Assembly: GCF_025061645.1 (NCBI RefSeq)
Contig: NZ_JANYMP010000024.1
Location: 1-64,000, forward strand
Direction: 5' to 3'
From: Umezawaea endophytica
Lineage (GTDB): Bacteria > Actinomycetota > Actinomycetes > Mycobacteriales > Pseudonocardiaceae
Length of the DNA stretch: 64,000 nt
Positions 1 through 64,000 of the stretch are shown here, piece by piece. Under the pieces are notes generated by a model. The model saw only the letters and a program-made list of their open reading frames with translations. It was not told the DNA's origin and made no database searches. Position 1 is the first letter of the stretch; each line of letters opens with the position of its first letter. Position numbers and translations under genes: made by a program.

Positions 1-5
1 CCGGT

Positions 6-989
6 GTGAAGGCGGCCCGACGCGCACCCGGCCCGAACTCCCTACGGCGCCGCGGACTTCTCGTGGCCGCCGGGGTGCTGGTCGTGGTCGCGGCGGTGGT
101 GAGCTGGACCGCGTTCTCCGGTGAGCCCACGACGCCGTCAGGGCCCGTGCTCGGCGCCGACCAGCGCACCGCCGATCCGTGTTCGCTGATTCGCGACGCG
201 GCGCTGGAAACGTTCGGCAACCCCAACCCGGTGTCGGACGACTCCGGGTTCAACCAGTGCAACGTCATCGTCAAGAAGCGCGGGAAGGAGGCGAACGTCC
301 TGGCGTTGATCGACAAGACCCCTGGCGAGCAGTCACCCGTGCAGGCGCAGGACAAGGGGCGGTACCGGCTGGTGACCGAACCGGCGGGCGAGGGGTCGTG
401 CAGGCGCCGGTTGCTGCTGCCCGACCGCTACGAGGTCCAGATCGAGGTGACCAGGGCCAACGCGATCGACGCCGACGCGTGCACCATGGCCGATGTCGCC
501 GTCCGGAGCGCCGACGCGGTGATCACCAGGGGGCCGATCCCGGAGCGCCGACCCGACAACCCGACGCTGCGGCCGGACTCGTTCAGCGGGACGGACGCGT
601 GCCGGGCCAAGGACTCGCCGTCGTTCCCCGACCGGGCCGGGATCGACCGCGCGAATCCGGAGGTCGGCTTCGGGCGGTGGAAGTGCACCTGGACCGGCAC
701 CGCGAACGGGATCGTCTACCAGTTGCGCTTCACCAGGGCGAAGCCGCTGAACAAGTCCGGCGCGACGAAGCTGACCATCGACGGCCGGTACGCCGTGATC
801 GGCTACCCCGGAGACGCGCCCGGCGACGACACGTGCGAGGTCGAAGTGCACAACCTGACCTACGTGGACGCCTACGGCTACCCCAAGGACGAGGTGCTGG
901 AGGCCAACGTCATCGGCCAGGGACTGCCCTCGGACGAGCGGTGCAGGATCGCGACGCAGTTGGCCACCTCCTTCTTCCCACCACGGTGA
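6..989 (+). CDS. Exported DUF3558-like protein, start uncertain
   Basis: The protein of about 327 residues has a basic N-terminus followed by one hydrophobic segment (about residues 17-37), which suggests a membrane-anchored or secreted protein. There is no lipobox cysteine. The exterior part has two similar halves, each opening with an Asp-(Pro/Ala)-Cys motif (near residues 57-59 and 198). This resembles the actinobacterial DUF3558 family, whose biochemical role is unknown. The GTG start lies five bases from the window edge, so the true start could be further upstream, although the hydrophobic segment sits at a normal distance from it. The next gene, an FHA protein, follows on the same strand. 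Confidence 0.6.
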   Translation: MKAARRAPGPNSLRRRGLLVAAGVLVVVAAVVSWTAFSGEPTTPSGPVLGADQRTADPCSLIRDAALETFGNPNPVSDDSGFNQCNVIVKKRGKEANVLALIDKTPGEQSPVQAQDKGRYRLVTEPAGEGSCRRRLLLPDRYEVQIEVTRANAIDADACTMADVAVRSADAVITRGPIPERRPDNPTLRPDSFSGTDACRAKDSPSFPDRAGIDRANPEVGFGRWKCTWTGTANGIVYQLRFTRAKPLNKSGATKLTIDGRYAVIGYPGDAPGDDTCEVEVHNLTYVDAYGYPKDEVLEANVIGQGLPSDERCRIATQLATSFFPPR

Positions 990-1061
990 CGCGGGAACCC
1001 TCCCGCGGGTCTGGGACAGGCTGACGGGCGTGCTGCCCGCACGAGGCGCCAGGAGGCGAAC

Positions 1062-1850
1062 ATGGCGGAAGAACGGCCCGACGAACTCCCGGCGACCCAC
1101 CACAGCCTCGCCCTCGGCGTCTCCGCGGGCGTCGCGCCCGGCATGCTGCACGTGCTGGCGGCGACCGGCGGCATCACCCTCGGCCCCAAGGAGGGGCGGA
1201 CCGTCCTCTTCGGACGGAGCAGGCCGGACGTGCACGTCTGCGTCGGCGAGGACGACCTGCGCATCAGCCGGGAACACGGGGCGCTCACCCGCCGCGGCGA
1301 CCAGTGGTGGATCAGCACGCTGGGCCGCCTCCCGTTGCGCCTGCCCGAATCTCGCCTGCTGTTCCGCCAGGACGACCCGATCCCGCTCCGAACGGGCTAC
1401 ACCCCGCTGTTCGTCCGCGGCTCCCACGACCGACTGCACCTGCTCGAAGTGCACGTCCAGCCCAAGGACGGCGACCGCCCACCAGCCGACCACCACGCCC
1501 CGACCCGACCACCGCGCACCTGGCACCTCAGCCCCGCGGAGAAGCGCGTGATCGTCGTGCTGGCCCAGCGGTACCTGCTGCACGAGATGCACCCGATCCC
1601 CCTGTCCTGGCGCCAGGTCGCGGAACACCTCAACGAGATCCGCCCGGACGACAACTGGAACCACAAGAAGGTCGAACGCGTCGTCACCGAGGTGCGGAAC
1701 CGGTTGAGCGGCAACGGCGTCTCCGGCCTGACCCGCGAGGAGGTGGGCGAACCCATCGGCAACACGCTGAACCACAACCTCATCCGCGAACTCCTGGAGA
1801 GCACCACCCTCGTACCCCCGGACCTACGCGTCCTCGACCACGACGGCTGA
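1062..1850 (+). CDS. FHA domain protein
   Basis: This 262-residue soluble protein carries a forkhead-associated domain around residues 40-115. The FGRS and ISREHG motifs that form the phosphothreonine-binding loops are visible. FHA domains bind phosphothreonine peptides, usually targets of Ser/Thr kinases. The C-terminal 120 residues (from about 150) are helical and look like a winged-helix region, so it may be a phospho-dependent adaptor or regulator. The ATG start is preceded by AGGAGG. No kinase gene is adjacent, so the partner is unknown. Confidence 0.75.
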   Translation: MAEERPDELPATHHSLALGVSAGVAPGMLHVLAATGGITLGPKEGRTVLFGRSRPDVHVCVGEDDLRISREHGALTRRGDQWWISTLGRLPLRLPESRLLFRQDDPIPLRTGYTPLFVRGSHDRLHLLEVHVQPKDGDRPPADHHAPTRPPRTWHLSPAEKRVIVVLAQRYLLHEMHPIPLSWRQVAEHLNEIRPDDNWNHKKVERVVTEVRNRLSGNGVSGLTREEVGEPIGNTLNHNLIRELLESTTLVPPDLRVLDHDG

Positions 1851-1894
1851 GACCTCACGGTGGGAGCTTTCCCCGCTCGTGCCTGTCTATTGGA

Positions 1895-2509
1895 TCACGA
1901 CCTCCCGATGACTCCGTCGCGCAGCGCGCTGAACAGCCGCTCGAGGCGCACGCGATGGCCCTGCACGACGGTGTCCGTCGGTTCGCCCGCGATGCGGCGG
2001 CGGGCGGTCTCCACCAGCACCGCGCTGTAACCGGCGATGAAGAACGCGGCGAGCAGTACCGCGTCGCCCTCGAAGGTCGGGTCGCGATCGAGTTCCTCGG
2101 CCAACTCCCCCTGGAGTTCGGACGTGATGGCCCGCGCGCGGGCGATGAGCGCGGGTGATCCCGCGACCGTCCTGAAGAAGGGCACGGAACGGTCGGAGAC
2201 CCCGGAGAGCGGGTGTCGGGTGTCGAGGAGGCGGGAACTCGTGTCCCGCAAGGACGTCAGCACGTCGACGCCTGGCGCGCGGTCGCGGACGGTCGAGCGC
2301 AGCAGATCGGCCGCGTCGGCCGCGCGGTCCAGGAAGAGGTCTTCCTTGCGCGGGAAGTGGTTGAAGACCGTCACGCTCGAGACCCCGGCCTCGCGCGCGA
2401 CCTCGGCGACGGTGACGGCCTCGTACCCGTGCTCGAGGAACAACCGGTTCGCGACCTCCAGGATCCGTGCGCGCGTCTTCGGGCCACCGCGTTCGCTGGT
2501 TCTGGGCAT
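1895..2509 (-). CDS. TetR family transcriptional regulator
   Basis: The protein has 204 residues. The N-terminal TetR helix-turn-helix spans about residues 12-58 (TRARILEVANRLFLEHGYEA followed by a VSSVTVFNHFPRKEDL recognition region). The rest is the usual helical ligand-binding and dimer domain. It is transcribed away from an alpha/beta hydrolase, and a perfect 14-bp palindrome lies between them at 2530-2543. The simplest reading is a repressor of itself and of the hydrolase. The ligand is not predictable from the sequence. Confidence 0.85.
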   Translation of the reverse strand: MPRTSERGGPKTRARILEVANRLFLEHGYEAVTVAEVAREAGVSSVTVFNHFPRKEDLFLDRAADAADLLRSTVRDRAPGVDVLTSLRDTSSRLLDTRHPLSGVSDRSVPFFRTVAGSPALIARARAITSELQGELAEELDRDPTFEGDAVLLAAFFIAGYSAVLVETARRRIAGEPTDTVVQGHRVRLERLFSALRDGVIGRS

Positions 2510-2529
2510 GAGCCATCACTCTCTTGTGT

Positions 2530-2543
2530 GACTAAATTTAGTC
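2530..2543. promoter_or_regulatory. Probable TetR operator palindrome
   Basis: GACTAAATTTAGTC is a perfect 14-bp inverted repeat. It is AT-rich in very GC-rich DNA and lies 21 bp upstream of the TetR start and about 90 bp upstream of the hydrolase start. Position and symmetry fit a TetR-dimer operator serving both divergent genes. Confidence 0.6.
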
Positions 2544-2634
2544 CATTAACCTAGTGCTCGGTCCAGCACCACGCCACGAACATGATGGTCGACGCGGCCC
2601 CGGCGAGCCGCGTCGACCGAGGGGAGAGCAGCAC

Positions 2635-3594
2635 ATGGGCGAGCGCACGTTCCCCGCCCCGTCCACGGTCAGCGAGCAGGCACGGACCTGGCTCGCCTTC
2701 GACGGCGGCGACCTGACCTACCCGGCCGCCGAGGACACCGAGGCGTGGCTCGCGATGGCCGAGCAGGCGAACCGGTCCACGGTCCGACGATTCCCGATCG
2801 CCGAGCTGCCGGTCACCGTCGAAGACCTCGACGTGGACGGCGCCACCGTGTACGCCGCGCGGCCCCACGAGGTCGAGGAGGAGGCGGACGAGCCGGTGTT
2901 CCTCTGGATGCACCCCGGAGGGCTGCTGGTCGGCGGCGGGGACGCGTGCCGCGCGACGACGGCCAGGACCGCGCTGTCCACGGGCGTGCTCACGTGGGGC
3001 CTGGACTACCGGCTGCCACCACTGCACCCGTACCCGGCCGCGCTCGACGACGCGATTGCCGTGTACCGACGTCTGGTGCGGGAGCGCGGTCCGTCGCGGG
3101 TGTTCGTCGGCGGTGACTCCGCGGGAGGCAACATCGCCACGGCCCTCCTGCTGCGCGCCAAGGACGCCGGGCTGCCGATGCCCGCGGCCCTGGTGCTCAA
3201 CAGCCCGCAGGTCGACCTCACCGAGGCGGGCGACACCTTCCAGACCCTCGCGGGCGTGGACAACGTCCTCCGCAGCCTGCGCGAGCCGAACGCCCTCTAC
3301 GCGGCGGGAGCTGATGTGCGGGAGCCGTACCTCTCCCCGCTCCTGGGCGATCTGTCCGGCTTCCCACCCACGTTCCTGCGGAGCGGCACCCGCGACCTGT
3401 TCCTCTCCAACACCGTCCGCCTGCACCGCAACCTGCGCGGCGCGGGCGTGGAGGCCGAACTGCACGTGTTCGAGGCCATGCCGCACGGCGGGTTCGGGGG
3501 CGACAGCCCTGAAGACCGGGAAGCCGCCGCTGAACAGCGTCACTTCCTCAAAAAGCACCGCGCTCCGGCGGCCACCAGCACCGCCAACTCTTGA
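2635..3594 (+). CDS. Alpha/beta hydrolase, hormone-sensitive-lipase type
   Basis: The protein has 319 residues from the ATG at 2635, which has GGGGAGA upstream; this start is preferred over one 81 bases earlier. An HPGG oxyanion motif (residues 93-96) and GGDSAGG nucleophile motif (159-165, Ser162) mark family IV esterases. Asp254 in SGTRD and His284 in MPHGG complete the triad. The likely activity is carboxylester hydrolysis in the cytoplasm; the substrate is unknown. It is divergent from the TetR regulator and probably controlled by it. Confidence 0.8.
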   Translation: MGERTFPAPSTVSEQARTWLAFDGGDLTYPAAEDTEAWLAMAEQANRSTVRRFPIAELPVTVEDLDVDGATVYAARPHEVEEEADEPVFLWMHPGGLLVGGGDACRATTARTALSTGVLTWGLDYRLPPLHPYPAALDDAIAVYRRLVRERGPSRVFVGGDSAGGNIATALLLRAKDAGLPMPAALVLNSPQVDLTEAGDTFQTLAGVDNVLRSLREPNALYAAGADVREPYLSPLLGDLSGFPPTFLRSGTRDLFLSNTVRLHRNLRGAGVEAELHVFEAMPHGGFGGDSPEDREAAAEQRHFLKKHRAPAATSTANS

Positions 3595-3607
3595 TCCGCT
3601 CACGTGA

Positions 3608-4345
3608 TCACGCTGTCGACGCGTGCTCGTCCTGCGAGTCCGCGAGACCCGCGCTGGTCGTGGCGCGCCAGTGCTCCTCTGCCGAGCGCATGATGTCGTG
3701 GCCGAGTCGTTCGAGGAAGTCGCCCGTTGCCGCGAGCCGGGCTCCGGTGGCGGTGTCGGCTCCGAAGAGGTCGGCTCCGCGCAGTGCTGTGGCTGCGAGT
3801 CGCTGGTTGGCGCGGACCCCGACCACCGCGGAGCGAAAGCCCGCGCTCTCGTCGATGAAGTACCGGTGGCGCCTGCTCCGCTCGTCACGGCCCCGGCGGA
3901 TCAGGCCCTGTTCCTGGAGGAGGCCGACCGCGAGCGAAATGGTCGCCGGGCTGACCTGGAGGTGTCGCGCCAACTCGACGGCCGTACGGCTGCCGGTCTC
4001 CGAGGTGAGCAGGCAGGCCATCACACCGGCGGCACTGCGCGGCAGTCCGGTCTCGATGAGCGCGAGGGTGAGATCGGTGACGAACGGGGCGGTCGCGGTG
4101 AGATCGACATCGCTGACCGACCGCGCCGCTGCCTGCGGGCGCGGCCTGCGCCGGGCGCGGTGGGTGGTCGCGAGTTGGGCCAGTTCCGCGCGGTAGTGGC
4201 CCGGCCCGCCGTTGCGCGCGACCTCGCGGCCCACCGTCGAGGTAGGACGTCCCAGACGCCGGGCGATCTCGGCGAAATCCAGCCCCTGCGCCAACCCCGC
4301 GGCGATCCGCTGCCGATCGGCTCCCGTCAGCCTGCGTCCCGGCAT
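3608..4345 (-). CDS. GbsR/MarR-like regulator with extra HTH
   Basis: The 245-residue protein starts at the ATG at 4345, where GGAGG and GGAGGG stand just upstream; the reading frame continues further upstream without such a site. The N-terminal 50 residues form a Hin/IS30-type helix-turn-helix (FAEIARRLGRPTSTVGREVA). A MarR/GbsR winged-helix domain follows around residues 75-170 (VELARHLQVSPATISLAVGL). It is divergent from the P450 at 4599, with inverted repeats in the 253-bp gap, and probably represses itself and the P450. It is nearly end-to-end with the hydrolase. Confidence 0.7.
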   Translation of the reverse strand: MPGRRLTGADRQRIAAGLAQGLDFAEIARRLGRPTSTVGREVARNGGPGHYRAELAQLATTHRARRRPRPQAAARSVSDVDLTATAPFVTDLTLALIETGLPRSAAGVMACLLTSETGSRTAVELARHLQVSPATISLAVGLLQEQGLIRRGRDERSRRHRYFIDESAGFRSAVVGVRANQRLAATALRGADLFGADTATGARLAATGDFLERLGHDIMRSAEEHWRATTSAGLADSQDEHASTA

Positions 4346-4404
4346 CCCTCCGGCTCCTCCGCTTCGTCGTCTTGCCGCGCAGTATGCGTGCCTGCCGTCC
4401 ACCG

Positions 4405-4453
4405 TTGCAATGCACTGCCCTTCCGCGTGCATTAACCAGCACCCTCATTGCAA
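4405..4453. promoter_or_regulatory. Nested inverted repeats, probable operator
   Basis: Two nested inverted repeats lie between the GbsR-like regulator and the P450. TTGCAATG at 4405-4412 pairs with CATTGCAA at 4446-4453, and AATGCAC at 4409-4415 pairs with GTGCATT at 4427-4433. Repeated TGCA-centred half-sites in a divergent promoter region fit binding of the adjacent regulator. Confidence 0.5.
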
Positions 4454-4598
4454 TCGTCGATCATGGGTTTGACCAGCGCGAACGGCGCCATATCGACCCC
4501 GCGTCGATTGCCCCCGGTTTCGGGCTCCGCCTAACGTTCGAATCAGGGAGCCGGACAACGGTTTTCGGCGACCTCCCACCAACAAGCGAGGTACCAGC

Positions 4599-5777
4599 AT
4601 GACCGTCGAACTCCCCACCGAACGCACTCCCGGCCGTCCGTTCGACCCGCCCGCGGACCTGTCCAGGTTGACCGCCGACGCGCCGCTGACCCCTCTGCGC
4701 TTCCCGGATGGGCACGAGGGGTGGCTGGCCACCGGCTACACCGCCGTGCGCCGCGTGCTGGCCGACCCGCGCTTCAGCAATCGCAGCGAACTCCAGCACT
4801 CACCGTTGCCGGAACACGCGGGGATGACGGCGCCACCCGCGCAGCCAGGGGACTTCCTCAAGATGGACCCGCCGGACCACACCCGGTACCGAAAACTCCT
4901 GGCGGGCAAGTTCACCACGCGCCGGATGGCGCAACTCACCGAGCGGATCGAACTGATCGCCACCGAACACCTCGACGCGATGCAGCGACACGGCGGACCG
5001 ATAGACCTAGTCGCCGCCTACGCGCTGCCGATCCCCGCCATGGTGATCTGCGAACTGCTCGGCGTCCCCTACTCCGACCGCGACCGCTTCCAGGCCGACG
5101 CCGCCAAGCTCTTCGGGCCCAACACCACCCCCGTGGGGAAGTACGAGGCGTTCGAGGCGCTGAGTTCCTTCGTCCGAGAGCTGATCACGGCCAAGCGCGC
5201 CGACCCGACCGACGACGTGCTCAGCGAACTCACCACCAGCGACCTCACCGACGACGAACTCGCCGCCATGGGCGGACTTCTCCTCGCGGCGGGCCTGGAC
5301 ACCACCGCCAACATGATCGCGCTGGGGACCTTCGCACTGCTGCGGCATCCCGAACAGTGGGCGACGCTGCGCACGGATCCGGACTCGGTCGGTCCAACGG
5401 TCGAGGAACTGATGCGCTTCCTCAGCATCGTTCCCACCCTGGCGCGCGTGGCACTCGAGGACGTCGAGTTCGACGGCCACCTGATCAAGTCCGGGTCCAC
5501 GGTCGTGCTGGCGATGGCGGCGGCCAACCGCGACGCGACGAAGTTCCCCGATCCGAACGCTCTGGACCTGCGCCGCGACGCCGTCGGCCACATCGGCTTC
5601 GGCCACGGCCCGCACCTGTGCCTCGGCCACCAACTGGCCCGCGTGGAGATGCGCGTCGCGTTCCCAGCACTGGCCAAGCGATTCCCGAGCTTGCGCCTGG
5701 CCGTCCCCGCCGACGACGTCGTGCTGCGCGAAGGAGCGGACATCTACGGCGTGACGACACTTCCGGTCACCTGGTGA
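4599..5777 (+). CDS. Cytochrome P450
   Basis: The protein has 392 residues, the normal bacterial P450 length. The I-helix has AGLDTT (231-236) with the acid-threonine pair intact. The haem loop FGHGPHLCLGHQ places the cysteine ligand at 341, and the pattern around HTRYR (94-98) matches the C-helix. It should be a soluble monooxygenase that needs ferredoxin and ferredoxin reductase, and neither is encoded nearby. The substrate is unknown. The divergent GbsR-like gene and inverted repeats suggest inducible expression, more like xenobiotic or single-step metabolism than part of the NRPS loci. Confidence 0.9.
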   Translation: MTVELPTERTPGRPFDPPADLSRLTADAPLTPLRFPDGHEGWLATGYTAVRRVLADPRFSNRSELQHSPLPEHAGMTAPPAQPGDFLKMDPPDHTRYRKLLAGKFTTRRMAQLTERIELIATEHLDAMQRHGGPIDLVAAYALPIPAMVICELLGVPYSDRDRFQADAAKLFGPNTTPVGKYEAFEALSSFVRELITAKRADPTDDVLSELTTSDLTDDELAAMGGLLLAAGLDTTANMIALGTFALLRHPEQWATLRTDPDSVGPTVEELMRFLSIVPTLARVALEDVEFDGHLIKSGSTVVLAMAAANRDATKFPDPNALDLRRDAVGHIGFGHGPHLCLGHQLARVEMRVAFPALAKRFPSLRLAVPADDVVLREGADIYGVTTLPVTW

Positions 5778-5800
5778 GGAGCGACAACGCCGGATTGCGA

Positions 5801-6487
5801 TCAATGGGCCAGTTCCGGATCGACGAGAGCCACCGTCACCGACTCGCAGTACTTGCCGTTGCTCGTGGTCGCCACGATGGTGAGCAAGGTGGCCGAGTCG
5901 ACCGGAATCGTGACTAGCGTCGGCGGCTGGCCCGAGCTGGCGGTCGAGCCTTCACGCCCCTGACCGTCCACGACAAACCGAAAGGTGACGCCGGTTATTT
6001 CTCCGGGTTTGGGGTCGACGATTCCGATGGAGGCTTTGAAATACGGGGGATGCCCTTGAGGGAGTTGGTGCGAAATGTTCAGCCCTCGCACGCAGCCCAG
6101 TTTCGCCGACATCGCGCGCGGATAGCTCTGCCCGTTGACCGTTCCGGATGGCTGGTGAAAGTCTGCGCCTTTCCACTCGTCGTCGAGCAGCGACACCATG
6201 GGCGCGACGCTCGTCTGGGCCTGACTGGTTGACTCATTGCCGCGAGGCGATCCCGTTGGCGCTTGAGGATTGAGCCAGGCCAGCAGGGCAATCGCGAGCG
6301 CCGCGACCGCGGCCAACGAAACCACCGCGGTCCAAGACACCGACTTCTTTCGCGGTGATACCGGCACGGTGTTCACCGTGAGATCCCCCGCCGCCTGATA
6401 AACGTGCCCTCCAGCCGAGGCCGTGCCACCCTGAGTGACCGGGCCCGGCACACCATCAGACTCAGAATCGACCAACACCCACCCCAC
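5801..6487 (-). CDS. Single-pass membrane protein of unknown function
   Basis: About 228 residues from a GTG start. A roughly 45-residue cytoplasmic N-terminus contains AGGHVYQAAGDLTV, a pattern seen in front of the membrane segment of many actinobacterial uncharacterised proteins. One transmembrane segment follows (about residues 52-71), and then an extracytoplasmic domain of about 150 residues rich in beta strands with two cysteines. The outer domain recalls carbohydrate-binding-like folds, but no motif proves it. The start is uncertain because several GTG codons are close together. Confidence 0.55.
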   Translation of the reverse strand: MGWVLVDSESDGVPGPVTQGGTASAGGHVYQAAGDLTVNTVPVSPRKKSVSWTAVVSLAAVAALAIALLAWLNPQAPTGSPRGNESTSQAQTSVAPMVSLLDDEWKGADFHQPSGTVNGQSYPRAMSAKLGCVRGLNISHQLPQGHPPYFKASIGIVDPKPGEITGVTFRFVVDGQGREGSTASSGQPPTLVTIPVDSATLLTIVATTSNGKYCESVTVALVDPELAH

Positions 6488-6712
6488 GCCTCAACGGCCG
6501 GCCCTCCAGCCGACCGCCACCAAACCGACCCCACCGCCCCACGACAACGCACAACTGCGGATATCACCGGTTCGAGACCAACCGAACATCCGGCCGTGCC
6601 GCGGGTCGTGCCTGTCATGAGTGAACGAACCAAGCCGACTCGGCGGAGTTCGTCGTTGCCTGCCGGTTAGGCTTCCTCGTCGACACCCGCGAGCGGCGAG
6701 GAGCACGGTCCG

Positions 6713-7150
6713 ATGACCACGCTGTCGGAGGACGAGGCTCAGCGTCTGTGGGCGAGTAGCCGAGCCGAGCGTGATGAGTACTTCTTCAGCGCCGTCGCCG
6801 TCAGCGCGACGGTGTGGGCGTGGGACTTCGAGACCGGACTGCTGGAGATCGACGACCAGGACAACGCCCTGGTCCCGCTGTGGCCGCACCCCCGACTGGC
6901 CGAGATGGCGGCCGAGGCGATGGGGTTCGAGGATGTGGGCCCGGCGGTCCCGGTCGGGGTCGACGTGCTGCTGGACGAGGTGTACGAGCGGTTCCACCGG
7001 GAAGGGCACGAGATCGCTGTTCTGCCCACCAACGGTCAGTTCACCACCATCCGCTCACTCGAACGGTTCCGAGTGGAGGTCTTCGAAGCCCGACTGCGCA
7101 CCGCCGGGCTGACCGACGAGACCGCCCGCACCCGCCGGAACGAGTTCTAA
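6713..7150 (+). CDS. DUF2750-like protein
   Basis: The 145-residue acidic soluble protein has the DUF2750 pattern: a segment with tryptophans, then LVPLWPHPRLAEMAAEAMGF (about residues 57-76), then a hydrophobic stretch ending LPTNG. The family has no assigned biochemical role. The ATG is preceded by GGCGAGGAGC. Its TAA stop is followed in the same frame by coding-like sequence resembling DUF2695 (7151-7393), so this could be the front part of a broken fusion or the first of two small genes. Confidence 0.65.
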   Translation: MTTLSEDEAQRLWASSRAERDEYFFSAVAVSATVWAWDFETGLLEIDDQDNALVPLWPHPRLAEMAAEAMGFEDVGPAVPVGVDVLLDEVYERFHREGHEIAVLPTNGQFTTIRSLERFRVEVFEARLRTAGLTDETARTRRNEF

Positions 7151-7210
7151 GCGGACCGGAAGCGGCGTGCGGACCGACGACTCGACCTGGACCGGAACGA
7201 CCGCCGTGCC

Positions 7211-7393
7211 TTGGTGGCACACCTACGAGAACGCCTGGCGGACAGGGACTGCGACCACCGGTTCACCTTCCCCGCCACCCGCGAGTGGATCGAAGCCCGA
7301 GGCCTGTCGTGGGCGCTGTCGTCCCGATCCGCAGTGAAGGTGTTGTGCTCGTGTGATTGCAAGGCCCTCGAACACTTCCAGGAGACCCCCTGA
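7211..7393 (+). CDS. DUF2695-like small protein or fusion remnant
   Basis: About 60 residues from a weak TTG (or the GTG three bases later). The pattern LVAHLRERLADRDCDH, then WIEARGLSW, then CSCDCKAL matches the DUF2695 layout of a leucine-rich helix, CDH, and a terminal CDC motif. The same frame is open upstream to the DUF2750 stop at 7148-7150 and includes a basic ADRKRRADRR stretch typical of the front of DUF2695 proteins. There is no Shine-Dalgarno site at any start candidate. It may therefore be the tail of a former DUF2750-DUF2695 fusion split by the TAA, or may rely on reinitiation. Confidence 0.4.
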   Translation: MVAHLRERLADRDCDHRFTFPATREWIEARGLSWALSSRSAVKVLCSCDCKALEHFQETP

Positions 7394-7394
7394 G

Positions 7395-8426
7395 TCAAGC
7401 ACAGGCCGCGGCAGGACCGGATACGGCCGCCGGTGGTGCCGGGGCGCGGTTCCACGGCATGCGGGACCACGGCAGGGACATGTCGTCGAGGTCCTCGATC
7501 TGGTGGGGGCGCAAGCGGTTCAGGGGTTGCGCGTCCTGGTGGCGGGAGTAGGCGGCGTCGACGTAGCGGTGGCCGGTGTCGGGGGCGAGGAAGACGACGT
7601 GGCGGTCGGGCTGCGAGCGCCGTTCCCAGCGGGCCGCCAGGTAGGCCGCGCCCGCGGACAGGCCGGCGAAGACGGCGTGGTCGCGCAGCAGGGCGATGCT
7701 GCCGGTCAGCGCGGCGTCGAAGCCGACCCAGTGCAGGGTGTCGTAGAGCGTGTGGTCCACGTTGGCGAACGGGATCGAGCTGCCGATGCCCGCGATGATG
7801 ATCTCGGGGTCGCACACGTGTTCACTGCCGAACGTGACGCTGTCAAAGGGTTGGACGCCGACCAGCGCGGTGTCGGGATCGGTCTCGCGGAGGTAGCGGG
7901 CCAGGGCGCCGGTCGAGGCGCCGGTGCCGACGCCGCCGACGAGGGTCAGCGGGGCCGTGGCCAGTTCGGCGCGGAGCAGGGTCGCGATCGGCCGGTAGCC
8001 GAGGTAGTGGGTCTCGTCGTGGTACTGCCGCATCCAGTGGTGGCGCGGGTTGTCGCGCAGGATCTCCCGGACGCGCGCCACGCGGCGGTTCTGGTCGAGT
8101 TTGAGGCTGGGGGTCGACGGCATCGGTTCCACGGTGGCGCCGAGGACCTCGAGTTGCAGGCGCAGCGTCGTGTCGACGGTGGTGGACGCGACGATGTGGC
8201 AGCGCAGGCCGTGGCGGTGGCAGGCCAGCGCGAGGGCGTGCGCGTAGATGCCGCTGGAACTGTCGACGAGGGTGTCGCCCGGTGTGATCGTGCCCCGGTC
8301 GAGCAGGTGCCGCACGGCGGTGAGCGCCGAGGCGACTTTCATGGTCTCGAAGCGCACGCAGGTGGTGTGCTCGTCCAGGCGCAGCAGGGCCGGACGGCTG
8401 AGCGCGTCGGTGATGTGGTCGTCCAC
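7395..8426 (-). CDS. PLP-dependent cysteine-synthase-like enzyme
   Basis: The 343-residue protein belongs to the fold-II (tryptophan-synthase-beta-like) PLP family, closest in style to cysteine synthase and SbnA. The likely PLP lysine is Lys30 in FETMKVAS. An SSSGIYAH loop (about 56-63) replaces the usual TSGNTG, and GGVGTGASTG is the phosphate-binding loop. SbnA-type enzymes make amino-acid precursors of metallophores from O-phosphoserine. The gene is last in an operon with a DUF364 protein and a metal-type ABC transporter, so a role in making a small chelator is plausible. The altered active-site loops mean the reaction may differ from that of SbnA. Confidence 0.7.
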   Translation of the reverse strand: MDDHITDALSRPALLRLDEHTTCVRFETMKVASALTAVRHLLDRGTITPGDTLVDSSSGIYAHALALACHRHGLRCHIVASTTVDTTLRLQLEVLGATVEPMPSTPSLKLDQNRRVARVREILRDNPRHHWMRQYHDETHYLGYRPIATLLRAELATAPLTLVGGVGTGASTGALARYLRETDPDTALVGVQPFDSVTFGSEHVCDPEIIIAGIGSSIPFANVDHTLYDTLHWVGFDAALTGSIALLRDHAVFAGLSAGAAYLAARWERRSQPDRHVVFLAPDTGHRYVDAAYSRHQDAQPLNRLRPHQIEDLDDMSLPWSRMPWNRAPAPPAAVSGPAAACA

Positions 8427-8445
8427 GTCGTCGTACCTCGGTCCG

Positions 8446-9255
8446 TCAGTAGTGGGCGCGGTAGCGGTACAGCACCGTTTCCTCGGCGCTGAACTGGGAG
8501 AACGGGAAGGGTTCCGCGGACAGCGCGGTCACGCCCGCGCCGAGGAAGTGGCGGGCGACGGCACTGCCGGTCTGGGCGTAGACCACCAGTGGGACGCCGC
8601 GGTCTCGGCAGGTGGTCAGGATCTCGTCGAACGTCCCGTTGCCGATGGTCATGCCCGTGGCCACGACGGCGTCGGCGATGTCGAGCACCTGGCGCATGTC
8701 GGTGGTCACCGGGTCGCCCCACTGGGTGGTGCGCAGCACCAGGTCGCACGGCAGGCACTCCGCGCCGCGGTCCCGGATGGCCGCCACGAGCGGGTTGACC
8801 ACACCGATCAGCGCGACCTTCGCACCGGACGGCACGTCGAGCAGCCCGGCCACCGCGGTGTCCCTGGCCACGGCCCTGCTCTCCGGTGTCCCGGCGGGCA
8901 GGCGCACCTGCTCGGCATCGCTGGCGCGGTGCGGGCGGGCGTTGGCGAGGTAGGCGTCGAGGACCGCGACGCGGACCGGACCTGGTGCGGTCACGAGGAG
9001 ATCGGCCACGGAAGCACCGGAGGCCTCGGCGCAGACCGCGGGATCGACCTCACCGTCGGCGAACGCGCAACCGCCGATCGCACCGCCGACACGGGCCAGC
9101 ACGTACTGGTTGCGGTAGGTGGTGGTACCGCCTGCCAACCGGGTGCCGTGGTGCACCCAGAACACACTGGTGGCAGCGGTGTCGTGCGGGTCGGGTCCGT
9201 GTTCACCCGCACGCACGGCATCCACGAGTTCGTCCACTGTGGACACAGCTTTCAC
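8446..9255 (-). CDS. DUF364 heavy-metal-chelation domain protein
   Basis: This 269-residue protein has the two-part DUF364 architecture: an enolase-like N-terminal part (GTTTYRNQYVLARVGGAIGG) and a C-terminal Rossmann-like part with VALIGVVNPLVAAI and VATGMTIGNGTFDEIL. DUF364 proteins are annotated as putative heavy-metal chelation proteins, but their reaction is not established. GTG start with AGGAGG five bases upstream. It sits between the ABC ATPase and the PLP enzyme, spaced 36 and 19 bp. The context points to synthesis or handling of a metallophore. Confidence 0.7.
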   Translation of the reverse strand: MKAVSTVDELVDAVRAGEHGPDPHDTAATSVFWVHHGTRLAGGTTTYRNQYVLARVGGAIGGCAFADGEVDPAVCAEASGASVADLLVTAPGPVRVAVLDAYLANARPHRASDAEQVRLPAGTPESRAVARDTAVAGLLDVPSGAKVALIGVVNPLVAAIRDRGAECLPCDLVLRTTQWGDPVTTDMRQVLDIADAVVATGMTIGNGTFDEILTTCRDRGVPLVVYAQTGSAVARHFLGAGVTALSAEPFPFSQFSAEETVLYRYRAHY

Positions 9256-9291
9256 GCGATCCTCCTGATGAGTGGTGGTGACGACGTCGGC

Positions 9292-10059
9292 TCAGCGAGC
9301 AGGACCCCGATAGGCGACAGCGAGGCGACCCACGTCGTCACGGCCGACATCGGCGTCCACTTCGAACACTTCGCGCAGCAGCTCCGGGGTCAGCACCTGC
9401 TCGGCGGAGCCGTCCGCGACGACCACTCCGTGCTGGAGCAGCACGAGCCGGTCGCAGTAGCGCACGGCCAGGGTGAGGTCGTGCAGGGCGACGACCACGG
9501 TTTGCCGCGTGGTGGCCACGAGTTCCAGCAGTTCGAGCTGGTGGCGGACGTCGAGGTGGTTGGTCGGTTCGTCGAGCAGCAGGCCCCAGGTGCGCTGCGC
9601 CAGTGCGCGGGCGAGGTGGGTGCGCTGCCGTTCGCCACCGGAGAGCTGCTTCCACGGCCGGTCGGCCAACGCGGCCAGGTCGAGGCGGTCGAGCGCGGCC
9701 GCGGCGACCGCCCGGTCGGTGGCGTCCGGTCCACGCCACGGCGAACCGTGAGCGGTGCGGCCGAGCAGGACCACCTCGCCGACGGTCAGGTCGCTGTCGG
9801 TGTCGGCGGTCTGCTCGACGAACGCCACGTGCCGCGCCCTGGTGCGCGCGGGCCACCCGGCGATGTCGGCGCCGTCGTAACGGACGTGTCCCGCGGTAGG
9901 CGAGCGCAGCCCGGCGAGGCACCGCAGCAGCGAGGACTTGCCTGATCCGTTGGGGCCCAACAGTCCTACCGTCTGGCCCGGTTCCACGACCAGGTCGACC
10001 TCGCGCACGATGGTCCGGCCGGGCACGCCCCAGGACAGGTGTCGTGCTTCGATCCTCAC
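9292..10059 (-). CDS. ABC transporter ATPase, FecE/BtuD type
   Basis: The 255-residue ATPase has Walker A GPNGSGKSS, a Q-loop (FVEQTAD), signature LSGGERQR, Walker B LLLDEPTNHLD and an H-loop (ALHDLT). It energises import of a metal-chelate with the adjacent permease and binding protein. The GTG start at 10059 overlaps the permease TGA by 4 nt (GTGA). The open frame continues far upstream, but that is antisense to the permease reading and is not used. Confidence 0.9.
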   Translation of the reverse strand: MRIEARHLSWGVPGRTIVREVDLVVEPGQTVGLLGPNGSGKSSLLRCLAGLRSPTAGHVRYDGADIAGWPARTRARHVAFVEQTADTDSDLTVGEVVLLGRTAHGSPWRGPDATDRAVAAAALDRLDLAALADRPWKQLSGGERQRTHLARALAQRTWGLLLDEPTNHLDVRHQLELLELVATTRQTVVVALHDLTLAVRYCDRLVLLQHGVVVADGSAEQVLTPELLREVFEVDADVGRDDVGRLAVAYRGPAR

Positions 10060-11147
10060 AGTTCCCCTCGTTCGCGCAGGATCAGCAGGAACAGCGGAAC
10101 GCCGATCAACGCGGTGAAGACACCGACCGGCACTTCCAGCGGCGCGAACGCCACGCGCGCCAGCGCGTCGGTCCACACCAGGAACGTCGCGCCTACCACC
10201 GCGGACAGCGGCAGCAGGAACCGGTGCAGCGGCCCGACGAGGAACCGCACGCCGTGCGGCACGATCAGGCCCACGAACCCGATGGCGCCCACCGCCGCGA
10301 CCGCGACGGCGGTCAGCAGGGACGTGGTGACCAGCAGGACCATCCGCACCGTGCGGACGTCGATGCCCAGCGACGCCGCGGTGTCCACGCCGAAGGCGAA
10401 CCCGTCCAGTGCCGCCGAATGCAGCCAGACGACCAGGAGACCTACCCCGCAAGCGATGGCGCACAGCACGACCGCTTGCCACCGGGCCGGGGCCATCGAG
10501 CCCAGCAGCCAGTAGGTCAGCGCGCGGGTGCTGTCCGCGTCGCCGGAGGACATCAGGACCAGCGAGGTGATGGCGGTGAACAACTGTCCGACCACGACAC
10601 CGGTCAGCACGATGCGCACCGAGTCCAGGCCGCGGCGGCGCAGCAGGAGCATCAGCAGTGCGAAGGACAGCAGGGCACCGAGGAACGCGCCGCCGGTCAT
10701 CCCCAACTGGGAACCGGCGAAACCCAGGAGCACCACGACCACCGCGCCGGTGGACGCGCCGGAGGACACGCCGAGCAGGTAGGGATCGGCCAGCGCGTTG
10801 CGGGTCACGCTCTGCAAGGCCGCGCCGCACACCGCCAGCGCCGCCCCGACCAGTGCGGCCAGCAGCACCCTCGGCACGCGCAGGTCCCAGATCAACGAGT
10901 CGGCCAGTCGGGGCAGCGGCTGCACGGGCAGGCCGAACCGCGTGCCGACCGAACGGCCGATCTCCGCCCACCCCATCCCGCCGCCGAGACCGACGCGCAG
11001 GGCGATGACCAACGACACCAACAAAACGAGGACGCACAACAGCAGCACGACGACCCGGCGTCCGCCGGCGTCACGGGGTTCGTCGGCGGAGGACGGCGCG
11101 ACGACCGGCTCGACCGCGGGGTCCAGCAGCGCCACCGGATCAGCCAC
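10056..11147 (-). CDS. FecCD-family metal-chelate ABC permease
   Basis: The 363-residue polytopic membrane protein has a first hydrophobic segment around residues 31-49 and about ten in all. The family pattern is clear: LRVPRVLLAALVGAALAVCG, then NALADPYLLGVSSGAS, then GFVGLIVPHGVRFL. It probably homodimerises and imports a siderophore, haem or cobalamin-like metal chelate. It overlaps the binding-protein gene by 8 nt and the ATPase by 4 nt, so the three should be made together. Confidence 0.92.
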   Translation of the reverse strand: MADPVALLDPAVEPVVAPSSADEPRDAGGRRVVVLLLCVLVLLVSLVIALRVGLGGGMGWAEIGRSVGTRFGLPVQPLPRLADSLIWDLRVPRVLLAALVGAALAVCGAALQSVTRNALADPYLLGVSSGASTGAVVVVLLGFAGSQLGMTGGAFLGALLSFALLMLLLRRRGLDSVRIVLTGVVVGQLFTAITSLVLMSSGDADSTRALTYWLLGSMAPARWQAVVLCAIACGVGLLVVWLHSAALDGFAFGVDTAASLGIDVRTVRMVLLVTTSLLTAVAVAAVGAIGFVGLIVPHGVRFLVGPLHRFLLPLSAVVGATFLVWTDALARVAFAPLEVPVGVFTALIGVPLFLLILRERGEL

Positions 11148-12135
11148 GGGGAGCGATCTCGTCGAGCTTGCCGGTGAGGGTGCGCAGCGCGTCGACCGTG
11201 CGCACGGAGGGGTCCATCTCGATGCCCGGCAGTTGGATGATCTTCGCGTCGCGCATGGCGGCCAACTGCGACACCGCCGGGTGCTCGCGCATCATCGCCA
11301 GCTTCTCCGCCGCGCTGTCGCCGGGGTTGCCGCGCTCGGACAGGTCACCGACGACGATGACGTCGGGCTGGCGCTTGGCGACCTCGTCCCAGGACACCTC
11401 CGGCCACTCCTGGTCCACGTCGTCGAAGACGTTGGTCACACCCGCCAGTCGGCTCATGTGGCTGGCCATGCCGCTCTTGCCCGCCACGTAAGGGATTCCG
11501 TTGAACACGGAGTACACCCACACGACCTTCAGCCCGTCGGGGCGCTTCTCCCCCGCGGCGCGGGCCTGGTCCAGGACCGCCCGCTGCTCGGACACCAGGT
11601 GACCCGCACGGTCGGGGACGCCCAGCACCGCGCCCAGGTCCTCGAAGTCGCGGAACATCCGCTCGAACGGCTCGGTCTTGCCGTCAGGGCAGTTCACCGC
11701 GCTGACGAACGTCGGCACGCCGAGCTGCTCCAGTTCGTCGCGGGTGCCCGCGCGGTCCGCGGTGAACAGCTCCTTGAACGAGGCCACCACCAGGTCCGGG
11801 TTGGCCGCGCGCAGCGGTTCGGCGGTGAGGACCTTCGGCGAGAGCACCGGGATCTTCGCGTATACCTCGGTGTACTGGGGCGACACCTTGGTCTTGAGGT
11901 TGGCCGTGCCCGCGAGCCGGTCGCCGACGCCCAGCGCCAGCAGCGTTTCCGTGGAGGACTGGTCAAGGGCCACCACCCGTCCAGGCGAGCCGTCGAAGGT
12001 GAGTCGCTTGCCGCAGCTATCGATCGCGACCGCGCCGGACGAGGCGGGGGTGCTCGGAGCGCTTTCCGGTGTGGCGCACGCGGCGGCCAGCACCGCCGCC
12101 GCGAGGACGGGGACCAACCGGGCGGAACGAGACAT
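11140..12135 (-). CDS. Metal-chelate ABC substrate-binding lipoprotein
   Basis: The 331-residue protein begins at the ATG at 12135 with GGAGGG upstream. A signal peptide ends in LAAAC, placing the lipid-anchored cysteine at about residue 20. The mature part is FecB-like: GRVVALDQSSTETLLALGVG at the start, and the linker pattern seen in type-III periplasmic binding proteins (VVWVYSVFNGIPYVAGKSGM). It captures the chelate outside the cell for the FecCD/FecE pair. It is first in the operon and lies 37 bp from the Fur/Zur-like palindrome. Confidence 0.88.
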   Translation of the reverse strand: MSRSARLVPVLAAAVLAAACATPESAPSTPASSGAVAIDSCGKRLTFDGSPGRVVALDQSSTETLLALGVGDRLAGTANLKTKVSPQYTEVYAKIPVLSPKVLTAEPLRAANPDLVVASFKELFTADRAGTRDELEQLGVPTFVSAVNCPDGKTEPFERMFRDFEDLGAVLGVPDRAGHLVSEQRAVLDQARAAGEKRPDGLKVVWVYSVFNGIPYVAGKSGMASHMSRLAGVTNVFDDVDQEWPEVSWDEVAKRQPDVIVVGDLSERGNPGDSAAEKLAMMREHPAVSQLAAMRDAKIIQLPGIEMDPSVRTVDALRTLTGKLDEIAPRG

Positions 12136-12172
12136 GAACCCTCCACTGCTCGACATCGATGCCGTTACCTTG

Positions 12173-12185
12173 AATGATTATCATT
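12173..12185. promoter_or_regulatory. Fur/Zur-family operator-like palindrome
   Basis: AATGATTATCATT is a 13-bp inverted repeat with a single central mismatch, inside the AT-rich 84-bp gap between the ABC operon and the MFS gene. It resembles Fur-family boxes (AATGATNATCATT core). I favour Zur because iron control in actinobacteria is usually through DtxR/IdeR, whose box looks different. A single site could control both divergent transcripts. Confidence 0.6.
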
Positions 12186-12219
12186 ACCAAATCAAGCCCC
12201 CCGGTGAAGAGGAGTTCGT

Positions 12220-13449
12220 GTGGTGCCCCACGTCACCCCTGCTGACGCGCGATCGGCGTCGGTGTTCCGCAGCCTGTCCTTCCTGCGGCTCTGGACCGGG
12301 ACGACCGCGTCCGGCGTCGCCACCTGGTCCCTGCCGTTCATCCTCGGCCTGGCCGTGCTCGAACGGTCCGTCACCGCCGTGGAACTGGGCATCGTGCTCG
12401 CCGCCCGCACAGCCGGTTTCCTCGCCGCCGTCCCCGTGGCCGGGGTGCTGGCGGACCGGCACGACCGGCGCCGGGTGGTCCTGTGGGCGGGCCTGGTCGC
12501 CGCGCTCGCGGCACCGGTGATCGCCCTGGGCATGGGCCGATCGGTCGTCGTGATGGCGATGGCCGCCGCGGTCGTCGGCGCCGGGCAGGGCGCCTGCCGT
12601 CCCGCGTTCCAGGCCCTGACCGCCGAGGTCGTCGCCGAACACCAGCGGCAGCAGGCGAACGCTGCGCTCACCCTCTCCGTGCGGGTCACCACGCTCGTCG
12701 CGCCGGGGCTCACCGCGCTGCTCGCCGTGGTCGTCGACACGAGGGTCCTACTGATCGCCACCGGCGTGCTGTGGCTGGGCGCGGCGCTCATCCCCCCGGC
12801 GGGCGCGGGCCGGACCCCGATCACAACGGACGGGGCCGGGACTCGCTTCACCGCGGACTTCCTCGACGGGATTCGCGAAGCCCGCAGGCATCCGTGGTTC
12901 CTGGCCGGTCTCGGCGCGCTCACCGCCGTGATCGCCACCGGCTACTCCGCGACCGGTGTGGTGCTGCCGCTGGTGAGCCGGGACCGCTACGGCACCGAGG
13001 CCGTGCTGGCCGCCGCCCTCACCGCCTACACCCTCGGCGCGCTCGTCGGCGCGGTCCTCGTCGCGCGCTGGACGCCCCGCGCGCAGGGGTGGACCGCCCT
13101 CGCGGGCCTGGCCTGCTACGGCTTCGCGCCGCTGAGCCTGCTACTGCCCGTCCCGGCCGTCGTGGTCGTGGCCGCCTACGTCCTGGCGGGCGTGGGCATC
13201 GAACTGTTCAACGTGCCGTGGTTCACCGCCACCCAGCGGGAGGTCGACCCCAGGATGCTGGCACGGGTGTCCTCTTTGGACTTCCTGCTGTCCTACGGCC
13301 TCGCCCCGGTAGGCCTCGCCCTGATCGCCCCCGCGATCTCCCACTTCGGCCCGGAACCCGTGCTGGCGATCTGCGCGGCCATCTGCTTCACCGCCCCCGC
13401 CGCGGCCGCGCTCGTGCCGTCCTCACGCGACTTTCGGGCGGTCCGGTGA
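12220..13449 (+). CDS. MFS transporter
   Basis: The 409-residue protein has twelve predicted hydrophobic segments and the MFS loop 2-3 signature GVLADRHDRRRVV (about residues 72-84). It resembles enterobactin-exporter (EntS)-type and macrolide-efflux MFS proteins. GTG start with GAAGAGGAG upstream. Divergent from the metal-chelate ABC operon and sharing its palindrome, it is a good candidate for exporting the chelator that the ABC transporter re-imports. Confidence 0.8.
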   Translation: MVPHVTPADARSASVFRSLSFLRLWTGTTASGVATWSLPFILGLAVLERSVTAVELGIVLAARTAGFLAAVPVAGVLADRHDRRRVVLWAGLVAALAAPVIALGMGRSVVVMAMAAAVVGAGQGACRPAFQALTAEVVAEHQRQQANAALTLSVRVTTLVAPGLTALLAVVVDTRVLLIATGVLWLGAALIPPAGAGRTPITTDGAGTRFTADFLDGIREARRHPWFLAGLGALTAVIATGYSATGVVLPLVSRDRYGTEAVLAAALTAYTLGALVGAVLVARWTPRAQGWTALAGLACYGFAPLSLLLPVPAVVVVAAYVLAGVGIELFNVPWFTATQREVDPRMLARVSSLDFLLSYGLAPVGLALIAPAISHFGPEPVLAICAAICFTAPAAAALVPSSRDFRAVR

Positions 13450-13451
13450 CC

Positions 13452-13466
13452 TTGCCCGCCGGGCAA
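13452..13466. terminator. Short GC hairpin between convergent genes
   Basis: TTGCCCGCCGGGCAA forms a six-pair stem with a 3-base loop, directly after the MFS stop and before the convergent P450 stop. There is no T-run, as is common in actinomycetes. It may act in both directions, but evidence is only positional. Confidence 0.3.
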
Positions 13467-13494
13467 CCAGTGTGAGTGGACCGGCTCACGCCCG

Positions 13495-14676
13495 CTACCC
13501 CAACCGGACCGGGAGCGACGTCACGAGGGTGCCGATGTCGCGTTCGGCGAAGACGATCTCGTCCGGTCGCACGGTGAGCCGCAGTCCCGGTGCCCGGTCC
13601 AGCAGGGCGTCGAGGGCGACCGCCAGCAGGGCTCGGGCGAAGCCGACGCCGGGGCAGTAGTGCCGTCCGCCGCCGAACCCGATGTTCTTGCGGGCAGGCC
13701 GGTCCACCCGGAACACGTCGGGGTCGTCGTAGGCGGTCGGGTCGTGCAGGGCGGCGATCCACGCCAGCAGCACGGCCTGGCCCTCGGCGACGGTGCCGGA
13801 CGGCAGGTGGACCTCGGCGGTCGCCACCCGGAGCGCGGCGACGTTGCCCATGTGCACGTGGCGCAGGAGTTCGTCCACGGCCGCGGGCACGGACTCCCTG
13901 CTCTCGACCAGCGCCGTCCAGTGCGCCGCGTCGTCGCTCAGCAGGGCGAGCACGGACCGGCCCAGCACCCCGCTCGGGGCCTCGACCCCGGCGGACACCA
14001 GTAGTCGCACGATGCTGACCAGTTCGTCCCGGTCGAGCCGCGCGTCGGTGTCCGGCGGCGTGACGAGGTCGAGCAGCAGCGGAGCGTCCGGGCGTGGTGC
14101 GGCGACGACCTCGCGCAGGTACGCGGTGAACTCCGCCACCAGCGCGGCCCGCTCGTCGGGTGGCACCGGGGTGGCCAGGGTGTAGGCGCCCGACCACCGT
14201 CGGACGCGGTCCGCGTCGGCCTCGGGGATGCCCAGCAGCGAGCACATCGTGAGCAGCGGGAGCTTGGCGCAGTACTCCTCGACCAGGTCCGCGGTCGGCC
14301 CCATCGCGTCGAGCAGCCTGCCCGCCACCAGTTCGACCACCGGGACGTACCGCGCCACGCGGGTGTTGTTCAGCGCCTGCGTTGCGATCCGGTGCACGCG
14401 GTCGTGCGCCTCGTCCGCCTGGTTGATCAGCAGTTCGGGGTCGTAGAGGAAGTTCGGCTCGGCGCTGTTCCGCGGCGCGTCGGGCAGGACGTGGTTGCGC
14501 GACAACCTCGGCTCGGCCGCCGCCGCGGCGACGTCCTCGTGCCGGACCAGCAGGATCGCCTCGTCCCCGCTGGGCAGGGTGACCGTGCCGAACGGGCAGG
14601 TCTTCCGGCGCTCGGCGAACTCCGGGGCCGGCGCGAGCCGATTGCCTGACGGGAAGGGGAAAGCGGGCGCGTTCAC
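13495..14676 (-). CDS. Cytochrome P450 lacking the I-helix threonine
   Basis: The 393-residue P450 starts at the GTG at 14676, which overlaps the preceding monooxygenase stop (GTGA). The haem loop is FGGGRHYCPGVG with Cys341, and the C-helix has HDRVHR (91-96). The I-helix reads SAGVEAPSG (228-236): the glutamate is present, but the normally conserved threonine is Ala233. Such changes occur in P450s where the substrate takes over proton delivery. As last gene of a five-gene NRPS-like operon, it likely oxidises a carrier-bound amino acid or the assembled product. Confidence 0.85.
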   Translation of the reverse strand: MNAPAFPFPSGNRLAPAPEFAERRKTCPFGTVTLPSGDEAILLVRHEDVAAAAAEPRLSRNHVLPDAPRNSAEPNFLYDPELLINQADEAHDRVHRIATQALNNTRVARYVPVVELVAGRLLDAMGPTADLVEEYCAKLPLLTMCSLLGIPEADADRVRRWSGAYTLATPVPPDERAALVAEFTAYLREVVAAPRPDAPLLLDLVTPPDTDARLDRDELVSIVRLLVSAGVEAPSGVLGRSVLALLSDDAAHWTALVESRESVPAAVDELLRHVHMGNVAALRVATAEVHLPSGTVAEGQAVLLAWIAALHDPTAYDDPDVFRVDRPARKNIGFGGGRHYCPGVGFARALLAVALDALLDRAPGLRLTVRPDEIVFAERDIGTLVTSLPVRLG

Positions 14677-15680
14677 CGGGAACTCCTCTCGCGCACGGCG
14701 GCCAGGTGCGGCAGCGCGTGCAGGGTGGTGGCCGTGTCGACGCCGAAGTCGATCAGGCAGGCGACCTCGTCGACGCCGATCCCGGTGAGCCGGTCGAGGA
14801 AGGCCAGGCAGGTCTCGGGTCCGCCGAAGAGGCCCGCCCTGGTGAGGTAGCGCTCGAACGCCCGGTCGACCAGGAAGTCGACGTCGTCCTCGTCGAGGTC
14901 CCTGCCCACCAACCGGGCCGACAGGTCGAGCGAGCGCCGCAGGTACCGCCGCATCGGGTCGCGCACGACGTCCCGCACGGAGGCGTCGTCGGGGCCCGCG
15001 AACGCGTGCAGCATGAGGGTCACCCGGCCCCCGGCACCGCGCGTCGTCCGGTAGCGCTGGATCTTGGCCGCGAGGTCGTCGACCTCCTGGTTGAGCAGGT
15101 GCGTCAGGACGTTGGCCCCGAGCCTGCCCGCGAGCTCGAACGTGGCCGGGTCGCCCGCGCTGGTGATCCAGACAGGTGGGTCCGGTCGCACCGGACGGGG
15201 GTAGGCGGCCAGGTCGACCTCGGCTCCGCGCCCGTCGACCCGACGCACCGTTCCGCCCCGCCACAGCGTGCGCACCTCGTCGAGCAGCCGGACGAAGTCG
15301 CGTCGCCGGTTGTCGAACGCCTGCGGCGCCAGGGCGAAGTCGACCGCGTGCCAGCCCGAGGCGAACGCCAGCCCGACCCTGCCGCGGGAGAGCTGGTCGA
15401 CCACGGCCCACTCCTCGGCGACGCGCAGCGGGTCGTGCAGGGGCAGCACGACGCTGCCCGCGCGAATCCCGATCCGCGTGGTCACCGCGGCGATGGCGGC
15501 ACTGGTGACCGACGGGTTGGGGTAGGGGCCGCCGAACGGGTGGAAGTGCCGCTCCGGCGTCCACACCGCGTCGAACCCGTTGTCGTCGGCGAACTTCGCG
15601 CCTTCGAGCAGCAGCCGGTAGGCGTCCGGTGTGGACTGTTCCCCCGCGTCGGCGGTGAAGTAGAACAGGCTCAGGTCCAC
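14673..15680 (-). CDS. NRPS-associated luciferase-like flavin monooxygenase
   Basis: The 335-residue TIM-barrel protein opens with MDLSLFYF and contains FDAVWTPERHFHPFGGPYPNPS (first 18 residues of the motif at about 33-50). This pattern is typical of the MupA/Atu3671 subgroup of bacterial luciferase-like monooxygenases that sit in or beside NRPS and PKS systems. It should use reduced FMN and oxygen to hydroxylate or oxidatively modify a carrier-bound or free intermediate. GTG start. It overlaps the condensation protein by 10 nt and the P450 by 4 nt. Confidence 0.85.
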   Translation of the reverse strand: MDLSLFYFTADAGEQSTPDAYRLLLEGAKFADDNGFDAVWTPERHFHPFGGPYPNPSVTSAAIAAVTTRIGIRAGSVVLPLHDPLRVAEEWAVVDQLSRGRVGLAFASGWHAVDFALAPQAFDNRRRDFVRLLDEVRTLWRGGTVRRVDGRGAEVDLAAYPRPVRPDPPVWITSAGDPATFELAGRLGANVLTHLLNQEVDDLAAKIQRYRTTRGAGGRVTLMLHAFAGPDDASVRDVVRDPMRRYLRRSLDLSARLVGRDLDEDDVDFLVDRAFERYLTRAGLFGGPETCLAFLDRLTGIGVDEVACLIDFGVDTATTLHALPHLAAVRERSSR

Positions 15681-16777
15681 AGCGGCTCCGCGGAGTTCAG
15701 GCCGATCGCGTCGCGCAGCGCCTCGGTGAACTCCTCCACGGGTGCGCGGGTCCCGCGGGGGTGGAGCATCTTCCCCACCGTCGTAGGACCGTCGACGACG
15801 GTCAAGTGCAGGAGGTTGCGGGCGATGCCGGTAGAGGTCGTCCAGTCGACGCGCGAATCCGCGAACGACGGGGGTTCGACTCGACGCCGGTAGCTCAACG
15901 AGATCGCCGTGGGTGACAACGACGGTCGCGCACCGCTCAACGGCGTGGCCCGGAACGGGTAGAGCGCGCGCAGGTCCCGCCGCACCGCGCGGACCTGGTC
16001 CAGCACGGGCACGTCGTGCGGCGTCGCGCAGGGCAGCGGGAGTTCGTTCACGAAGAGTCCTATGTGGTCCGATTCGCCCGGTGTCCTGGTGGACAGGGCG
16101 ATGGTGAGGTCACCGAGACCGCCCGCGACGAAGCGGAACGCCGAGAGCAGGAGTTCGAACCGCGTCACCCCCAAGCCGTCCGCCACCACGTCCAGCCGCG
16201 CCGAGGCCTCGCGGGTCAGGACGCCCGACCACTCCTCCCCCGGCCCCGCGACGAACTCGGTGGCACGGTGCGGACGCGTCCGCCGGAACTCCCGCGCGGC
16301 CGTGGGCGGCGGCCGTCGGGGCTCCGGGAGTGGGGCGAGGGGCGTCTTCCGGTAGAACGCGGCCAGGTCTCGCACGAGCACGTCCTTGGAGTGCCCGTCG
16401 AAGACCGAGTGGTGGGCGGTGAACACGAGCAGCGGCCGTTCACCGGTGGCCACCGCGAACCGGCACAGCGGTCCGGTGTCGAGGGCGAACCCCCTGGCCA
16501 TCTCCTCCACCGCCGATACGCGCTCGACGTGCCGCACCACGGGCTGTTCCCGTGCGGGCACCAGCCACGGCAGTCCGTCGCGGTCCTCGATGGCGCCGCG
16601 CAGCACCGGGTGGCGGTCGAGCACCGCGCGGCAGGCCGACAGGAGCGCGTTGACGTCGAGGCCGGGCCCGAACGAGACCGTGAGACCAAGGGTGTAGGCG
16701 AGGCCCGCGACACCCGCCTGCTCCATGAACCAGACGCCCGCCTCCGCGGCGGTGGCGGGTCGCCCGATCACCTCCAC
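15671..16777 (-). CDS. Stand-alone condensation domain
   Basis: The 368-residue protein is one NRPS condensation domain with HHSVFDG at 122-128, which preserves both histidines, the Asp and the Gly. It is shorter than the usual 430-450 residues, mainly in the C-terminal half. It probably forms the amide or ester bond between the acyl groups carried by the two neighbouring A-PCP proteins. GTG start inside the 10-nt overlap with the upstream gene. There is no thioesterase in this operon, so this protein might also release product by transfer to a free acceptor. Confidence 0.8.
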   Translation of the reverse strand: MEVIGRPATAAEAGVWFMEQAGVAGLAYTLGLTVSFGPGLDVNALLSACRAVLDRHPVLRGAIEDRDGLPWLVPAREQPVVRHVERVSAVEEMARGFALDTGPLCRFAVATGERPLLVFTAHHSVFDGHSKDVLVRDLAAFYRKTPLAPLPEPRRPPPTAAREFRRTRPHRATEFVAGPGEEWSGVLTREASARLDVVADGLGVTRFELLLSAFRFVAGGLGDLTIALSTRTPGESDHIGLFVNELPLPCATPHDVPVLDQVRAVRRDLRALYPFRATPLSGARPSLSPTAISLSYRRRVEPPSFADSRVDWTTSTGIARNLLHLTVVDGPTTVGKMLHPRGTRAPVEEFTEALRDAIGLNSAEPLWT

Positions 16778-18411
16778 CGCACGTCCTGCGGGGAGAGGCG
16801 GTCGAGGACCAACCGGGCCTGCTCGGCCAGCACCGGGGTGGCGAAGAGGGCCGCGGCGGACAGGTCGACGTCGAACTCCTCCGAGCAGAGCTTGGCCAGC
16901 CGCAGCGTCAGCAGCGAATCGCCGCCCAGCGCGAGGAAGTCATCGTCGGCGTGCACCTCGCGCAGGCCCAGGAGCGTGCTCCACACCCGCCCCAGGGCGC
17001 GTTCCACCGGCGAGGTCAGCGGCAGCACCGCCTCGACGGCGAACAGGCCGACCAGGTCGCGCTTGACCACCTTGCCCGCGGCGTTGCGCGGCAACAGGTC
17101 CACCCGCAGCAACCGGGCGGGCACCTCCGCCGGGGACAGCCGCTCGGCCAGGAACACCCGCAGCCCCTCGACCACGTCCGCCGCCGTGGCCACGACCGCG
17201 GCGGCGAGCACCGTGCCGGACCTCGGGTGGGGCAGTCCGAGCACCGCGGCGTCCAGCACACCGGGATGCTCGTGCAGCGCCGCCTCCACGGCGAGGGTGG
17301 ACACCCGGTGCCCGCCGACCTTCACCAGGTCGGACTCGCGGTCGATCAGGTGCAGGTACCCGTCGTCGTCGAGCCGCCCCAGGTCCCCGGTGCGGATCCA
17401 CCCGTCGACCGGAGCCGGGGAACCGTTGTCGTGCAAGGGGGTTCGCGGCGCCACCGGTGCGCGCAACCACACCTCCTCCCCGACCACCCGCACGTCACCC
17501 GTGCCCAGCGCGGTCGGCCTGGTCGGGTCGAACGCCATCGCGACGTGGCCGGGAGCTGCCTCCGTGGAGCTGTAGTAGTTCACCAGGGTGGCGTCGGGCA
17601 GCGCACGGGACAGCTCCAGCGCGACCGCGGGCGGCAACGCGGCCCCGGTGGACCCCACCAGCGCCAACGACGTGAGGTCGTGCCGCGACCACGCCGCGGA
17701 GTTGACCAGCTCGATGGCGGTCGCGGGCACCAGGAACAGCGAGCCCGCCCGGTACCGCTCGACAGCGGCGCACAGCTCCGCCACGTCCGGGCGCGCCGCC
17801 ACCAGCGCGGCCGCTTCCGCGGTCAGGGCGTTGAGCAGCATCGTCTGGCCCGCGTTCGTGCCGATCGGGAAGGCGTGGGCGAAGTACCGCGAACGCCCCC
17901 ACGACCGTCGCCGCGATTCGTAGCCGTGGATGAGGTTGGCGTGGGTGGCCACCACACCCTTGGGACTCCCGTCGGTGCCGGAGGTGAACAGGACCTGCGC
18001 GGCGGCCTCGGGCGGGACGACGTCCAACTCCGCGGCGGGCCCGTCCGCCGCCTCCGTCGTCGTGCCGCCCGCGAACTCCACCGCCGTCCGGCCGTGGACC
18101 AGCGTTCGCGCCTCGCAGCGGGTCAGCAGGGCGTTCCTCAGCACGTCCGGGACGCGCGTGGAGAGAGGGACCGCCGTCGCGCCCGCGATCAGCACGGCGC
18201 AGAACGCCACCGCGTAGTCGGTCCACTCGTCCTCACCGAACAGCAGCCCCACCCGGTCCCCCGCGCCGACGCCCGAAGCACGCAGCCTGCGGGCGAACGA
18301 CATCGCCCTCGCGTGCCACGCGCCGAACGTCAGCACCGTGCCGTCGGTCTGCCGGATCGCCGGACGCCCCGGCTCACGAGCGCGGTCCTCCAGCACCTCG
18401 GGGACGGTCAC
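16768..18411 (-). CDS. Adenylation-carrier protein (acyl-activating type)
   Basis: The 547-residue protein has an AMP-binding domain (about 1-455) with P-loop FTSGTDGSPKG, the GWIRTGDLG motif and the NAAGKVVKRDL lysine. A carrier domain follows with ALGGDSLLTLRL as phosphopantetheine site. The substrate-pocket region (FPIGTNAGQTML) lacks the FDxS aspartate pattern of amino-acid A domains. It therefore looks like acyl- or aryl-CoA-ligase-type domains and may activate a carboxylic acid rather than an alpha-amino acid. The GTG start overlaps the preceding A-PCP stop by 4 nt. Confidence 0.8.
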   Translation of the reverse strand: MTVPEVLEDRAREPGRPAIRQTDGTVLTFGAWHARAMSFARRLRASGVGAGDRVGLLFGEDEWTDYAVAFCAVLIAGATAVPLSTRVPDVLRNALLTRCEARTLVHGRTAVEFAGGTTTEAADGPAAELDVVPPEAAAQVLFTSGTDGSPKGVVATHANLIHGYESRRRSWGRSRYFAHAFPIGTNAGQTMLLNALTAEAAALVAARPDVAELCAAVERYRAGSLFLVPATAIELVNSAAWSRHDLTSLALVGSTGAALPPAVALELSRALPDATLVNYYSSTEAAPGHVAMAFDPTRPTALGTGDVRVVGEEVWLRAPVAPRTPLHDNGSPAPVDGWIRTGDLGRLDDDGYLHLIDRESDLVKVGGHRVSTLAVEAALHEHPGVLDAAVLGLPHPRSGTVLAAAVVATAADVVEGLRVFLAERLSPAEVPARLLRVDLLPRNAAGKVVKRDLVGLFAVEAVLPLTSPVERALGRVWSTLLGLREVHADDDFLALGGDSLLTLRLAKLCSEEFDVDLSAAALFATPVLAEQARLVLDRLSPQDVRWR

Positions 18412-20102
18412 GTGGCACGCGCCCGGTCGACCGCCTCGGCGATGGCCGCGACGGTGCCCCGTCCCAGCACGAGCTTCAGGTCCACCACGCCGCCGAAGGC
18501 CGCGCGCGACCGCGCCACGAGCTGGGTGGCGATCAGCGAATGCCCGCCCAGGTCGAGGATGTGCTCGTGCACGCCGACGCCGTCCACGCCGAGGAGCCCT
18601 TCCAGGATCCGGGACAGCGCTTGCTCGGTCGTGGTGCGGGCGATGTCGTCGGTCACCGGAACGGGCAGGCGCGAGCGGTCGACCTTGCCGTTGGCCGTCA
18701 GGGGCAGCCGCGGCAGGACGTGCACCTCGTCCGGCACCAGGTGGCGCGGGACCTCCCCGGCCAGCGCGACCCGGATCGCGGTGCCGGTCACCGGCGGGCC
18801 GTCGTCGAGCACGACGTGCGCGACCAGCCGGGTCGTGCCCTCGGTCGTGCTCCGCCCGGACACCACCGCCTCGCGGACCGGGGGAAGCGCGGTCAGCGCG
18901 TGCTCCACGGCACCCGGTTCGACCCGGACACCCCGCACCTTGAGCTGGTCGTCGCCGCGACCGAGGAAGGTCAGCACGCCGTCGGGCGAGCGACGGCCCA
19001 GGTCTCCCGTCAGGTACAGCCTCCCCGCACCGAACGGGTTGGCGACGAACCGCCGAGCGGTCAGGGCCGCGTCACCGAGGTAACCGCGGCCCACGTGCGG
19101 TCCTCCGAGCACGATCTCCCCCACCTCGCCGTCGGCGACAGGCCGCAGGTGCTCGTCGACCACCAGCGCCGTGGTCCCGGCCACGGCACGCCCGATGGGC
19201 ACCTCGGGCGCGGCCGGGTCGGCGGCGGTCACGGTGTGCAGGGTCGCGCACACCGTGGTCTCGGTGGGCCCGTAGCCGTTGACGAAGGCCACCCGGTCCC
19301 GCCACCTCTCGGCCGTGGACGGCGAGCACACCTCCCCCACGCTGACGAGGACGCGTAGGTCCGGGTACGGCTGGTCGGGCAGCGTCCGGACCACCGCGGC
19401 GGGCAGCACGGCGTGGCTCACCCGCCGGTCGAGCAGCGTGGTCGCGAGGTCGTCCCCCGCCACGACCTCCCGCGGTGGCACCTCGAGTCGGGCACCGTGC
19501 CCGAGCGCCATGACCAGGTCGAACACCGCGCCGTCGAACGCCGGGGAGGCGAACTGGAGCACGCGGGCGCCGGGCCCGAGGTCCGGGAAGTGCTCGCGCT
19601 GGACGTCGACCAGGTTCCGCACTCCCGCGTGCTCGACCAGGACGAGCTTCGGCTCGGCGGTGGTGCCCGACGTCGGCATCACGTAGGCGAGGTCCTCCGG
19701 CGCGGGTCGGGGCAGGTCCCCGGCGCCCGGCACCGCGTCGAGGCGGGCGAGGTCCAGGTGGGGCAGTCCGGGCAGCCTGCCGACCGCGGTCCCCGCGAGC
19801 ACCGCCGTGACGCCCGCCCGTTCGGCGAGCGCCAGCGACCAATCCCGCGGGTACGAGTCCGAGAGCGGCAGGAACGCCGCGCCCGCCTTCCACACGGCCA
19901 GCACGGCTTCGACGTGCTCAAGTCCCCGATCGACCACCAGCGCGACGACGTGACCCGGCCCAACGCCTTCCGCGCGCAGAGCGGCCGCGAGGCCGTCGGT
20001 CCTGCGGTCCAACTCGCGGTAGGTCACCGTGGCGGCGCCGTCCGCCACCGCCACGTGATCCGGCGCGTGCCGAGCCCACCTCGTCACGACGTCGCAGAGC
20101 AC
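18408..20102 (-). CDS. Amino-acid adenylation-carrier protein
   Basis: About 564 residues: an NRPS A domain (P-loop MPTSGTTAEPK, GYGPTETTVCAT, YLTGDLGRR, LTANGKVDR) followed by a carrier domain with DLGGHSLIATQL. My manual reading of the specificity pocket is D-G-F-V-V-V-G-V-C-K. The first Asp indicates an alpha-amino acid; the rest suggests a hydrophobic side chain, but I cannot name it. The GTG at 20102 is preferred because GGGAGGAG stands just upstream; a GTG at 20117 in the same frame lacks this. It is the first gene of the five-gene operon reading to 13495. Confidence 0.85.
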   Translation of the reverse strand: MLCDVVTRWARHAPDHVAVADGAATVTYRELDRRTDGLAAALRAEGVGPGHVVALVVDRGLEHVEAVLAVWKAGAAFLPLSDSYPRDWSLALAERAGVTAVLAGTAVGRLPGLPHLDLARLDAVPGAGDLPRPAPEDLAYVMPTSGTTAEPKLVLVEHAGVRNLVDVQREHFPDLGPGARVLQFASPAFDGAVFDLVMALGHGARLEVPPREVVAGDDLATTLLDRRVSHAVLPAAVVRTLPDQPYPDLRVLVSVGEVCSPSTAERWRDRVAFVNGYGPTETTVCATLHTVTAADPAAPEVPIGRAVAGTTALVVDEHLRPVADGEVGEIVLGGPHVGRGYLGDAALTARRFVANPFGAGRLYLTGDLGRRSPDGVLTFLGRGDDQLKVRGVRVEPGAVEHALTALPPVREAVVSGRSTTEGTTRLVAHVVLDDGPPVTGTAIRVALAGEVPRHLVPDEVHVLPRLPLTANGKVDRSRLPVPVTDDIARTTTEQALSRILEGLLGVDGVGVHEHILDLGGHSLIATQLVARSRAAFGGVVDLKLVLGRGTVAAIAEAVDRARAT

Positions 20103-20184
20103 ACGGGCTCCTCCCACTCGGTTCGACCACCGCCGGAACCTTCACCCACGGCCGAGCGAACGGGCAACTCCCCGTCTCAGCAGG

Positions 20185-21195
20185 TCAGCCGGGTGGCAGG
20201 TGGGCCGTCGCCCGCGCAAGCTCCCGGACCGTACGGGCTCGCACCGCCACGTCCAGCCGGGTCTCGTACTCCCACAGGGTGAGCGCGCCGCCCGCCATCG
20301 CGCGGTCGAGCCAGTCGAACGCGGTCTGGCGTTCGACCGGGCTGACGAGGTGGTCGGCTCGCTGGTTGGACGAGGGGTCGCGCAGCGGCTCGTCGGCGGG
20401 CAGGGGCAGGTCGACCACCACCTTCGCCAGGTCGCGGGCCGTGGTGGCCGACCACACGAGAATGGTCCGGGCCGCGTGCTCACCCGGACCGAGTCGTCCT
20501 TCGGACAACGCCTGTTCGAGGTACTTGGCGATCCGGGCCCGGTCGAGGTCGAGCGCAGGCGGATCGGCGACCGCGGGGCCGGTGAAGACCAGACCTGCCG
20601 GGCGCGCGGTGCGAGGCTGGTCGTCCCGATTCGGGCTGTCCAACTCGGCGCGCAGGGTGTCGAGGTCCTCCCCCAAGGCCGCGCGGTCGAGGAAGCTGTC
20701 GAACCCCTCCCTGCTGAGCCCGCCGCGGCCCCTGGCCTGGAGGATCTCCGACACGAACGCGAGCCGTTCGAGGCCCGCGAGCATCGCGGGATCGTTCCGC
20801 CGCCGCCGCAGGTGCGGTTCGACGTCGAGGAACAGCACTAGCAGATCGGCCGCGGTTCGCGCTCTGGCCGCGAACGCGGTCCGCCACTTGCGGTCCGCGC
20901 CGCTCAGCACGTCGTACTGCGCGGCGATGTCCAGGAGGGTGATCGCGAACTCGCGCTGGAGGTCGTCGACGGGCGTGGTGACGGGCACCGCGTCCCACCT
21001 CGGCGCGGGCAGGTCGGCCACCACCGCGGGCAGGTCCTGGTAGTCGGCTTTCGCCACCGCCTGCCGAAGATCCTCGTAGCGATCCTGGTCCAGCAGTCCA
21101 CGTGCCAACGCGAAGTCCACCACCGCCATGGCGTGCTTCCGCCGGGCACCCCTCCGCGCTTGGGCGCTCCACCACTCGTTCAACGACGTCCGCAT
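20185..21195 (-). CDS. Protein with three DUF1707-like repeats
   Basis: The 336-residue soluble protein starts at an ATG with AAGGGG upstream. Three segments share the DUF1707 pattern of two helices ending in LADLP-like motifs: near the N-terminus (LARGLLDQDRYEDLRQAV, ending ADLP), in the C-terminal third (LSEGRLGPGEHAARTI, ending VDLPLP) and at the end (MAGGALTLWEYETRL, ending AHLPPG). DUF1707 is a common actinobacterial N-terminal module of unknown role. Three copies around a charged, Arg-rich middle is unusual. No link to the neighbouring NRPS-like operon is evident. Confidence 0.55.
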   Translation of the reverse strand: MRTSLNEWWSAQARRGARRKHAMAVVDFALARGLLDQDRYEDLRQAVAKADYQDLPAVVADLPAPRWDAVPVTTPVDDLQREFAITLLDIAAQYDVLSGADRKWRTAFAARARTAADLLVLFLDVEPHLRRRRNDPAMLAGLERLAFVSEILQARGRGGLSREGFDSFLDRAALGEDLDTLRAELDSPNRDDQPRTARPAGLVFTGPAVADPPALDLDRARIAKYLEQALSEGRLGPGEHAARTILVWSATTARDLAKVVVDLPLPADEPLRDPSSNQRADHLVSPVERQTAFDWLDRAMAGGALTLWEYETRLDVAVRARTVRELARATAHLPPG

Positions 21196-21358
21196 CCCCT
21201 TGGCAGCTAGCTGGACACCCCGAGTGTGACGGGTGGCGACGAGGCGGATCAAGACATCCGAAAATCGTGTCGAGGTCGGTGTCGGATCCGGCCCGAGCCG
21301 TTCGTGGAGGAGGTGAGCGGGCCGCCACGAGGGCGTTCCGGTGATCGCAGGAGATGAG

Positions 21359-22192
21359 ATGTCCCACCCGCAGCCCGTGGCCCGCCGCATGTACGACCTG
21401 GTCGAACCCATCGGCCTGGTGCCCTACTTCGCCGACGAGTCCGACCAGGCCCTGATGGCGCTGGGTCTGCGCAACCCGTGGGACGCCTACTTCGCCGGAC
21501 GCGCCGCGCCGCTCGGCCGCACGGTGCCCGCCGAGGTGGTCCACGCGGTCTTCTACAACTTCGCCCCCGGCGAGGTCGCCCGCCACCTCCCGCGGGTCTG
21601 GGACCTGACCACGCCCGAGGCGGCACTGGCCGCCCGCGAACGGGGCTGCGTCGCGGGCCTGCGGCGAATCCTGGGCGACCGCGCCGACGCCCCCGGCGTC
21701 GCACGCGCCGGTGACCTCCTGCTGACGGCGGCGACCAGCGCACCGGTGCAGGGACGCGTCCTCTACGCCGCCCTGCGCACCCTCCCGGTACCGCGGGAGC
21801 CCGTGGCCCGACTGTGGCACGCGGCCACGTTGCTGCGTGAGCACCGCGGCGACGGCCACAACGCCGCCTTGCTGACCGAGGACATCGGCGGGACCGAAGC
21901 CCACGTGCTGCACGCCCTGTCCGTCTCCATGCCCGCCAAGGAGTTCGGCCGAGTCGGCCACCTGCCCTCGGCGCAGTTGACCGCGGTCATCGACGGCATG
22001 CGCTCCCGCGGCCTGATCGGGACCGACGGCTGGCTCACCGCCGCCGGGCACGCCACGAAGGAACGGGTCGAGGCCACGACCGACCGACTCGCGGAAGCGC
22101 CCTACAACGCCTTGTCCCCTGACGAACTCGAACTCCTGGCCGCCGACCTCGACCCGATCTCGGCCGCCATCCGAGCCGTCTTCCCGTCGTAG
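21359..22192 (+). CDS. SCO6745-family protein
   Basis: The 277-residue protein begins MSHPQPVARRMYDLVEP and contains FADESDQALMALGLRNPWDAYFAGRAAPLG in similar style to the actinobacterial SCO6745 family (only the first part is diagnostic: Y-F-A-D-E near the start, then the AGRAAPLG turn). The C-terminal part has a winged-helix look (GMRSRGLIGTDGWLTAAGHA), as in MarR-like proteins. The function is not established. The ATG at 21359 with AGGAGA upstream is preferred to one 18 bases earlier. It is divergent from the DUF1707 gene. Confidence 0.65.
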   Translation: MSHPQPVARRMYDLVEPIGLVPYFADESDQALMALGLRNPWDAYFAGRAAPLGRTVPAEVVHAVFYNFAPGEVARHLPRVWDLTTPEAALAARERGCVAGLRRILGDRADAPGVARAGDLLLTAATSAPVQGRVLYAALRTLPVPREPVARLWHAATLLREHRGDGHNAALLTEDIGGTEAHVLHALSVSMPAKEFGRVGHLPSAQLTAVIDGMRSRGLIGTDGWLTAAGHATKERVEATTDRLAEAPYNALSPDELELLAADLDPISAAIRAVFPS

Positions 22193-22210
22193 GTGTTCGA
22201 CGTCCGGGGT

Positions 22211-22834
22211 TCAGCCGGTGAACTCGTCGACGCCGAGGGCGAAGTCCCAGTGGCCGACCCCGTTGTTGGCGAGTCCCACCGTGACCACGCCCAGTCCTTC
22301 GAGCCAGTGCGCCATCTTCAGGCCGCCGACGTCCAGCGGCCGCAGCCCGAGGCTCTCGACGAACGTCGCGACGTCCACTTTGGCCTGTGCGTCGTCGCCC
22401 GCGATGAAGGCGGTGGGGCGCCCCTTCTCCAGGACGCCGCGGAAGATGGTGTTGAACACCTTCACCACGTTGGCGCTCGCCGGGGCCACCTTGGCGACCT
22501 CCTGCGCGATCGAGGTCTCCTCGCTGTGGGCCAGCCCGTCGAACGTGGCGTTGAAGGGGTTGCTGATGTCGACGACGACCTTGCCCGCGAGGGCGTCCCC
22601 GTACTCTGCGACGACCGGCACGACACCGTTGTACAACAGGGCCGTGATGACGATGTCCCCGTTCGGGACGGCGCCCCACTTGCCCGTCGTCGTGCCGCCG
22701 CCCAGAGCCTTGACCAGGTCGTCGACCTTGGCCTGGTCGCGGCCCATGACCTCGACGGTGTAACCGCCCGCCACCGCGAGCGTGCCGATGGCGCGGGCCA
22801 TGTTCCCCGTGCCGATGAGCGTGATGCTGTTCAT
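22211..22834 (-). CDS. NADPH-dependent F420 reductase-like protein
   Basis: The 207-residue protein has an N-terminal Rossmann motif, LIGTGNMARAIG (residues 5-16). The overall pattern is that of F420H2:NADP oxidoreductases and related NAD-binding proteins (VVVDISNPFN, then VVKVFNTIF). F420 binding cannot be proven from the sequence; related proteins act on NADP alone. It follows the SDR gene by 29 bp on the same strand and is probably co-transcribed under control of the TetR regulator at 23716. Confidence 0.75.
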   Translation of the reverse strand: MNSITLIGTGNMARAIGTLAVAGGYTVEVMGRDQAKVDDLVKALGGGTTTGKWGAVPNGDIVITALLYNGVVPVVAEYGDALAGKVVVDISNPFNATFDGLAHSEETSIAQEVAKVAPASANVVKVFNTIFRGVLEKGRPTAFIAGDDAQAKVDVATFVESLGLRPLDVGGLKMAHWLEGLGVVTVGLANNGVGHWDFALGVDEFTG

Positions 22835-22863
22835 GAGGTTCCTGTTCTTGAGCGAGGCGTGGT

Positions 22864-23604
22864 TCAGATGGCGGTGGTGCCGCCGTCGGCGACCAGTTCC
22901 AGGCCGTTGACGTAGCTGGAGTCGTTGGAGGCGAGGAACAACGCGACGGTCGCGATCTCTTCGGGACGGCCCATCTCCCCGCGCGGGATGAGGGACTCGA
23001 ACGCGGCCTTGGTCGCCTCGTCGAACAGCTCCTCCTGCTTGGCGGTGGCGACCTGGCCGGGGGTCAGGACGTTGACCCGGATCTTGCGGTCGCGCAGCTC
23101 GTTGAGCCAGACGCGGGCCCAGGCCTGCTGGACGGCCTTGCTCCCCGCGTAGAGGCTCCAGCCGGGGAAGGCGCCGAGGGAGGCGTTCGACCCGGTCATG
23201 AGGATCGAGCCGTTGTCGTTGATCAGCGGCAGCGCCTTCTGCACGGTGAACAGCGTGCCGCGCGCGTTGAGCCAGAAGGCCTGGTGGAACTGCTCCTCGG
23301 TGATCTCGCCGAGCGCGGCGGGTTCACCCATCCCGGCGCTGGCCCACAGCACGTCGATCGAGCCCTTCTCCCGCTTGACGGTGTCGTACAAGCGGTCCAG
23401 GTCGTCCAGGTCGGCCGCGTCACCCTGGACGGCGGTGACGTCGCGGCCGATCAGCGCGACGGCGTCGTCCAGCGCTTCCTGCCGCCGGGCCTGGATGAAG
23501 ACGTGCGCCCCTTCCTCGACGAACAGCTTGGCGCCCGCCAGCGCCATCCCCGTGGACCCGCCGGTGATCACCGCGACCTTGCCATCGAGCTTTCCCACGA
23601 CCAC
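22864..23604 (-). CDS. Short-chain dehydrogenase/reductase
   Basis: The 246-residue classical SDR has a TGGSTGMALAG nucleotide motif in place of TGxxxGIG, plus ASAG (about 88-91), catalytic Ser in TGSNAS, and YAGSKAV as the YxxxK motif. It should be an NAD(P)-dependent cytoplasmic oxidoreductase of unknown substrate. It is divergent from a TetR gene, with palindromes containing GTAC in between, and is followed by the F420-reductase-like gene. Confidence 0.85.
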   Translation of the reverse strand: MVVGKLDGKVAVITGGSTGMALAGAKLFVEEGAHVFIQARRQEALDDAVALIGRDVTAVQGDAADLDDLDRLYDTVKREKGSIDVLWASAGMGEPAALGEITEEQFHQAFWLNARGTLFTVQKALPLINDNGSILMTGSNASLGAFPGWSLYAGSKAVQQAWARVWLNELRDRKIRVNVLTPGQVATAKQEELFDEATKAAFESLIPRGEMGRPEEIATVALFLASNDSSYVNGLELVADGGTTAI

Positions 23605-23623
23605 TCCGTAACTTGATGGTTAT

Positions 23624-23650
23624 GTACACCAGACTGTGTACGTAACGTAC
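23624..23650. promoter_or_regulatory. Overlapping palindromes, probable TetR operator
   Basis: GTACAC (23624-23629) and GTGTAC (23636-23641) form an inverted repeat. It overlaps GTACGTAACGTAC (23638-23650), a palindrome with one central odd base. All lie in the 111-bp gap between the SDR and TetR starts. The adjacent TetR protein is the obvious candidate binder. Confidence 0.55.
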
Positions 23651-23715
23651 GCGACGGGTGCTCGAGGGCGCAAGCTATGTAGACCGATCCGTACCCAACG
23701 GCCTATGCTCGGGGT

Positions 23716-24288
23716 ATGACGGAGTTGGAGAAGGGCCCGCTGGGCCAGCGCCGCGGCAGGGGCGCACGCGAGCGCATCCTCAGCGCGTCACAGCGGTTGT
23801 TCCGCGACAAGGGCATCAACCGCACCGGCATGGACCAGCTCTGCGCCGAGGCCCAGGTGTCCAAGCGCACGGCCTACCAGCACTTCGCCACCAAGGACGA
23901 CCTGGTCACCGAATACCTGCGCCGCTTCGACCCGGACGTCATGCCAGGAGTCTTCGACCGCCCCGACCTCACCCCCCGCGAACGCCTGCTCGCCGCCTTC
24001 GAGATCCCCGCGACCACCCCCCTGTGCCCCTACATCGCGGCGGCCGTCGAACTCCACGACCCAGCACACCCCGCGTCCCAGTACGCGCGCGACTACAAGA
24101 CCGCCATCGCCAAGCGCCTCACCGAAACCGCCCGCAAAGCAGGCGCCACCAACCCCGAACAACTCGGCGAACAACTCGCACTGCTCATCGACGGCGCCTC
24201 AGCCCGCACCCGAGTACTCGACACCGATTCCTTCCCCACCGCAGCCACCATCGCCGCCGTGCTCATCGACAACGCGATCCCGTCCTGA
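23716..24288 (+). CDS. TetR family transcriptional regulator
   Basis: The 190-residue protein has an N-terminal TetR HTH at about 16-63 (RERILSASQRLFRDKGINRT, then VSKRTAYQHFATKDDL). The C-terminal half resembles TetR_C domains (DTDSFPTAATIAAVLIDNAI). It is divergent from the SDR/F420-reductase pair and probably represses both through the palindromes at 23624-23650. ATG with weak upstream purines. Confidence 0.85.
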   Translation: MTELEKGPLGQRRGRGARERILSASQRLFRDKGINRTGMDQLCAEAQVSKRTAYQHFATKDDLVTEYLRRFDPDVMPGVFDRPDLTPRERLLAAFEIPATTPLCPYIAAAVELHDPAHPASQYARDYKTAIAKRLTETARKAGATNPEQLGEQLALLIDGASARTRVLDTDSFPTAATIAAVLIDNAIPS

Positions 24289-24369
24289 TCATGTAACGCG
24301 GACGGCCGACCGCCCGACGTAGGGGGACACGACCCGTCGGCGTCGACGGGGCAGGGGGAAGGACCAGCC

Positions 24370-25704
24370 GTGGCTCTGTTCGGTGGCAAGGAGAACGCGG
24401 AAGTCGTCGCGCTCCAGCAGCAGGTGGCGGCCGCGCACTCCACGATCGCCGAACTGCGCGGGTGGGTGGGGCAGTTGCGCGGCGCGGAAACCGGGGCGCT
24501 GGAGGCTGAACTGCGGCACCTGCGGTCGTCGGTGGAGCAGGCCAAGAGCGACCGGACGGCACTCGCCGCGGAGCAGCAGCAGGTGCGGAGCGAGGTCGAC
24601 TCGTGGCGCGCGCAGCTCGTGGAGACGCGGGAGTTGGCCCTGCTCCAGGAGATCGGCGTCTACGAGTACGCACATCCCCTGGACGACGCCCTGGCGTACA
24701 AGGACTCCCTGGCGGCCCTGAAGCAGCGGATCAAGGAAGCGGCCAAGGGCGACGCGGTGACCTGCCAGGTTGACTGGGCGGTGAACGGGTCGCTCAAGGA
24801 AGGCCAGAAACTCGGGCGGGACATGGCGAAGCTGATGCTGCGCGCCTACAACGCCGAGGCCGACAACGCCGTGCGCGCGGTGAAGCCGCACACTCGCGAG
24901 GCCGTGAAGAAGCGGCTGACGACGACGCGGGACACGGTCGGCAGGCTCGGTGTGCTGATGCGGATCGTCATCTCGCCGGACTACCACCGGTTGCGGTTGC
25001 GCGAGATCGACCTGACGTCGGACTACCTGGTGAAGGTCGAGGCCGAGCGCGAGCAGGCCAGGGCCGAGCGCGAACGATTGCGCGAGGAGGCCAAGGTCTC
25101 CAAGGAGATCGAGCGGGAACGGGCGCGGCTGGCGAAGGAGCGCACGCACTACACGACCATCGTCGCGAGGCTGGAGGCCAAGGGCGACCTGGAAGGGCTG
25201 GAACGGGCGCGTGAGCAGTTGGCGTCGGTCGACAGCGCGATCGCCGGAGTCGAGCAGCGGGCGGCGAACGTGCGTGCCGGGTACGTCTACGTGATCTCCA
25301 ACATCGGCGCGTTCGGCCCCGACGTGGTCAAGATCGGCATGACCCGCAGGTTGGAGCCGATGGACCGGGTCCGTGAACTCGGTGACGCGTCGGTGCCGTT
25401 CCGCTTCGACACCCACGCCTTGTTCTTCTCCGAGGACGCCGTCGCCCTCGAGACCAGCCTGCACCAGAAGCTGAGCCACCGGCGCTTGAACCTGGTCAAC
25501 CCGCGCCGCGAGTTCTTCTACGCCACACCCGCGGAGGTCCGGGACCTGCTGGTGTCGCTGGGCAACGACCACGTCCTGGAGTACAACGACATCGCCGAAG
25601 CGGTCGAGTGGCGGGCGTCGGACCCCGGTCGGCGCGGCGGGTCGGGCACTGTCGGGGCGCAGGTCGACGCTGACGGGGACCTGTCCGACGACGGTGGTGA
25701 GTGA
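24370..25704 (+). CDS. Coiled-coil DUF4041 / GIY-YIG (T5orf172) protein
   Basis: The 444-residue protein begins with a coiled-coil (about 8-85), has a DUF4041-like middle (about 100-220), a second charged coiled-coil (220-295) and a C-terminal GIY-YIG-like domain of the T5orf172/MUG113 type. That domain shows YVYVISN (from about 303), VKIGMTRR, RVRELGDASVPFRF and ALETSLHQKL with the catalytic-type Glu. Such proteins occur in phages and mobile elements and may act on DNA. The next gene starts at the stop codon, indicating coupling. Confidence 0.75.
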   Translation: MALFGGKENAEVVALQQQVAAAHSTIAELRGWVGQLRGAETGALEAELRHLRSSVEQAKSDRTALAAEQQQVRSEVDSWRAQLVETRELALLQEIGVYEYAHPLDDALAYKDSLAALKQRIKEAAKGDAVTCQVDWAVNGSLKEGQKLGRDMAKLMLRAYNAEADNAVRAVKPHTREAVKKRLTTTRDTVGRLGVLMRIVISPDYHRLRLREIDLTSDYLVKVEAEREQARAERERLREEAKVSKEIERERARLAKERTHYTTIVARLEAKGDLEGLERAREQLASVDSAIAGVEQRAANVRAGYVYVISNIGAFGPDVVKIGMTRRLEPMDRVRELGDASVPFRFDTHALFFSEDAVALETSLHQKLSHRRLNLVNPRREFFYATPAEVRDLLVSLGNDHVLEYNDIAEAVEWRASDPGRRGGSGTVGAQVDADGDLSDDGGE

Positions 25705-26264
25705 TGACGGCGCCTCGCCCCGCCACGTGGTTGCCCGATCCGCTGGACGACGCGCTGCTGCGCTACTGGGACGGCTTCCGCTGGACGTTCCACACGGTCG
25801 TGCGGCAGGTCGAAGTGGTGCGACCGGTCGTCCAAGCCGCGCCACCGCCCGTGACCCCGACACTGCGACCCGATGTGGCCCAAGCCCTGGAACGCGTGCG
25901 CGGCGCGCTGGTCGGGTCGATGAAAGAGGTCAACCTCCTCGGCGGTTACCTCGGCCCGGAGGAACGGGTACTGGCGCTGACCGGTGCCCAGGGCGAGGGC
26001 ATCGGTGTGCTCGCCTGCACCGACCAGCGGCTGCTCTTCCTCTTCGTCGGCCTGCTGCGCAGGCAGTTCCTGCACGTGCACTGGAACCAGGCGAAAGGCG
26101 TCACCTACGACCGGAACACCAGGATCTTCGCGGTCTACACCGTGAAACCGACGAAGCGCGCCGTGCCCGCTCTGGCCGTTCGCGTGGGCAACCTCTCGGA
26201 CGCGCAGGCCGTGGCCCACGCGGCGCAGTTCGCCTCGGCAGCTCCTCGGCTCGACATCGTCTGA
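25704..26264 (+). CDS. DUF2510 plus PH-like domain protein
   Basis: The 186-residue protein opens with a DUF2510-like segment (ATWLPDPLDDALLRYWDGFRW is the pattern; key residues are the Pro-Asp, RYWDG and W). A linker follows, then a bacterial PH-like domain (LLGGYLGPEERVLALTGAQG, then ACTDQRLLFLF). DUF2510 is usually found at the N-terminus of membrane-associated actinobacterial proteins; no membrane segment is present here. The ATG at 25704 uses the last base of the preceding TGA, so translation is coupled to the GIY-YIG gene. Confidence 0.65.
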   Translation: MTAPRPATWLPDPLDDALLRYWDGFRWTFHTVVRQVEVVRPVVQAAPPPVTPTLRPDVAQALERVRGALVGSMKEVNLLGGYLGPEERVLALTGAQGEGIGVLACTDQRLLFLFVGLLRRQFLHVHWNQAKGVTYDRNTRIFAVYTVKPTKRAVPALAVRVGNLSDAQAVAHAAQFASAAPRLDIV

Positions 26265-26277
26265 TCGAACCGCCCGC

Positions 26278-27186
26278 TCACGAGGCCTTCGTCCGCTGCG
26301 TCACCACGATGCAGGCGAGCACGATGACCGCCGTGACGGGGACCGCGGGGCTGAGGTCTTCGCCGAGCAGCAGGACTGACCACACGAGGGTCAGCAGGGG
26401 TTGGGCGAGTTGGAGTTGGCTGGCCCTCGCCACGCCGATGAGTCCCATCCCGCGGTACCAGACGACGAACGAGCCGAACTGCGAGATCGCCGCGATGTAG
26501 GCCATCCCGGCGAGGGCCTTCGTCGTGAAGTGCACCGGTTCGTGCGCGAGCGCGAAAGCCGACACGACGAGGTTCACGGGTGCGGCGAGGACGACGCCCC
26601 ACGCGATGACCCGCCAGCCCGGCATGTGCGCCGACAACCGCCCGCCCTCGGCGTACCCGGCCGCGCAGACGATCAGGGCCGCGAAGAGGTAGACGTCGGC
26701 GACCGTTGGCAGGCCGTGGTTCTGCGACAGGGTGAACACGATGACGGTGGCCGCGCCGGTCCCGGCCGCGACCCAGAACAGCCTGGACGGGTAGCGTTTG
26801 GTGATCAGCGCGAAGATCACCGCGGTGGCCATCGGCAGCGCGCCGATGACGACCGCCGAGTGCGCCGTCGAGGACGTCTGCAACGCCAGCGTCGTCAGCA
26901 GCGGGAACCCGACGGCGCAACCGCCCGCGACCACCGCGAGGGCGGGCCAGTCGGAGCGCGCCGGGAGCTTGGCGCGCGTCGCCAGCAGCGCGACGACCGC
27001 GATGAGCGCGGCCAGGACACCGCGCACACCCGCGGCGCTCCAGGGACCGAACCCGTCGAGCGCCCACACCGTTCCGGGGAAGCTGAAGGAGAAGGTCAGC
27101 ACGCCGAGCGCGGCGAACAGCGTGCCGTTGGCGTTCGGCAGTGGCGATACTGGCGCGGCAGTAGTAGCGCTACTATCACTCTTCAT
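26278..27186 (-). CDS. EamA/DMT-family transporter
   Basis: The 302-residue protein has ten hydrophobic segments in two EamA repeats, with the small-molecule exporter pattern LLTTLALQTSSTAHSAVVIG. Such proteins export amino acids and metabolites. The start ATG at 27186 overlaps the ATG of the divergent MocR gene in CATG. D-cycloserine clusters contain a membrane transporter for self-protection, and this protein could do that job, but I did not align it to DcsJ. It is convergent with the DUF2510 gene. Confidence 0.8.
   Translation of the reverse strand: MKSDSSATTAAPVSPLPNANGTLFAALGVLTFSFSFPGTVWALDGFGPWSAAGVRGVLAALIAVVALLATRAKLPARSDWPALAVVAGGCAVGFPLLTTLALQTSSTAHSAVVIGALPMATAVIFALITKRYPSRLFWVAAGTGAATVIVFTLSQNHGLPTVADVYLFAALIVCAAGYAEGGRLSAHMPGWRVIAWGVVLAAPVNLVVSAFALAHEPVHFTTKALAGMAYIAAISQFGSFVVWYRGMGLIGVARASQLQLAQPLLTLVWSVLLLGEDLSPAVPVTAVIVLACIVVTQRTKAS
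27162..27175. promoter_or_regulatory. MocR operator overlapping its -10 box
   Basis: TAGTAGCGCTACTA is a perfect 14-bp palindrome nine bases upstream of the MocR ATG and inside the first codons of the EamA gene. TACTAT (27171-27176) could serve as the MocR -10 element, placing transcription start about at the ATG (leaderless). A further AGCGCTACTA copy lies at 27302-27311. Binding here would block MocR transcription. Confidence 0.55.
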
Positions 27187-28624
27187 GGTCCACCGTAGCA
27201 GTTCGCAGGAACTCGCCTCGCTCCTCGCGAGGGAGATCGAAGCTCTTCCTTCCGGGACAAGCATTTCCACTCACCGCGAGCTGGTGCGACGCTTCGGGGT
27301 GAGCGCTACTACCGTCTCGCAGGCGCTGGCCATCATCACGCAGCAAGGGCTCATCACCTCTCGCCCCGGCGCCGGTACCTACCGCACCGAGGTGCGGCCC
27401 GTGACGCGGGCGGGCGACACGTCGTGGCAGGAGGCGGCGCTCGAACTGTCCAACCACATCGGCTCGCCGACCAGCACTCCCCGCGGCTTCAAGACACCCG
27501 GACTGCTGCACGCGCTCTCGCCGTCGGGACCGGACGTCGCCGACCTCAACGGCGGCTACCTCCACCCGAGCCTGCAACCGCTCAAGGCGCTCGGCACCGC
27601 ACTGGCCCGCGCCGCCCGGCGCGCGGAGTCGTGGGACCGGCCTCCGGTGGGCGGGATGCCCGAACTGCGCGACTGGTTCGCGGCGGACATCGGCGGCGGC
27701 CTCGGCCGTCACGACATCCTCGTGTGCAGCGCGGGGCAGAGCGCGCTGGCGACCGCGTTGCGCGCGCTCGGCCAACCGGGTGATCCCGTCATCATCGAGT
27801 CTCCCACCTATCCGGGCACGATCGCGGCGGCTCAGGCCGCGGGACTGCGGATGATCCCCATCCCGCTCGACGGCGACGGGCTCCGCACCGACTACTTCGA
27901 ACAGGCACTCGTCCGCACCGGTGCCCGAATCGTCGTCATCCAGCCGCTGTTCCAGAACCCCACCGGGGCGAGCCTCACGACGAGCAGGCAGCAGGAGATC
28001 CTCGCCATCGCCCGCAGGCACGCGGCGTTCGTGGTCGAGGACGACTTCGCCCGCCACATGGCACACCCGGACGCCGGACCGGTGCCGCCGCCGATGATCG
28101 CCGACGACCCGGACGGCACCGTGGTCCACATCCGGTCGCTGACGAAGGTGACCTCGCCGAACCTCCGCGTCGGCGCGCTCGCCGCGCGGGGCCCGGTCAT
28201 GGCGAGGCTGCGGTCCGCGCACGTCGTCGAAACGATGTTCGTGCCCGCGCCCCTCCAGTACACGGCGCTGGAGGTCGTGACCGCGCCGGGCTGGAAGCGG
28301 TCCCTCGCCACGCTCGGCTCCGCTCTGGCTCACCGCCGGGAGGTCGCCGTCACCGCGGTGACGGCGACCTTCGGCCCGCACGCCCTCGCCGTCCGGCCGC
28401 GCGGCGCCTACCACCTGTGGGTGTCGCTGCCGGGCCACCTGGACAGCAGGCAGTTCGAGGCCGCCGCACTGGCGCACGGCGTCGCGCTGACCCCTGGCGA
28501 GAACTTCTACCCCACCACCGGCGGCAGCGCTCCGCACGTGCGGCTCAGCTACGTGGCGGCCCCCTCCGCCGCGGAGGTGGACGACGCGGTGCGTCGCCTG
28601 GCCCGTCTCGTGGCGGAGGAGTGA
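27185..28624 (+). CDS. MocR-type GntR regulator with aminotransferase domain
   Basis: The 479-residue protein has an N-terminal GntR winged helix (about 5-70; ISTHRELVRRFGVSATTVSQ) and a fold-I aminotransferase-like domain (about 110-479). That domain has SPTYPG, a NPTGAS motif and the PLP-lysine candidate in RSLTKVTSPNLRVG. MocR proteins bind PLP or a PLP adduct and typically control a divergent gene, here EamA. No Shine-Dalgarno site is visible and a -10-like TACTAT lies nine bases upstream, so a leaderless message is likely. Cycloserine reacts with PLP, which makes this protein a possible cycloserine sensor; that is inference. Confidence 0.85.
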   Translation: MVHRSSSQELASLLAREIEALPSGTSISTHRELVRRFGVSATTVSQALAIITQQGLITSRPGAGTYRTEVRPVTRAGDTSWQEAALELSNHIGSPTSTPRGFKTPGLLHALSPSGPDVADLNGGYLHPSLQPLKALGTALARAARRAESWDRPPVGGMPELRDWFAADIGGGLGRHDILVCSAGQSALATALRALGQPGDPVIIESPTYPGTIAAAQAAGLRMIPIPLDGDGLRTDYFEQALVRTGARIVVIQPLFQNPTGASLTTSRQQEILAIARRHAAFVVEDDFARHMAHPDAGPVPPPMIADDPDGTVVHIRSLTKVTSPNLRVGALAARGPVMARLRSAHVVETMFVPAPLQYTALEVVTAPGWKRSLATLGSALAHRREVAVTAVTATFGPHALAVRPRGAYHLWVSLPGHLDSRQFEAAALAHGVALTPGENFYPTTGGSAPHVRLSYVAAPSAAEVDDAVRRLARLVAEE

Positions 28625-28631
28625 CAGGGCC

Positions 28632-29531
28632 CTACACCTCCAACCGCTTCAGCAGGGCACGGGCGAACCGCGTCGCACCGGTGTCGGTGAAGGGCAGGTT
28701 CAGCGACGGTTCGCAGAGGTCGAGTTCCAGCACCACCGGTCCACCGTCGTCATCGCGGATCAGGTCGACGCGCCCGTACAGCAACGGCCGCTCGATGCCG
28801 AGGTGCGATGCCGCCGCGTCGAGCGCGGCCAACGCGACCTCCTGCTCGTCGGGGTCGGCGACGCGCGCCGCGCGGGTGTCCAGCGTCGGCACGTTCACCG
28901 TGCCGTCCGGCATGAGCATCGCGCTCTTGCGGATGGCGTGGCTGTACTCCTCGTTGAAGAAGGTCAGATCGGTCTCCCCCCGGCGGTCGACCGACTCCAG
29001 GTACGGCTGGAGCATCACCTCGGCGCCGTTGTCGAGCAGCTTGCCCACGTAGCCGACGGCCTCGTCCGCCAGTGACCGCGCGAACCGCTGGACGTCCTTG
29101 GAGTAGGCGCCGATCGTCGGTTTCACGACGATCTCCTTCGCCTCCGGGTGTTCGGCGAGCAACTCGCGCACCGCTTGGGCCCGGTCGGTGTCGCGGTGGA
29201 CGTACCTGGTCGGCACGACCGGAACGCCGCGGGCGGCGAGATCGGCGATGTAGTGCTTGTCCAGCACCCACCGCGCGATCGACACGGGGTTCAGCAGGCG
29301 CGTCGACGCTTCGACCGCCTCGCACCACGCGAGGAAGTCCGGCAGCCGGTCCACGTAGGTCCACGGCGACCGCGGCACCACGACGTCGAACCGCGACCAG
29401 TCGACGGAAGTGTCGTTCCAGTCGCACACCTCCGGTGCGAGGCCCACCTCCCGGCACGCGGCGAGCAGCGGTGGCATGTCGTAGTCGATGGGCAGGCTCA
29501 CCTGGTCGGTCACGAGCGCGACGGTCTTCAC
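28632..29531 (-). CDS. dcsG: ATP-grasp ligase, probable DcsG cyclo-ligase
   Basis: The 299-residue ATP-grasp-type protein has VVPRSPWTYVDRL near residues 50-62, LNPVSIARWVLDKHY (ATP-grasp entry), IVVKPTIGAYSKDV (nucleotide-binding Lys) and a C-terminal VLELDLCEPSLNLPF metal-binding end. In D-cycloserine biosynthesis DcsG closes O-ureido-D-serine to D-cycloserine using ATP. Synteny with five other dcs-like genes makes the assignment strong. The GTG start overlaps the SDR TGA (GTGA). Other ATP-grasp amide ligases are the main alternative if considered alone. Confidence 0.8.
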   Translation of the reverse strand: MKTVALVTDQVSLPIDYDMPPLLAACREVGLAPEVCDWNDTSVDWSRFDVVVPRSPWTYVDRLPDFLAWCEAVEASTRLLNPVSIARWVLDKHYIADLAARGVPVVPTRYVHRDTDRAQAVRELLAEHPEAKEIVVKPTIGAYSKDVQRFARSLADEAVGYVGKLLDNGAEVMLQPYLESVDRRGETDLTFFNEEYSHAIRKSAMLMPDGTVNVPTLDTRAARVADPDEQEVALAALDAAASHLGIERPLLYGRVDLIRDDDGGPVVLELDLCEPSLNLPFTDTGATRFARALLKRLEV

Positions 29532-30274
29532 CAGGGCACCACCTCGTCCATGTGCACGTAGCTGCCGGTCGGTCCGTCCTGGTCGAGCAGGGCCATCCTG
29601 ACGCTGGTACTGGCGCCGACCGGGATCTCGAGGTCACCCTCGCCCTCGTTCATGTCGGTCTTGGTGTAGCCGGGGTGCACCGCGTTCACCTTGATCGGGG
29701 TGTCGCGCAGTTCGTACGCGAGGTGCGCGGTCCACGAGTTCACCCCGCTCTTGGAGGCGCTGTAGGCGGGCAACGACTTGAACGTGTCGCTGTAGGTGTA
29801 CGACGTCGTGTCGCTGTGCCTGGTCAGCGAACCGAGCAGGCTGGAGACGTTGACGACGCGCCCGGCGGGCGACCTGCGGATCAGCGGCAGGAAGGCGATG
29901 GTCGTCTCGACCACGCCGAACAGGTTGGTGTCGAACGTTTCCCTCCACTGCCGGAGCGGCTGCTCCGACGGCTTCTTGCCGTACTCCTCGATCCGGATGG
30001 CCGCGTTGTTGACGAGGATGTCCAGGCTGCCGTGCCTGAGCGTGACGTCCTCGGCGGCGGCCCGGATGCTCTCCGTGCTCGTCACGTCGAGGACGAGCGG
30101 TTCGACGTCGAGGCCCTCGGCGCCCAACGATCGCGCCGCTTCGACGACGGCCTCGTGGTCGCGCCCGGTGAGCAGCACGTGGATCCCGTGACCGGCGAGC
30201 TGGCGCGCGATCTCCAGGCCCATGCCGCGGTTGGCGCCGGTGACGAGTGCTGTTTTCGGTTGGTGTGCGGTCAA
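29528..30274 (-). CDS. SDR oxidoreductase within the dcs operon
   Basis: The 248-residue SDR has TGANRGMG (about 13-20), NNAA (about 89-92), catalytic Ser in VSSLLGS and YSASKSG as the YxxxK motif. It is an NADP-type carbonyl reductase or alcohol dehydrogenase by family. The TTG start at 30274 is supported by GGAGA eight bases upstream. It lies 25 bp after dcsE and overlaps dcsG by 4 nt, so it is firmly in the operon. The established cycloserine route has no redox step that needs it, so it may tailor the peptide product. Confidence 0.8.
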   Translation of the reverse strand: MTAHQPKTALVTGANRGMGLEIARQLAGHGIHVLLTGRDHEAVVEAARSLGAEGLDVEPLVLDVTSTESIRAAAEDVTLRHGSLDILVNNAAIRIEEYGKKPSEQPLRQWRETFDTNLFGVVETTIAFLPLIRRSPAGRVVNVSSLLGSLTRHSDTTSYTYSDTFKSLPAYSASKSGVNSWTAHLAYELRDTPIKVNAVHPGYTKTDMNEGEGDLEIPVGASTSVRMALLDQDGPTGSYVHMDEVVPW

Positions 30275-30299
30275 TTCCGACTCTCCACGTCTTGAGGGG

Positions 30300-31415
30300 T
30301 CACAGCTCGGACAGGAACTTCGACACCGGCGGTCCGAAACGGGCGGTGTCGACCAGGAACGCGTCGTGCCCCTGCTGCGACTCCAGTGCCAGGAACCCGA
30401 CGTCGGCGCCGCCCGCGCTCAGCCCGTCGGCGATCCGACCCTGCTGCCGCAGTGGGAAGAGGAGGTCGGTCTGCACGCCGATCACCAGCGCCTTCTCCAG
30501 GCGCATCGACGCGAAGGCTTCCTCCTCGGTACCGCCGCACGACTCCCCGAGGTCGAACCAGTCCACGCAACGGCTGAGGTAGAGGTAGCTGTTCGGGTCG
30601 AACCGGCGCACGAAGCGGTGGGCGTGGCGGTGGAGGTAGAGCTCCACCTCGAACTCCAGGCCGAACCGCGCGGACCCCGTGGGCGGCTCCGACCGCACCC
30701 GTGACCGTCCGAATCGGACTTCCCACTCCTCCGCCGACCGGTAGGTCATCATGCCCAGCTTGCGCGCCGTGCGCATGCCCTCGTCGGGATAGTTCTCCTC
30801 GTCGTAGCGGCCCTGGTCCCACCGCGGGTCGGACCGGATCGCCTCCCGCTGGAGGGAGCGGACCGCGATGGCGAACGGCAGCGAGTGCACCGCCGCGGAG
30901 ATGTTGATGTGGTTCCGCGTCAGGTCGGGGTGCCGGGCCAGCAGCGCCAGCGCGCTCATGCCGCCCATGGAGGCCCCGACGACGCAGGCGAGGCGCTCGA
31001 ACCCCAACGCGCGCACCGTCCACGCCGCCGCGTCCGCGATGTCCTCGACGGCCAGGTCGGGGAACCCCAGTCGGTAGGGCCCGCCGGTGGCCGGGTCGGA
31101 CGACGGCGGCCCGGTCGACCCCATGCAGCTACCCAGCGAGTTGACGCAGACCACGTGCCAGCGGTTCGTGTCGATCGGTTTGCCCGGCCCCACCATCGCG
31201 TCCCACCAGCCGGGGGTGGGGTCGTCCGGGTGCGCGGCGACGTGCGCGCTGGGCGACAGCCCGGTGAGGATCAGGACGACGTTGTCACGTGCCGGGTTGA
31301 CCTCGCCGAAGGTCTCGTAGGCGATGCGCGCGCCGTGCAGCTCACCGCCGAGTTTCATCGCGAAACCGGCAGGCAGGTCCACGAAACGAGTCGCCGGGGG
31401 AACGAACTCTCCCAC
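30300..31415 (-). CDS. dcsE: MetX-family O-acetyltransferase, probable DcsE
   Basis: The 371-residue alpha/beta-hydrolase-fold protein shows the MetX signature SCMGSTGPPSSDPATGGPY (97-115) and the nucleophile loop GASMGG with Ser149. Asp and His follow in QTDLLFP and QGHDAFL. DcsE is a homoserine-O-acetyltransferase homologue that acetylates L-serine. O-acetylserine then feeds the PLP enzyme encoded next (DcsD). GTG start. A genuine methionine-pathway MetX would look similar; the dcs context decides. Confidence 0.85.
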   Translation of the reverse strand: MGEFVPPATRFVDLPAGFAMKLGGELHGARIAYETFGEVNPARDNVVLILTGLSPSAHVAAHPDDPTPGWWDAMVGPGKPIDTNRWHVVCVNSLGSCMGSTGPPSSDPATGGPYRLGFPDLAVEDIADAAAWTVRALGFERLACVVGASMGGMSALALLARHPDLTRNHINISAAVHSLPFAIAVRSLQREAIRSDPRWDQGRYDEENYPDEGMRTARKLGMMTYRSAEEWEVRFGRSRVRSEPPTGSARFGLEFEVELYLHRHAHRFVRRFDPNSYLYLSRCVDWFDLGESCGGTEEEAFASMRLEKALVIGVQTDLLFPLRQQGRIADGLSAGGADVGFLALESQQGHDAFLVDTARFGPPVSKFLSEL

Positions 31416-31463
31416 GCGTCTACTCCCGTTCTGCGCAGGTCCTCGGTCAGGGCGGGTCTTCGG

Positions 31464-32441
31464 TCAGGCGTCGCGGGGCGCGGGCTCCAGCGAGGCCAAC
31501 CACTCGTCGTCGGAGCCTTCGTTCACCCCGTCGAACAGGTACGTGGACAGGTAGCGCTCACCGGTGTCGGGCAGCATCGAGAGCAGCACGGAGCCTTCCG
31601 GCGCGGTCTCCGCGACGCGCAACGCCGTCGCGAGCGTGGCGCCCGCGGAGATGCCCGCGAAGATCCCCTCCTCGCCCGCGAGACGTCGCGTGGTGTCGCG
31701 CGCCGTCTCCTCGTCGATGGTGTGCAGCTCGTCGATGACGGTCCGGTCCAGCAGGCTCGGCACGAAGTTGGGGGCCAAGCCCTGGATCTTGTGGACGTTC
31801 CACTCCTTGCCCGCCAGCACCGCGGCGTTGTCGGGCTCGGTGGCGATGACGCGCACCTCGGGTCGCGCGAGCTTCAGCATCTGGCCGACGCCGGTGAGCG
31901 TGCCGGTGGTGCCGAAGCCGGTGACGAAGTAGTCGAGCCGCTTCCCGGCGAAGTCGGCCAGGATCTCCGACGCGGTGGTCTCGCGGTGGTAGGCGGGGTT
32001 CGCCTGGTTGTCGAACTGGTTGGCGCGGAACCAGCCGTGCTTCTCCGCGAGTTCGTCCGCCCTGCGGTTCCCGCCCGCGCTGCCCTCCGCACCGGGGAAG
32101 AGGATGACCTTGCCGCCGTAGGCGCGGATCAGCTTGCGCCGCTCCACCGAGTACGTGTCGCCCATCAACGCCACGAACTGGTAGCCGCGCGCCGCGGCGA
32201 CCATCGCCAGCGCGATGCCGACGTTGCCGGAGGTGCACTCCGCGATCGTGTCGCCGGGCTTGAGCAGCCCCTTCCTCTCCGCGTCGAGGATGACGGCGAG
32301 CGCGAGCCGGTCCTTGACCGAACCGCCGGGGTTGAACGACTCCACCTTCACGTAGACGGTGACGTGGTCGGGTGCGAGCCGGTGGAGCTTGACGATGGGC
32401 GTGCGGCCGATCGTGTCGAGGATGCTGTCATACAGCGGCAT
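31464..32441 (-). CDS. dcsD: O-ureidoserine synthase, probable DcsD
   Basis: The 325-residue cysteine-synthase-type PLP enzyme has the PLP lysine Lys43 in NPGGSVKDR, substrate loop TSGNVG (70-75) and phosphate loop [10 protein letters not shown] (175-184). Cysteine synthases usually have TSGNTG and GTGGT, so both loops are shifted, consistent with a different nucleophile. DcsD couples O-acetyl-L-serine with hydroxyurea to give O-ureido-L-serine and can also make cysteine. It overlaps dcsC by 14 nt, and dcsE follows after 48 bp. Confidence 0.88.
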
Positions 32442-33270
32442 GGGAGAACTGCCCTTCGAAGGAGAACGTGGCTGGGCCTGCGAGGAGGATGGGAGCGGCG
32501 GCGTCCGGCCACTCGATGCGGAGTTCTCCGCCGGGCAGGGAGACGGCGATGTCGCGCTCGACCCGCCCCTGCCTCATCAGCACCGCGGCTGCGGCACAGG
32601 CACCGCTGCCGCAGGCCAGGGTCTCGCCCGCGCCGTACTCGAAGACGCGCAGGCGAACGCGTTGGGGTGAAACGACTTCGACGAAACCGACGTTGACCGT
32701 CGGCAGGAAGAGGCCCGATCCTTGCAGTGCTGGTCCGACCTCGGCGACGGGCGCGGTGTCGACGTCGCCGACCTCGATCACGGCGTGCGGGTTGCCGACC
32801 GACGCGGCGGCGAAGCGCACTCGCGCCCCACCCACCTCGGTCTCGTACAGGTCCTGCTCGTCGTCGAGGCCGAACAGCGGAACCCGGTCCGGCGCGAACT
32901 GCGGCACCCCCAGTGCCACGCGGAAGGCACCTCCGTCCAGCACGTCCACCTCGTGCGTGCCCGACGGGCTGTCGAGCGAGAACCGGGGGCCCCGTGCCAA
33001 ACCGGCGCGGACGACCCAGGCGGCGACACAACGGGCCCCGTTGCCGCACTGCGGAGAAGGGTCGCCGTCCGCGGTCCAGATCTCGTAGGAGGCAACGGCT
33101 TCCTCGGTGCGCGGTGCCTTGACGCCGAGGACCAGGTCGCAGCCGACGCCGAAGTGCCGGTCCGCCAGGGCGCGGCACAGCTCCGGCGAGGGGTCCTTCG
33201 CGTCGCGCAGGTCGAGCACGACGAAGTCGTTGCCCGCACCGTGCATCTTGGTGAACGGCAGGACGTTCAT
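32428..33270 (-). CDS. dcsC: O-ureidoserine racemase, probable DcsC (DapF-like)
   Basis: The 280-residue protein is of the diaminopimelate-epimerase fold. It keeps both catalytic cysteines: Cys75 in QCGNGARC and Cys220 in [11 protein letters not shown]. DcsC is the DapF-like, PLP-independent racemase that converts O-ureido-L-serine to the D form. The ATG at 33270 overlaps the dcsB stop (ATGA). An ordinary DapF for lysine and cell-wall synthesis is possible in isolation, but that gene is not expected inside this operon. Confidence 0.88.
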
Positions 33271-34085
33271 CGATGGCCTGCCGAGGCCTCGAACACGGGT
33301 CCGAGCATGCCGAGGATCGTGGCGACCCCCTCGGCGCTGCTCTTCTCGTCGACCGGCGCGTTGAACTCCGCGACCTCGACGCCGACGAGCCTGCCGGGCG
33401 GGATGGCCTCGAAGATCGCCCGGATCTGGGCGGGTGACATGCCGTTCGGGACCACGTAGTCGGCGGGCAGGAACTGCGGGTCGAGCACGTCCCAGTCGAT
33501 GTGCACCCACACCGGCGATCCGCCGACGGCCTTCATGACGTTCTCCGCGGTCGCCTCCGCGGGCGGGATGACCCGGACGCCCGCCCCGTCCAGCAGCTCG
33601 CGCTCGGCCGGGTCGATGTCCCGCGTCCCGACCAGCACGGCCTGCTCCGGTCGAAGCCCGGCCCCGTGCCCGCTGTCCCACAGCCCGCAGGCGGCCGACA
33701 GCACCATGCCGCCGAGGTATCCCGAACTCGTCTCAGGTGTGTTGAAATCGCCGTGCGCGTCGATGTACAGCACCACCGCGTCCGGGTGCTCCCGAGCCAC
33801 GACGGGCAACGTGGCCAGGCTCGCGGAACAGGTGTTGGCGACCATCACCGGTGTATTCCCGGCTTCGAAGGCGGCTGTCACCGCCTGCTGGAGTCCCACC
33901 AGTGTCTTTTCCGCTTGAGCGAGGCTGACGGTCCAGTCGTCCACGACCGCGGGCGCGGGTTCTCCGATAAATTCACCTTTGATCCCGTAGCGGTCTTCCA
34001 ACGCCCGAGCGGTGCGAGCCGCACCCTCGATCATTCGCGCCGCCCGGTCGGCCACCCGCCCCTGGGAGACAATAAGATCAATCAT
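33267..34085 (-). CDS. dcsB: Arginase-like NG-hydroxyarginine hydrolase, probable DcsB
   Basis: The 272-residue arginase-fold protein has metal motifs IDAHGDFN (Asp109, His111, Asp113) and HIDWDVLDP (Asp197, Asp199). Where arginases have GGDHS, it has NTCSAS with Cys86, the replacement reported for DcsB. DcsB cleaves N-omega-hydroxy-L-arginine to hydroxyurea and ornithine. The start at 34085 is chosen because GGAG stands nine bases upstream and it gives Cys86; the frame also allows a GTG at 34124 next to the dcsA stop. Confidence 0.88.
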
Positions 34086-34124
34086 CGAACGGAACTCCGT
34101 ATCTGTTTCGCCGACAAAAAGCAC

Positions 34125-34883
34125 TCACGCACCAGGAAAAGCAAATGGACACTTGTCCGCCCGATCGGCATTTTCCTCGACCAATCCGTACTGCTGCCAT
34201 TCGAGCGCGCCGCCGTGATATGACCCCAGTTGCCACGAGTGCGGCGTGCCGTCGTAACGCTCGATGCGATTGCGGATGTTCGTCCGAACCCGCCGCCCGC
34301 TGGGAGTATCGCCGGCGAAGACGTCGAACCGCTCGCGCGGGTTGACGATCAGCTTGAAATACTCGCCAAGATTTCGACTACGTCGAACGCGATGCGCGAA
34401 ACTGCTCATGTTGAAGAACAACGGCATACCGTCGAAGCACATGGACCAGGCCTCGGAATCGGGGTCCCTGCCGACCCCTTCCGGCCACGGCGCCGGGTCG
34501 ACCTCGTGCAGAGCCGCGAGCACCCGCCAGCCGAACGCGTGGTAGTCGTCGACGGTCCGAACCTTCACGGCGTCCAGCGAGAACGCCACTACCAGCGGAC
34601 TTGCCGTGTCCAGACGGCCGTCCCACTGCCGGGACAGCTCGACGTACTCCGTCAGGCCCTCCGCCAGGTGGCGGACACCGTCACTCCCGGCGTCCTCGAC
34701 GAAGATGAACTTGACGATCTTCTTCCGGAAGGCGTTCTTCGAGAAAACACACGGGAAATCAGGGTCGACAAGTCTGGACTCGACCTCGTCGAAAGCAACA
34801 CGATGCCATCCTCTCGCGTCATCGATGCACGTCTGGGAGATCAGCTTGGTGTTCTCGTCTGACTTGACCACAGGGATGTCCAT
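34125..34883 (-). CDS. dcsA: Haem-dependent arginine N-hydroxylase, probable DcsA
   Basis: The 252-residue protein belongs to the YqcI/YcgG-type family. Visible features are FPCVFSKNAFRKK near residue 43, a PWPEGVGRDPDSEAWSMCFD stretch, FFNMSSFAHRVRRSRN and a C-terminal KCPFAF. DcsA is a haem protein that oxidises L-arginine to N-omega-hydroxy-L-arginine, the first step towards hydroxyurea. The DNA is visibly more AT-rich than its neighbours. It is first in the operon, with only a weak ribosome-binding site. The family call rests on pattern recognition and gene order. Confidence 0.82.
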   Translation of the reverse strand: MDIPVVKSDENTKLISQTCIDDARGWHRVAFDEVESRLVDPDFPCVFSKNAFRKKIVKFIFVEDAGSDGVRHLAEGLTEYVELSRQWDGRLDTASPLVVAFSLDAVKVRTVDDYHAFGWRVLAALHEVDPAPWPEGVGRDPDSEAWSMCFDGMPLFFNMSSFAHRVRRSRNLGEYFKLIVNPRERFDVFAGDTPSGRRVRTNIRNRIERYDGTPHSWQLGSYHGGALEWQQYGLVEENADRADKCPFAFPGA

Positions 34884-35285
34884 CCATCAACAAGTGCAAG
34901 CTTGATTCGATCTGCCACGACCTTCGGTGCGCACGTCGGTAAATCTGCGATCATCAAGAATAGGAATGGCAAAAAGTGAGAGGCAATCACCACCGGAACG
35001 GTGCGAAAACACTACACCCAGGCACACAGGAGTCCGGCGTCAAGTATAGAAGGAATCAGAATACGGGCCTTTTTTCACCCCATGAGAAGCCCCCCGAGCA
35101 TCGACGCTACCGAAGTTACTTCCTTTTACCATCAGGTGTCAACCAGATTACATGTGGCGCAGATCACTATTGACCATTTAACAGTATTCATAGGAAATTC
35201 CCTTTCGCAGAGAATTCAGATATGCACGAGGGCATACCACTCGGACATACCCCGAAAGAGTGGAACCCGAATGCACTATCTCCTG
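34884..35285. other. AT-rich 402-bp intergenic region upstream of dcsA
   Basis: No convincing gene is present. The sequence is markedly poorer in G and C than the rest of the window. It contains the CAAGCTTG palindrome just upstream of dcsA and several short AT runs. It separates the NRPS/MFS operon from the dcs operon on the same strand, and most likely holds the dcsA promoter and the end of the MFS transcript. I could not fix -35/-10 boxes or a terminator. Confidence 0.5.
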
Positions 35286-36473
35286 CTAGACCGTCGAGCG
35301 GTCCCGTCCGGGCGACTTGTCCGCACCCGTTCGCGCGGCCGCGAACAAGAAGATCAACGAACACCACACGCCCACCGCGCCGACCACGCACAAGACCGTG
35401 GTGCTGTACCCGTCGATCACCCGTGCGCCGACGAGCCCGCCGAGCGCGGCGCCGAGGAACACCGACGACGAGTTGAGCGACACGACCAGCGTCCCGGCCG
35501 ACGGGTAGACGGAGAGTAGTCGCTTGAGCTGGGTCGGCACGATGGTCCAGCCGACCACACCCCAGGCGAACAGCACGACCAGCGTCGCCACGAGTCCGGA
35601 CGCGACCGGCAGGACCAGGAGCAGCAGGCCGACCGTCGTGACGGTGGTGGCCAACAGCGGACGCCAGCGGAACCGGTCCGACAGCACCCCGCCCGCGATG
35701 GTCCCGATCAGCGTGCCGACACCGAGAACGGTGAGCATCAGCATCAGGACTTCCGTGCCCGCGCCTACGTTGTCCCGCACCACGAGCGCGAGGTAGGAGT
35801 ACACGACGTACTCCCCCGCCACCGCGAGCAACGTCAGCGCGAGCACGACGAGCAGACCCGGTTGGCCCAGCAGGCGCAGCCTTTCCCGGATCGGCACCGG
35901 CTGGGTCCTCGGGTCAGCCAGCCCGCCGCGGCCTTGCAGCAGCGCGGCGACGACCCCCATCACCGCGATGGCCACGAGCACCCAGCGCCACCCCACGAGC
36001 GAGGAGACCAGGACACCGAGCGGAACACCGATCACCGTCGCCGCCGTGACTCCCGACAGGACCAGCGAGACCGCCCGTCCGCTGCGCGCGCTCGGCACGG
36101 AGGCGCCCGCGGTGGCGGTGGCGTTCGGCAGGTAGGCGCACGCGCCGATCGCGGCGATCAGCCTGCCCGCGACGAGCATCGCGACCGAGCCGGACATCGC
36201 GACCAGGTTCCCGGCGGAGAACAGCAGCAGGCCCGCCATACCGATCCGGCGTTGCGACTGCCCGGCCACCAGACTGGCGACGATCGGGGCACCGATGGCG
36301 AACACCAGCGGGAACACCGCCAGCGCCTGTCCCACGGTGCTCGGATCCGTACCGAGGTCGGAGCTGACCGCCAGCAGGATGCCGGACAGCACGGAAGCGT
36401 CGACGCCGATGGCGAACGCGCCCACGACGAGTGGGGTGAGCCGCCAGAGCGAGACCTCGGCCGGAGCGTTCAT
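35286..36473 (-). CDS. MFS exporter of the NRPS operon
   Basis: The 395-residue MFS protein has about twelve hydrophobic segments. It shows the AraJ/sugar-efflux type front (PLVVGAFAIGVDASVLSGIL) and a loop 2-3 motif degraded to AGQSQRRIGM. It probably exports the peptide product or an intermediate. The ATG at 36473 lies 23 bp after the free A domain gene, with GAGGAGAGG about 13 bases upstream. It is the last gene of the NRPS operon, before the AT-rich gap. Confidence 0.85.
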   Translation of the reverse strand: MNAPAEVSLWRLTPLVVGAFAIGVDASVLSGILLAVSSDLGTDPSTVGQALAVFPLVFAIGAPIVASLVAGQSQRRIGMAGLLLFSAGNLVAMSGSVAMLVAGRLIAAIGACAYLPNATATAGASVPSARSGRAVSLVLSGVTAATVIGVPLGVLVSSLVGWRWVLVAIAVMGVVAALLQGRGGLADPRTQPVPIRERLRLLGQPGLLVVLALTLLAVAGEYVVYSYLALVVRDNVGAGTEVLMLMLTVLGVGTLIGTIAGGVLSDRFRWRPLLATTVTTVGLLLLVLPVASGLVATLVVLFAWGVVGWTIVPTQLKRLLSVYPSAGTLVVSLNSSSVFLGAALGGLVGARVIDGYSTTVLCVVGAVGVWCSLIFLFAAARTGADKSPGRDRSTV

Positions 36474-36496
36474 GGTGCGGTAGTCGCCTCTCCTCG

Positions 36497-38002
36497 TCAG
36501 TGGACTGTCGGGTTGGGAGTCGGGAGCGACCTGCGGTCGATCTTCCCATTGCTCTTCAGCGGCAGGCTCGGCAGCTCGACGAACCACGTCGGGTTCATGT
36601 ACGGCGGCAGGACGCGCCGCAGGTGCTCGCGCACCGCGGCGACCGTGCCCCCGTTGTCGAACACGACGTATCCGGTCAGCCACTTCTCGCCGGTCGGATC
36701 GGTGTGCGTGAGGCAGCACGCCTGGCGGACACCGGGCGTCTCCAGCAGTGCCATCTCGACGGCGTCCAGCTCCACGCGGAACCCGCGGATCTTCACCTGG
36801 TTGTCGAAGCGGCCGAGAAACTCCAGCACCCCGTCCGGTCGCCTGCGCACGGTGTCGCCCGTGCGGTACACCCGCGCGCCCTGCGCCAGCGGGTCCGGCA
36901 GGAAGCGCTCGACCGTGAGGTGGTGGTCGGTGTACCCGCGGGCGAGTCCGGCGCCACCGATGAACAACTCCCCCACCTCCCCGTCCGGCACCGGACGCAG
37001 GTCTCCGTCGAGGACGCGGACGTACGCGCCGGGGATCGGCCGTCCGATGGGGATCTGCCCCTCGGTGTCGGCCTCGGTGATCTCCTGGTGGATCGTCGTG
37101 AACGTGGTGGCCTCGGTCGGGCCGTAGCAGTTCGAGACCGTGGTGCCGGGCAGGCTCCGGAGCGCCGCGCGCACGTGCGGCGGCGACAGGACGTCTCCCC
37201 CGGTCATCAGCCTGGTGACCCCCGCGAGCCCGTCGACGGCGTCGTCCACCACGACGTTGAACAGCCCCTTGGTCAGGTGCAGCACGCTGATCCGGTGGCG
37301 CGCGACGAGATCGGCGATGCGGTACGGGTCGAGCAGACCCGGTGGCGGCACCACCAGCGTGCCGCCGTTGCAGAGAGCGCCCCAGATCTCGAACGTGGCC
37401 GCGTCGAACGTCGGTGGCGCTATCGCGCAGTAGGTCTGCCCGACACCCGTGGGCGCGAAGCCACCGCTGACGAGGTTGACGATCGAGCGGTGTTCGATCC
37501 GCACGCCCTTGGGCTGTCCGGTCGAACCCGAGGTGTACATGACGTACGCGAGGTGGTCGCCGCGCAACCTCGGCGCGGGCGCGATCCCGTCCGCCGAGTG
37601 GTCGCCGTCCAGCAGCACCACTTCGACGTCCGACCCCCTCAGCAACTCCGCGTCCGCACGGCTCGCGACCACCACCCGGCAGCCGCTGTCGGCGATCACG
37701 TGGTCGCGGTGCGCGGCGGGGTCGTCCGGGCTCAGCGGCACGTACGCCGCCCCCGCCCGCATGACCCCGAGCAGGCCGACGACCAGGTCTGCGCTCATCT
37801 TCCCGCACAGGCCGACCGAGTCCGCCTCGCGGACACCGCGTCGCACCAACGAGTTCGCCAGCCGCGCCGCCCTGTCCACCAGCGCGCCGTAGGAGACGGA
37901 ACCGCCTTGCCACACCAACGCGGTGCGCCACGCCCCCGCGACGGCGTGCCGGGCCACGAGGTCGCTGATCGTCGCCGCACCGCTCCTCGTCGCCACTACC
38001 AC
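36497..38002 (-). CDS. Stand-alone NRPS adenylation domain
   Basis: The 501-residue A domain has no carrier. Core motifs: MYTSGSTGQPKG, NCYGPTEATT, VYRTGDTVRR, and the catalytic lysine in LKSNGKIDRR. My manual pocket reading is D-A-F-H-M-G-C-T-F-K; the Asp marks an alpha-amino acid, but I do not recognise the full code. Three carrier domains in the two upstream NRPS proteins lack their own A domain, so this enzyme probably loads them in trans. Its GTG overlaps the preceding NRPS stop (GTGGTAG). O-ureidoserine or cycloserine are interesting candidate substrates, unproven. Confidence 0.85.
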   Translation of the reverse strand: MVVATRSGAATISDLVARHAVAGAWRTALVWQGGSVSYGALVDRAARLANSLVRRGVREADSVGLCGKMSADLVVGLLGVMRAGAAYVPLSPDDPAAHRDHVIADSGCRVVVASRADAELLRGSDVEVVLLDGDHSADGIAPAPRLRGDHLAYVMYTSGSTGQPKGVRIEHRSIVNLVSGGFAPTGVGQTYCAIAPPTFDAATFEIWGALCNGGTLVVPPPGLLDPYRIADLVARHRISVLHLTKGLFNVVVDDAVDGLAGVTRLMTGGDVLSPPHVRAALRSLPGTTVSNCYGPTEATTFTTIHQEITEADTEGQIPIGRPIPGAYVRVLDGDLRPVPDGEVGELFIGGAGLARGYTDHHLTVERFLPDPLAQGARVYRTGDTVRRRPDGVLEFLGRFDNQVKIRGFRVELDAVEMALLETPGVRQACCLTHTDPTGEKWLTGYVVFDNGGTVAAVREHLRRVLPPYMNPTWFVELPSLPLKSNGKIDRRSLPTPNPTVH

Positions 38003-41000
38003 GGGGTGTCCTCCGGATCATCCACAAGGCGGGTCAGCGCGGCGGTGTACAGCGCGGCGACGCCGTGGACGTCGAGCGGTGCGCCCGCGCCGAGTTGAAG
38101 TGCCAGCACGACGTCGCGGTCATCGCGGAAGTGCGCCACCACCGGGTGCGGGAACAGGTCGCGACCGGGGAGGAAGCGCACACCGGCGCGGTCCTCCTCG
38201 GTCGCCGCGTGGCGGAAGCGCACGTAGTTGAACAGGGCGGCGAACGGGTCGGCCAGCCCCAAAGCCCTTTGCACGTCGGGGAACTGGCAGCCGAGGTGCG
38301 GGAACACCGCCGCCTCGGCGACCTGCGCCGCCCGCACCAGCTCCCGCCAGCTCCGCTGCTCGCCGCGCAGCACCAGCGGAACCGGGTTGAGGAAGTTGCC
38401 GACCGCGTCGTCCGGCACGTCCTCGTCCCTGCTGTGCAGGAGCAGACCTGTCACCACGCGCCCCGCGTCGCCGCGGCACGGCGTCGCGAGGGGTGTGGCG
38501 GTCACGACGCTGATGTGCGCGGCGAGCAGCAGCAGGCGCAGCGACACGTTGAGCTGCCCGGCCCGGTCCCGCAGCCGTCCGACGACCTCGTCTGGCAACG
38601 GGTGTTCGAGCACGGTGTGCCCACTACCACCGACGTGCAGGCGGTGCGGCCTGGCGGTGTGCAGCTCGGCGCGCCAGAACGGCAGCGCGTCGGCGAGTGT
38701 CCGCTCCGGACGCGTCCGGCCGGTGAAGGCGGGGAAGACCGGATCCTCGGTCGGCGGGGCCGTCACGACTCCGTTCAACTCGTCGCGGTAGCGCGTCAGG
38801 ACCTGCGCGACCAGGGAGGCGAGCGACATCCCGTCGATGACCGCGTGGTGGATCACCACCCCGAGCCTGGTCTCGCGATCGGACATCCGGGTCAGGCTCC
38901 ACCGCACGAGACCGGGCTCGTCGACCGCGAACCCCGTGAGCTGTTCCGCCGCGAGCCAGTCCTCGTGACGCCGCACCGCCTCCGGCTCGGGCAGGGCCGA
39001 GAGGTCGGCCTCGGTGAACCTCAGCGGCGCGCTGTCGTGCACCTGGTACGTCCAACCGCCGAGGTCGTCGCGGTGGAAGGAGGTGCGCAGGGCAGGGTGG
39101 AGTGCGATGACCTGCGCGAGCGCGGTCCGCATGGCCCCGACGTCGAACGGCAGGTCGACCGCGTAGCCCGCCGACACCAGGAAGACGCCGGTGTCGGGAT
39201 TGGCCGTCGCCTGGTCCAGCATGTACCGCTGGGTCCCCGTCGGCGGCGACGGCTCGTCGCTCGCAGAAGTTCCGAACGCCTCGGGAGCGGAGGTCATGGC
39301 GGCGGCCAGGTCGGCGAGCCTCGGTGCGCTGTACAACACCTGGAGAGACACCGGATGCCCGGCGGCGGCGAGTCGCGACTTCACCTTGAGCAGGCTGATC
39401 GAATCGCCGCCCAGCGTGAAGAAGTCGTCCTCGGCGTCGACGTCCTCCGCGCCGAGCACGTCTCGCCACACCGCGGTGACCGTGTCCGCGATCGTCGTGC
39501 CCGGTACCGGCTCGGGGGCGAACAGCTCGTCGACGCGGTCACCGAGCCGGTCCGGCAGGCTCCGCAGCGTCGAGACGAGATCGGCGGCGATCCCCTCGAC
39601 GACGTGCTCGTCGTAGAGGTCGCGGGCGAACTCGACCACGCCGCGCAACGCGCCGTCGTCCACGCGCGCCCGCACGCCGAGGTCGAACTGCACACTTCCG
39701 GTGTCCACGTCGAGCCAGCGCAGTGCCAGGTCGTGCATCTCGTGCGCGGACGGCAGCATCTCGTGCAGCGACACCAGGACCTGGAACAACGGGTTGGTCG
39801 CCGACGACCGGCTGTCCGGCGACGCGTCGACGATGCGGTCGAACCCGGCGTGGGCGTGCGTGAGCGCTCCGACCACCGACGATCCGACCTCGTCGACGAG
39901 GTCCGCGACCCGCAGCCCCGGTGCGACGTCGACGGGGAACGGCACGGTGTCGACCATGAGCCCGACCAGCGGCTCGAACTCCGTCTCCGGGCGGTCCGCG
40001 ACCGGTGTGCCGAGCGCGAACCGCGTGGTGCCCGTCCGCGCCGCGAGCACGATCGCCACCGCCGACCCGAGCACCACGAACAGCGTCGTGCCGCGCTCGT
40101 CGGCCAACCCGCGCAACCGTTCGACGTCCTGCTCCCCGAGTTCGAAGGCGACCTTGCCGCCGTCGAACGACGGCACCGCCGGACGGGGCCGTCGACCGGG
40201 CAGGGCGAGGTCGACCACGACACCGCGCAGCACGTCACGCCAGTACCCGGTGACCTCCTCGGGCAGTGCGGCCGCCCGGTCCCACTGGTGCTGCGCGTAG
40301 TCCACGTAACGACTGGCCAGCACGGGCAACGACGGAGGCCGTCCACTCGCTCCCGCTTCGTAGAGCTCGACCAGTTCGTCGAGCATCACCTTCATCGACC
40401 ACTCGTCGGACACCATGTGGTGCAGGCACAACTGCACGACCGTGCGCGTCGGTTCGAGCGGGTAGCACACGACCCGCAGCAGCGGACCGGTGCGCAGGTC
40501 CAGCGGCCTGCGTGCTTCCTCGGTCAGCGCCTTCGGCAGCCCCGCCGGGTCGACGTGGCGCACTTCCCGCGGCACGGTCACGTCCTCGTGCACCACCACG
40601 TGCGGGATGCCGTCGATGTCGGTGAACGTGCTGCGCAGCGCGTCGTGCCTGCGGGTCAGCGTGGAAATCGCTTCCCACAGGACGGTGTCGTCGAGCGGTC
40701 CGCTGATCTCGACCGCGACGGACGCCGCGTAGGCCGTGCCGCCGGGGAACAACTGGTCGAGGAACCACAACCGCAGTTGCGCGGGCGAGACCCGGTAGAC
40801 CGACGAGCCGTTCGGCTCCGAGCGCACCGCTGCCGCTCGGATCCGGGTGGTGGACGGCGATCCGCCGTCCACGAGTTCGGCGATCCGCTTCGCGCAGTCC
40901 GCCAGCCGGGACGCCTGGAAGACGACCTCGACGGGCAGCGTGACGCCGAAGGCCCCGCGCACCCCCGAAACGATGCGCATCGCCAGCAGCGACTGCCCGC

Positions 41001-42465
41001 CCAGGTCGAAGAAGTCGGCGTCCGGTGAGGTGACCGGGAACCCGAGCAGCCTGCTCCACACGGCGGCGAGCCCCCGCTCGGTGTCCGAGTCGAACTCGTC
41101 CCGCACCACCGCGACGGGCCGCGCGTCCGAGTCCGCCGCGGCGCCGAGCAGCAGCGGAGCGGCGGTCGCCCGCACGTCGCGCAGCGCCGTGCCCGCCGGT
41201 GCGGCCAGCACCCGGTCGAGCAGCCGTTCGTAGTCGGCGATGACCGCGCCCGCGAGTCGCGGTGGCACGTGCGCCGTGTCGTAGGAGAGGTAGACCACGC
41301 CGTCGTCACCGATGCGCCCACCGGGCACGATCATCATGCAGAGGGGCGTGTCGGTGATCTCGACGAAGTCCAGGTCGGAGATGCGCCACCGGTCGTGCCG
41401 TTCGAGCATCGCCCGGTCGAACGGGAAGTTCTGCACGACGAACAGCGATTCGAACAGCGGCAGGCCGCTCGGCCGCCCGCACCAGTCGTGCACGTCGATC
41501 AGCGATGTCCGGTCGTGCTCGGCGCACGCGGCCATCGTGTCGTGGCAGTACCGGACGAAGCTCGCCAGGTCGACGTCCGGGTCGATGGTGGTGCGGACCG
41601 GCAGGGTGTTCAGCAGCAGGCCGACCACCCGGTCGGCGCCGGGGAACGCGGACCCGCGTCCCGAGGACACCACGCCGGTCACCAGGTCGTCGGCGCCGCT
41701 GTACGCGGCGAGCTGCAACTGCCACGCGGCGAAGTACACCGACGCGGCCGTGACCCTGTGCCGGGCGGCGAACTCGCGCACGGCCTCGCTCGTGCGGGCG
41801 GGCAACGGCCGGTTCGACCGCTCGTAGCCGTGCTCGTCGTGCGCGCCGGGGAACCGGATCGTCGCGGCGGCGCCGAACCCGGCGAGGTGCCCGGTCCAGA
41901 ACTCCCGTGCCGCCGCCGGGTCCAGGCCGAGCAGGTGTTCCACCACCGCCCGCTGCCGAGGGCGCGGCGGGAGGAGCGGCGTCACCCCGCGCGCCAACGC
42001 GCTGTAGGTGCTGAAGAACTCCTGGAGCAGGATCGTCGCCGACCAGCCGTCGAGGATCACGTGGTGCACGGTCCACATCAGGAACCAGCGACCGGGTCCC
42101 TCGGGCAGCACGGTGAGCCGGAACAACGGCGCCCGGTCGAGCGCGAAGCCCTCCTCCGCGTCGCGGCGCACCACCTCCGCGCGGTCTTCCCCCTCCTCCA
42201 GCACCCGCACGACGGGGACCGCGGTGCGGCGGACGACCTGCACGGGTTGTTGCAGACCGCTCCAGTGCACGCTCGTGCGGAGAGCGGCGTGGTGGTCGAC
42301 CAGCAGTTGCCACGACCGGCGCAGCAGCTCGACGTCCACCTCGCCCTCGATGGTGCACGTGCGCTGCTCGATGTACACGCCCGCACCGGGACTGCGCAGC
42401 GTGCGCACGAGCATCCCGAGTTGTCCGGGGAGCAGGGGGAAGATGTCCTCGACATCGGCGCTCAC
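37996..42465 (-). CDS. A-less NRPS, domain order C-T-C-T-C
   Basis: The 1489-residue protein has a condensation domain (about 5-430, HHVILDG 134-140) and a carrier (GGQSL, Ser492). A second condensation domain follows (555-980, HHMVSDE 682-688, with Glu replacing the final Gly), then a second carrier (GGDSI, Ser1022). A third condensation domain ends the protein (1075-1489, HHAVIDG 1206-1212). There is no A domain, thioesterase or reductase. Loading must be in trans, probably by the free A domain encoded next. The terminal C domain may release the chain by transfer to a free nucleophile. GTG start with GGGAGG upstream. Confidence 0.9.
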   Translation of the reverse strand: MSADVEDIFPLLPGQLGMLVRTLRSPGAGVYIEQRTCTIEGEVDVELLRRSWQLLVDHHAALRTSVHWSGLQQPVQVVRRTAVPVVRVLEEGEDRAEVVRRDAEEGFALDRAPLFRLTVLPEGPGRWFLMWTVHHVILDGWSATILLQEFFSTYSALARGVTPLLPPRPRQRAVVEHLLGLDPAAAREFWTGHLAGFGAAATIRFPGAHDEHGYERSNRPLPARTSEAVREFAARHRVTAASVYFAAWQLQLAAYSGADDLVTGVVSSGRGSAFPGADRVVGLLLNTLPVRTTIDPDVDLASFVRYCHDTMAACAEHDRTSLIDVHDWCGRPSGLPLFESLFVVQNFPFDRAMLERHDRWRISDLDFVEITDTPLCMMIVPGGRIGDDGVVYLSYDTAHVPPRLAGAVIADYERLLDRVLAAPAGTALRDVRATAAPLLLGAAADSDARPVAVVRDEFDSDTERGLAAVWSRLLGFPVTSPDADFFDLGGQSLLAMRIVSGVRGAFGVTLPVEVVFQASRLADCAKRIAELVDGGSPSTTRIRAAAVRSEPNGSSVYRVSPAQLRLWFLDQLFPGGTAYAASVAVEISGPLDDTVLWEAISTLTRRHDALRSTFTDIDGIPHVVVHEDVTVPREVRHVDPAGLPKALTEEARRPLDLRTGPLLRVVCYPLEPTRTVVQLCLHHMVSDEWSMKVMLDELVELYEAGASGRPPSLPVLASRYVDYAQHQWDRAAALPEEVTGYWRDVLRGVVVDLALPGRRPRPAVPSFDGGKVAFELGEQDVERLRGLADERGTTLFVVLGSAVAIVLAARTGTTRFALGTPVADRPETEFEPLVGLMVDTVPFPVDVAPGLRVADLVDEVGSSVVGALTHAHAGFDRIVDASPDSRSSATNPLFQVLVSLHEMLPSAHEMHDLALRWLDVDTGSVQFDLGVRARVDDGALRGVVEFARDLYDEHVVEGIAADLVSTLRSLPDRLGDRVDELFAPEPVPGTTIADTVTAVWRDVLGAEDVDAEDDFFTLGGDSISLLKVKSRLAAAGHPVSLQVLYSAPRLADLAAAMTSAPEAFGTSASDEPSPPTGTQRYMLDQATANPDTGVFLVSAGYAVDLPFDVGAMRTALAQVIALHPALRTSFHRDDLGGWTYQVHDSAPLRFTEADLSALPEPEAVRRHEDWLAAEQLTGFAVDEPGLVRWSLTRMSDRETRLGVVIHHAVIDGMSLASLVAQVLTRYRDELNGVVTAPPTEDPVFPAFTGRTRPERTLADALPFWRAELHTARPHRLHVGGSGHTVLEHPLPDEVVGRLRDRAGQLNVSLRLLLLAAHISVVTATPLATPCRGDAGRVVTGLLLHSRDEDVPDDAVGNFLNPVPLVLRGEQRSWRELVRAAQVAEAAVFPHLGCQFPDVQRALGLADPFAALFNYVRFRHAATEEDRAGVRFLPGRDLFPHPVVAHFRDDRDVVLALQLGAGAPLDVHGVAALYTAALTRLVDDPEDTPW

Positions 42466-42518
42466 CTCGCCACCTCCCGGTGCAGGGAGTCGTTGCGCAG
42501 CACGAGATACCCGTTCAC
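42462..42518 (-). other. 18-codon mini-ORF, possible MbtH remnant
   Basis: A GTG overlaps the stop of the first NRPS gene (GTGA), and its TGA overlaps the GTG start of the second (GTGA). It encodes VNGYLVLRNDSLHREVAR. The stretch NGYLVLRND resembles the conserved beginning of MbtH proteins (NG-aromatic-x-VL-x-ND). It ends before the SxxxWP motif, so it cannot be a working MbtH. It may be a decayed mbtH or simply a translational-coupling peptide. Confidence 0.4.
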
Positions 42519-45500
42519 AGGTGGCCCCCAGGTTCTCCGTCGGCGGTGGACAACTGCCGCATCAGCTCGTCCAGGTCGGTCTGGTCCAGACCGGCGAGCG
42601 GGAAGTCGGCCACCTGCGCGGCCACCGGCTCCTCCGTCTCCCACGTCGCCAAATGCGCGACGAGGTCGTCCAGCAGCGCGCGCAACGTCACCTCGTGGTG
42701 CAGCCCTTCGCTGTAGAAAGCTCGCAGCCGCAAGCGGTTGCCCACCACCAGCGCGACGATCTCCACCTCGTGCGACCGCGGCCGGTTCGGGCCTCGGTCA
42801 CCGCCGTGGTCGAACTCCACGGCCACCAGCGGATCGGGCAGCGCGTCGTCGAACCGACCGAGGTAGTTCACCAGCACGTCCGGCAGGTCCACTTCGGACT
42901 CGCGGCGCAGGCGCAGGTAGGCCCGGACGTCCTCGCGCGACGTCCGCAGCGCGCTCTCGACCACGCGGGCGCGGGCCAGCGGATCACCGGACTCGACCAC
43001 GACCGGGACCGGTGCGGCCAGGCAGCCGACCGCGTCCGCGAGCACGACGTCGGATCGCCCGCCGGTCATCACGTCGACGACCGCGGCGTCCTTTCCGGAG
43101 CGGGCTCGCAGGACGTCGCCGATCGACACCAGCAGGAGGTGCAGGGGGTTGAGCCGCGCGCTCCGGGCGCGCTCGACCAGCCGTCCGGTGGTGTCCGTGT
43201 CGAGCACGTGCTCGACCACCCGTTCCCCCGCTCTGTCGTTCACACCACCCGGCAGGTCCGGGACCAGCGAACGAGCACCCCTCGCGAGCACGGCCGCCCA
43301 GTCGGCCCCTGGTGCGCCGTCGTCACCGGCGAGCGCCGAGATCGGCACACCGGGGTCGAGTCGCGCGTCCCCGAACGCCAGTGCGCCCGCGTAGGCCTCG
43401 ACCAGGTCGGCGAGCACCACCTGGAGCGACGCGGCGTCGGCGACGGCGTGGTGCGCGACGAGGACCAGCCGTGGGTGGTCGCCGTCGTGCAGGCCGATGC
43501 GCACGACTCGTCCCGTCGCGAGTTCGAGTGACCGGTGCAGCGTCTCCAGCCAGGCACCGAAATCCTGGTCCTCGCCGTGGGAGAGGACGTCGTCGACGGC
43601 GACGGGCCGCACGGTCTGCGACCACGTGTGGGCGTCGATCGAGGTGTGCAGGGACTCGTGCCGCTCCAACACCGCGGCGACCGCCTTGCCCAGTGCCGTC
43701 CGGTCCAGCGGTGCGCTCAACCGGAGCACCAACGAGACGTTGTCCCAGTCGCGGTCCTCCTGACCGGACAGCACGGACGACTGCTCCGGCGAGACCGGCA
43801 CGGGCCCGTCGGTGGACCGGCTTGACCGCGTGGCGTCGGCGACACGTCCGACGTGCTCCGCGAGCAGGCGCACGGTCGGGTTCTCGAAGAGGTCCTTCGG
43901 GCGGACGCGGTGTCCGAGCACTCGAAGCCGGGCGCACACCTGGATGCTGAGGATCGAGTCGCCCCCGAGGTCGAAGAAGTCGTCGTGGACCTCGACGCCG
44001 TCGACGTCGAGGACCGACTCCCACACGTCGAGCAGTTCGCGTTCCAGCGCGCTGGTCGCACCGGCCTCCTGCCGGTCACCGCGCACCGCCACCCGCGTGC
44101 CCGCCTCGATCGCCTCGGCGGATCCCGTCTCGTCCGCGCCCAGACCGGTCCACGCGCCGCACCGCGCGTGCGGCGCGCTCGTCATCGCCAGCAACGCGTC
44201 GACCACGTCGTGCGCGAAGTTCAGCGCCTGCTGCTCGTCGAGCTGATCGGTGTTGTAGTTCGCGACGATCGCGAGGTCGCCGGTGAGCGGGTGCACGCGG
44301 GCGTTGACGGTGAGCGGGAAGTGGAACGGGTCGGTGAAGCGGCCGTCGAGGTAGACGAGGTCGGAACGGCCGGTGATGCGCTGGTAGACGTGGAAGTGGA
44401 TGTAGTTGAACGCCGTCTCGAACAGCGGCTTTCCCTGGTGGCCGCGCTGGAGCGCCGCCACCGGGTGACGGCGGTGTTCGAAGACCTCCGCTTCCCTGGC
44501 GAAGACGGCACGGGCGAGATCGGTCCACGCCCCGTCCACCCGGACGCGGAACGGCACGGTGTTGAGGAACTGGCCGAGCACGTGTTCGGCGTCGACCAGC
44601 TCGGGCCTGCCCCCGCTGACCAGGCCGGTGAGGACGTCGCTGGTCCCGCCGTGCTTGGCGAGCGCCGCCACGTACGCCGTGAGCAGCACGGCCTTCGTGG
44701 TGACGCCGATATCGCCCGCGAGGGACTTCACCGCGTCGAACAGCTCGGTCCGCACGGGGACCGGCAGGTCGATGCTGCGGGGCGCGCCGTCCTCGACGCG
44801 ATCGCGACGCGGCAACCGCAGGAACACCGCGTCCTTGAGCTGCTCCATCCAGAAGTGCCGTGAGCCGGCGTCGCCCAGCGCGGCCTGCTCCTCCGCCACG
44901 AAGTCGCGGTACCGCGTCCGCAGGACACCGCGTGCGGGCGCAGTGCCCGCTACCCGCGCGAGGTAGGTGTCGAACAGCTCGGTCAGGAACGTCGCCGCGC
45001 TCCACCCGTCGAAGATGGAGTCGTGGAACGACACGACGAGATCGATGACGTCCTCGGCGTGGCGCAGCACGACGACGCGCAGCAACGGGGGCGCGGTGAG
45101 GTCGAACGGCTTCACCTGCTCGGTGTCGAACACCTCCCGCGCCCGGCGCCGCCGCTCATCCTCCGGGAGCGCCCGCAGGTCTTCCACCGGCACCGGCAGC
45201 GACGCCGACCGCTGCACGTACTGGAACGCGCCGTCCACACCGCCCACCTCGAACCGGGTGCGCAGGATGTCGTGCCGCCCCACCACCACGTCGACGCACT
45301 CCTGGAACAGCTCGCGGTCGAACGCGATCCGCAGGTGCAGGCTGAACGTCACCTGGTACACGGCGACGTCCGGCGAGTACTCGGAGTGGAAGATCATGCC
45401 CGCTTGCAGCGAGGAGAGCGGGTAGGCGTCGACCACGTCGTCCGGCAGGACCGCGGGCCGGGGCAGGTCGACGGGGGTGCGCGACCGCACCTCGGCCGAC

Positions 45501-48500
45501 GGCCGGACTTTCCGCGCCATCACCGCGAGGTGCTGCGCCTTGAACATGTCCTGCACATCGATGTCGTGGCCGCGGTCGCGCAGCAGGGCGCGCACCCTGA
45601 TGGACTGCAACGAGTCGCCGCCGCGTTCGAAGAAGTTGTCGTCCGCGTCGAAGGACTCCGCGTCCGCGCCCAGCACCTCGGCCCACACCTCGCGCAGCAC
45701 CAGCGCGGTGCTGTCCAACGCCGCGGCGGCCCGCTGCCCACGCCGCCGCGCCTCCGGCCGGGGTAACGCCTTGCGGTCCAGCTTCCCGTTGCCGCTCAAC
45801 GGCATCACGGCGAGCTGTACGAGGTGCGCCGGGACCATGTACTCGGGCAATCGCTCGGTCAAGTGGCCGCGCAGGTGCTCGACCTCCACGGCCCGGTCGG
45901 CGACGAAGTAACCGACCAGCTTGGGGCTGGGACCGACGTCCTCGCGCAGCACGACCACGGCCTCGGTCACCGCGGCGTGCTCCAGCAGCCCCACCTCGAT
46001 CTCCCCGAGTTCGATCCGCAGGCCGCGCAGCTTCACCTGGTGGTCGAGCCTGCCGAGGAACTCCAGGTAGCCGTCCGGGTGCCAGCGGGCGAGGTCGCCG
46101 GTGCGGTACAGGCGACCGTCCACGGTGCAGGCGAAGGGATCCGCCACGAACCGCTCGGCGGTCAGGTCCGGTCGTCCGAGGTAGCCCCGCGCCAGTCCGA
46201 CGCCGCCCAGGTGCAGTTCGCCCGGCGTGCCGATGGGTGCCAGCCCGCCGGTGCTGTCGAGCACGTAGGTCTTCGTGTTCGCGATGGGCCTGCCGATCGG
46301 GACCACCGGGGCCGTGTCGTCGTCGCGGCACGTCCAGTGGGTCACGTCGACGGACGCCTCGGTAGGCCCGTACAGGTTGTGCACCTCGGCGGTGTTCACC
46401 GTGCGGAACCTGCCGACCAGAGCCGACGGCAGTGCCTCACCGCTGCACACCACCCGCCGCAGCGACGAGCAGCGCGACACCGAAGGCTCGTCGACGAAGG
46501 CCGCCAGCATCGACGGGACGAAGTGGACCGTGGTGACGCCCTCGGCGGTGATGACCTCGCTGAGGTACTCGGGGTCCTTGTGCCCGTCCGGCCTGGCCAT
46601 CACCAGCCTGGCGCCGTACATCAACGGCCAGAAGAACTCCCACACCGAGACGTCGAACGTGTACGGCGTCTTCTGCAACACCACGTCGTCGGCGCCGAGC
46701 CGGTAGCGCTCCTGCATCCACACCAGCCGGTTGACGATGCCTCGGTGCGGGACGGCGACCCCCTTGGGCCTGCCTGTCGAACCCGACGTGTAGATGACGT
46801 AGGCCAGGTCGAGCTCGTTCGGCGGGTCGGCCCGCCCGCCGCGGTCGCCCGTGGAACCGGACCCGGTGAGCGGGAGCACGAGTTGACCGGGGACGGCCGC
46901 CCTCAACGCGGCGATCCGGTCGTCGTCCGCGAGCAGCACGCGCGGCCGTGCCTCCTCGACGATGGCGGCGATCCGGCGCGCCGGGTGTTCGACGTCCAGC
47001 GGCAGGTACGCGCCATCGGCGAGGAGGATGCCCAGCAACGCGACCACGAGTTTCGTCGACCGTTGCGCACAAACACCGACAACGATGTCAGGACCGACGC
47101 CGTGGGACCTGAGTTCACCGGCCAACGAACGCGAGCGCTCGACCAGTCGGGCGTAGGTGAGTTCGCCGTGCTCGTCGCGCACCGCGACGGCATCGGGCGT
47201 GCGACGCGCCTGGTCCAGGACGAAATCCCCGAGCCGACGCGTACCGGGCTCCTCGCCGACCACGTTCGTGAACTCGAACAACGCGGCGCGCTCCGCGGCC
47301 GGGACGACGTCGAGCCGGTGCACCGGCAGGTCCGGGTTGGCCAGCACCGACTCGATGAGCGTGTGCAGGCGCTGCCCGATGGCCTCCGCCCACTCCGGCC
47401 CATAGCAGGAGGTGCGGTACTCCAACCACCCGTCCAGGCCTTGGCCGCGCACGACTTCCAGGTGCAGCGCCAGGTCGTACTGCGCGGCGCCGGTGTCGAT
47501 CCGGCCGAGCAGCTCGGTGTCCAGACCGGCCATCCTCGGGGCGGGCATCGGCGAGCCGAGCAGGTTGAGCATCACCTGGCACAGCGGCTGCTGCCCGGCG
47601 TCGCGCGCCGCGCCGGTGTGCTCGAGGATCCGGTTGAACGGCACGTGCTGGTGGCGTTTGGCCTCCTCCACGACCCCCTGCACGTGCGCGAGGTGCGTGC
47701 GGAACGTCGTCGTCCCGGTGAACGCGGCGCGCATCGGGACGGTGTTCGCGAGCATGCCGACCAGGTGTCGGGCCCCGTGCTCGCCCCGGTTGGCCATCGG
47801 TGTGGCGATCACGACGTCGTCCTGCGCGGACAGTCGCGCGACCAGCAACTGGGTGACCGCGACCAGGAAGCTGTAGGGGCCGGCGCCGACGGACTTCGCG
47901 AGGGCCTTCGCAGCGGTGAACGTCTGCCGCGACACCGTGAACGGGATGCGAGCGCCCGCGCTCCGGCGGCCGTGCAACGGCACCGTGGCGCCGGGGACGC
48001 GGGACTCCAGCGGTGCGCCGCGCAGGTGCTCGCGCCAGAAGTCGGCGGAGCTACCGCCCCGCGCGTCGAGCGACTCCGCTTCCAGCACGGCGTGGTCCCT
48101 CGGTCCGACCAGCGGCTTCGGACCGTCGATCCGACCGTCCCGGTAGGACGCTTCCAGGTCGCGGATGAAGATCCGGGCGGACCAGCCGTCCGCCACGAGG
48201 TGGTGCAGGGTGACCGACAGGACGTGGTCGTCGGGCGCGACGCGCAGCAACGTCAGCCGGACGACCTGCTCGGTGATGTCGAACGGCGTCGCGGCGAGGC
48301 CGCGCAGCTCGCGATCCAGCACGGACGTGTCGGCCGGGTCCAGCTCGACCGTCCGCAGGTCCACCGGCGCGCTCGGGCGGACCTCCTGGTACGGGACGCC
48401 CGCCGTGGCGTGGAAGGTGGTGCGCAGCGCTTCGTGCCGTGCGACGACGTCGTCGAGCGCACCGCGCAGCCGGGCCACGTCCAGAGGCCCGCGCACGCGC

Positions 48501-48649
48501 AGCGCGACCGACAGGTTGTACGCCACCGCGGTCGGATCGACCTGGGTCAAGAACCACAGTCGTTGCTGCGCGCCGGACAGCGGCCCGGTCGGGTCCGGCC
48601 AGTCACGCGCGATCAGCCCGGAAGATTCACCTGATTGGTCGTCATTCAC
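42515..48649 (-). CDS. NRPS, domain order C-A-T-C-T-E, Ser-activating
   Basis: About 2044 residues from the GTG at 48649 (GGGGGG upstream); an upstream TTG would add 25. Order: C (HHLVADG, about 149-155), A (YTSGSTGRPKG, catalytic GNGKLDRK), carrier (GGDSLQS), C with FHDSIFDG (first His replaced by Phe), carrier (GGDSILS), and an epimerisation-like domain (HHAVADA, then NYLGRF and a YSEGLHH end). The A-domain pocket reads D-V-W-H-V-S-L-V-D-K, which matches the known serine code. The second module has no A domain. The E domain has Ala where Gly is usual, so epimerase activity is uncertain. Confidence 0.92.
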   Translation of the reverse strand: MNDDQSGESSGLIARDWPDPTGPLSGAQQRLWFLTQVDPTAVAYNLSVALRVRGPLDVARLRGALDDVVARHEALRTTFHATAGVPYQEVRPSAPVDLRTVELDPADTSVLDRELRGLAATPFDITEQVVRLTLLRVAPDDHVLSVTLHHLVADGWSARIFIRDLEASYRDGRIDGPKPLVGPRDHAVLEAESLDARGGSSADFWREHLRGAPLESRVPGATVPLHGRRSAGARIPFTVSRQTFTAAKALAKSVGAGPYSFLVAVTQLLVARLSAQDDVVIATPMANRGEHGARHLVGMLANTVPMRAAFTGTTTFRTHLAHVQGVVEEAKRHQHVPFNRILEHTGAARDAGQQPLCQVMLNLLGSPMPAPRMAGLDTELLGRIDTGAAQYDLALHLEVVRGQGLDGWLEYRTSCYGPEWAEAIGQRLHTLIESVLANPDLPVHRLDVVPAAERAALFEFTNVVGEEPGTRRLGDFVLDQARRTPDAVAVRDEHGELTYARLVERSRSLAGELRSHGVGPDIVVGVCAQRSTKLVVALLGILLADGAYLPLDVEHPARRIAAIVEEARPRVLLADDDRIAALRAAVPGQLVLPLTGSGSTGDRGGRADPPNELDLAYVIYTSGSTGRPKGVAVPHRGIVNRLVWMQERYRLGADDVVLQKTPYTFDVSVWEFFWPLMYGARLVMARPDGHKDPEYLSEVITAEGVTTVHFVPSMLAAFVDEPSVSRCSSLRRVVCSGEALPSALVGRFRTVNTAEVHNLYGPTEASVDVTHWTCRDDDTAPVVPIGRPIANTKTYVLDSTGGLAPIGTPGELHLGGVGLARGYLGRPDLTAERFVADPFACTVDGRLYRTGDLARWHPDGYLEFLGRLDHQVKLRGLRIELGEIEVGLLEHAAVTEAVVVLREDVGPSPKLVGYFVADRAVEVEHLRGHLTERLPEYMVPAHLVQLAVMPLSGNGKLDRKALPRPEARRRGQRAAAALDSTALVLREVWAEVLGADAESFDADDNFFERGGDSLQSIRVRALLRDRGHDIDVQDMFKAQHLAVMARKVRPSAEVRSRTPVDLPRPAVLPDDVVDAYPLSSLQAGMIFHSEYSPDVAVYQVTFSLHLRIAFDRELFQECVDVVVGRHDILRTRFEVGGVDGAFQYVQRSASLPVPVEDLRALPEDERRRRAREVFDTEQVKPFDLTAPPLLRVVVLRHAEDVIDLVVSFHDSIFDGWSAATFLTELFDTYLARVAGTAPARGVLRTRYRDFVAEEQAALGDAGSRHFWMEQLKDAVFLRLPRRDRVEDGAPRSIDLPVPVRTELFDAVKSLAGDIGVTTKAVLLTAYVAALAKHGGTSDVLTGLVSGGRPELVDAEHVLGQFLNTVPFRVRVDGAWTDLARAVFAREAEVFEHRRHPVAALQRGHQGKPLFETAFNYIHFHVYQRITGRSDLVYLDGRFTDPFHFPLTVNARVHPLTGDLAIVANYNTDQLDEQQALNFAHDVVDALLAMTSAPHARCGAWTGLGADETGSAEAIEAGTRVAVRGDRQEAGATSALERELLDVWESVLDVDGVEVHDDFFDLGGDSILSIQVCARLRVLGHRVRPKDLFENPTVRLLAEHVGRVADATRSSRSTDGPVPVSPEQSSVLSGQEDRDWDNVSLVLRLSAPLDRTALGKAVAAVLERHESLHTSIDAHTWSQTVRPVAVDDVLSHGEDQDFGAWLETLHRSLELATGRVVRIGLHDGDHPRLVLVAHHAVADAASLQVVLADLVEAYAGALAFGDARLDPGVPISALAGDDGAPGADWAAVLARGARSLVPDLPGGVNDRAGERVVEHVLDTDTTGRLVERARSARLNPLHLLLVSIGDVLRARSGKDAAVVDVMTGGRSDVVLADAVGCLAAPVPVVVESGDPLARARVVESALRTSREDVRAYLRLRRESEVDLPDVLVNYLGRFDDALPDPLVAVEFDHGGDRGPNRPRSHEVEIVALVVGNRLRLRAFYSEGLHHEVTLRALLDDLVAHLATWETEEPVAAQVADFPLAGLDQTDLDELMRQLSTADGEPGGHL

Positions 48650-49000
48650 CAAAGCCCCCCAAACAACGCCATCACGTCGACAACCCCACAAAGTCGACAC
48701 AGCACGACGAACCGCACGGCGCAAAGCGCAGCGGCTTGGATTTCGAAATAATCAGAGAAGAAAAATAAAGCCCCCCACCCCTGTTGCGCACCCACCCCCA
48801 AGCGGATCCGCCACTCCGTAGACTACGTGCGAATGCCGACGGGTTCAACCCGCAATCTCCCGCGATGATCTCCAATGGCCCCATAACGAGCCGATTCCCA
48901 CCAGATGGGAATTTCGGCTTGACATCGCTCCCGAGACATGGGTAGACCTGGAAGACGCCGCAGGAAATCGCTATTCCCGCGGCTGCACCCAGGGGGATAG
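48650..49000. other. 351-bp divergent promoter region, NRPS and amidase
   Basis: No gene is seen. The stretch is AT-richer than average and contains two direct copies of AAAGCCCCCC (near 48650 and 48768). It separates the divergent NRPS and amidase genes and must hold both promoters. The amidase-side promoter is listed separately; an NRPS-side promoter could not be fixed. Confidence 0.5.
48919..48948 (+). promoter_or_regulatory. Candidate promoter for the amidase gene
   Basis: TTGACA at 48919-48924 matches the -35 consensus. After an 18-bp spacer, TAGACC at 48943-48948 is an acceptable -10. It would give a leader of about 45 nt before the amidase ATG at 49001. Confidence 0.4.
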
Positions 49001-50413
49001 ATGCCGGATTTGCACGATCTGACGGCCATCGAACAAGCCGCCGCGATTCGTCGGCGCGAGGTCAGTCCGGTGGAACTCACCACGCACTACCTCAACCGCA
49101 TCGAAAAGATCAATCCACTGGTCGGGGCTTTCGCCGCGGTCGCTCCGGAGGCCGCCCTCCACGCCGCCGAGATCGCCGAGCGCTCGGTGCTGGACGGCTC
49201 GGACCTGAGCCCGCTGCACGGCGTGTGCACCGCGATCAAGGACCTCAACTTCACCGCGGGCATGCCCGCCGCGTTCGGGTCGGCGGCCATCCCGCACTTC
49301 GTGCCCGAGGTCGACGACAACGTCACGAGCCTCGCGCGCGCCGCGGGCATGGTGATCCTCGGCAAGACCACGACGGCGGAGTTCGGCGCGGCCTGCTACA
49401 CCGAGACCGCGGTCGCACCACCCGCACGAACACCTTGGGACACCACGAAGTCCGCGGGCGGGTCGAGCGGCGGCGCGGGGGCGGCCGTCGCGGCGGGCCT
49501 GGTGTCGCTCGCGCAGGGCAGCGACAGCGCCGGGTCGATCCGCATCCCCGCCAGCGCCTGCGGCCTGGTCGGGCTCAAGCCGTCGCGCGGCCGGGTGAGC
49601 GCGGGCCCGTTCAGCGGCGAGATCATCGGCCTGTTCACCAACGGCGTCCTCGCCCGCACCGCGCTCGACACCGCGACCATGCTCGACGCGCTCGCCGTGC
49701 CGATGCCCGGTGACCCGTTCGCGCTCCCTGCTCCGGGGACCGGCTTCGCGGAGCAAACCGCGACCCTGTCCCGGCCGCTGCGCGTCGCCCGGTTCGCCCG
49801 TCCGGTGAAGGAGGGTGTCGCGGTCGCGCCGGAGTGCGTCGAGGCCTGGGAGGTCGCCTCCGCGACGCTCCAGTCGCTGGGCCACCGGGTGGAGGACGTC
49901 GACTGCCCGTTCCCGCCCGAGGTCGAGGCGGTCTTCCGGACGTTGTTCTCCGTCTCCGTCGCCACGGTTCCGCTCGATCCCGCGCAGGAACAACTCCTCC
50001 AGCCGCTCACCAGGTGGCTGCGCGGCCAGGGTGAGACCGTCTCGGCCACCCAGCTCACCAGGACCATCGCGACCGCCCAGCAGATGGCGCGCCGGGCGGT
50101 CGCGGCTTTCGCCGACCACGACGTGGTGCTCAGTCCCACGCTCGCCCTGCCTCCCGTTCCGCTCGGGTTCTTCCGGAACGACGAGCACCCGGACGTGGAA
50201 CTGGACGGGCAGGCGGCCTTCAACCCCTTCGCCCCGCTGTACAACCTCACCGGCCAGCCCGCCGTGACCGTTCCGGTGCACTGGTCCGAGGAGGGCCTGC
50301 CCATCGGCGTGATGCTCGCGGGGCGCGCGAGAGAGGAAGGCACGTTGTTGGGATTGGTGCACCAACTGGAACAGGAGTTGAAGTGGCCGTCACGCCATCC
50401 ACCGATCTGGTGA
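49001..50413 (+). CDS. Amidase-signature hydrolase
   Basis: The 470-residue protein of the amidase-signature family has its triad lysine in [10 protein letters not shown] and Ser-rich core [15 protein letters not shown], followed by [17 protein letters not shown] with the nucleophile serine. It should hydrolyse or transfer C-N amide bonds. It is divergent from the NRPS and followed by the aminotransferase. It could trim or activate the peptide, for example by freeing an N-acylated cycloserine; this is inference. GatA-type or catabolic amidases are alternatives. Confidence 0.85.
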
Positions 50414-50430
50414 ATGACCAGCGGAACGCT

Positions 50431-50460
50431 TTCGAACGGGGCGCGGCCGGTTGCTAGGAT
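50431..50460 (+). promoter_or_regulatory. Candidate leaderless promoter of the aminotransferase
   Basis: TAGGAT at 50455-50460 ends six bases before the ATG at 50467, with TTCGAA at 50431-50436 as a weak -35 at 18-bp spacing. There is no Shine-Dalgarno site. This is the usual layout of actinobacterial leaderless genes. Confidence 0.45.
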
Positions 50461-50466
50461 ATCCCC

Positions 50467-51678
50467 ATGCAAATCAACCAGTCCCAAAAACTGGCGAACG
50501 TCTGCTATGACATTCGTGGCCCGGTTTTCGAGCACGCCAGGAGACTGGAAGGAGAAGGACGGGACATCCTTCGCCTGAACATCGGGAATCCGGCTCCGTT
50601 CGGATTCGAAGCGCCGGAGTCGTTGATCCGGGAAATCTCGGCCAACCTTTCGCAGGCGCACGGGTACGGCAATTCCAAGGGGTTGCCGATCGCTCGCGAA
50701 GCCATCACGAGGTACGCGCTGGGCAAAGGCATCGCCAACGCCCACGCCGATCACGTGTACGTCGGCAACGGCGTGTCCGAATTGATCACCATGTCGATGC
50801 AGGCGCTGCTGGACGACGGCGACGAGGTGCTCATCCCGTCCCCCGACTACCCGCTGTGGACCGCGGCCGTGCGACTGTGCGGCGGCGTGCCCGTCCACTA
50901 CCGCTGCGACGAGCGCGAGCAGTGGGCGCCGGACCTGGAGCACCTCGCGTCGCTGATCACGCCGCGCACGAAGGCGCTCGTCGTCATCAACCCCAACAAC
51001 CCGACGGGCGCGGTGTACCCCTCGGAGGTGGTGGTGGCCATGGGCGAACTGGCCAGGCGGCACGGTCTGGTCCTGCTCTCCGACGAGATCTACGACAAGA
51101 TCCTCTACGACGGCGTGAAGCACTTCTCGACCGCTTCGTTCGCCCCCGACGTGCTCTGCCTGACCTTCAACGGCCTGTCCAAGTCCTACCGGGTCGCGGG
51201 TTTCCGCACCGGCTGGCTCACCGTGTCCGGCCCGCGCGAGCACGCCGCCAGTTACCTGGAGGGCATGGACATCCTGGCGAACATGCGGCTGTGCCCCAAC
51301 GTCCCGTCCCAGTACGCGGTGCAGGTGGCCCTCGACGGCTACCAGAGCATCGACGACCTCGTCCTGCCAGGAGGCCGACTCCTGGAGCAGCGCGACCGGA
51401 CCTGGGAACTGCTGAACGCGATACCGGGGGTCGACTGCGTCAAGCCCAGCGGCGCGCTCTACCTCTTCCCCAGACTGGACCCCGAGGTGCACGCCATCCA
51501 CGACGACGAGCGCTTCGTCCTGGACCTCCTGCTGGAGAAGCACATCCTGGTCGTCCAGGGAACCGCGTTCAACTGGCCGCACCCGGACCACTTCCGCCTG
51601 GTCTCCCTGCCTTCCGTGGAGCAGTTGACGCGGGCCGTCGAGCAGATCGGCGACTTCCTCTCCACCTATCGCCACTGA
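50467..51678 (+). CDS. Alanine-aminotransferase-like PLP enzyme
   Basis: The 403-residue fold-I aminotransferase starts [20 protein letters not shown], the layout seen in AlaA-type glutamate-pyruvate aminotransferases. It has [24 protein letters not shown] and the PLP lysine in [16 protein letters not shown]. It should interconvert an amino acid and a 2-oxo acid. Cycloserine inhibits such enzymes, so a cluster copy might be a tolerant duplicate or supply a precursor; neither is shown by the sequence. It appears leaderless. Confidence 0.85.
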
Positions 51679-51784
51679 ACCGGTGCGCCAGAACGCCGGA
51701 GTCCCCGCGACCTGGCGCATCAGGCGGACAAGCCGACTCACGAGGCGACGTCGATGACCCTGGCGGACGCCACCCACCGGAACC

Positions 51785-54493
51785 TCAGCCCTGAGCAGGA
51801 CAGTCGCGAACCTCAGTGGGACCGGAACGCTGGGAGCGCGCGATCATCAGCTCACAGGTGGGGATCCCCTGCGGTCCCGTGATGTCGTGGATGTCCTGGA
51901 GCTTGAGGATCGCGAGGCTCCGGTTGTTGGCGATCCGGTCATCCCGGAAGTCGATCCGACCGGAAGCCGCCTCGAAGGGCTGCTCGCGGAGCCGCTGGGC
52001 GACCGCGGCCCGGTGGGGCGCGGGTCCGCCGTCCGGCCGCAACTTCTTCACCACGTCGCCGAAGAGGCTCGCGGTGTCGTAGAGCCCTCCGACCCGCTCG
52101 CCGGGCCACGGCGCGACCGGCTTGTCGTCACCGGTCAGCTTGGTGCTGTGCTCCTCCCGCAACGCGCGGTAGCCCGAGCAGAAGGCCTTCAACTGGGCCA
52201 ACGCCTCGTGTTTGCCCGCGACGCAACTCGCGCCGGCGAGCACGACGGACGCGCCCATCCCGACGTACGCCATCGAGACGCCGCTGAACTCCGAGGCCGT
52301 GCGACCAGGTGTGTGGGCGACGAACCGCGACACGGCGTCGTCCGCGACGATGCCGGGCAACGTCGTCAGGGTTTTGCAGTTGTTGCGGAGGACCCGCACG
52401 AATTCGCCGAACTCGTCCTCCCTACCCGCGTAGAAGGCGATCTCCGTCCTCCTGTCGGTTCCGTCGAGGCAGACCTGGGACAGCACCGGTGCCGATCGCC
52501 ACCAGTCGTCGGAGACGACCTTGCCGGGTTCCGCCGACTTCGCCTGCACGGCCTTGACGAGGGAGCTGACGTACGCGTCCGACTCCCCGCTGCTGTACAC
52601 CGTCACCTTGGTGGCCTCGATCTTCTGCGCGTACATCCAGAGCAGTTCGGCCTGCATGTCGTTGTCCGGGGCCAACTGGAAGTACAGCGGCGAGAGCTTG
52701 TCCAGTCCTACCTTGGTCAGGCTGGTGCCGAGGGTGGTGATCCCGTGCTCGCCCAGCACGGCTATCGCCTTCTCGGTCTGGGAGACGCTGCGTTCGAGGC
52801 CGATCACCGCCAGGATCGTGGGATCGGCGTCGAACAGCGGCACCAGCAGGTCGCGCGCCACGGCGTGGGCGTCCTGCATCTTCCGGCCGCCGTTGGCCAC
52901 GACGATCCGCAGCAGTGGCTCGTTGCCGGTGTTCGCCCTGTTCAGGTCGCGCTGACGGATGACGAGGCCTTCCAGTTCCTCGGCGACCGAGTGCTCGGAG
53001 GCGGGCAGGCTCTCGTTGAAGGTCAGACCCGCGAAGTAGACCAGGCTGAAGTAGCTGCGGTTCGGCGACGACTCGTGCAGTCGCGCGGCTTCGGCGTTCT
53101 GCGCGAAGACGTTCTCCTGGGCCAGGCGCAGCCGCGGGTTCTTCCCGAAGACCTGACCCGCGTTGTCGCTGTAGCCGACGCACTGGTCCTGGCCGTCGAT
53201 CGGCACCACCTTGGTCGCGATCCCCTCCGCCGCCGCGTCGAAGAACGCGCAGTCGGCCTGCCAGTGCTGCCACCAGGACCGCGCAGGCCACGCCAAGGCG
53301 GCCAGCAGCACGACCACCGTGAGCATCTCGCCGATGCCACGGCGGGCCAGCCACGGCTCGCGGCGCGGTTTCTCCCCCGACTCCACCTCCCACGCGTGCC
53401 GGTCCCGGCCGGGCAGGGCCGTTCCCTCCGGAGCGGACGCGGGCAGACTGACGAACAGGTAACGGGCGTCCTCGGCGAGCAGTTGGCGACGGCGCGGCAA
53501 CCTGCCCTTCCACGTGCTGAACGCCTCCTCCGCCACGTTCGGCGTCATCGGTGTGCTGGGCTGGGCCATTTCCGCGGGGAACTCAGCGCTGGCCGTGACG
53601 AACAGCAGCGGGTCGAGTTCGCCGGTCTCGTTGCGGACCTCGTTGACCAGGCGCAGCAACTCCCACCCGGCCGGATCGACGTCGTTGAGCAGCACGGGCA
53701 CGTACGTGGTCCGGCGCAACGCGTGGCGTCGCGGGAAGAACCCGGCCCTGGTGCGCCGGTAGGCGACGCGCAGGTCCTCCAGGAACGCGTGCACCAGCAG
53801 TTTGCGCAACTGCTCGGGGTTCTCCGAGTCCCGCCGATCCCCGGTGAGGCGTTCGGCGAAAGAGAAGAAGTCCGACGAGTGGCGGGGGACCATGTACGGC
53901 TGGCGCATGAACCACCGTCGTTCCCGGCCCAAGCCCGGCACGCGGTCGCGGCCCCAGTACAGCCCGAACAGCCTGCCGACGAACTTGGTCGACGCCATCA
54001 GGAGCTGAGCGCGATCGCCTGCCTTGTCGACCAGTTCGTCCGCCGCACCGAACATGCGGTGCCGCCCCCAGGAACGCAGGACGCCCTCGATCGGCCGGTC
54101 GAACTTGACCTGCTTGGGCGTGAGCCCCACGGCGGTCAGGTGGTGGGCCAACTCGTAGTGGTCGAAGCGTTTGAAGGAGGTGCGGCCGAACTGCCCACCG
54201 CGCAACTTCTCGTGCAGCGCGTGCAGCAACGGCAGCACGGCGTCCTGGTGCTTGGCCGCGTCGGCCGGGGTGGCCAGGACGTGCGGCGACTTGGGGATCT
54301 TGGCGGCCAGCGCGCGGTCGAGGGTGAGCAGGAAGCCATTCGCCCCTGGCTCGCGGATCAAGCAGACAAGGGGTAGCGGCAGGTCACCGCGCCGGTCCAG
54401 GTCTCCGTCGCGTTCGAACAACCGCGGGCGACGGATCAACATTCGCACGAGCGTTAGCAGCGCGCCGACACCGAGAAACGCAGGATTCGCCAC
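51785..54493 (-). CDS. Large membrane protein with ligand-binding-like domain
   Basis: The 902-residue protein has one short hydrophobic segment at the start (about 4-20), a 370-residue soluble region rich in Arg, and a second membrane segment near 390-410. The remainder resembles type-I periplasmic binding (receptor-ligand) domains ([54 protein letters not shown]). It is probably a sensor or transport-like protein with the binding domain outside the cell. No Walker motif or kinase signature was found in the N-terminal half. GTG with AAGGGGA upstream. The function is unknown. Confidence 0.6.
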
Positions 54494-54821
54494 GAATTCC
54501 CCTTAGCATAGTGCTCGTCGTGAGCACTATCCGCGAAAGGAGGCAACCCGTTACAAACCGCAAAAATGCGTCAGCACGAGTGCGAACAGCCCCTGAAGCC
54601 CAGGTCAGGGTCGGTTCAGCGGGTATTTCGACTCGTCACCAACTGTCAGGCCCGACAACCGCGCACCAGCCGAAAAATCACCCGATCAGGTTAAAACTCC
54701 CGTAAGCCAGAACTCCCTCCATTTACGCTCAGGAGCAGGACGCAGGAATGCGGGCACCGGATCACCGTGCTTGAAGCCAAGCGGTCGCTCCCTCACCGCT
54801 GAACCGGTGCTCCAGCACGAC
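54494..54821. other. 328-bp non-coding region
   Basis: It lies between the large membrane protein gene start and the RidA gene stop. No reading frame here has a family motif or a ribosome-binding site. It should contain the promoter of the membrane protein gene, but no box stands out. Confidence 0.4.
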
Positions 54822-55244
54822 TCAGTCCGTGCGGCCCACCAGGGCGGTGACGCGGATTTCGACGCGCATCCCCGGTGCACCGAGAACCGTGACACCGATC
54901 TGGGTCCAGATGGGGGCGCGGTCGCCCATCCGCTCGCGGAACTGCTCGACCATCACCCGGTTGTGGGCGTCACCGATGGAATCCGCCGCGCTCGCGACGT
55001 GGAAGGAGTCGACGGCGATGACGTCGCGCCACGTCGCACCTGCGGTGGCCAGGGTGCGTTCGACGTTGTCGAACGCTCGGACGATCTCGTCCTCCAGCGA
55101 CTCCGGGAAGGTGAAGTCGTCATCCCACCCGCCTTGGCCCGACGTGTCGATCCGGTCGCCCACGAGGACCGCCTGCTGGTAGTGCATGGTCGCCAACTGG
55201 GTGTCGCCGTACCCAGGGGTGGCGAAGAACTGCGGCTGAGCCAT
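54822..55244 (-). CDS. RidA/YjgF family protein
   Basis: The 140-residue protein shows the RidA pattern: an early QAVLVGDRIDTSGQGGWD, AFDNVERTLATAGATWRDVI in the middle, and a RVEIRVTALV end that carries the conserved Arg of the ligand pocket. RidA deaminates reactive enamine/imine intermediates from PLP enzymes; other family members act on different small molecules. The ATG has GAGGAGGG upstream. It is divergent from a MarR gene, with two shared operators. Confidence 0.85.
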   Translation of the reverse strand: MAQPQFFATPGYGDTQLATMHYQQAVLVGDRIDTSGQGGWDDDFTFPESLEDEIVRAFDNVERTLATAGATWRDVIAVDSFHVASAADSIGDAHNRVMVEQFRERMGDRAPIWTQIGVTVLGAPGMRVEIRVTALVGRTD

Positions 55245-55262
55245 GGAAGTCCCTCCTCGATC

Positions 55263-55311
55263 ACTTCATGCTTGAAGTCAAGCTAGCACGAAATAACTTC
55301 ACGCGTGAAGT
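55263..55311. promoter_or_regulatory. Two MarR operator palindromes
   Basis: ACTTCANNNNTGAAGT occurs at 55263-55278, and a perfect 16-bp version ACTTCACGCGTGAAGT at 55296-55311. The centres are 33 bp apart, about three helical turns. Both lie between the RidA and MarR starts (55244 and 55338), fitting MarR-dimer binding to one DNA face. Confidence 0.7.
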
Positions 55312-55337
55312 GATCATGGCCCAGGTAGGGTCCCGCC

Positions 55338-55838
55338 ATGGCCACCACCGCTTCCCCGGAGCCCGGTTCGGGGCGCGAAGACGAGCCACGCTGGCTGTCG
55401 CCCGCGGAGAAGGACGCCTGGACCGGACTGGTGTCGCTGATCCTCCTGCTGCCGGGAAAGCTGGAAGCCCCCCTGCACAGCGACTCCGGGTTGACGCTCT
55501 TCGAGTACCTGACGCTCAGCCACATCTCCGAGGCCCCCGGCCGGAGCCTCCGCATGAGCGAACTCGCCTACCTGGCGAACGGTTCGCTGTCCCGCCTGTC
55601 GAACGTGGTCAAGCGGTTCGAACAGCGCGGCTGGGCGCACCGCTCCCCTGACCCCGACGACGGCCGCTACACCCTGGCCGCCCTCACGGACAGCGGCTTC
55701 GAGGTGGTCGCCGCCGCGGCTCCGACCCACGTGCGCGCCGTCCGACACCTGGTCCTCGACCTCCTCACCACCGAGGACCAGGAAGCACTGGCGCGGATCG
55801 CCGCCAAGCTGCGGGTACGACCAGCGGACCTCGCCTGA
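55338..55838 (+). CDS. MarR family transcriptional regulator
   Basis: The 166-residue winged-helix protein has the MarR core at about 55-125 (LTLFEYLTLSHISEAPG, LAYLANGSLSRLSNVVKRFE recognition helix, DPDDGRYTLAALT wing). It is divergent from RidA and probably represses both genes through the two ACTTCA/TGAAGT sites. The ligand is unknown; the pairing suggests a small reactive metabolite or xenobiotic. Confidence 0.88.
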   Translation: MATTASPEPGSGREDEPRWLSPAEKDAWTGLVSLILLLPGKLEAPLHSDSGLTLFEYLTLSHISEAPGRSLRMSELAYLANGSLSRLSNVVKRFEQRGWAHRSPDPDDGRYTLAALTDSGFEVVAAAAPTHVRAVRHLVLDLLTTEDQEALARIAAKLRVRPADLA

Positions 55839-55876
55839 TCCTGGGGCGCCCGTTCCCCCGGCGGTAGCGTTGCCGC

Positions 55877-56797
55877 ATGGACGTCCTCGGCGAAGCGCTC
55901 GCGAACGTCCGGATCGGGCGCGCGGAGGCCTGCACGGTGCGGGAGGCCGGATCGTGGGGCTGGCGGTACCCGGCGTTCGCGGGCAGCGGGTTCCACTGGG
56001 TGATCAGCGGTGACGCCTGGCTGCTCACGCCCGACGAGCCACCTCGACGGCTGGCGCCGGGAGACGTCGTCTTCACACCTGCGGGCGGCGAGCACGGCCT
56101 GAGCCACGCTCCGGCCACGCTGTCCGCCCTGCCGCGGGCCGTCGCGAAGGACCACCTCCCCCAGCCCGCCCAGGCCGATGTCGAGTTCCTCTGCGGCGCG
56201 TACTGGCTCGACCACCACCCGGTGCCGTCCTACCTGCGTTCGCTCCCGGACGTCATCGCCGTCTCCCCCGACCACGATCGCCACCCCCACCTGCGGCCGC
56301 TGTTCGACCTGGTGCGAGCGAACCTCGTCGACACCGGTCCGGGCGCGGGCGTCACCCGGCCCGCGCTGCTCGACCTGGTGCTGACCCACCTGCTGAAGCA
56401 GTGGCTGGCGGACAACCGCGGCGAGGAGTCGCCGGAGACCACCGATCCGGCGATGGCCGAGGCGCTCCGCCGGATCCACGCGGCCCCGAGCCACCCGTGG
56501 ACCGTGGCGGAGCTCAGCGCGATCGTCGGGCTCTCCAGGACGGCCTTCGTCGCCCGGTTCACCACCGCGGTCGGCAGGCCGCCGAAGCGGTACCTGACCG
56601 GGTGGCGGCTGTCCTGCGCCGCACGTTTGCTGCGCGAGACCGACGCCCCGTTGGCCTCGATCGCCCGCCGAGTCGGCTACTCCACGGAGTTCGCGCTGAG
56701 CCACGCTTTCCGTCGGCAGTACGGCGTCCCTCCCGGCCGCTTCCGCGCACTGGGCAGGCCATCGTCGGACGACCTGCCCGTCAGCGCCGAGCGGTGA
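55877..56797 (+). CDS. AraC regulator with cupin sensor
   Basis: The 306-residue protein has an N-terminal cupin-like AraC-binding domain (about 10-170; LAPGDVVFTPAGGEHGLSH carries the cupin-type Gly and His residues). A C-terminal AraC double HTH follows (about 200-300; LSAIVGLSRTAFVARF and IARRVGYSTEFALSHAFRR). It resembles the many AraC regulators that control a nearby oxidoreductase or transporter. Its end overlaps the convergent methyltransferase by 17 nt. Confidence 0.85.
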   Translation: MDVLGEALANVRIGRAEACTVREAGSWGWRYPAFAGSGFHWVISGDAWLLTPDEPPRRLAPGDVVFTPAGGEHGLSHAPATLSALPRAVAKDHLPQPAQADVEFLCGAYWLDHHPVPSYLRSLPDVIAVSPDHDRHPHLRPLFDLVRANLVDTGPGAGVTRPALLDLVLTHLLKQWLADNRGEESPETTDPAMAEALRRIHAAPSHPWTVAELSAIVGLSRTAFVARFTTAVGRPPKRYLTGWRLSCAARLLRETDAPLASIARRVGYSTEFALSHAFRRQYGVPPGRFRALGRPSSDDLPVSAER

Positions 56798-57575
56798 CGA
56801 CGCGCGCGGTCGCCGTCAGGCGGTACCCGCCCGACCCGGTCCCGTGCTCCGCCATCGTCGACTCCATCACGTCACGCGCGGTGGCCCGCGTGGAGGCGTC
56901 CAGCGAGTCGAACAACGGCTTGAGCGCGCCGAACTCCGCGACGAACCGCCACCACGCCTCGAAGTCCGGGTACTCGGTGTCCCAGCGGAACCACGCGGCC
57001 TCGACGTCCTGGAAACCCGCGTCCGCGAGGTGCCCCTCGAACGCGCCGGGCCGCGCCGAGTCGCTGAAGAAGCTCTCCATGTCGGGAACCGCACCCGCCG
57101 GAAGTACGCGGCGCAGCACGGAGAGCCCGATCCGGGTGTACGGACTGCCTGCCAGATCGCTCCAGGTGGCGATGCTCAACGGCCCGCCGGGCCGCAGGAC
57201 CCTGGCGGCTTCTCGCGCCACCACGTCGAACGGAGCCGTTCCCGGTAGGAACATCCCCATCCGGGAGATCACCGCGTCGACGCCGCCATCGGCGAGGTCG
57301 AGCCCGGCCATCGACATCGTCCGGAACTCGACGGACAGGTCCCGCTCGACCGCGGCGGCCCTCCCGGCGTCCAGCACCGTGGAATCGACGTCGATCGCGG
57401 TGATCCGCAGATCCGGACGGCGACGGGCCAACTCAAGGCTCAGCTCGCCGGTGCCGCAGGCCAACTGCATGACGTGGGAGCCGCTCGGCAGCCCTTCCAC
57501 GGGGGCGAGCAACCGATCGACCAGTCCGGCCAGCAGCCTCATGACGTTGGTAGGTGTGACGTGTTGTGCGGGCAC
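56781..57575 (-). CDS. Class I SAM-dependent methyltransferase
   Basis: About 264 residues. The motif I region is VMQLACGTGELSLELA, then ITAIDVDSTVLDAG, and GGVDAVISRMGMFL as post-I motifs, typical of UbiE/COQ5-like methyltransferases. The GTG at 57575 is preferred because AGGAGG stands nine bases upstream; an ATG at 57623 would add 16 residues without such a site. The substrate is unknown. It overlaps the convergent AraC gene by 17 nt. Confidence 0.8.
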   Translation of the reverse strand: MPAQHVTPTNVMRLLAGLVDRLLAPVEGLPSGSHVMQLACGTGELSLELARRRPDLRITAIDVDSTVLDAGRAAAVERDLSVEFRTMSMAGLDLADGGVDAVISRMGMFLPGTAPFDVVAREAARVLRPGGPLSIATWSDLAGSPYTRIGLSVLRRVLPAGAVPDMESFFSDSARPGAFEGHLADAGFQDVEAAWFRWDTEYPDFEAWWRFVAEFGALKPLFDSLDASTRATARDVMESTMAEHGTGSGGYRLTATARVVTARR

Positions 57576-57682
57576 CGCGGTTGTCCTCCTGAATACGCGC
57601 CGGTCGAGTTCCGACGCGTCCATGCAACCGCTGGGCAGCCGCGGAGACCATGCTCCGGTGACCGGCGGCCATACGACCGCGG

Positions 57683-58798
57683 TCAGAGGCCGCACCAGTC
57701 GCGGCAGAGGCGTTCCAGGACCGCCACCGACTCCTCCAGGCGGGCGATCGAGCACCACTCGTCGGTGGCGTGCGCCTGGGACGGCTCGCCGGGCCCGCAG
57801 ATCAGCGTGGGGACGCCGCCGAAGGCGGGCGTGAGCACGGAGGCGTCGGTGAAGAACGTCATCGTGAGCGGTTCCCGTGCCAAGGCGCCGGTAATTTCGC
57901 CGACCGCTTCCGTCGTGGCGGCCGCCCACTCCTGGTGCGGGTCCGTCCACACAGGAGGGAGGTCGACGAGCGGAGCCAGGGTCACCGCCGGTCCGGCGCA
58001 CGTCTCGAGATCTGCCAGGACGGTGGTGTGGTCCTGGCCCGCGACGGTGCGGACGTCCACGGTGGCCTCGGCGAGGTCGGGGACCGAGTTGGTGTTGAGG
58101 CCGGCGTGGAACGTGGCGACGTTCAGCGTCGGCGCGCCCATGACCGGGTGCGGGCGGTCCGGGAACCGGTAGTCGGTGAGCCGCGTGGTGGCGGCGGCGA
58201 GCTTCGTGATCGCGTTGTCGCCCAGGTGCGGCATCGACCCGTGCGCGGTGACGCCGGTGGCGCGCGCGGTCAGCCACAGCGCGCCCTTGTGGCCGTGGGC
58301 GACGGCGTTCGCGGTCGGCTCGGTGATCACGAGCGGTCCGCTGGGCCTGCCGGTCAACCGGGCGGCCGCGCCGACCGCACCGGCCGAGCCGGTCTCCTCC
58401 GCGGCCGTCAGCACGAGGCGCAGGCCCGACCGGCGCGGTCGACCGGTGGCGGCGGCGATGGCGGCGAGCACGATGGCCGCCACCCCGCCCTTCATGTCGC
58501 TCGTGCCGCGCCCGTACAGCCGGTCGCCGTCGGGTTCGGCGCGCAACGGGTCGAACGACCACCGGGCCGCGCCCAGCGGCACGGTGTCGAGGTGCCCGGA
58601 CAGGCACAGCGGCGGCACGTCCAGGTCGGTGCGCCACTCGGCGATGAGGGTCGACCGACCCGAGTCGAGGCGCACGACGTCGAGCGCGAACCCGGCGTCC
58701 TCCAGTTTCGGGGCGAGCAGGGCGATGGCGTCGTCCTCCGCCCGTCCGGCGGTGTCGAGTGCGACGAGTTCCCGCGTCAGGCCAAGGACTTCGGTCAT
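57683..58798 (-). CDS. M20-family metallopeptidase (ArgE/DapE type)
   Basis: The 371-residue protein has SGHLDTVPLG (metal His-Asp), GRGTSDMKGG (bridging Asp), TAAEETGSAG (catalytic Glu pair) and CGPGEPSQAHATDEW near the end (metal His). It hydrolyses an N-acyl amino acid or a dipeptide-like substrate with two zinc ions. The ATG at 58798 is chosen over 58807 because GGAGG lies nine bases upstream. It could also act as an acyl-amino-acid amidohydrolase on NRPS-derived molecules; no link is shown. Confidence 0.85.
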   Translation of the reverse strand: MTEVLGLTRELVALDTAGRAEDDAIALLAPKLEDAGFALDVVRLDSGRSTLIAEWRTDLDVPPLCLSGHLDTVPLGAARWSFDPLRAEPDGDRLYGRGTSDMKGGVAAIVLAAIAAATGRPRRSGLRLVLTAAEETGSAGAVGAAARLTGRPSGPLVITEPTANAVAHGHKGALWLTARATGVTAHGSMPHLGDNAITKLAAATTRLTDYRFPDRPHPVMGAPTLNVATFHAGLNTNSVPDLAEATVDVRTVAGQDHTTVLADLETCAGPAVTLAPLVDLPPVWTDPHQEWAAATTEAVGEITGALAREPLTMTFFTDASVLTPAFGGVPTLICGPGEPSQAHATDEWCSIARLEESVAVLERLCRDWCGL

Positions 58799-58869
58799 GG
58801 TCCTCATCCTCCGGCATCGGCCCGCGAAGAACCAGTGGCGCGCCCGACATCCGGTGATACATTCCAGCC

Positions 58870-59829
58870 ATGCACCGGGTGGTGGTCCTCGTCCTGGAAG
58901 GCGTAGTGCTGCTCGACTTCGGCGCGGCGGCCCAGTTCTTCGGCCACCGCCACCGCGATCCCGAGCCCCAGCACTACGAGTTCCGCGTGTGCTCCCCGAC
59001 CGGCCTGCCGGTCACGTCCGGCTGTGGGGTCCCGATCGGCGCGCACGGCGGGCTGGAACTGCTCGACGAGGCCGACACCGTGATCGTCCCCGGCTACGAG
59101 CTGATCGCCGACCCCCTGCCCGACGGCACCGCGGCCGCGCTCACCAGGGTCGCCGCCAAGGGTGCCCGCATGGTGTCGATCTGCACCGGCGCGTTCGCCC
59201 TCGGGCACAGCGGGCTGCTCGACGGCCACAAGGCGACGACGCACTGGGCCGTCACCGACCAGTTGCAGCGCCTCTTCCCCGCCGTCGGAGTGGTGGACAA
59301 CGTGCTGTACGTGGCCGACGGTCAGGTGCTGACCTCCGGCGGGGTCGCCGCGGGCATCGACCTGTGCCTGCACATCGTGCGCGAGGACTTCGGCGCCGAC
59401 GTGGCGACGAAGGTGGCCCGGCGGACGCTGGTGGCGCCGCACCGCTCCGGCGACCAGGCCCAGTTCGTCGAGCACGCCACGCCCACGGCGACCACCGTGG
59501 ACATGGCGGCACTGCTGAACTGGCTGGACGAGCGACTGGACCAACCGCTCAGCGTGGCCGACATGGCCGAGCACATCGGGTACAGCACCCGCTCGTTCGG
59601 CCGCCACTTCCAGGCGCAGGTCGGGACGTCGCCGTGGAAGTGGGTCGCGAAGCGGCGGGTCGTCCGGGCGCAGCAACTGCTGGAGACCACGGACCTCACG
59701 GTCGAGCAGATCGCCCAGCGGTGCGGCTTCGAGTCCACTGTGGCCTTTCGCCGCCGGTTCCGCGAACTGCTGCACCTGGCTCCCACGGACTACCGCCGCG
59801 CGTTCCGCGGCACGGCCGCGCGGCGGTAG
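58870..59829 (+). CDS. GlxA-type AraC regulator with DJ-1 domain
   Basis: The 319-residue protein has an N-terminal DJ-1/PfpI-like domain (about 1-190) with SICTGAFALGHSGLLDG, which contains the nucleophile-elbow cysteine. A C-terminal AraC HTH follows (about 215-310; VADMAEHIGYSTRSFGRHFQ and IAQRCGFESTVAFRRRF). It resembles GlxA/FtrA regulators. The next gene is a convergent DJ-1/PfpI enzyme, and the two may respond to the same compound. Confidence 0.88.
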   Translation: MHRVVVLVLEGVVLLDFGAAAQFFGHRHRDPEPQHYEFRVCSPTGLPVTSGCGVPIGAHGGLELLDEADTVIVPGYELIADPLPDGTAAALTRVAAKGARMVSICTGAFALGHSGLLDGHKATTHWAVTDQLQRLFPAVGVVDNVLYVADGQVLTSGGVAAGIDLCLHIVREDFGADVATKVARRTLVAPHRSGDQAQFVEHATPTATTVDMAALLNWLDERLDQPLSVADMAEHIGYSTRSFGRHFQAQVGTSPWKWVAKRRVVRAQQLLETTDLTVEQIAQRCGFESTVAFRRRFRELLHLAPTDYRRAFRGTAARR

Positions 59830-59838
59830 CACCGGACC

Positions 59839-60552
59839 TCAGCCCACGGGGACCTCGACGCCGAGGCGTTGGGCGACCCGGCGCGCGGTCCGCTCCCGTC
59901 GTGCGGTGATGTCCTCGACGGTGCGGCGGGCGCGGTCCAGCACCGCCGGGGGCGCGGTGCGCGGGGTGCCGCTGTCGAACGGCGGCTCGGGCGCGTACTG
60001 CATGGCGAGCTGGATCCCCTGTGCCACCTCGACTCCGCGCAGCTCGGCGGCCAGCCGGAGCGCGCCGTCGATGCCCGCGGTCACTCCCCCGGCGAACACC
60101 CAGCTCCCGTCGACCACGACCCGCTCGTCGACCGGGATCGCGCCGAAGTAGGGCAGCAGGTGGAAGGCGGACCAGTGGGTCGTGGCACGCCGCCCCTTGA
60201 GCAGGCCCGCGGCGCCGCAGAGCAGGGCGCCGGTGCAGACGGAGAACACGGCGACCGCGCCGCCCGCCTGCGCGCGGATCCAGTCGAGCACCTCCTCGTC
60301 CTCCATCAGGGCTTCCTGCCCGAACCCACCTGGCACGTGGAGCACGTCGAGCGCGGGCGCGTCGGCCAGGACGGCGTCGGCCGTCAGTCGGAGCCCGTGG
60401 ATGTCGCGCACGGGTTCCGTCGTCTTCGCGTAGACCTGGTAGGTGGAGTCGGGGATCTGGGACAGGACCTCGAACGGGCCGGTGAGGTCGATCTGGTCCA
60501 GGCCTTCGAACAGCAGCGACCCGATCCGGAGGTGGGTGTCGTGCGGGATCAT
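59839..60552 (-). CDS. DJ-1/PfpI family protein
   Basis: The 237-residue protein has VFSVCTGALLCGAAGLLKG with the elbow cysteine, and GRRATTHWSAFHLL after it. The form is close to InhA-type isonitrile hydratases and GlxA sensor domains. It may be an enzyme acting on a small electrophile or nitrile-type compound. It lies six bp after the YbhB gene on the same strand, so it can be co-transcribed with the acetate-symporter operon. Confidence 0.8.
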   Translation of the reverse strand: MIPHDTHLRIGSLLFEGLDQIDLTGPFEVLSQIPDSTYQVYAKTTEPVRDIHGLRLTADAVLADAPALDVLHVPGGFGQEALMEDEEVLDWIRAQAGGAVAVFSVCTGALLCGAAGLLKGRRATTHWSAFHLLPYFGAIPVDERVVVDGSWVFAGGVTAGIDGALRLAAELRGVEVAQGIQLAMQYAPEPPFDSGTPRTAPPAVLDRARRTVEDITARRERTARRVAQRLGVEVPVG

Positions 60553-60558
60553 GTGACC

Positions 60559-61092
60559 TCACTTCTCACTGGTGGTGGCGTGGACGGGCGTGACGACCGC
60601 CCTGGCCAGGGTGTGGAACGCGAGCGCGAAGCTGATCGCGGCGGGGCTCGTGGCGGCGTCGACCCCGAGCACGTCGACGTCGACGGCGTGCACGACGAAG
60701 TAGTAGCGGTGCTCGCCGTCACCCGGCGGTGGCGCGGCACCGCCGTACCCGATCGCGCCGAAGTCGTTGCGGGCGTGGAAAGCGCCGGGTGGGAGTGGCT
60801 CGTCCGCCGCGCCCGCGGGCAGTTCGGTGGTCGTGACCGGCAGGTCGACGAGCAGCCAGTGCCAGAAGCCGGACGGGGTCGGGGCGTCCGGGTCGAAGCA
60901 CGTCACGACGAAGCTCCGCGTGCCCTCCGGGAATCCGTGCCAACTCAGGTGCGGTGAGGTGTTGCCGCCGTCCAACGTGTGCGACGGGTCCATCGGCTCG
61001 CCGTGCGCGACGTCCTTCGAGGTGACCTCGAAGCCGCTCACGGCGGGCAGCAGTTCGTAAGGGTCGGGGGCTGGTGGGCGGTCGAGGGTCAT
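60559..61092 (-). CDS. YbhB/YbcL (PEBP) family protein
   Basis: The 177-residue PEBP-fold protein shows GGNTSPHLSWHG, CFDPDAPTPSGFWHWLLVDL (ligand-pocket DPDAP and HW) and RYYFVVHAVDV. Bacterial members are phosphatidylethanolamine-binding-like proteins of uncertain role. The ATG overlaps the preceding symporter stop (ATGA), so translation is coupled. Confidence 0.88.
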   Translation of the reverse strand: MTLDRPPAPDPYELLPAVSGFEVTSKDVAHGEPMDPSHTLDGGNTSPHLSWHGFPEGTRSFVVTCFDPDAPTPSGFWHWLLVDLPVTTTELPAGAADEPLPPGAFHARNDFGAIGYGGAAPPPGDGEHRYYFVVHAVDVDVLGVDAATSPAAISFALAFHTLARAVVTPVHATTSEK

Positions 61093-62681
61093 GCGGGTTC
61101 TCCTGTCGCTCTCTCCGCGCCCGCGCCGGTCAGGGCGCGGACCTCCATCTCGGCGTACTTGGCCTGGTCGGCGGGCTCGGTGGACAGCACCGTGCCGAGG
61201 TAGCCCAGCAGGAACGACAACGGGATCGACACCAGGCCGGGGTTCGACAGCGGGAACCACGCGAAGTCGGCGGCCGGGAGGATCGACGTCGTGGCCCCGG
61301 ACACCACCGGTGAGAACACGATGAGCACCACCGTGGTGCCCAGGCCGCCGTAGATGCTCCACAGCGCGCCCGTGGTGGTGAACCGCCGCCAGAACAACGA
61401 GAACAGGATCGTGGGCAGGTTCGCCGACGCGGCGACCGCGAACGCCAGCGCCACCAGGAACGCGACGTTCTGGCCGTTGGTCGCGATCCCGCCCGCGATC
61501 GAGACGAGGCCGATCAGCACGGCCGCCCAGCGGGCGACCTTCACCTGCGACGCCACGGCGGCGGGCGAGTTCTTCTTGACCACGTTGAGGTACACGTCGT
61601 GCGCGAAGGACGCCGACGCGGTGATGGTCAGCCCGGCGACGACCGCGAGGATCGTCGCGAACGCCACCGCCGCGATGAGCCCGAGCAGCACGGGTCCGCC
61701 GAGTTCCAGTGCCAGCAGCGGAACCGCGGAGTTGGCCTTGCCAGGAGCCGAGGTGATCCGGTCGGCACCGACCAGCGCCGCCGCGCCGTAACCCAGTACC
61801 GTGGTCATCAGCAGGAAACCGCCGATGAGGCCGATGGCCCACAGCACCGAGCGGCGGGCCTCCCTGGCGCTGGGGACGGTGTAGAACCGCATCAGCACGT
61901 GCGGCAGGCCCGCGGTGCCGAGCACCAGGGTCAGGCCGAGCGACAGGAAGTCCACTCTGGACAGCGCGGTCGCGCCGTACTGCTTGCCGGGCGCGAGCAT
62001 GGCGTCGCCGCCGCGGTCGGCCACCCGGCCGAGCAGCGCCGAGAAGTCGAAGCCGTAGCGCGCCAGCACCCACCCGCTCATGACGAGTGCGCCCGCGATC
62101 AGCATGACGGCCTTGATGATCTGCACCCAGGTCGTGCCCTTCATCCCGCCGACCAGGACGTAGACGATCATCAGGACGCCGACGACCGACACCACGACGG
62201 CCTGTCCGACCTGGCCGGTCACCCCGAGCAGCAGCGCGACGAGTCCACCGGCGCCGTTCATCTGCGCGAGGAGGTAGAAGAAGGTGACCGCCAGGGTGGA
62301 GATCGCCGCCGCGGTGCGCACCGGTCCCTGCTTCATCCGGAAGCTGAGCACGTCGGCCATGGTGAAGCGGCCGGTGTTGCGCAGCAGTTCCGCGACGAGC
62401 AGGAGCGCGACCAGCCACGCGACCAGGAAGCCGATCGAGTAGAGGAAACCGTCGTACCCGTACACCGCGATGGCGCCGGTGATGCCGAGGAACGCCGCGG
62501 CCGACAGGTAGTCCCCGGCGATGGCGACCCCGTTCTGTCTGCCGGTGAACGCCCGGCCCGCGGTGAAGAAGTCGGTCGCGGTCTTCGGGCCCCGGCTCAC
62601 CCGGAACACGACCACCAGCGTGATCACGACGAACACCGCGAAGATGCCGATGTTCAGCGCGGGGCTGCTCCCGGCGTTCAC
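61089..62681 (-). CDS. actP: Sodium/acetate symporter, ActP type
   Basis: The 530-residue sodium:solute symporter has about thirteen hydrophobic segments and the ActP-like motifs TATDFFTAGRAFTGRQNG, AGDYLSAAAFLGITG, GTAGLPHVLMRFYTV and FAHDVYLNVV. It imports acetate or similar short carboxylates with Na+ or H+. The GTG at 62681 overlaps the DUF485 stop (GTGA); the longer open frame upstream is not used. Confidence 0.9.
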   Translation of the reverse strand: MNAGSSPALNIGIFAVFVVITLVVVFRVSRGPKTATDFFTAGRAFTGRQNGVAIAGDYLSAAAFLGITGAIAVYGYDGFLYSIGFLVAWLVALLLVAELLRNTGRFTMADVLSFRMKQGPVRTAAAISTLAVTFFYLLAQMNGAGGLVALLLGVTGQVGQAVVVSVVGVLMIVYVLVGGMKGTTWVQIIKAVMLIAGALVMSGWVLARYGFDFSALLGRVADRGGDAMLAPGKQYGATALSRVDFLSLGLTLVLGTAGLPHVLMRFYTVPSAREARRSVLWAIGLIGGFLLMTTVLGYGAAALVGADRITSAPGKANSAVPLLALELGGPVLLGLIAAVAFATILAVVAGLTITASASFAHDVYLNVVKKNSPAAVASQVKVARWAAVLIGLVSIAGGIATNGQNVAFLVALAFAVAASANLPTILFSLFWRRFTTTGALWSIYGGLGTTVVLIVFSPVVSGATTSILPAADFAWFPLSNPGLVSIPLSFLLGYLGTVLSTEPADQAKYAEMEVRALTGAGAERATGEPA

Positions 62682-63013
62682 GCCCGGTCCCCCTCGATCC
62701 GGGAGCGGATCTGCTCGGCGAGCGGATCGAGGGTGTTGTTGGCGTAACGGGAGTACAGGGCCGCGATGGCGAACGTGGAAGCGAACTGGAGCAGGCCGAG
62801 CGCCAGGCCGGTGGTCACGTTGCCGAAGAGCTTCGTGGCCATGAACCCGTGCGCGAAGTCGGCCAGCAGGACGTAGAGCAGGTACCAGGCGAGGAAGAGC
62901 CCCGCCACCGGAAAGGCGAACCGCCGCTGGGCTCGGCGGAGCGCGACGAAGTCGGGTCGCGTGTGGACCGCACTCCAGTCGGCGGTGCTGGTCGTGGTGG
63001 TCGCGTCGTCCAT
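62678..63013 (-). CDS. DUF485 membrane protein
   Basis: The 111-residue protein has two hydrophobic segments (about 33-53 and 65-90), the first with RFAFPVAGLFLAWYLLYVLL. DUF485 proteins nearly always precede an ActP-type symporter and are thought to be accessory to it. The ATG has GGAGGG upstream, and it is first of the DUF485-ActP-YbhB operon. Confidence 0.9.
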   Translation of the reverse strand: MDDATTTTSTADWSAVHTRPDFVALRRAQRRFAFPVAGLFLAWYLLYVLLADFAHGFMATKLFGNVTTGLALGLLQFASTFAIAALYSRYANNTLDPLAEQIRSRIEGDRA

Positions 63014-63272
63014 GTGACCCTCCCAAAAGGGCGTGGTGCGTTGGAGTCACTGTGGTCGTGCCCGCCGTCGAACAGCAGTGGCCGAAGCGTCACATGGTGA
63101 TACTTTCCGGCCAGACCGCATTCCGTGACAGAACGTCGACCTCTCATCGCGGAGGGTGAGTGGTACAGCGTGCGCTACCAACGATCGTCGTGGTGCCGGG
63201 ATGGTTCGTCGGCCCGCCGTTTGACAGCGTCCTCTTGGTACGGATCGGACCTGAAGAACAAGGGGTTGAAGG

Positions 63273-64000
63273 ATGATCGCAACGGGCAGGGGTCGTCGAG
63301 GCGCGGCGGTGTTGTTGGCGTTCGGGGTCTCCGCGGCGGCGTCGGGGTGTGGCGTCGGAGGGCCGTCGGCCCTGGTCGAGACCAAGAGCCAGGTGCGCGC
63401 GGCCGAGGAGGTCGACGAGTTCAACGGTGGAACGTCGGCGAACAGCCGTCCGATCGCGGACGCGGTGAAGCGGGCGGTGAAGGCGGGGATTCCCGCGGCT
63501 CTCGTCCGGGTCGAGAACGGCACGGGTCCGGTGGTCTCGCTGGCCAAGCAGGCGGACTGGACGAGGCCCGCCCACCGGCTCAGGGCGGGAGACCAGGTCA
63601 GGGTCGGGTCGAACACGAAGACGATGGTCGCCGTGGTGGTCCTCCAGTTGGTGGCCGAAGGCCGGATCGGACTGGACGATCCCGTGGAGAAGTGGCTGCC
63701 GGGGATGGTTCCCGACGGCGGCAACATCACGGTGAGGATGCTCCTGAACCACACCAGCGGGTTGGCCAACAACACCGACGACGTGCAGGTCCTGCGTTCG
63801 GTGTTCGGGCTGGACGAGCGGTCGTGGACGGCGCGGGACCTGCTGGCGGCGGGGACCGGGCAGCCCCCGGTGGCCGCGCCGGGCGAGAAGTGGTTCTACA
63901 GCAACACCAACTACGTCGCGCTCGGCCTCGTGCTGGAACGCGCGACCGGACGTAACCTGTCGTCGCTGCTCAACGACCGGGTCATCGGACCGCTGGGGTT
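63273..64000 (+). CDS. Serine beta-lactamase-like hydrolase, truncated by window
   Basis: The first 242 residues are seen; the gene runs past the right edge. The signal peptide ends in ASGC (lipobox-like, Cys26). The class C beta-lactamase/D-Ala-D-Ala carboxypeptidase motifs are SNTK (Ser113, Lys116) and YSN (209-211). ATG with GAAGG upstream. It is probably an exported or lipid-anchored esterase or peptidase; a role in penicillin resistance cannot be assumed. Confidence 0.82.
   Translation, partial: MIATGRGRRGAAVLLAFGVSAAASGCGVGGPSALVETKSQVRAAEEVDEFNGGTSANSRPIADAVKRAVKAGIPAALVRVENGTGPVVSLAKQADWTRPAHRLRAGDQVRVGSNTKTMVAVVVLQLVAEGRIGLDDPVEKWLPGMVPDGGNITVRMLLNHTSGLANNTDDVQVLRSVFGLDERSWTARDLLAAGTGQPPVAAPGEKWFYSNTNYVALGLVLERATGRNLSSLLNDRVIGPLG

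Follow-up and report, generated by a model that had tools for sequence, protein, structure and literature searches.

The D-cycloserine pathway has been described as DcsABCDEG (PMC10214352). In a stretch of 64,000 nucleotides of Umezawaea endophytica DNA (the window; contig NZ_JANYMP010000024.1, positions 1 to 64,000) seven consecutive dcs-like genes were found on the minus strand (28632-34883), in the order DcsA, B, C, D, E, SDR, DcsG, as a preliminary description of this DNA had stated (Table 1). The dcs cluster of Streptomyces lavendulae serves for comparison, in its gene order and in the roles of dcsF to dcsJ. Both loci have DcsA to DcsE, the SDR and DcsG in order as well as an EamA exporter. 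The SDR of the window sits at what we assume is the dcsF position and its EamA exporter is presumably DcsJ-like. Unlike the S. lavendulae cluster, the window has no D-Ala-D-Ala ligase beside dcsG, where a MocR-type regulator is found instead, and it has an NRPS operon 402 bp upstream. Such a ligase does adjoin dcsG in another dcs locus, that of genome G1168.

NRPS lines with trans-acting adenylation (A) domains and a terminal condensation (C) domain for release are known from capreomycin/viomycin and rhabdopeptide biosynthesis. The window NRPS resembles these lines in having fewer A than carrier (T) domains, a free A protein, a terminal C domain and no thioesterase seen, but differs in that no orthologous synthetase was found; plasmid matches to NRPS2, among those listed, were 28-31% identical. 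A literature search gave no cycloserine-containing NRPS product and no dcs-NRPS locus among the matches listed.

Table 1 Features of the window, and other dcs loci lacking DcsC
Feature	Position	Strand	Evidence and remarks
EamA exporter (predicted)	26278..27270	-	PF00892 76 bits; true start probably near 27190
MocR-type regulator (GntR + aminotransferase)	27200..28624	+	between dcsG and EamA; start approximate, ORF listed from 26798
dcsG, D-cycloserine synthetase (ATP-grasp)	28632..29531	-	NF058666 492 bits; 6jil 416 bits
SDR at dcsF position	29528..30274	-	adh_short 169 bits; putative dcs component
dcsE, L-serine O-acetyltransferase (MetX-like)	30300..31415	-	3vvl 591 bits
dcsD, O-ureido-L-serine synthase	31464..32441	-	3x43 590 bits
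dcsC, O-ureidoserine racemase	32428..33270	-	7vdy 470 bits; both Cys motifs present
dcsB, N-hydroxyarginine amidinohydrolase	33267..34124	-	6lug 419 bits; homology puts start near 34085
dcsA, heme YqcI/YcgG N-oxygenase (heme binding predicted)	34125..34883	-	PF08892 191 bits; AglA 89 bits
dcs operon leader, 402 bp	34884..35285	-	between MFS gene and dcsA; no gene called inside
MFS exporter of NRPS operon	35286..36473	-	MFS_1 131 bits; Cmx/CmrA-like 161 bits, below cut-off 400
Free adenylation domain	36497..38002	-	code by eye D A F H M G C T F K
NRPS2: C3-T3-C4-T4-C5	37996..42465	-	3 Condensation + 2 PP-binding stretches; motifs; no A, no thioesterase
NRPS1: C1-A1(Ser)-T1-C2-T2-E-like	42515..48724	-	domain search and motifs
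Amidase-signature hydrolase	49001..50413	+	PF01425 320 bits; divergent from NRPS1; membership uncertain
Alanine-aminotransferase-like enzyme	50467..51678	+	two congeners lack a close copy; membership uncertain
DcsC-less dcs loci (9)			L034 Roseateles; L035 Streptomyces sp. A1136; G180, G538, G556, G658, G703, G543, G732

Solved relatives were assigned by the molecule name of the structure deposit, and the solved Dcs chains matched here are, we assume, from S. lavendulae. DcsG exceeds the curated cut-off of the NCBIfam equivalog NF058666 (360 bits), and its sole match among solved structures is 'Cycloserine biosynthesis protein DcsG'. The best solved relatives of DcsB (N(omega)-hydroxy-L-arginine amidinohydrolase), DcsC (O-ureido-serine racemase) and DcsD (O-ureido-L-serine synthase) are followed by arginase (85 bits), diaminopimelate epimerase (DapF; 230 bits) and cysteine synthase (308 bits) as the next kinds, respectively. 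That of DcsE, deposited as homoserine O-acetyltransferase and presumably the DcsE of the cycloserine pathway, is followed by a next kind at 237 bits. Both catalytic Cys motifs are retained when DcsC is aligned to its solved relative, and the genome's own DapF, encoded on C2, is 36% identical to DcsC. DcsA is closest to AglA, the search of solved structures having returned no DcsA structure among its matches. These comparisons place DcsB, C, D, E and G nearest to solved pathway enzymes, as in the S. lavendulae cluster. Clustering with primary metabolism, which the preliminary description had named as evidence against its reading, was not seen; DcsB, C, D and E are, by sequence, far less close to those enzymes. 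Given the DcsG cut-off and the solved-structure scores, neither chance nor primary metabolism accounts for the matches. The enzyme identities are shown at this level and the D-cycloserine assignment of the seven-gene block is strongly supported; D-cycloserine would be its product. Scans of the window for tRNA and Rfam families gave no matches.

By orthology, DcsA would hydroxylate L-arginine and DcsB would then release hydroxyurea, while DcsE would form O-acetyl-L-serine. DcsD would condense hydroxyurea and O-acetyl-L-serine to O-ureido-L-serine, which DcsC would racemise before ring closure by DcsG, and the EamA protein may export the free D-cycloserine. The NRPS operon, with a Ser-activating module, a trans-acting A domain and the MFS exporter, would make a short peptide of its own. 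On balance we lean towards a self-standing dcs operon for free D-cycloserine beside a separate NRPS operon for a peptide. This independence is supported by the orthology of the pathway steps together with the gap before dcsA, in which a promoter-like site was read by eye (TTGACA, 35142-35137; 18 nt; TAACTT, 35118-35113). TTGACA/TTGACT-like sites were seen, by eye only, upstream of dcsA in the window, G538, G1202 and G180. A scan for promoters and terminators reported no promoter in this gap, which counts against independence, and two terminator-like sites, both inside the MFS gene. Independence is further supported by the exporters, which belong to different families, one per operon. Neither the EamA exporter nor the MocR-type regulator, a 79% identical relative of which lies upstream of dcsA in G538, was part of the earlier reading of the window. 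The locus had been delimited as 28632-48649; the NRPS1 reading frame extends beyond this, and the dcs locus itself, on the far side of dcsG, reaches as far as the EamA gene. An NRPS pair, free A domain and exporter had been placed directly upstream of dcsA, and their presence, strand and order hold, but 402 bp without a called gene separate the MFS stop from dcsA.

The comparison with 11 other dcs loci also argues for two independent operons. The window NRPS was absent from all 11 within the flanks examined. A conserved dcs-NRPS adjacency, which the preliminary description had suggested looking for, was not observed in any of these flanks, and the dcs block without the NRPS, which it had named, jointly with the making of free D-cycloserine alone, as evidence against a hybrid product, was found in every one. 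An EamA relative (77-84% identical) is present in 9/11 of these NRPS-free loci, in seven of them directly after dcsG. The SDR occurs in 12/12 dcs loci (69-78% identical to that of the window), and DcsA shares 59-70% identity with its positional counterparts in the 11 others. Among 72,556 plasmid records, DcsG found matches in seven (six below 60% identity, one of 64% over 17% of the query); DcsC found matches in 113 records, all below 60%. The NRPS side offers no such comparison, which counts against independence: a full-length relative of NRPS2 was absent from the 297 genomes of the order and 229 of the family that were searched, its own excluded. With its own genome included, E <= 1e-150 was reached in that genome alone (298 genomes of the order) and E <= 1e-110 in two (230 genomes of the family), namely itself and one with a 34% partial match; as two candidates were scored per genome, relatives could be missed.

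The racemase gene dcsC is missing from nine of the 11 other loci, which are all nine of those reached through DcsG. These blocks share the A-B-D-E-SDR-G order with the window (58-86% identity), but their genomes have only DapF-like proteins elsewhere, 32-43% identical to window DcsC. Such variation between dcs-like blocks would fit a relict block, or one with a product other than D-cycloserine, as would DcsB, the sole Dcs protein for which the window alone ranks highest in private departures at positions that are invariant elsewhere (seven, next six, in twelve loci). This explanation is nevertheless very improbable, as all dcs reading frames of the window are intact, that of DcsC with its two Cys motifs included, and the genes are tightly spaced. 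Over six Dcs proteins the window has 3-7 private departures per protein, against 0-17 in other loci, a count that was entered in favour of the two-operon reading.

The domain organization of the NRPS bears on whether D-cycloserine or its precursor enters the peptide. The A1 code of NRPS1 was read by eye as D V W H V S L V D K, and Txo2, Txo1 and EntF are among the best solved relatives. Three of the four carrier domains (T2-T4) have no A domain in cis. The free A domain may load O-ureido-serine onto these three, which would make O-ureidoserine the building block common to both operons. Judged by eye, the free A code resembles Val-type codes with a His at the 278 position, presumably as in Ser-type pockets. 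It is also compatible with a plain aliphatic residue, code reading is uncalibrated for O-ureidoserine, and the intact DcsG would consume O-ureido-D-serine; we consider such loading improbable. The carrier domains lacking an A domain also count for a link between the two operons. In another possible link, free D-cycloserine would offer its alpha-amine to C5, the last domain of NRPS2, as the acceptor for chain release, and the product would be a short peptide that contains Ser and bears the drug as its cap. C5 retains the HHxxxDG motif as HHAVIDG and no carrier domain or thioesterase follows it. None of the window ORFs scanned gave a thioesterase, so that release from the NRPS requires a partner, a role that an amine, D-cycloserine for example, would fill. 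The amidase encoded next to NRPS1 could act on such a product by trimming or releasing it. Against this cap stand the 0/11 NRPS in the flanks of other dcs loci, the exporter and leader that the dcs operon has of its own, and the best solved relatives of C5, McyA and AmbE, each below 70 bits and a weak guide to its acceptor. We regard it as rather unlikely. A peptide containing D-cycloserine or O-ureido-D-serine had been proposed for this locus; the dcs part of that proposal is strong, and its peptide part was drawn from adjacency.

Genomic context counts against independence of the two operons, because they follow one another in order on the same strand, the space between them holding no called gene, and because both lie within 26273-57681. 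Congener-like DNA (89-91%) resumes only outside these positions in two congeners, in DNA searches that covered the parts to either side of the middle. Both operons appear to lie in one stretch that these congeners do not share, which also favours the cap. The alanine aminotransferase gene was considered as a mark of NRPS insertion into a dcs cluster, and this found no support. In G1168 one of two close copies lies upstream of dcsA (59% identical to the window protein), but the two copies each of G538 and G1202, away from dcs, are closer (62-64%).

If the NRPS uses D-cycloserine, its product would be a natural conjugate of the drug and a ready test case for release by a condensation domain onto an antibiotic. 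A peptide-D-cycloserine conjugate formed through the last condensation domain might, somewhat doubtfully, carry the drug in a form accessible to cleavage by peptidases. With many dcs loci devoid of a racemase, the enantiomer of cycloserine that they make is a direct question. The window, from a genome of a different order than the two other racemase-bearing dcs loci found, which are probably from Streptomyces, adds a complete predicted D-cycloserine pathway, racemase included.

Comparison with solved chains bore out the preliminary description of seven consecutive minus-strand genes as a D-cycloserine (dcs) set. DcsB, DcsC, DcsD and DcsE score far higher against their best solved chains (419, 470, 590 and 591 bits, respectively) than against the next kind (85, 230, 308 and 237 bits). 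DcsG, the D-cycloserine synthetase, has a sole match among solved chains (416 bits) and exceeds the NCBIfam equivalog cut-off (492 vs 360 bits). DcsC was aligned with the O-ureido-serine racemase 7vdy over 278 residues, both Cys motifs being retained; the DapF of this genome is encoded elsewhere and is 36% identical to DcsC. DcsA is a YqcI/YcgG protein with AglA as best solved relative. The SDR gene between dcsE and dcsG was found in all 12 loci compared, Roseateles included, with 116 of 248 alignment columns invariant. The D-cycloserine pathway as described needs just DcsABCDEG, no SDR among them (PMC10214352).

Features of the dcs and NRPS region
Feature	Position	Strand	Remarks
EamA transporter gene	26278-27270		Pfam; overlooked in the preliminary description
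MocR-type regulator gene	27200-28624	opposite to dcsG
dcs operon	28632-34883	-	seven genes
SDR gene	29528-30274	-	between dcsE and dcsG
Free A domain	36497-38002	-	code D A F H M G C T F K
NRPS2	37996-42465	-	C3-T3-C4-T4-C5
NRPS1	42515-48724	-	C1-A1-T1-C2-T2-E-like
Alanine-aminotransferase-like gene	50467-51678
ORF, 902 aa	51785-54493		no clear family

Eleven dcs loci besides that of the window were compared. DcsG above the cut-off is rare: among 394 class genomes, two have it, G180 and the window genome itself. In family f21, DcsG matches at E <= 1e-60 turned up in six genomes out of 394. A pattern scan of species genomes with the single protein DcsG, which picks up close relatives only, gave six loci. 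Other dcs genes were present at two of these (L034, Roseateles; L035, Streptomyces sp. A1136); the examined flanks of L036-L039 held none, save a generic SDR in L039. Searching 392 genomes of genus g28 with DcsC yielded two more (G1168 and G1202). The sequences suggest that f21 is Streptomycetaceae and g28 Streptomyces, because L035 nests among their loci. DcsG-like ATP-grasp matches at E <= 0.001 occur in 185 of 394 class genomes, two of them above the cut-off; one below it is also encoded in the window genome (L002, G000:C18). The DcsG relatives at L036-L039 (44-48%) belong to Lysobacter, Rhodanobacter, a Lysobacterales MAG and a proteobacterial MAG. Lactivicin is a cycloserine-ring antibiotic from Lysobacter and a possible lead for these relatives.

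The order A-B-(C)-D-E-SDR-G is retained in all 11 other loci. The racemase gene dcsC is absent from all nine loci reached via DcsG (L034, L035, L040-L041 in G180, and L056-L067 in G538, G556, G658, G703, G543 and G732), where 55-303 bases lie between the B and D matches; in G1168, G1202 and the window this distance is 829-895. These nine genomes encode DapF-like proteins only, which share 32-43% identity with the DcsC of the window, and the loci may make L-cycloserine or employ another racemase. The presence of dcsC in two of 11 loci is not a frequency, G1168 and G1202 having been found through the DcsC query itself. A concatenated tree of six proteins pairs these two at 100 and adds the window to the pair at 69. 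At positions that are otherwise invariant, the window has 3-7 private departures per protein versus 0-17 in other loci; the window is highest of the twelve for DcsB (7, next 6) and ties for highest for DcsG (7).

The EamA protein, which we take to be a DcsJ-type exporter, has relatives of 77-84% identity in nine of the 11 other loci, encoded immediately 3' of dcsG in seven; in G1168 the gene follows one for a D-Ala-D-Ala ligase, and in G538 it lies upstream of dcsA. G180 gave a 40% match at best, and L034 no match at E <= 1e-30. In the window the MocR-type regulator gene, which possibly encodes a sensor of D-cycloserine or D-alanine, separates the EamA gene from dcsG. A regulator encoded upstream of dcsA in G538 shares 79% identity with this MocR-type protein.

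Neither of two congeners, G394 and G395, has a DcsG above the cut-off or, at E <= 1e-110, a match to NRPS2. The abutting segments 21260-22206, 22208-24281 and 24279-26272 each match G394, whose genome is one contig, at 89%, at three separate places there, reflecting either repeated rearrangement adjoining the dcs locus or an assembly join. The opposite flank, 57682-63136, is 91% identical to G395 DNA. A DNA search covering 26273-28000 and 44001-57681 gave weaker matches only, with identities of 65-75% where the NRPS adenylation sequence lies and of 70% over 55941-56750. The dcs and NRPS operons thus lie in one stretch that both congeners appear to lack, which is compatible with, though short of proof of, their joint arrival. 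The alanine-aminotransferase-like protein shares 62-64% identity with its copies in three genomes of f21 and has no match above 35% in the two congeners; in G1168 one of two close copies sits upstream of dcsA. It is conceivable that the gene is a spare copy against cycloserine inhibition.

The dcs genes had been placed directly downstream of the NRPS, free A domain and exporter genes. The shared strand stands; 402 bases without a called gene separate the stop of the MFS exporter gene (35286) from dcsA (34883). A promoter-like TTGACA-18-TAACTT was spotted there by eye; the promoter scan, whose rule for the second hexamer is four matches, reported none in this gap, and two terminator-like sites from the scan both fall within the MFS gene.

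The A1 code, read by eye, is D V W H V S L V D K, a serine type. Its best solved relatives include Txo2, Txo1 and EntF; linear gramicidin synthase and 8xjz rank above them with two-domain matches. EntF and the matched Txo modules activate serine. The free A domain, its code likewise read by eye, has a Val-like, altered pocket. C2 carries HDSIFDG in place of HHxxxDG. The E-like domain retains HHxxxD and NYLG and may not epimerise, since DVMTGGRSD replaces EGHGRE, the motif of epimerases at that site. C5 retains HHAVIDG and is the final domain.

Conservation of the dcs-NRPS adjacency was not encountered elsewhere: the NRPS condensation parts and the MFS protein were matched in none of the 11 other loci within the flanks examined (upstream of dcsA, about 14-18 kb in the G genomes and about 5 kb in L034 and L035). 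L034 is flanked by two other MFS genes. In G658, about 5.7 kb past dcsG, lies a gene whose product shares 33% identity with the A1-T1 part, and weaker adenylate-forming enzymes flank the loci of G538, G732, G1168 and G1202; all these matches span A or A-T parts only. With two candidates scored per genome and overlapping sets, NRPS2 was found in one of 298 order genomes at E <= 1e-150, namely itself, and in two of 230 family genomes at E <= 1e-110, itself and a 34% partial match.

Of the peptide containing D-cycloserine or O-ureido-D-serine proposed earlier, the dcs set is secure. A D-cycloserine-capped NRPS product is a less likely reading, to which only the adjacency, the shared strand, the terminal C5 and the lack of a thioesterase among the 31 window ORFs scanned with Pfam (part of its ORFs) point. 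A literature search, with most subscription journals outside its reach, gave no dcs-NRPS product among the matches listed. Two separate products from neighbouring operons form the simplest account, which we somewhat favour, since the dcs genes form a complete set that stands on its own, in the window as elsewhere. Judged by its genes, the strain very likely produces D-cycloserine.
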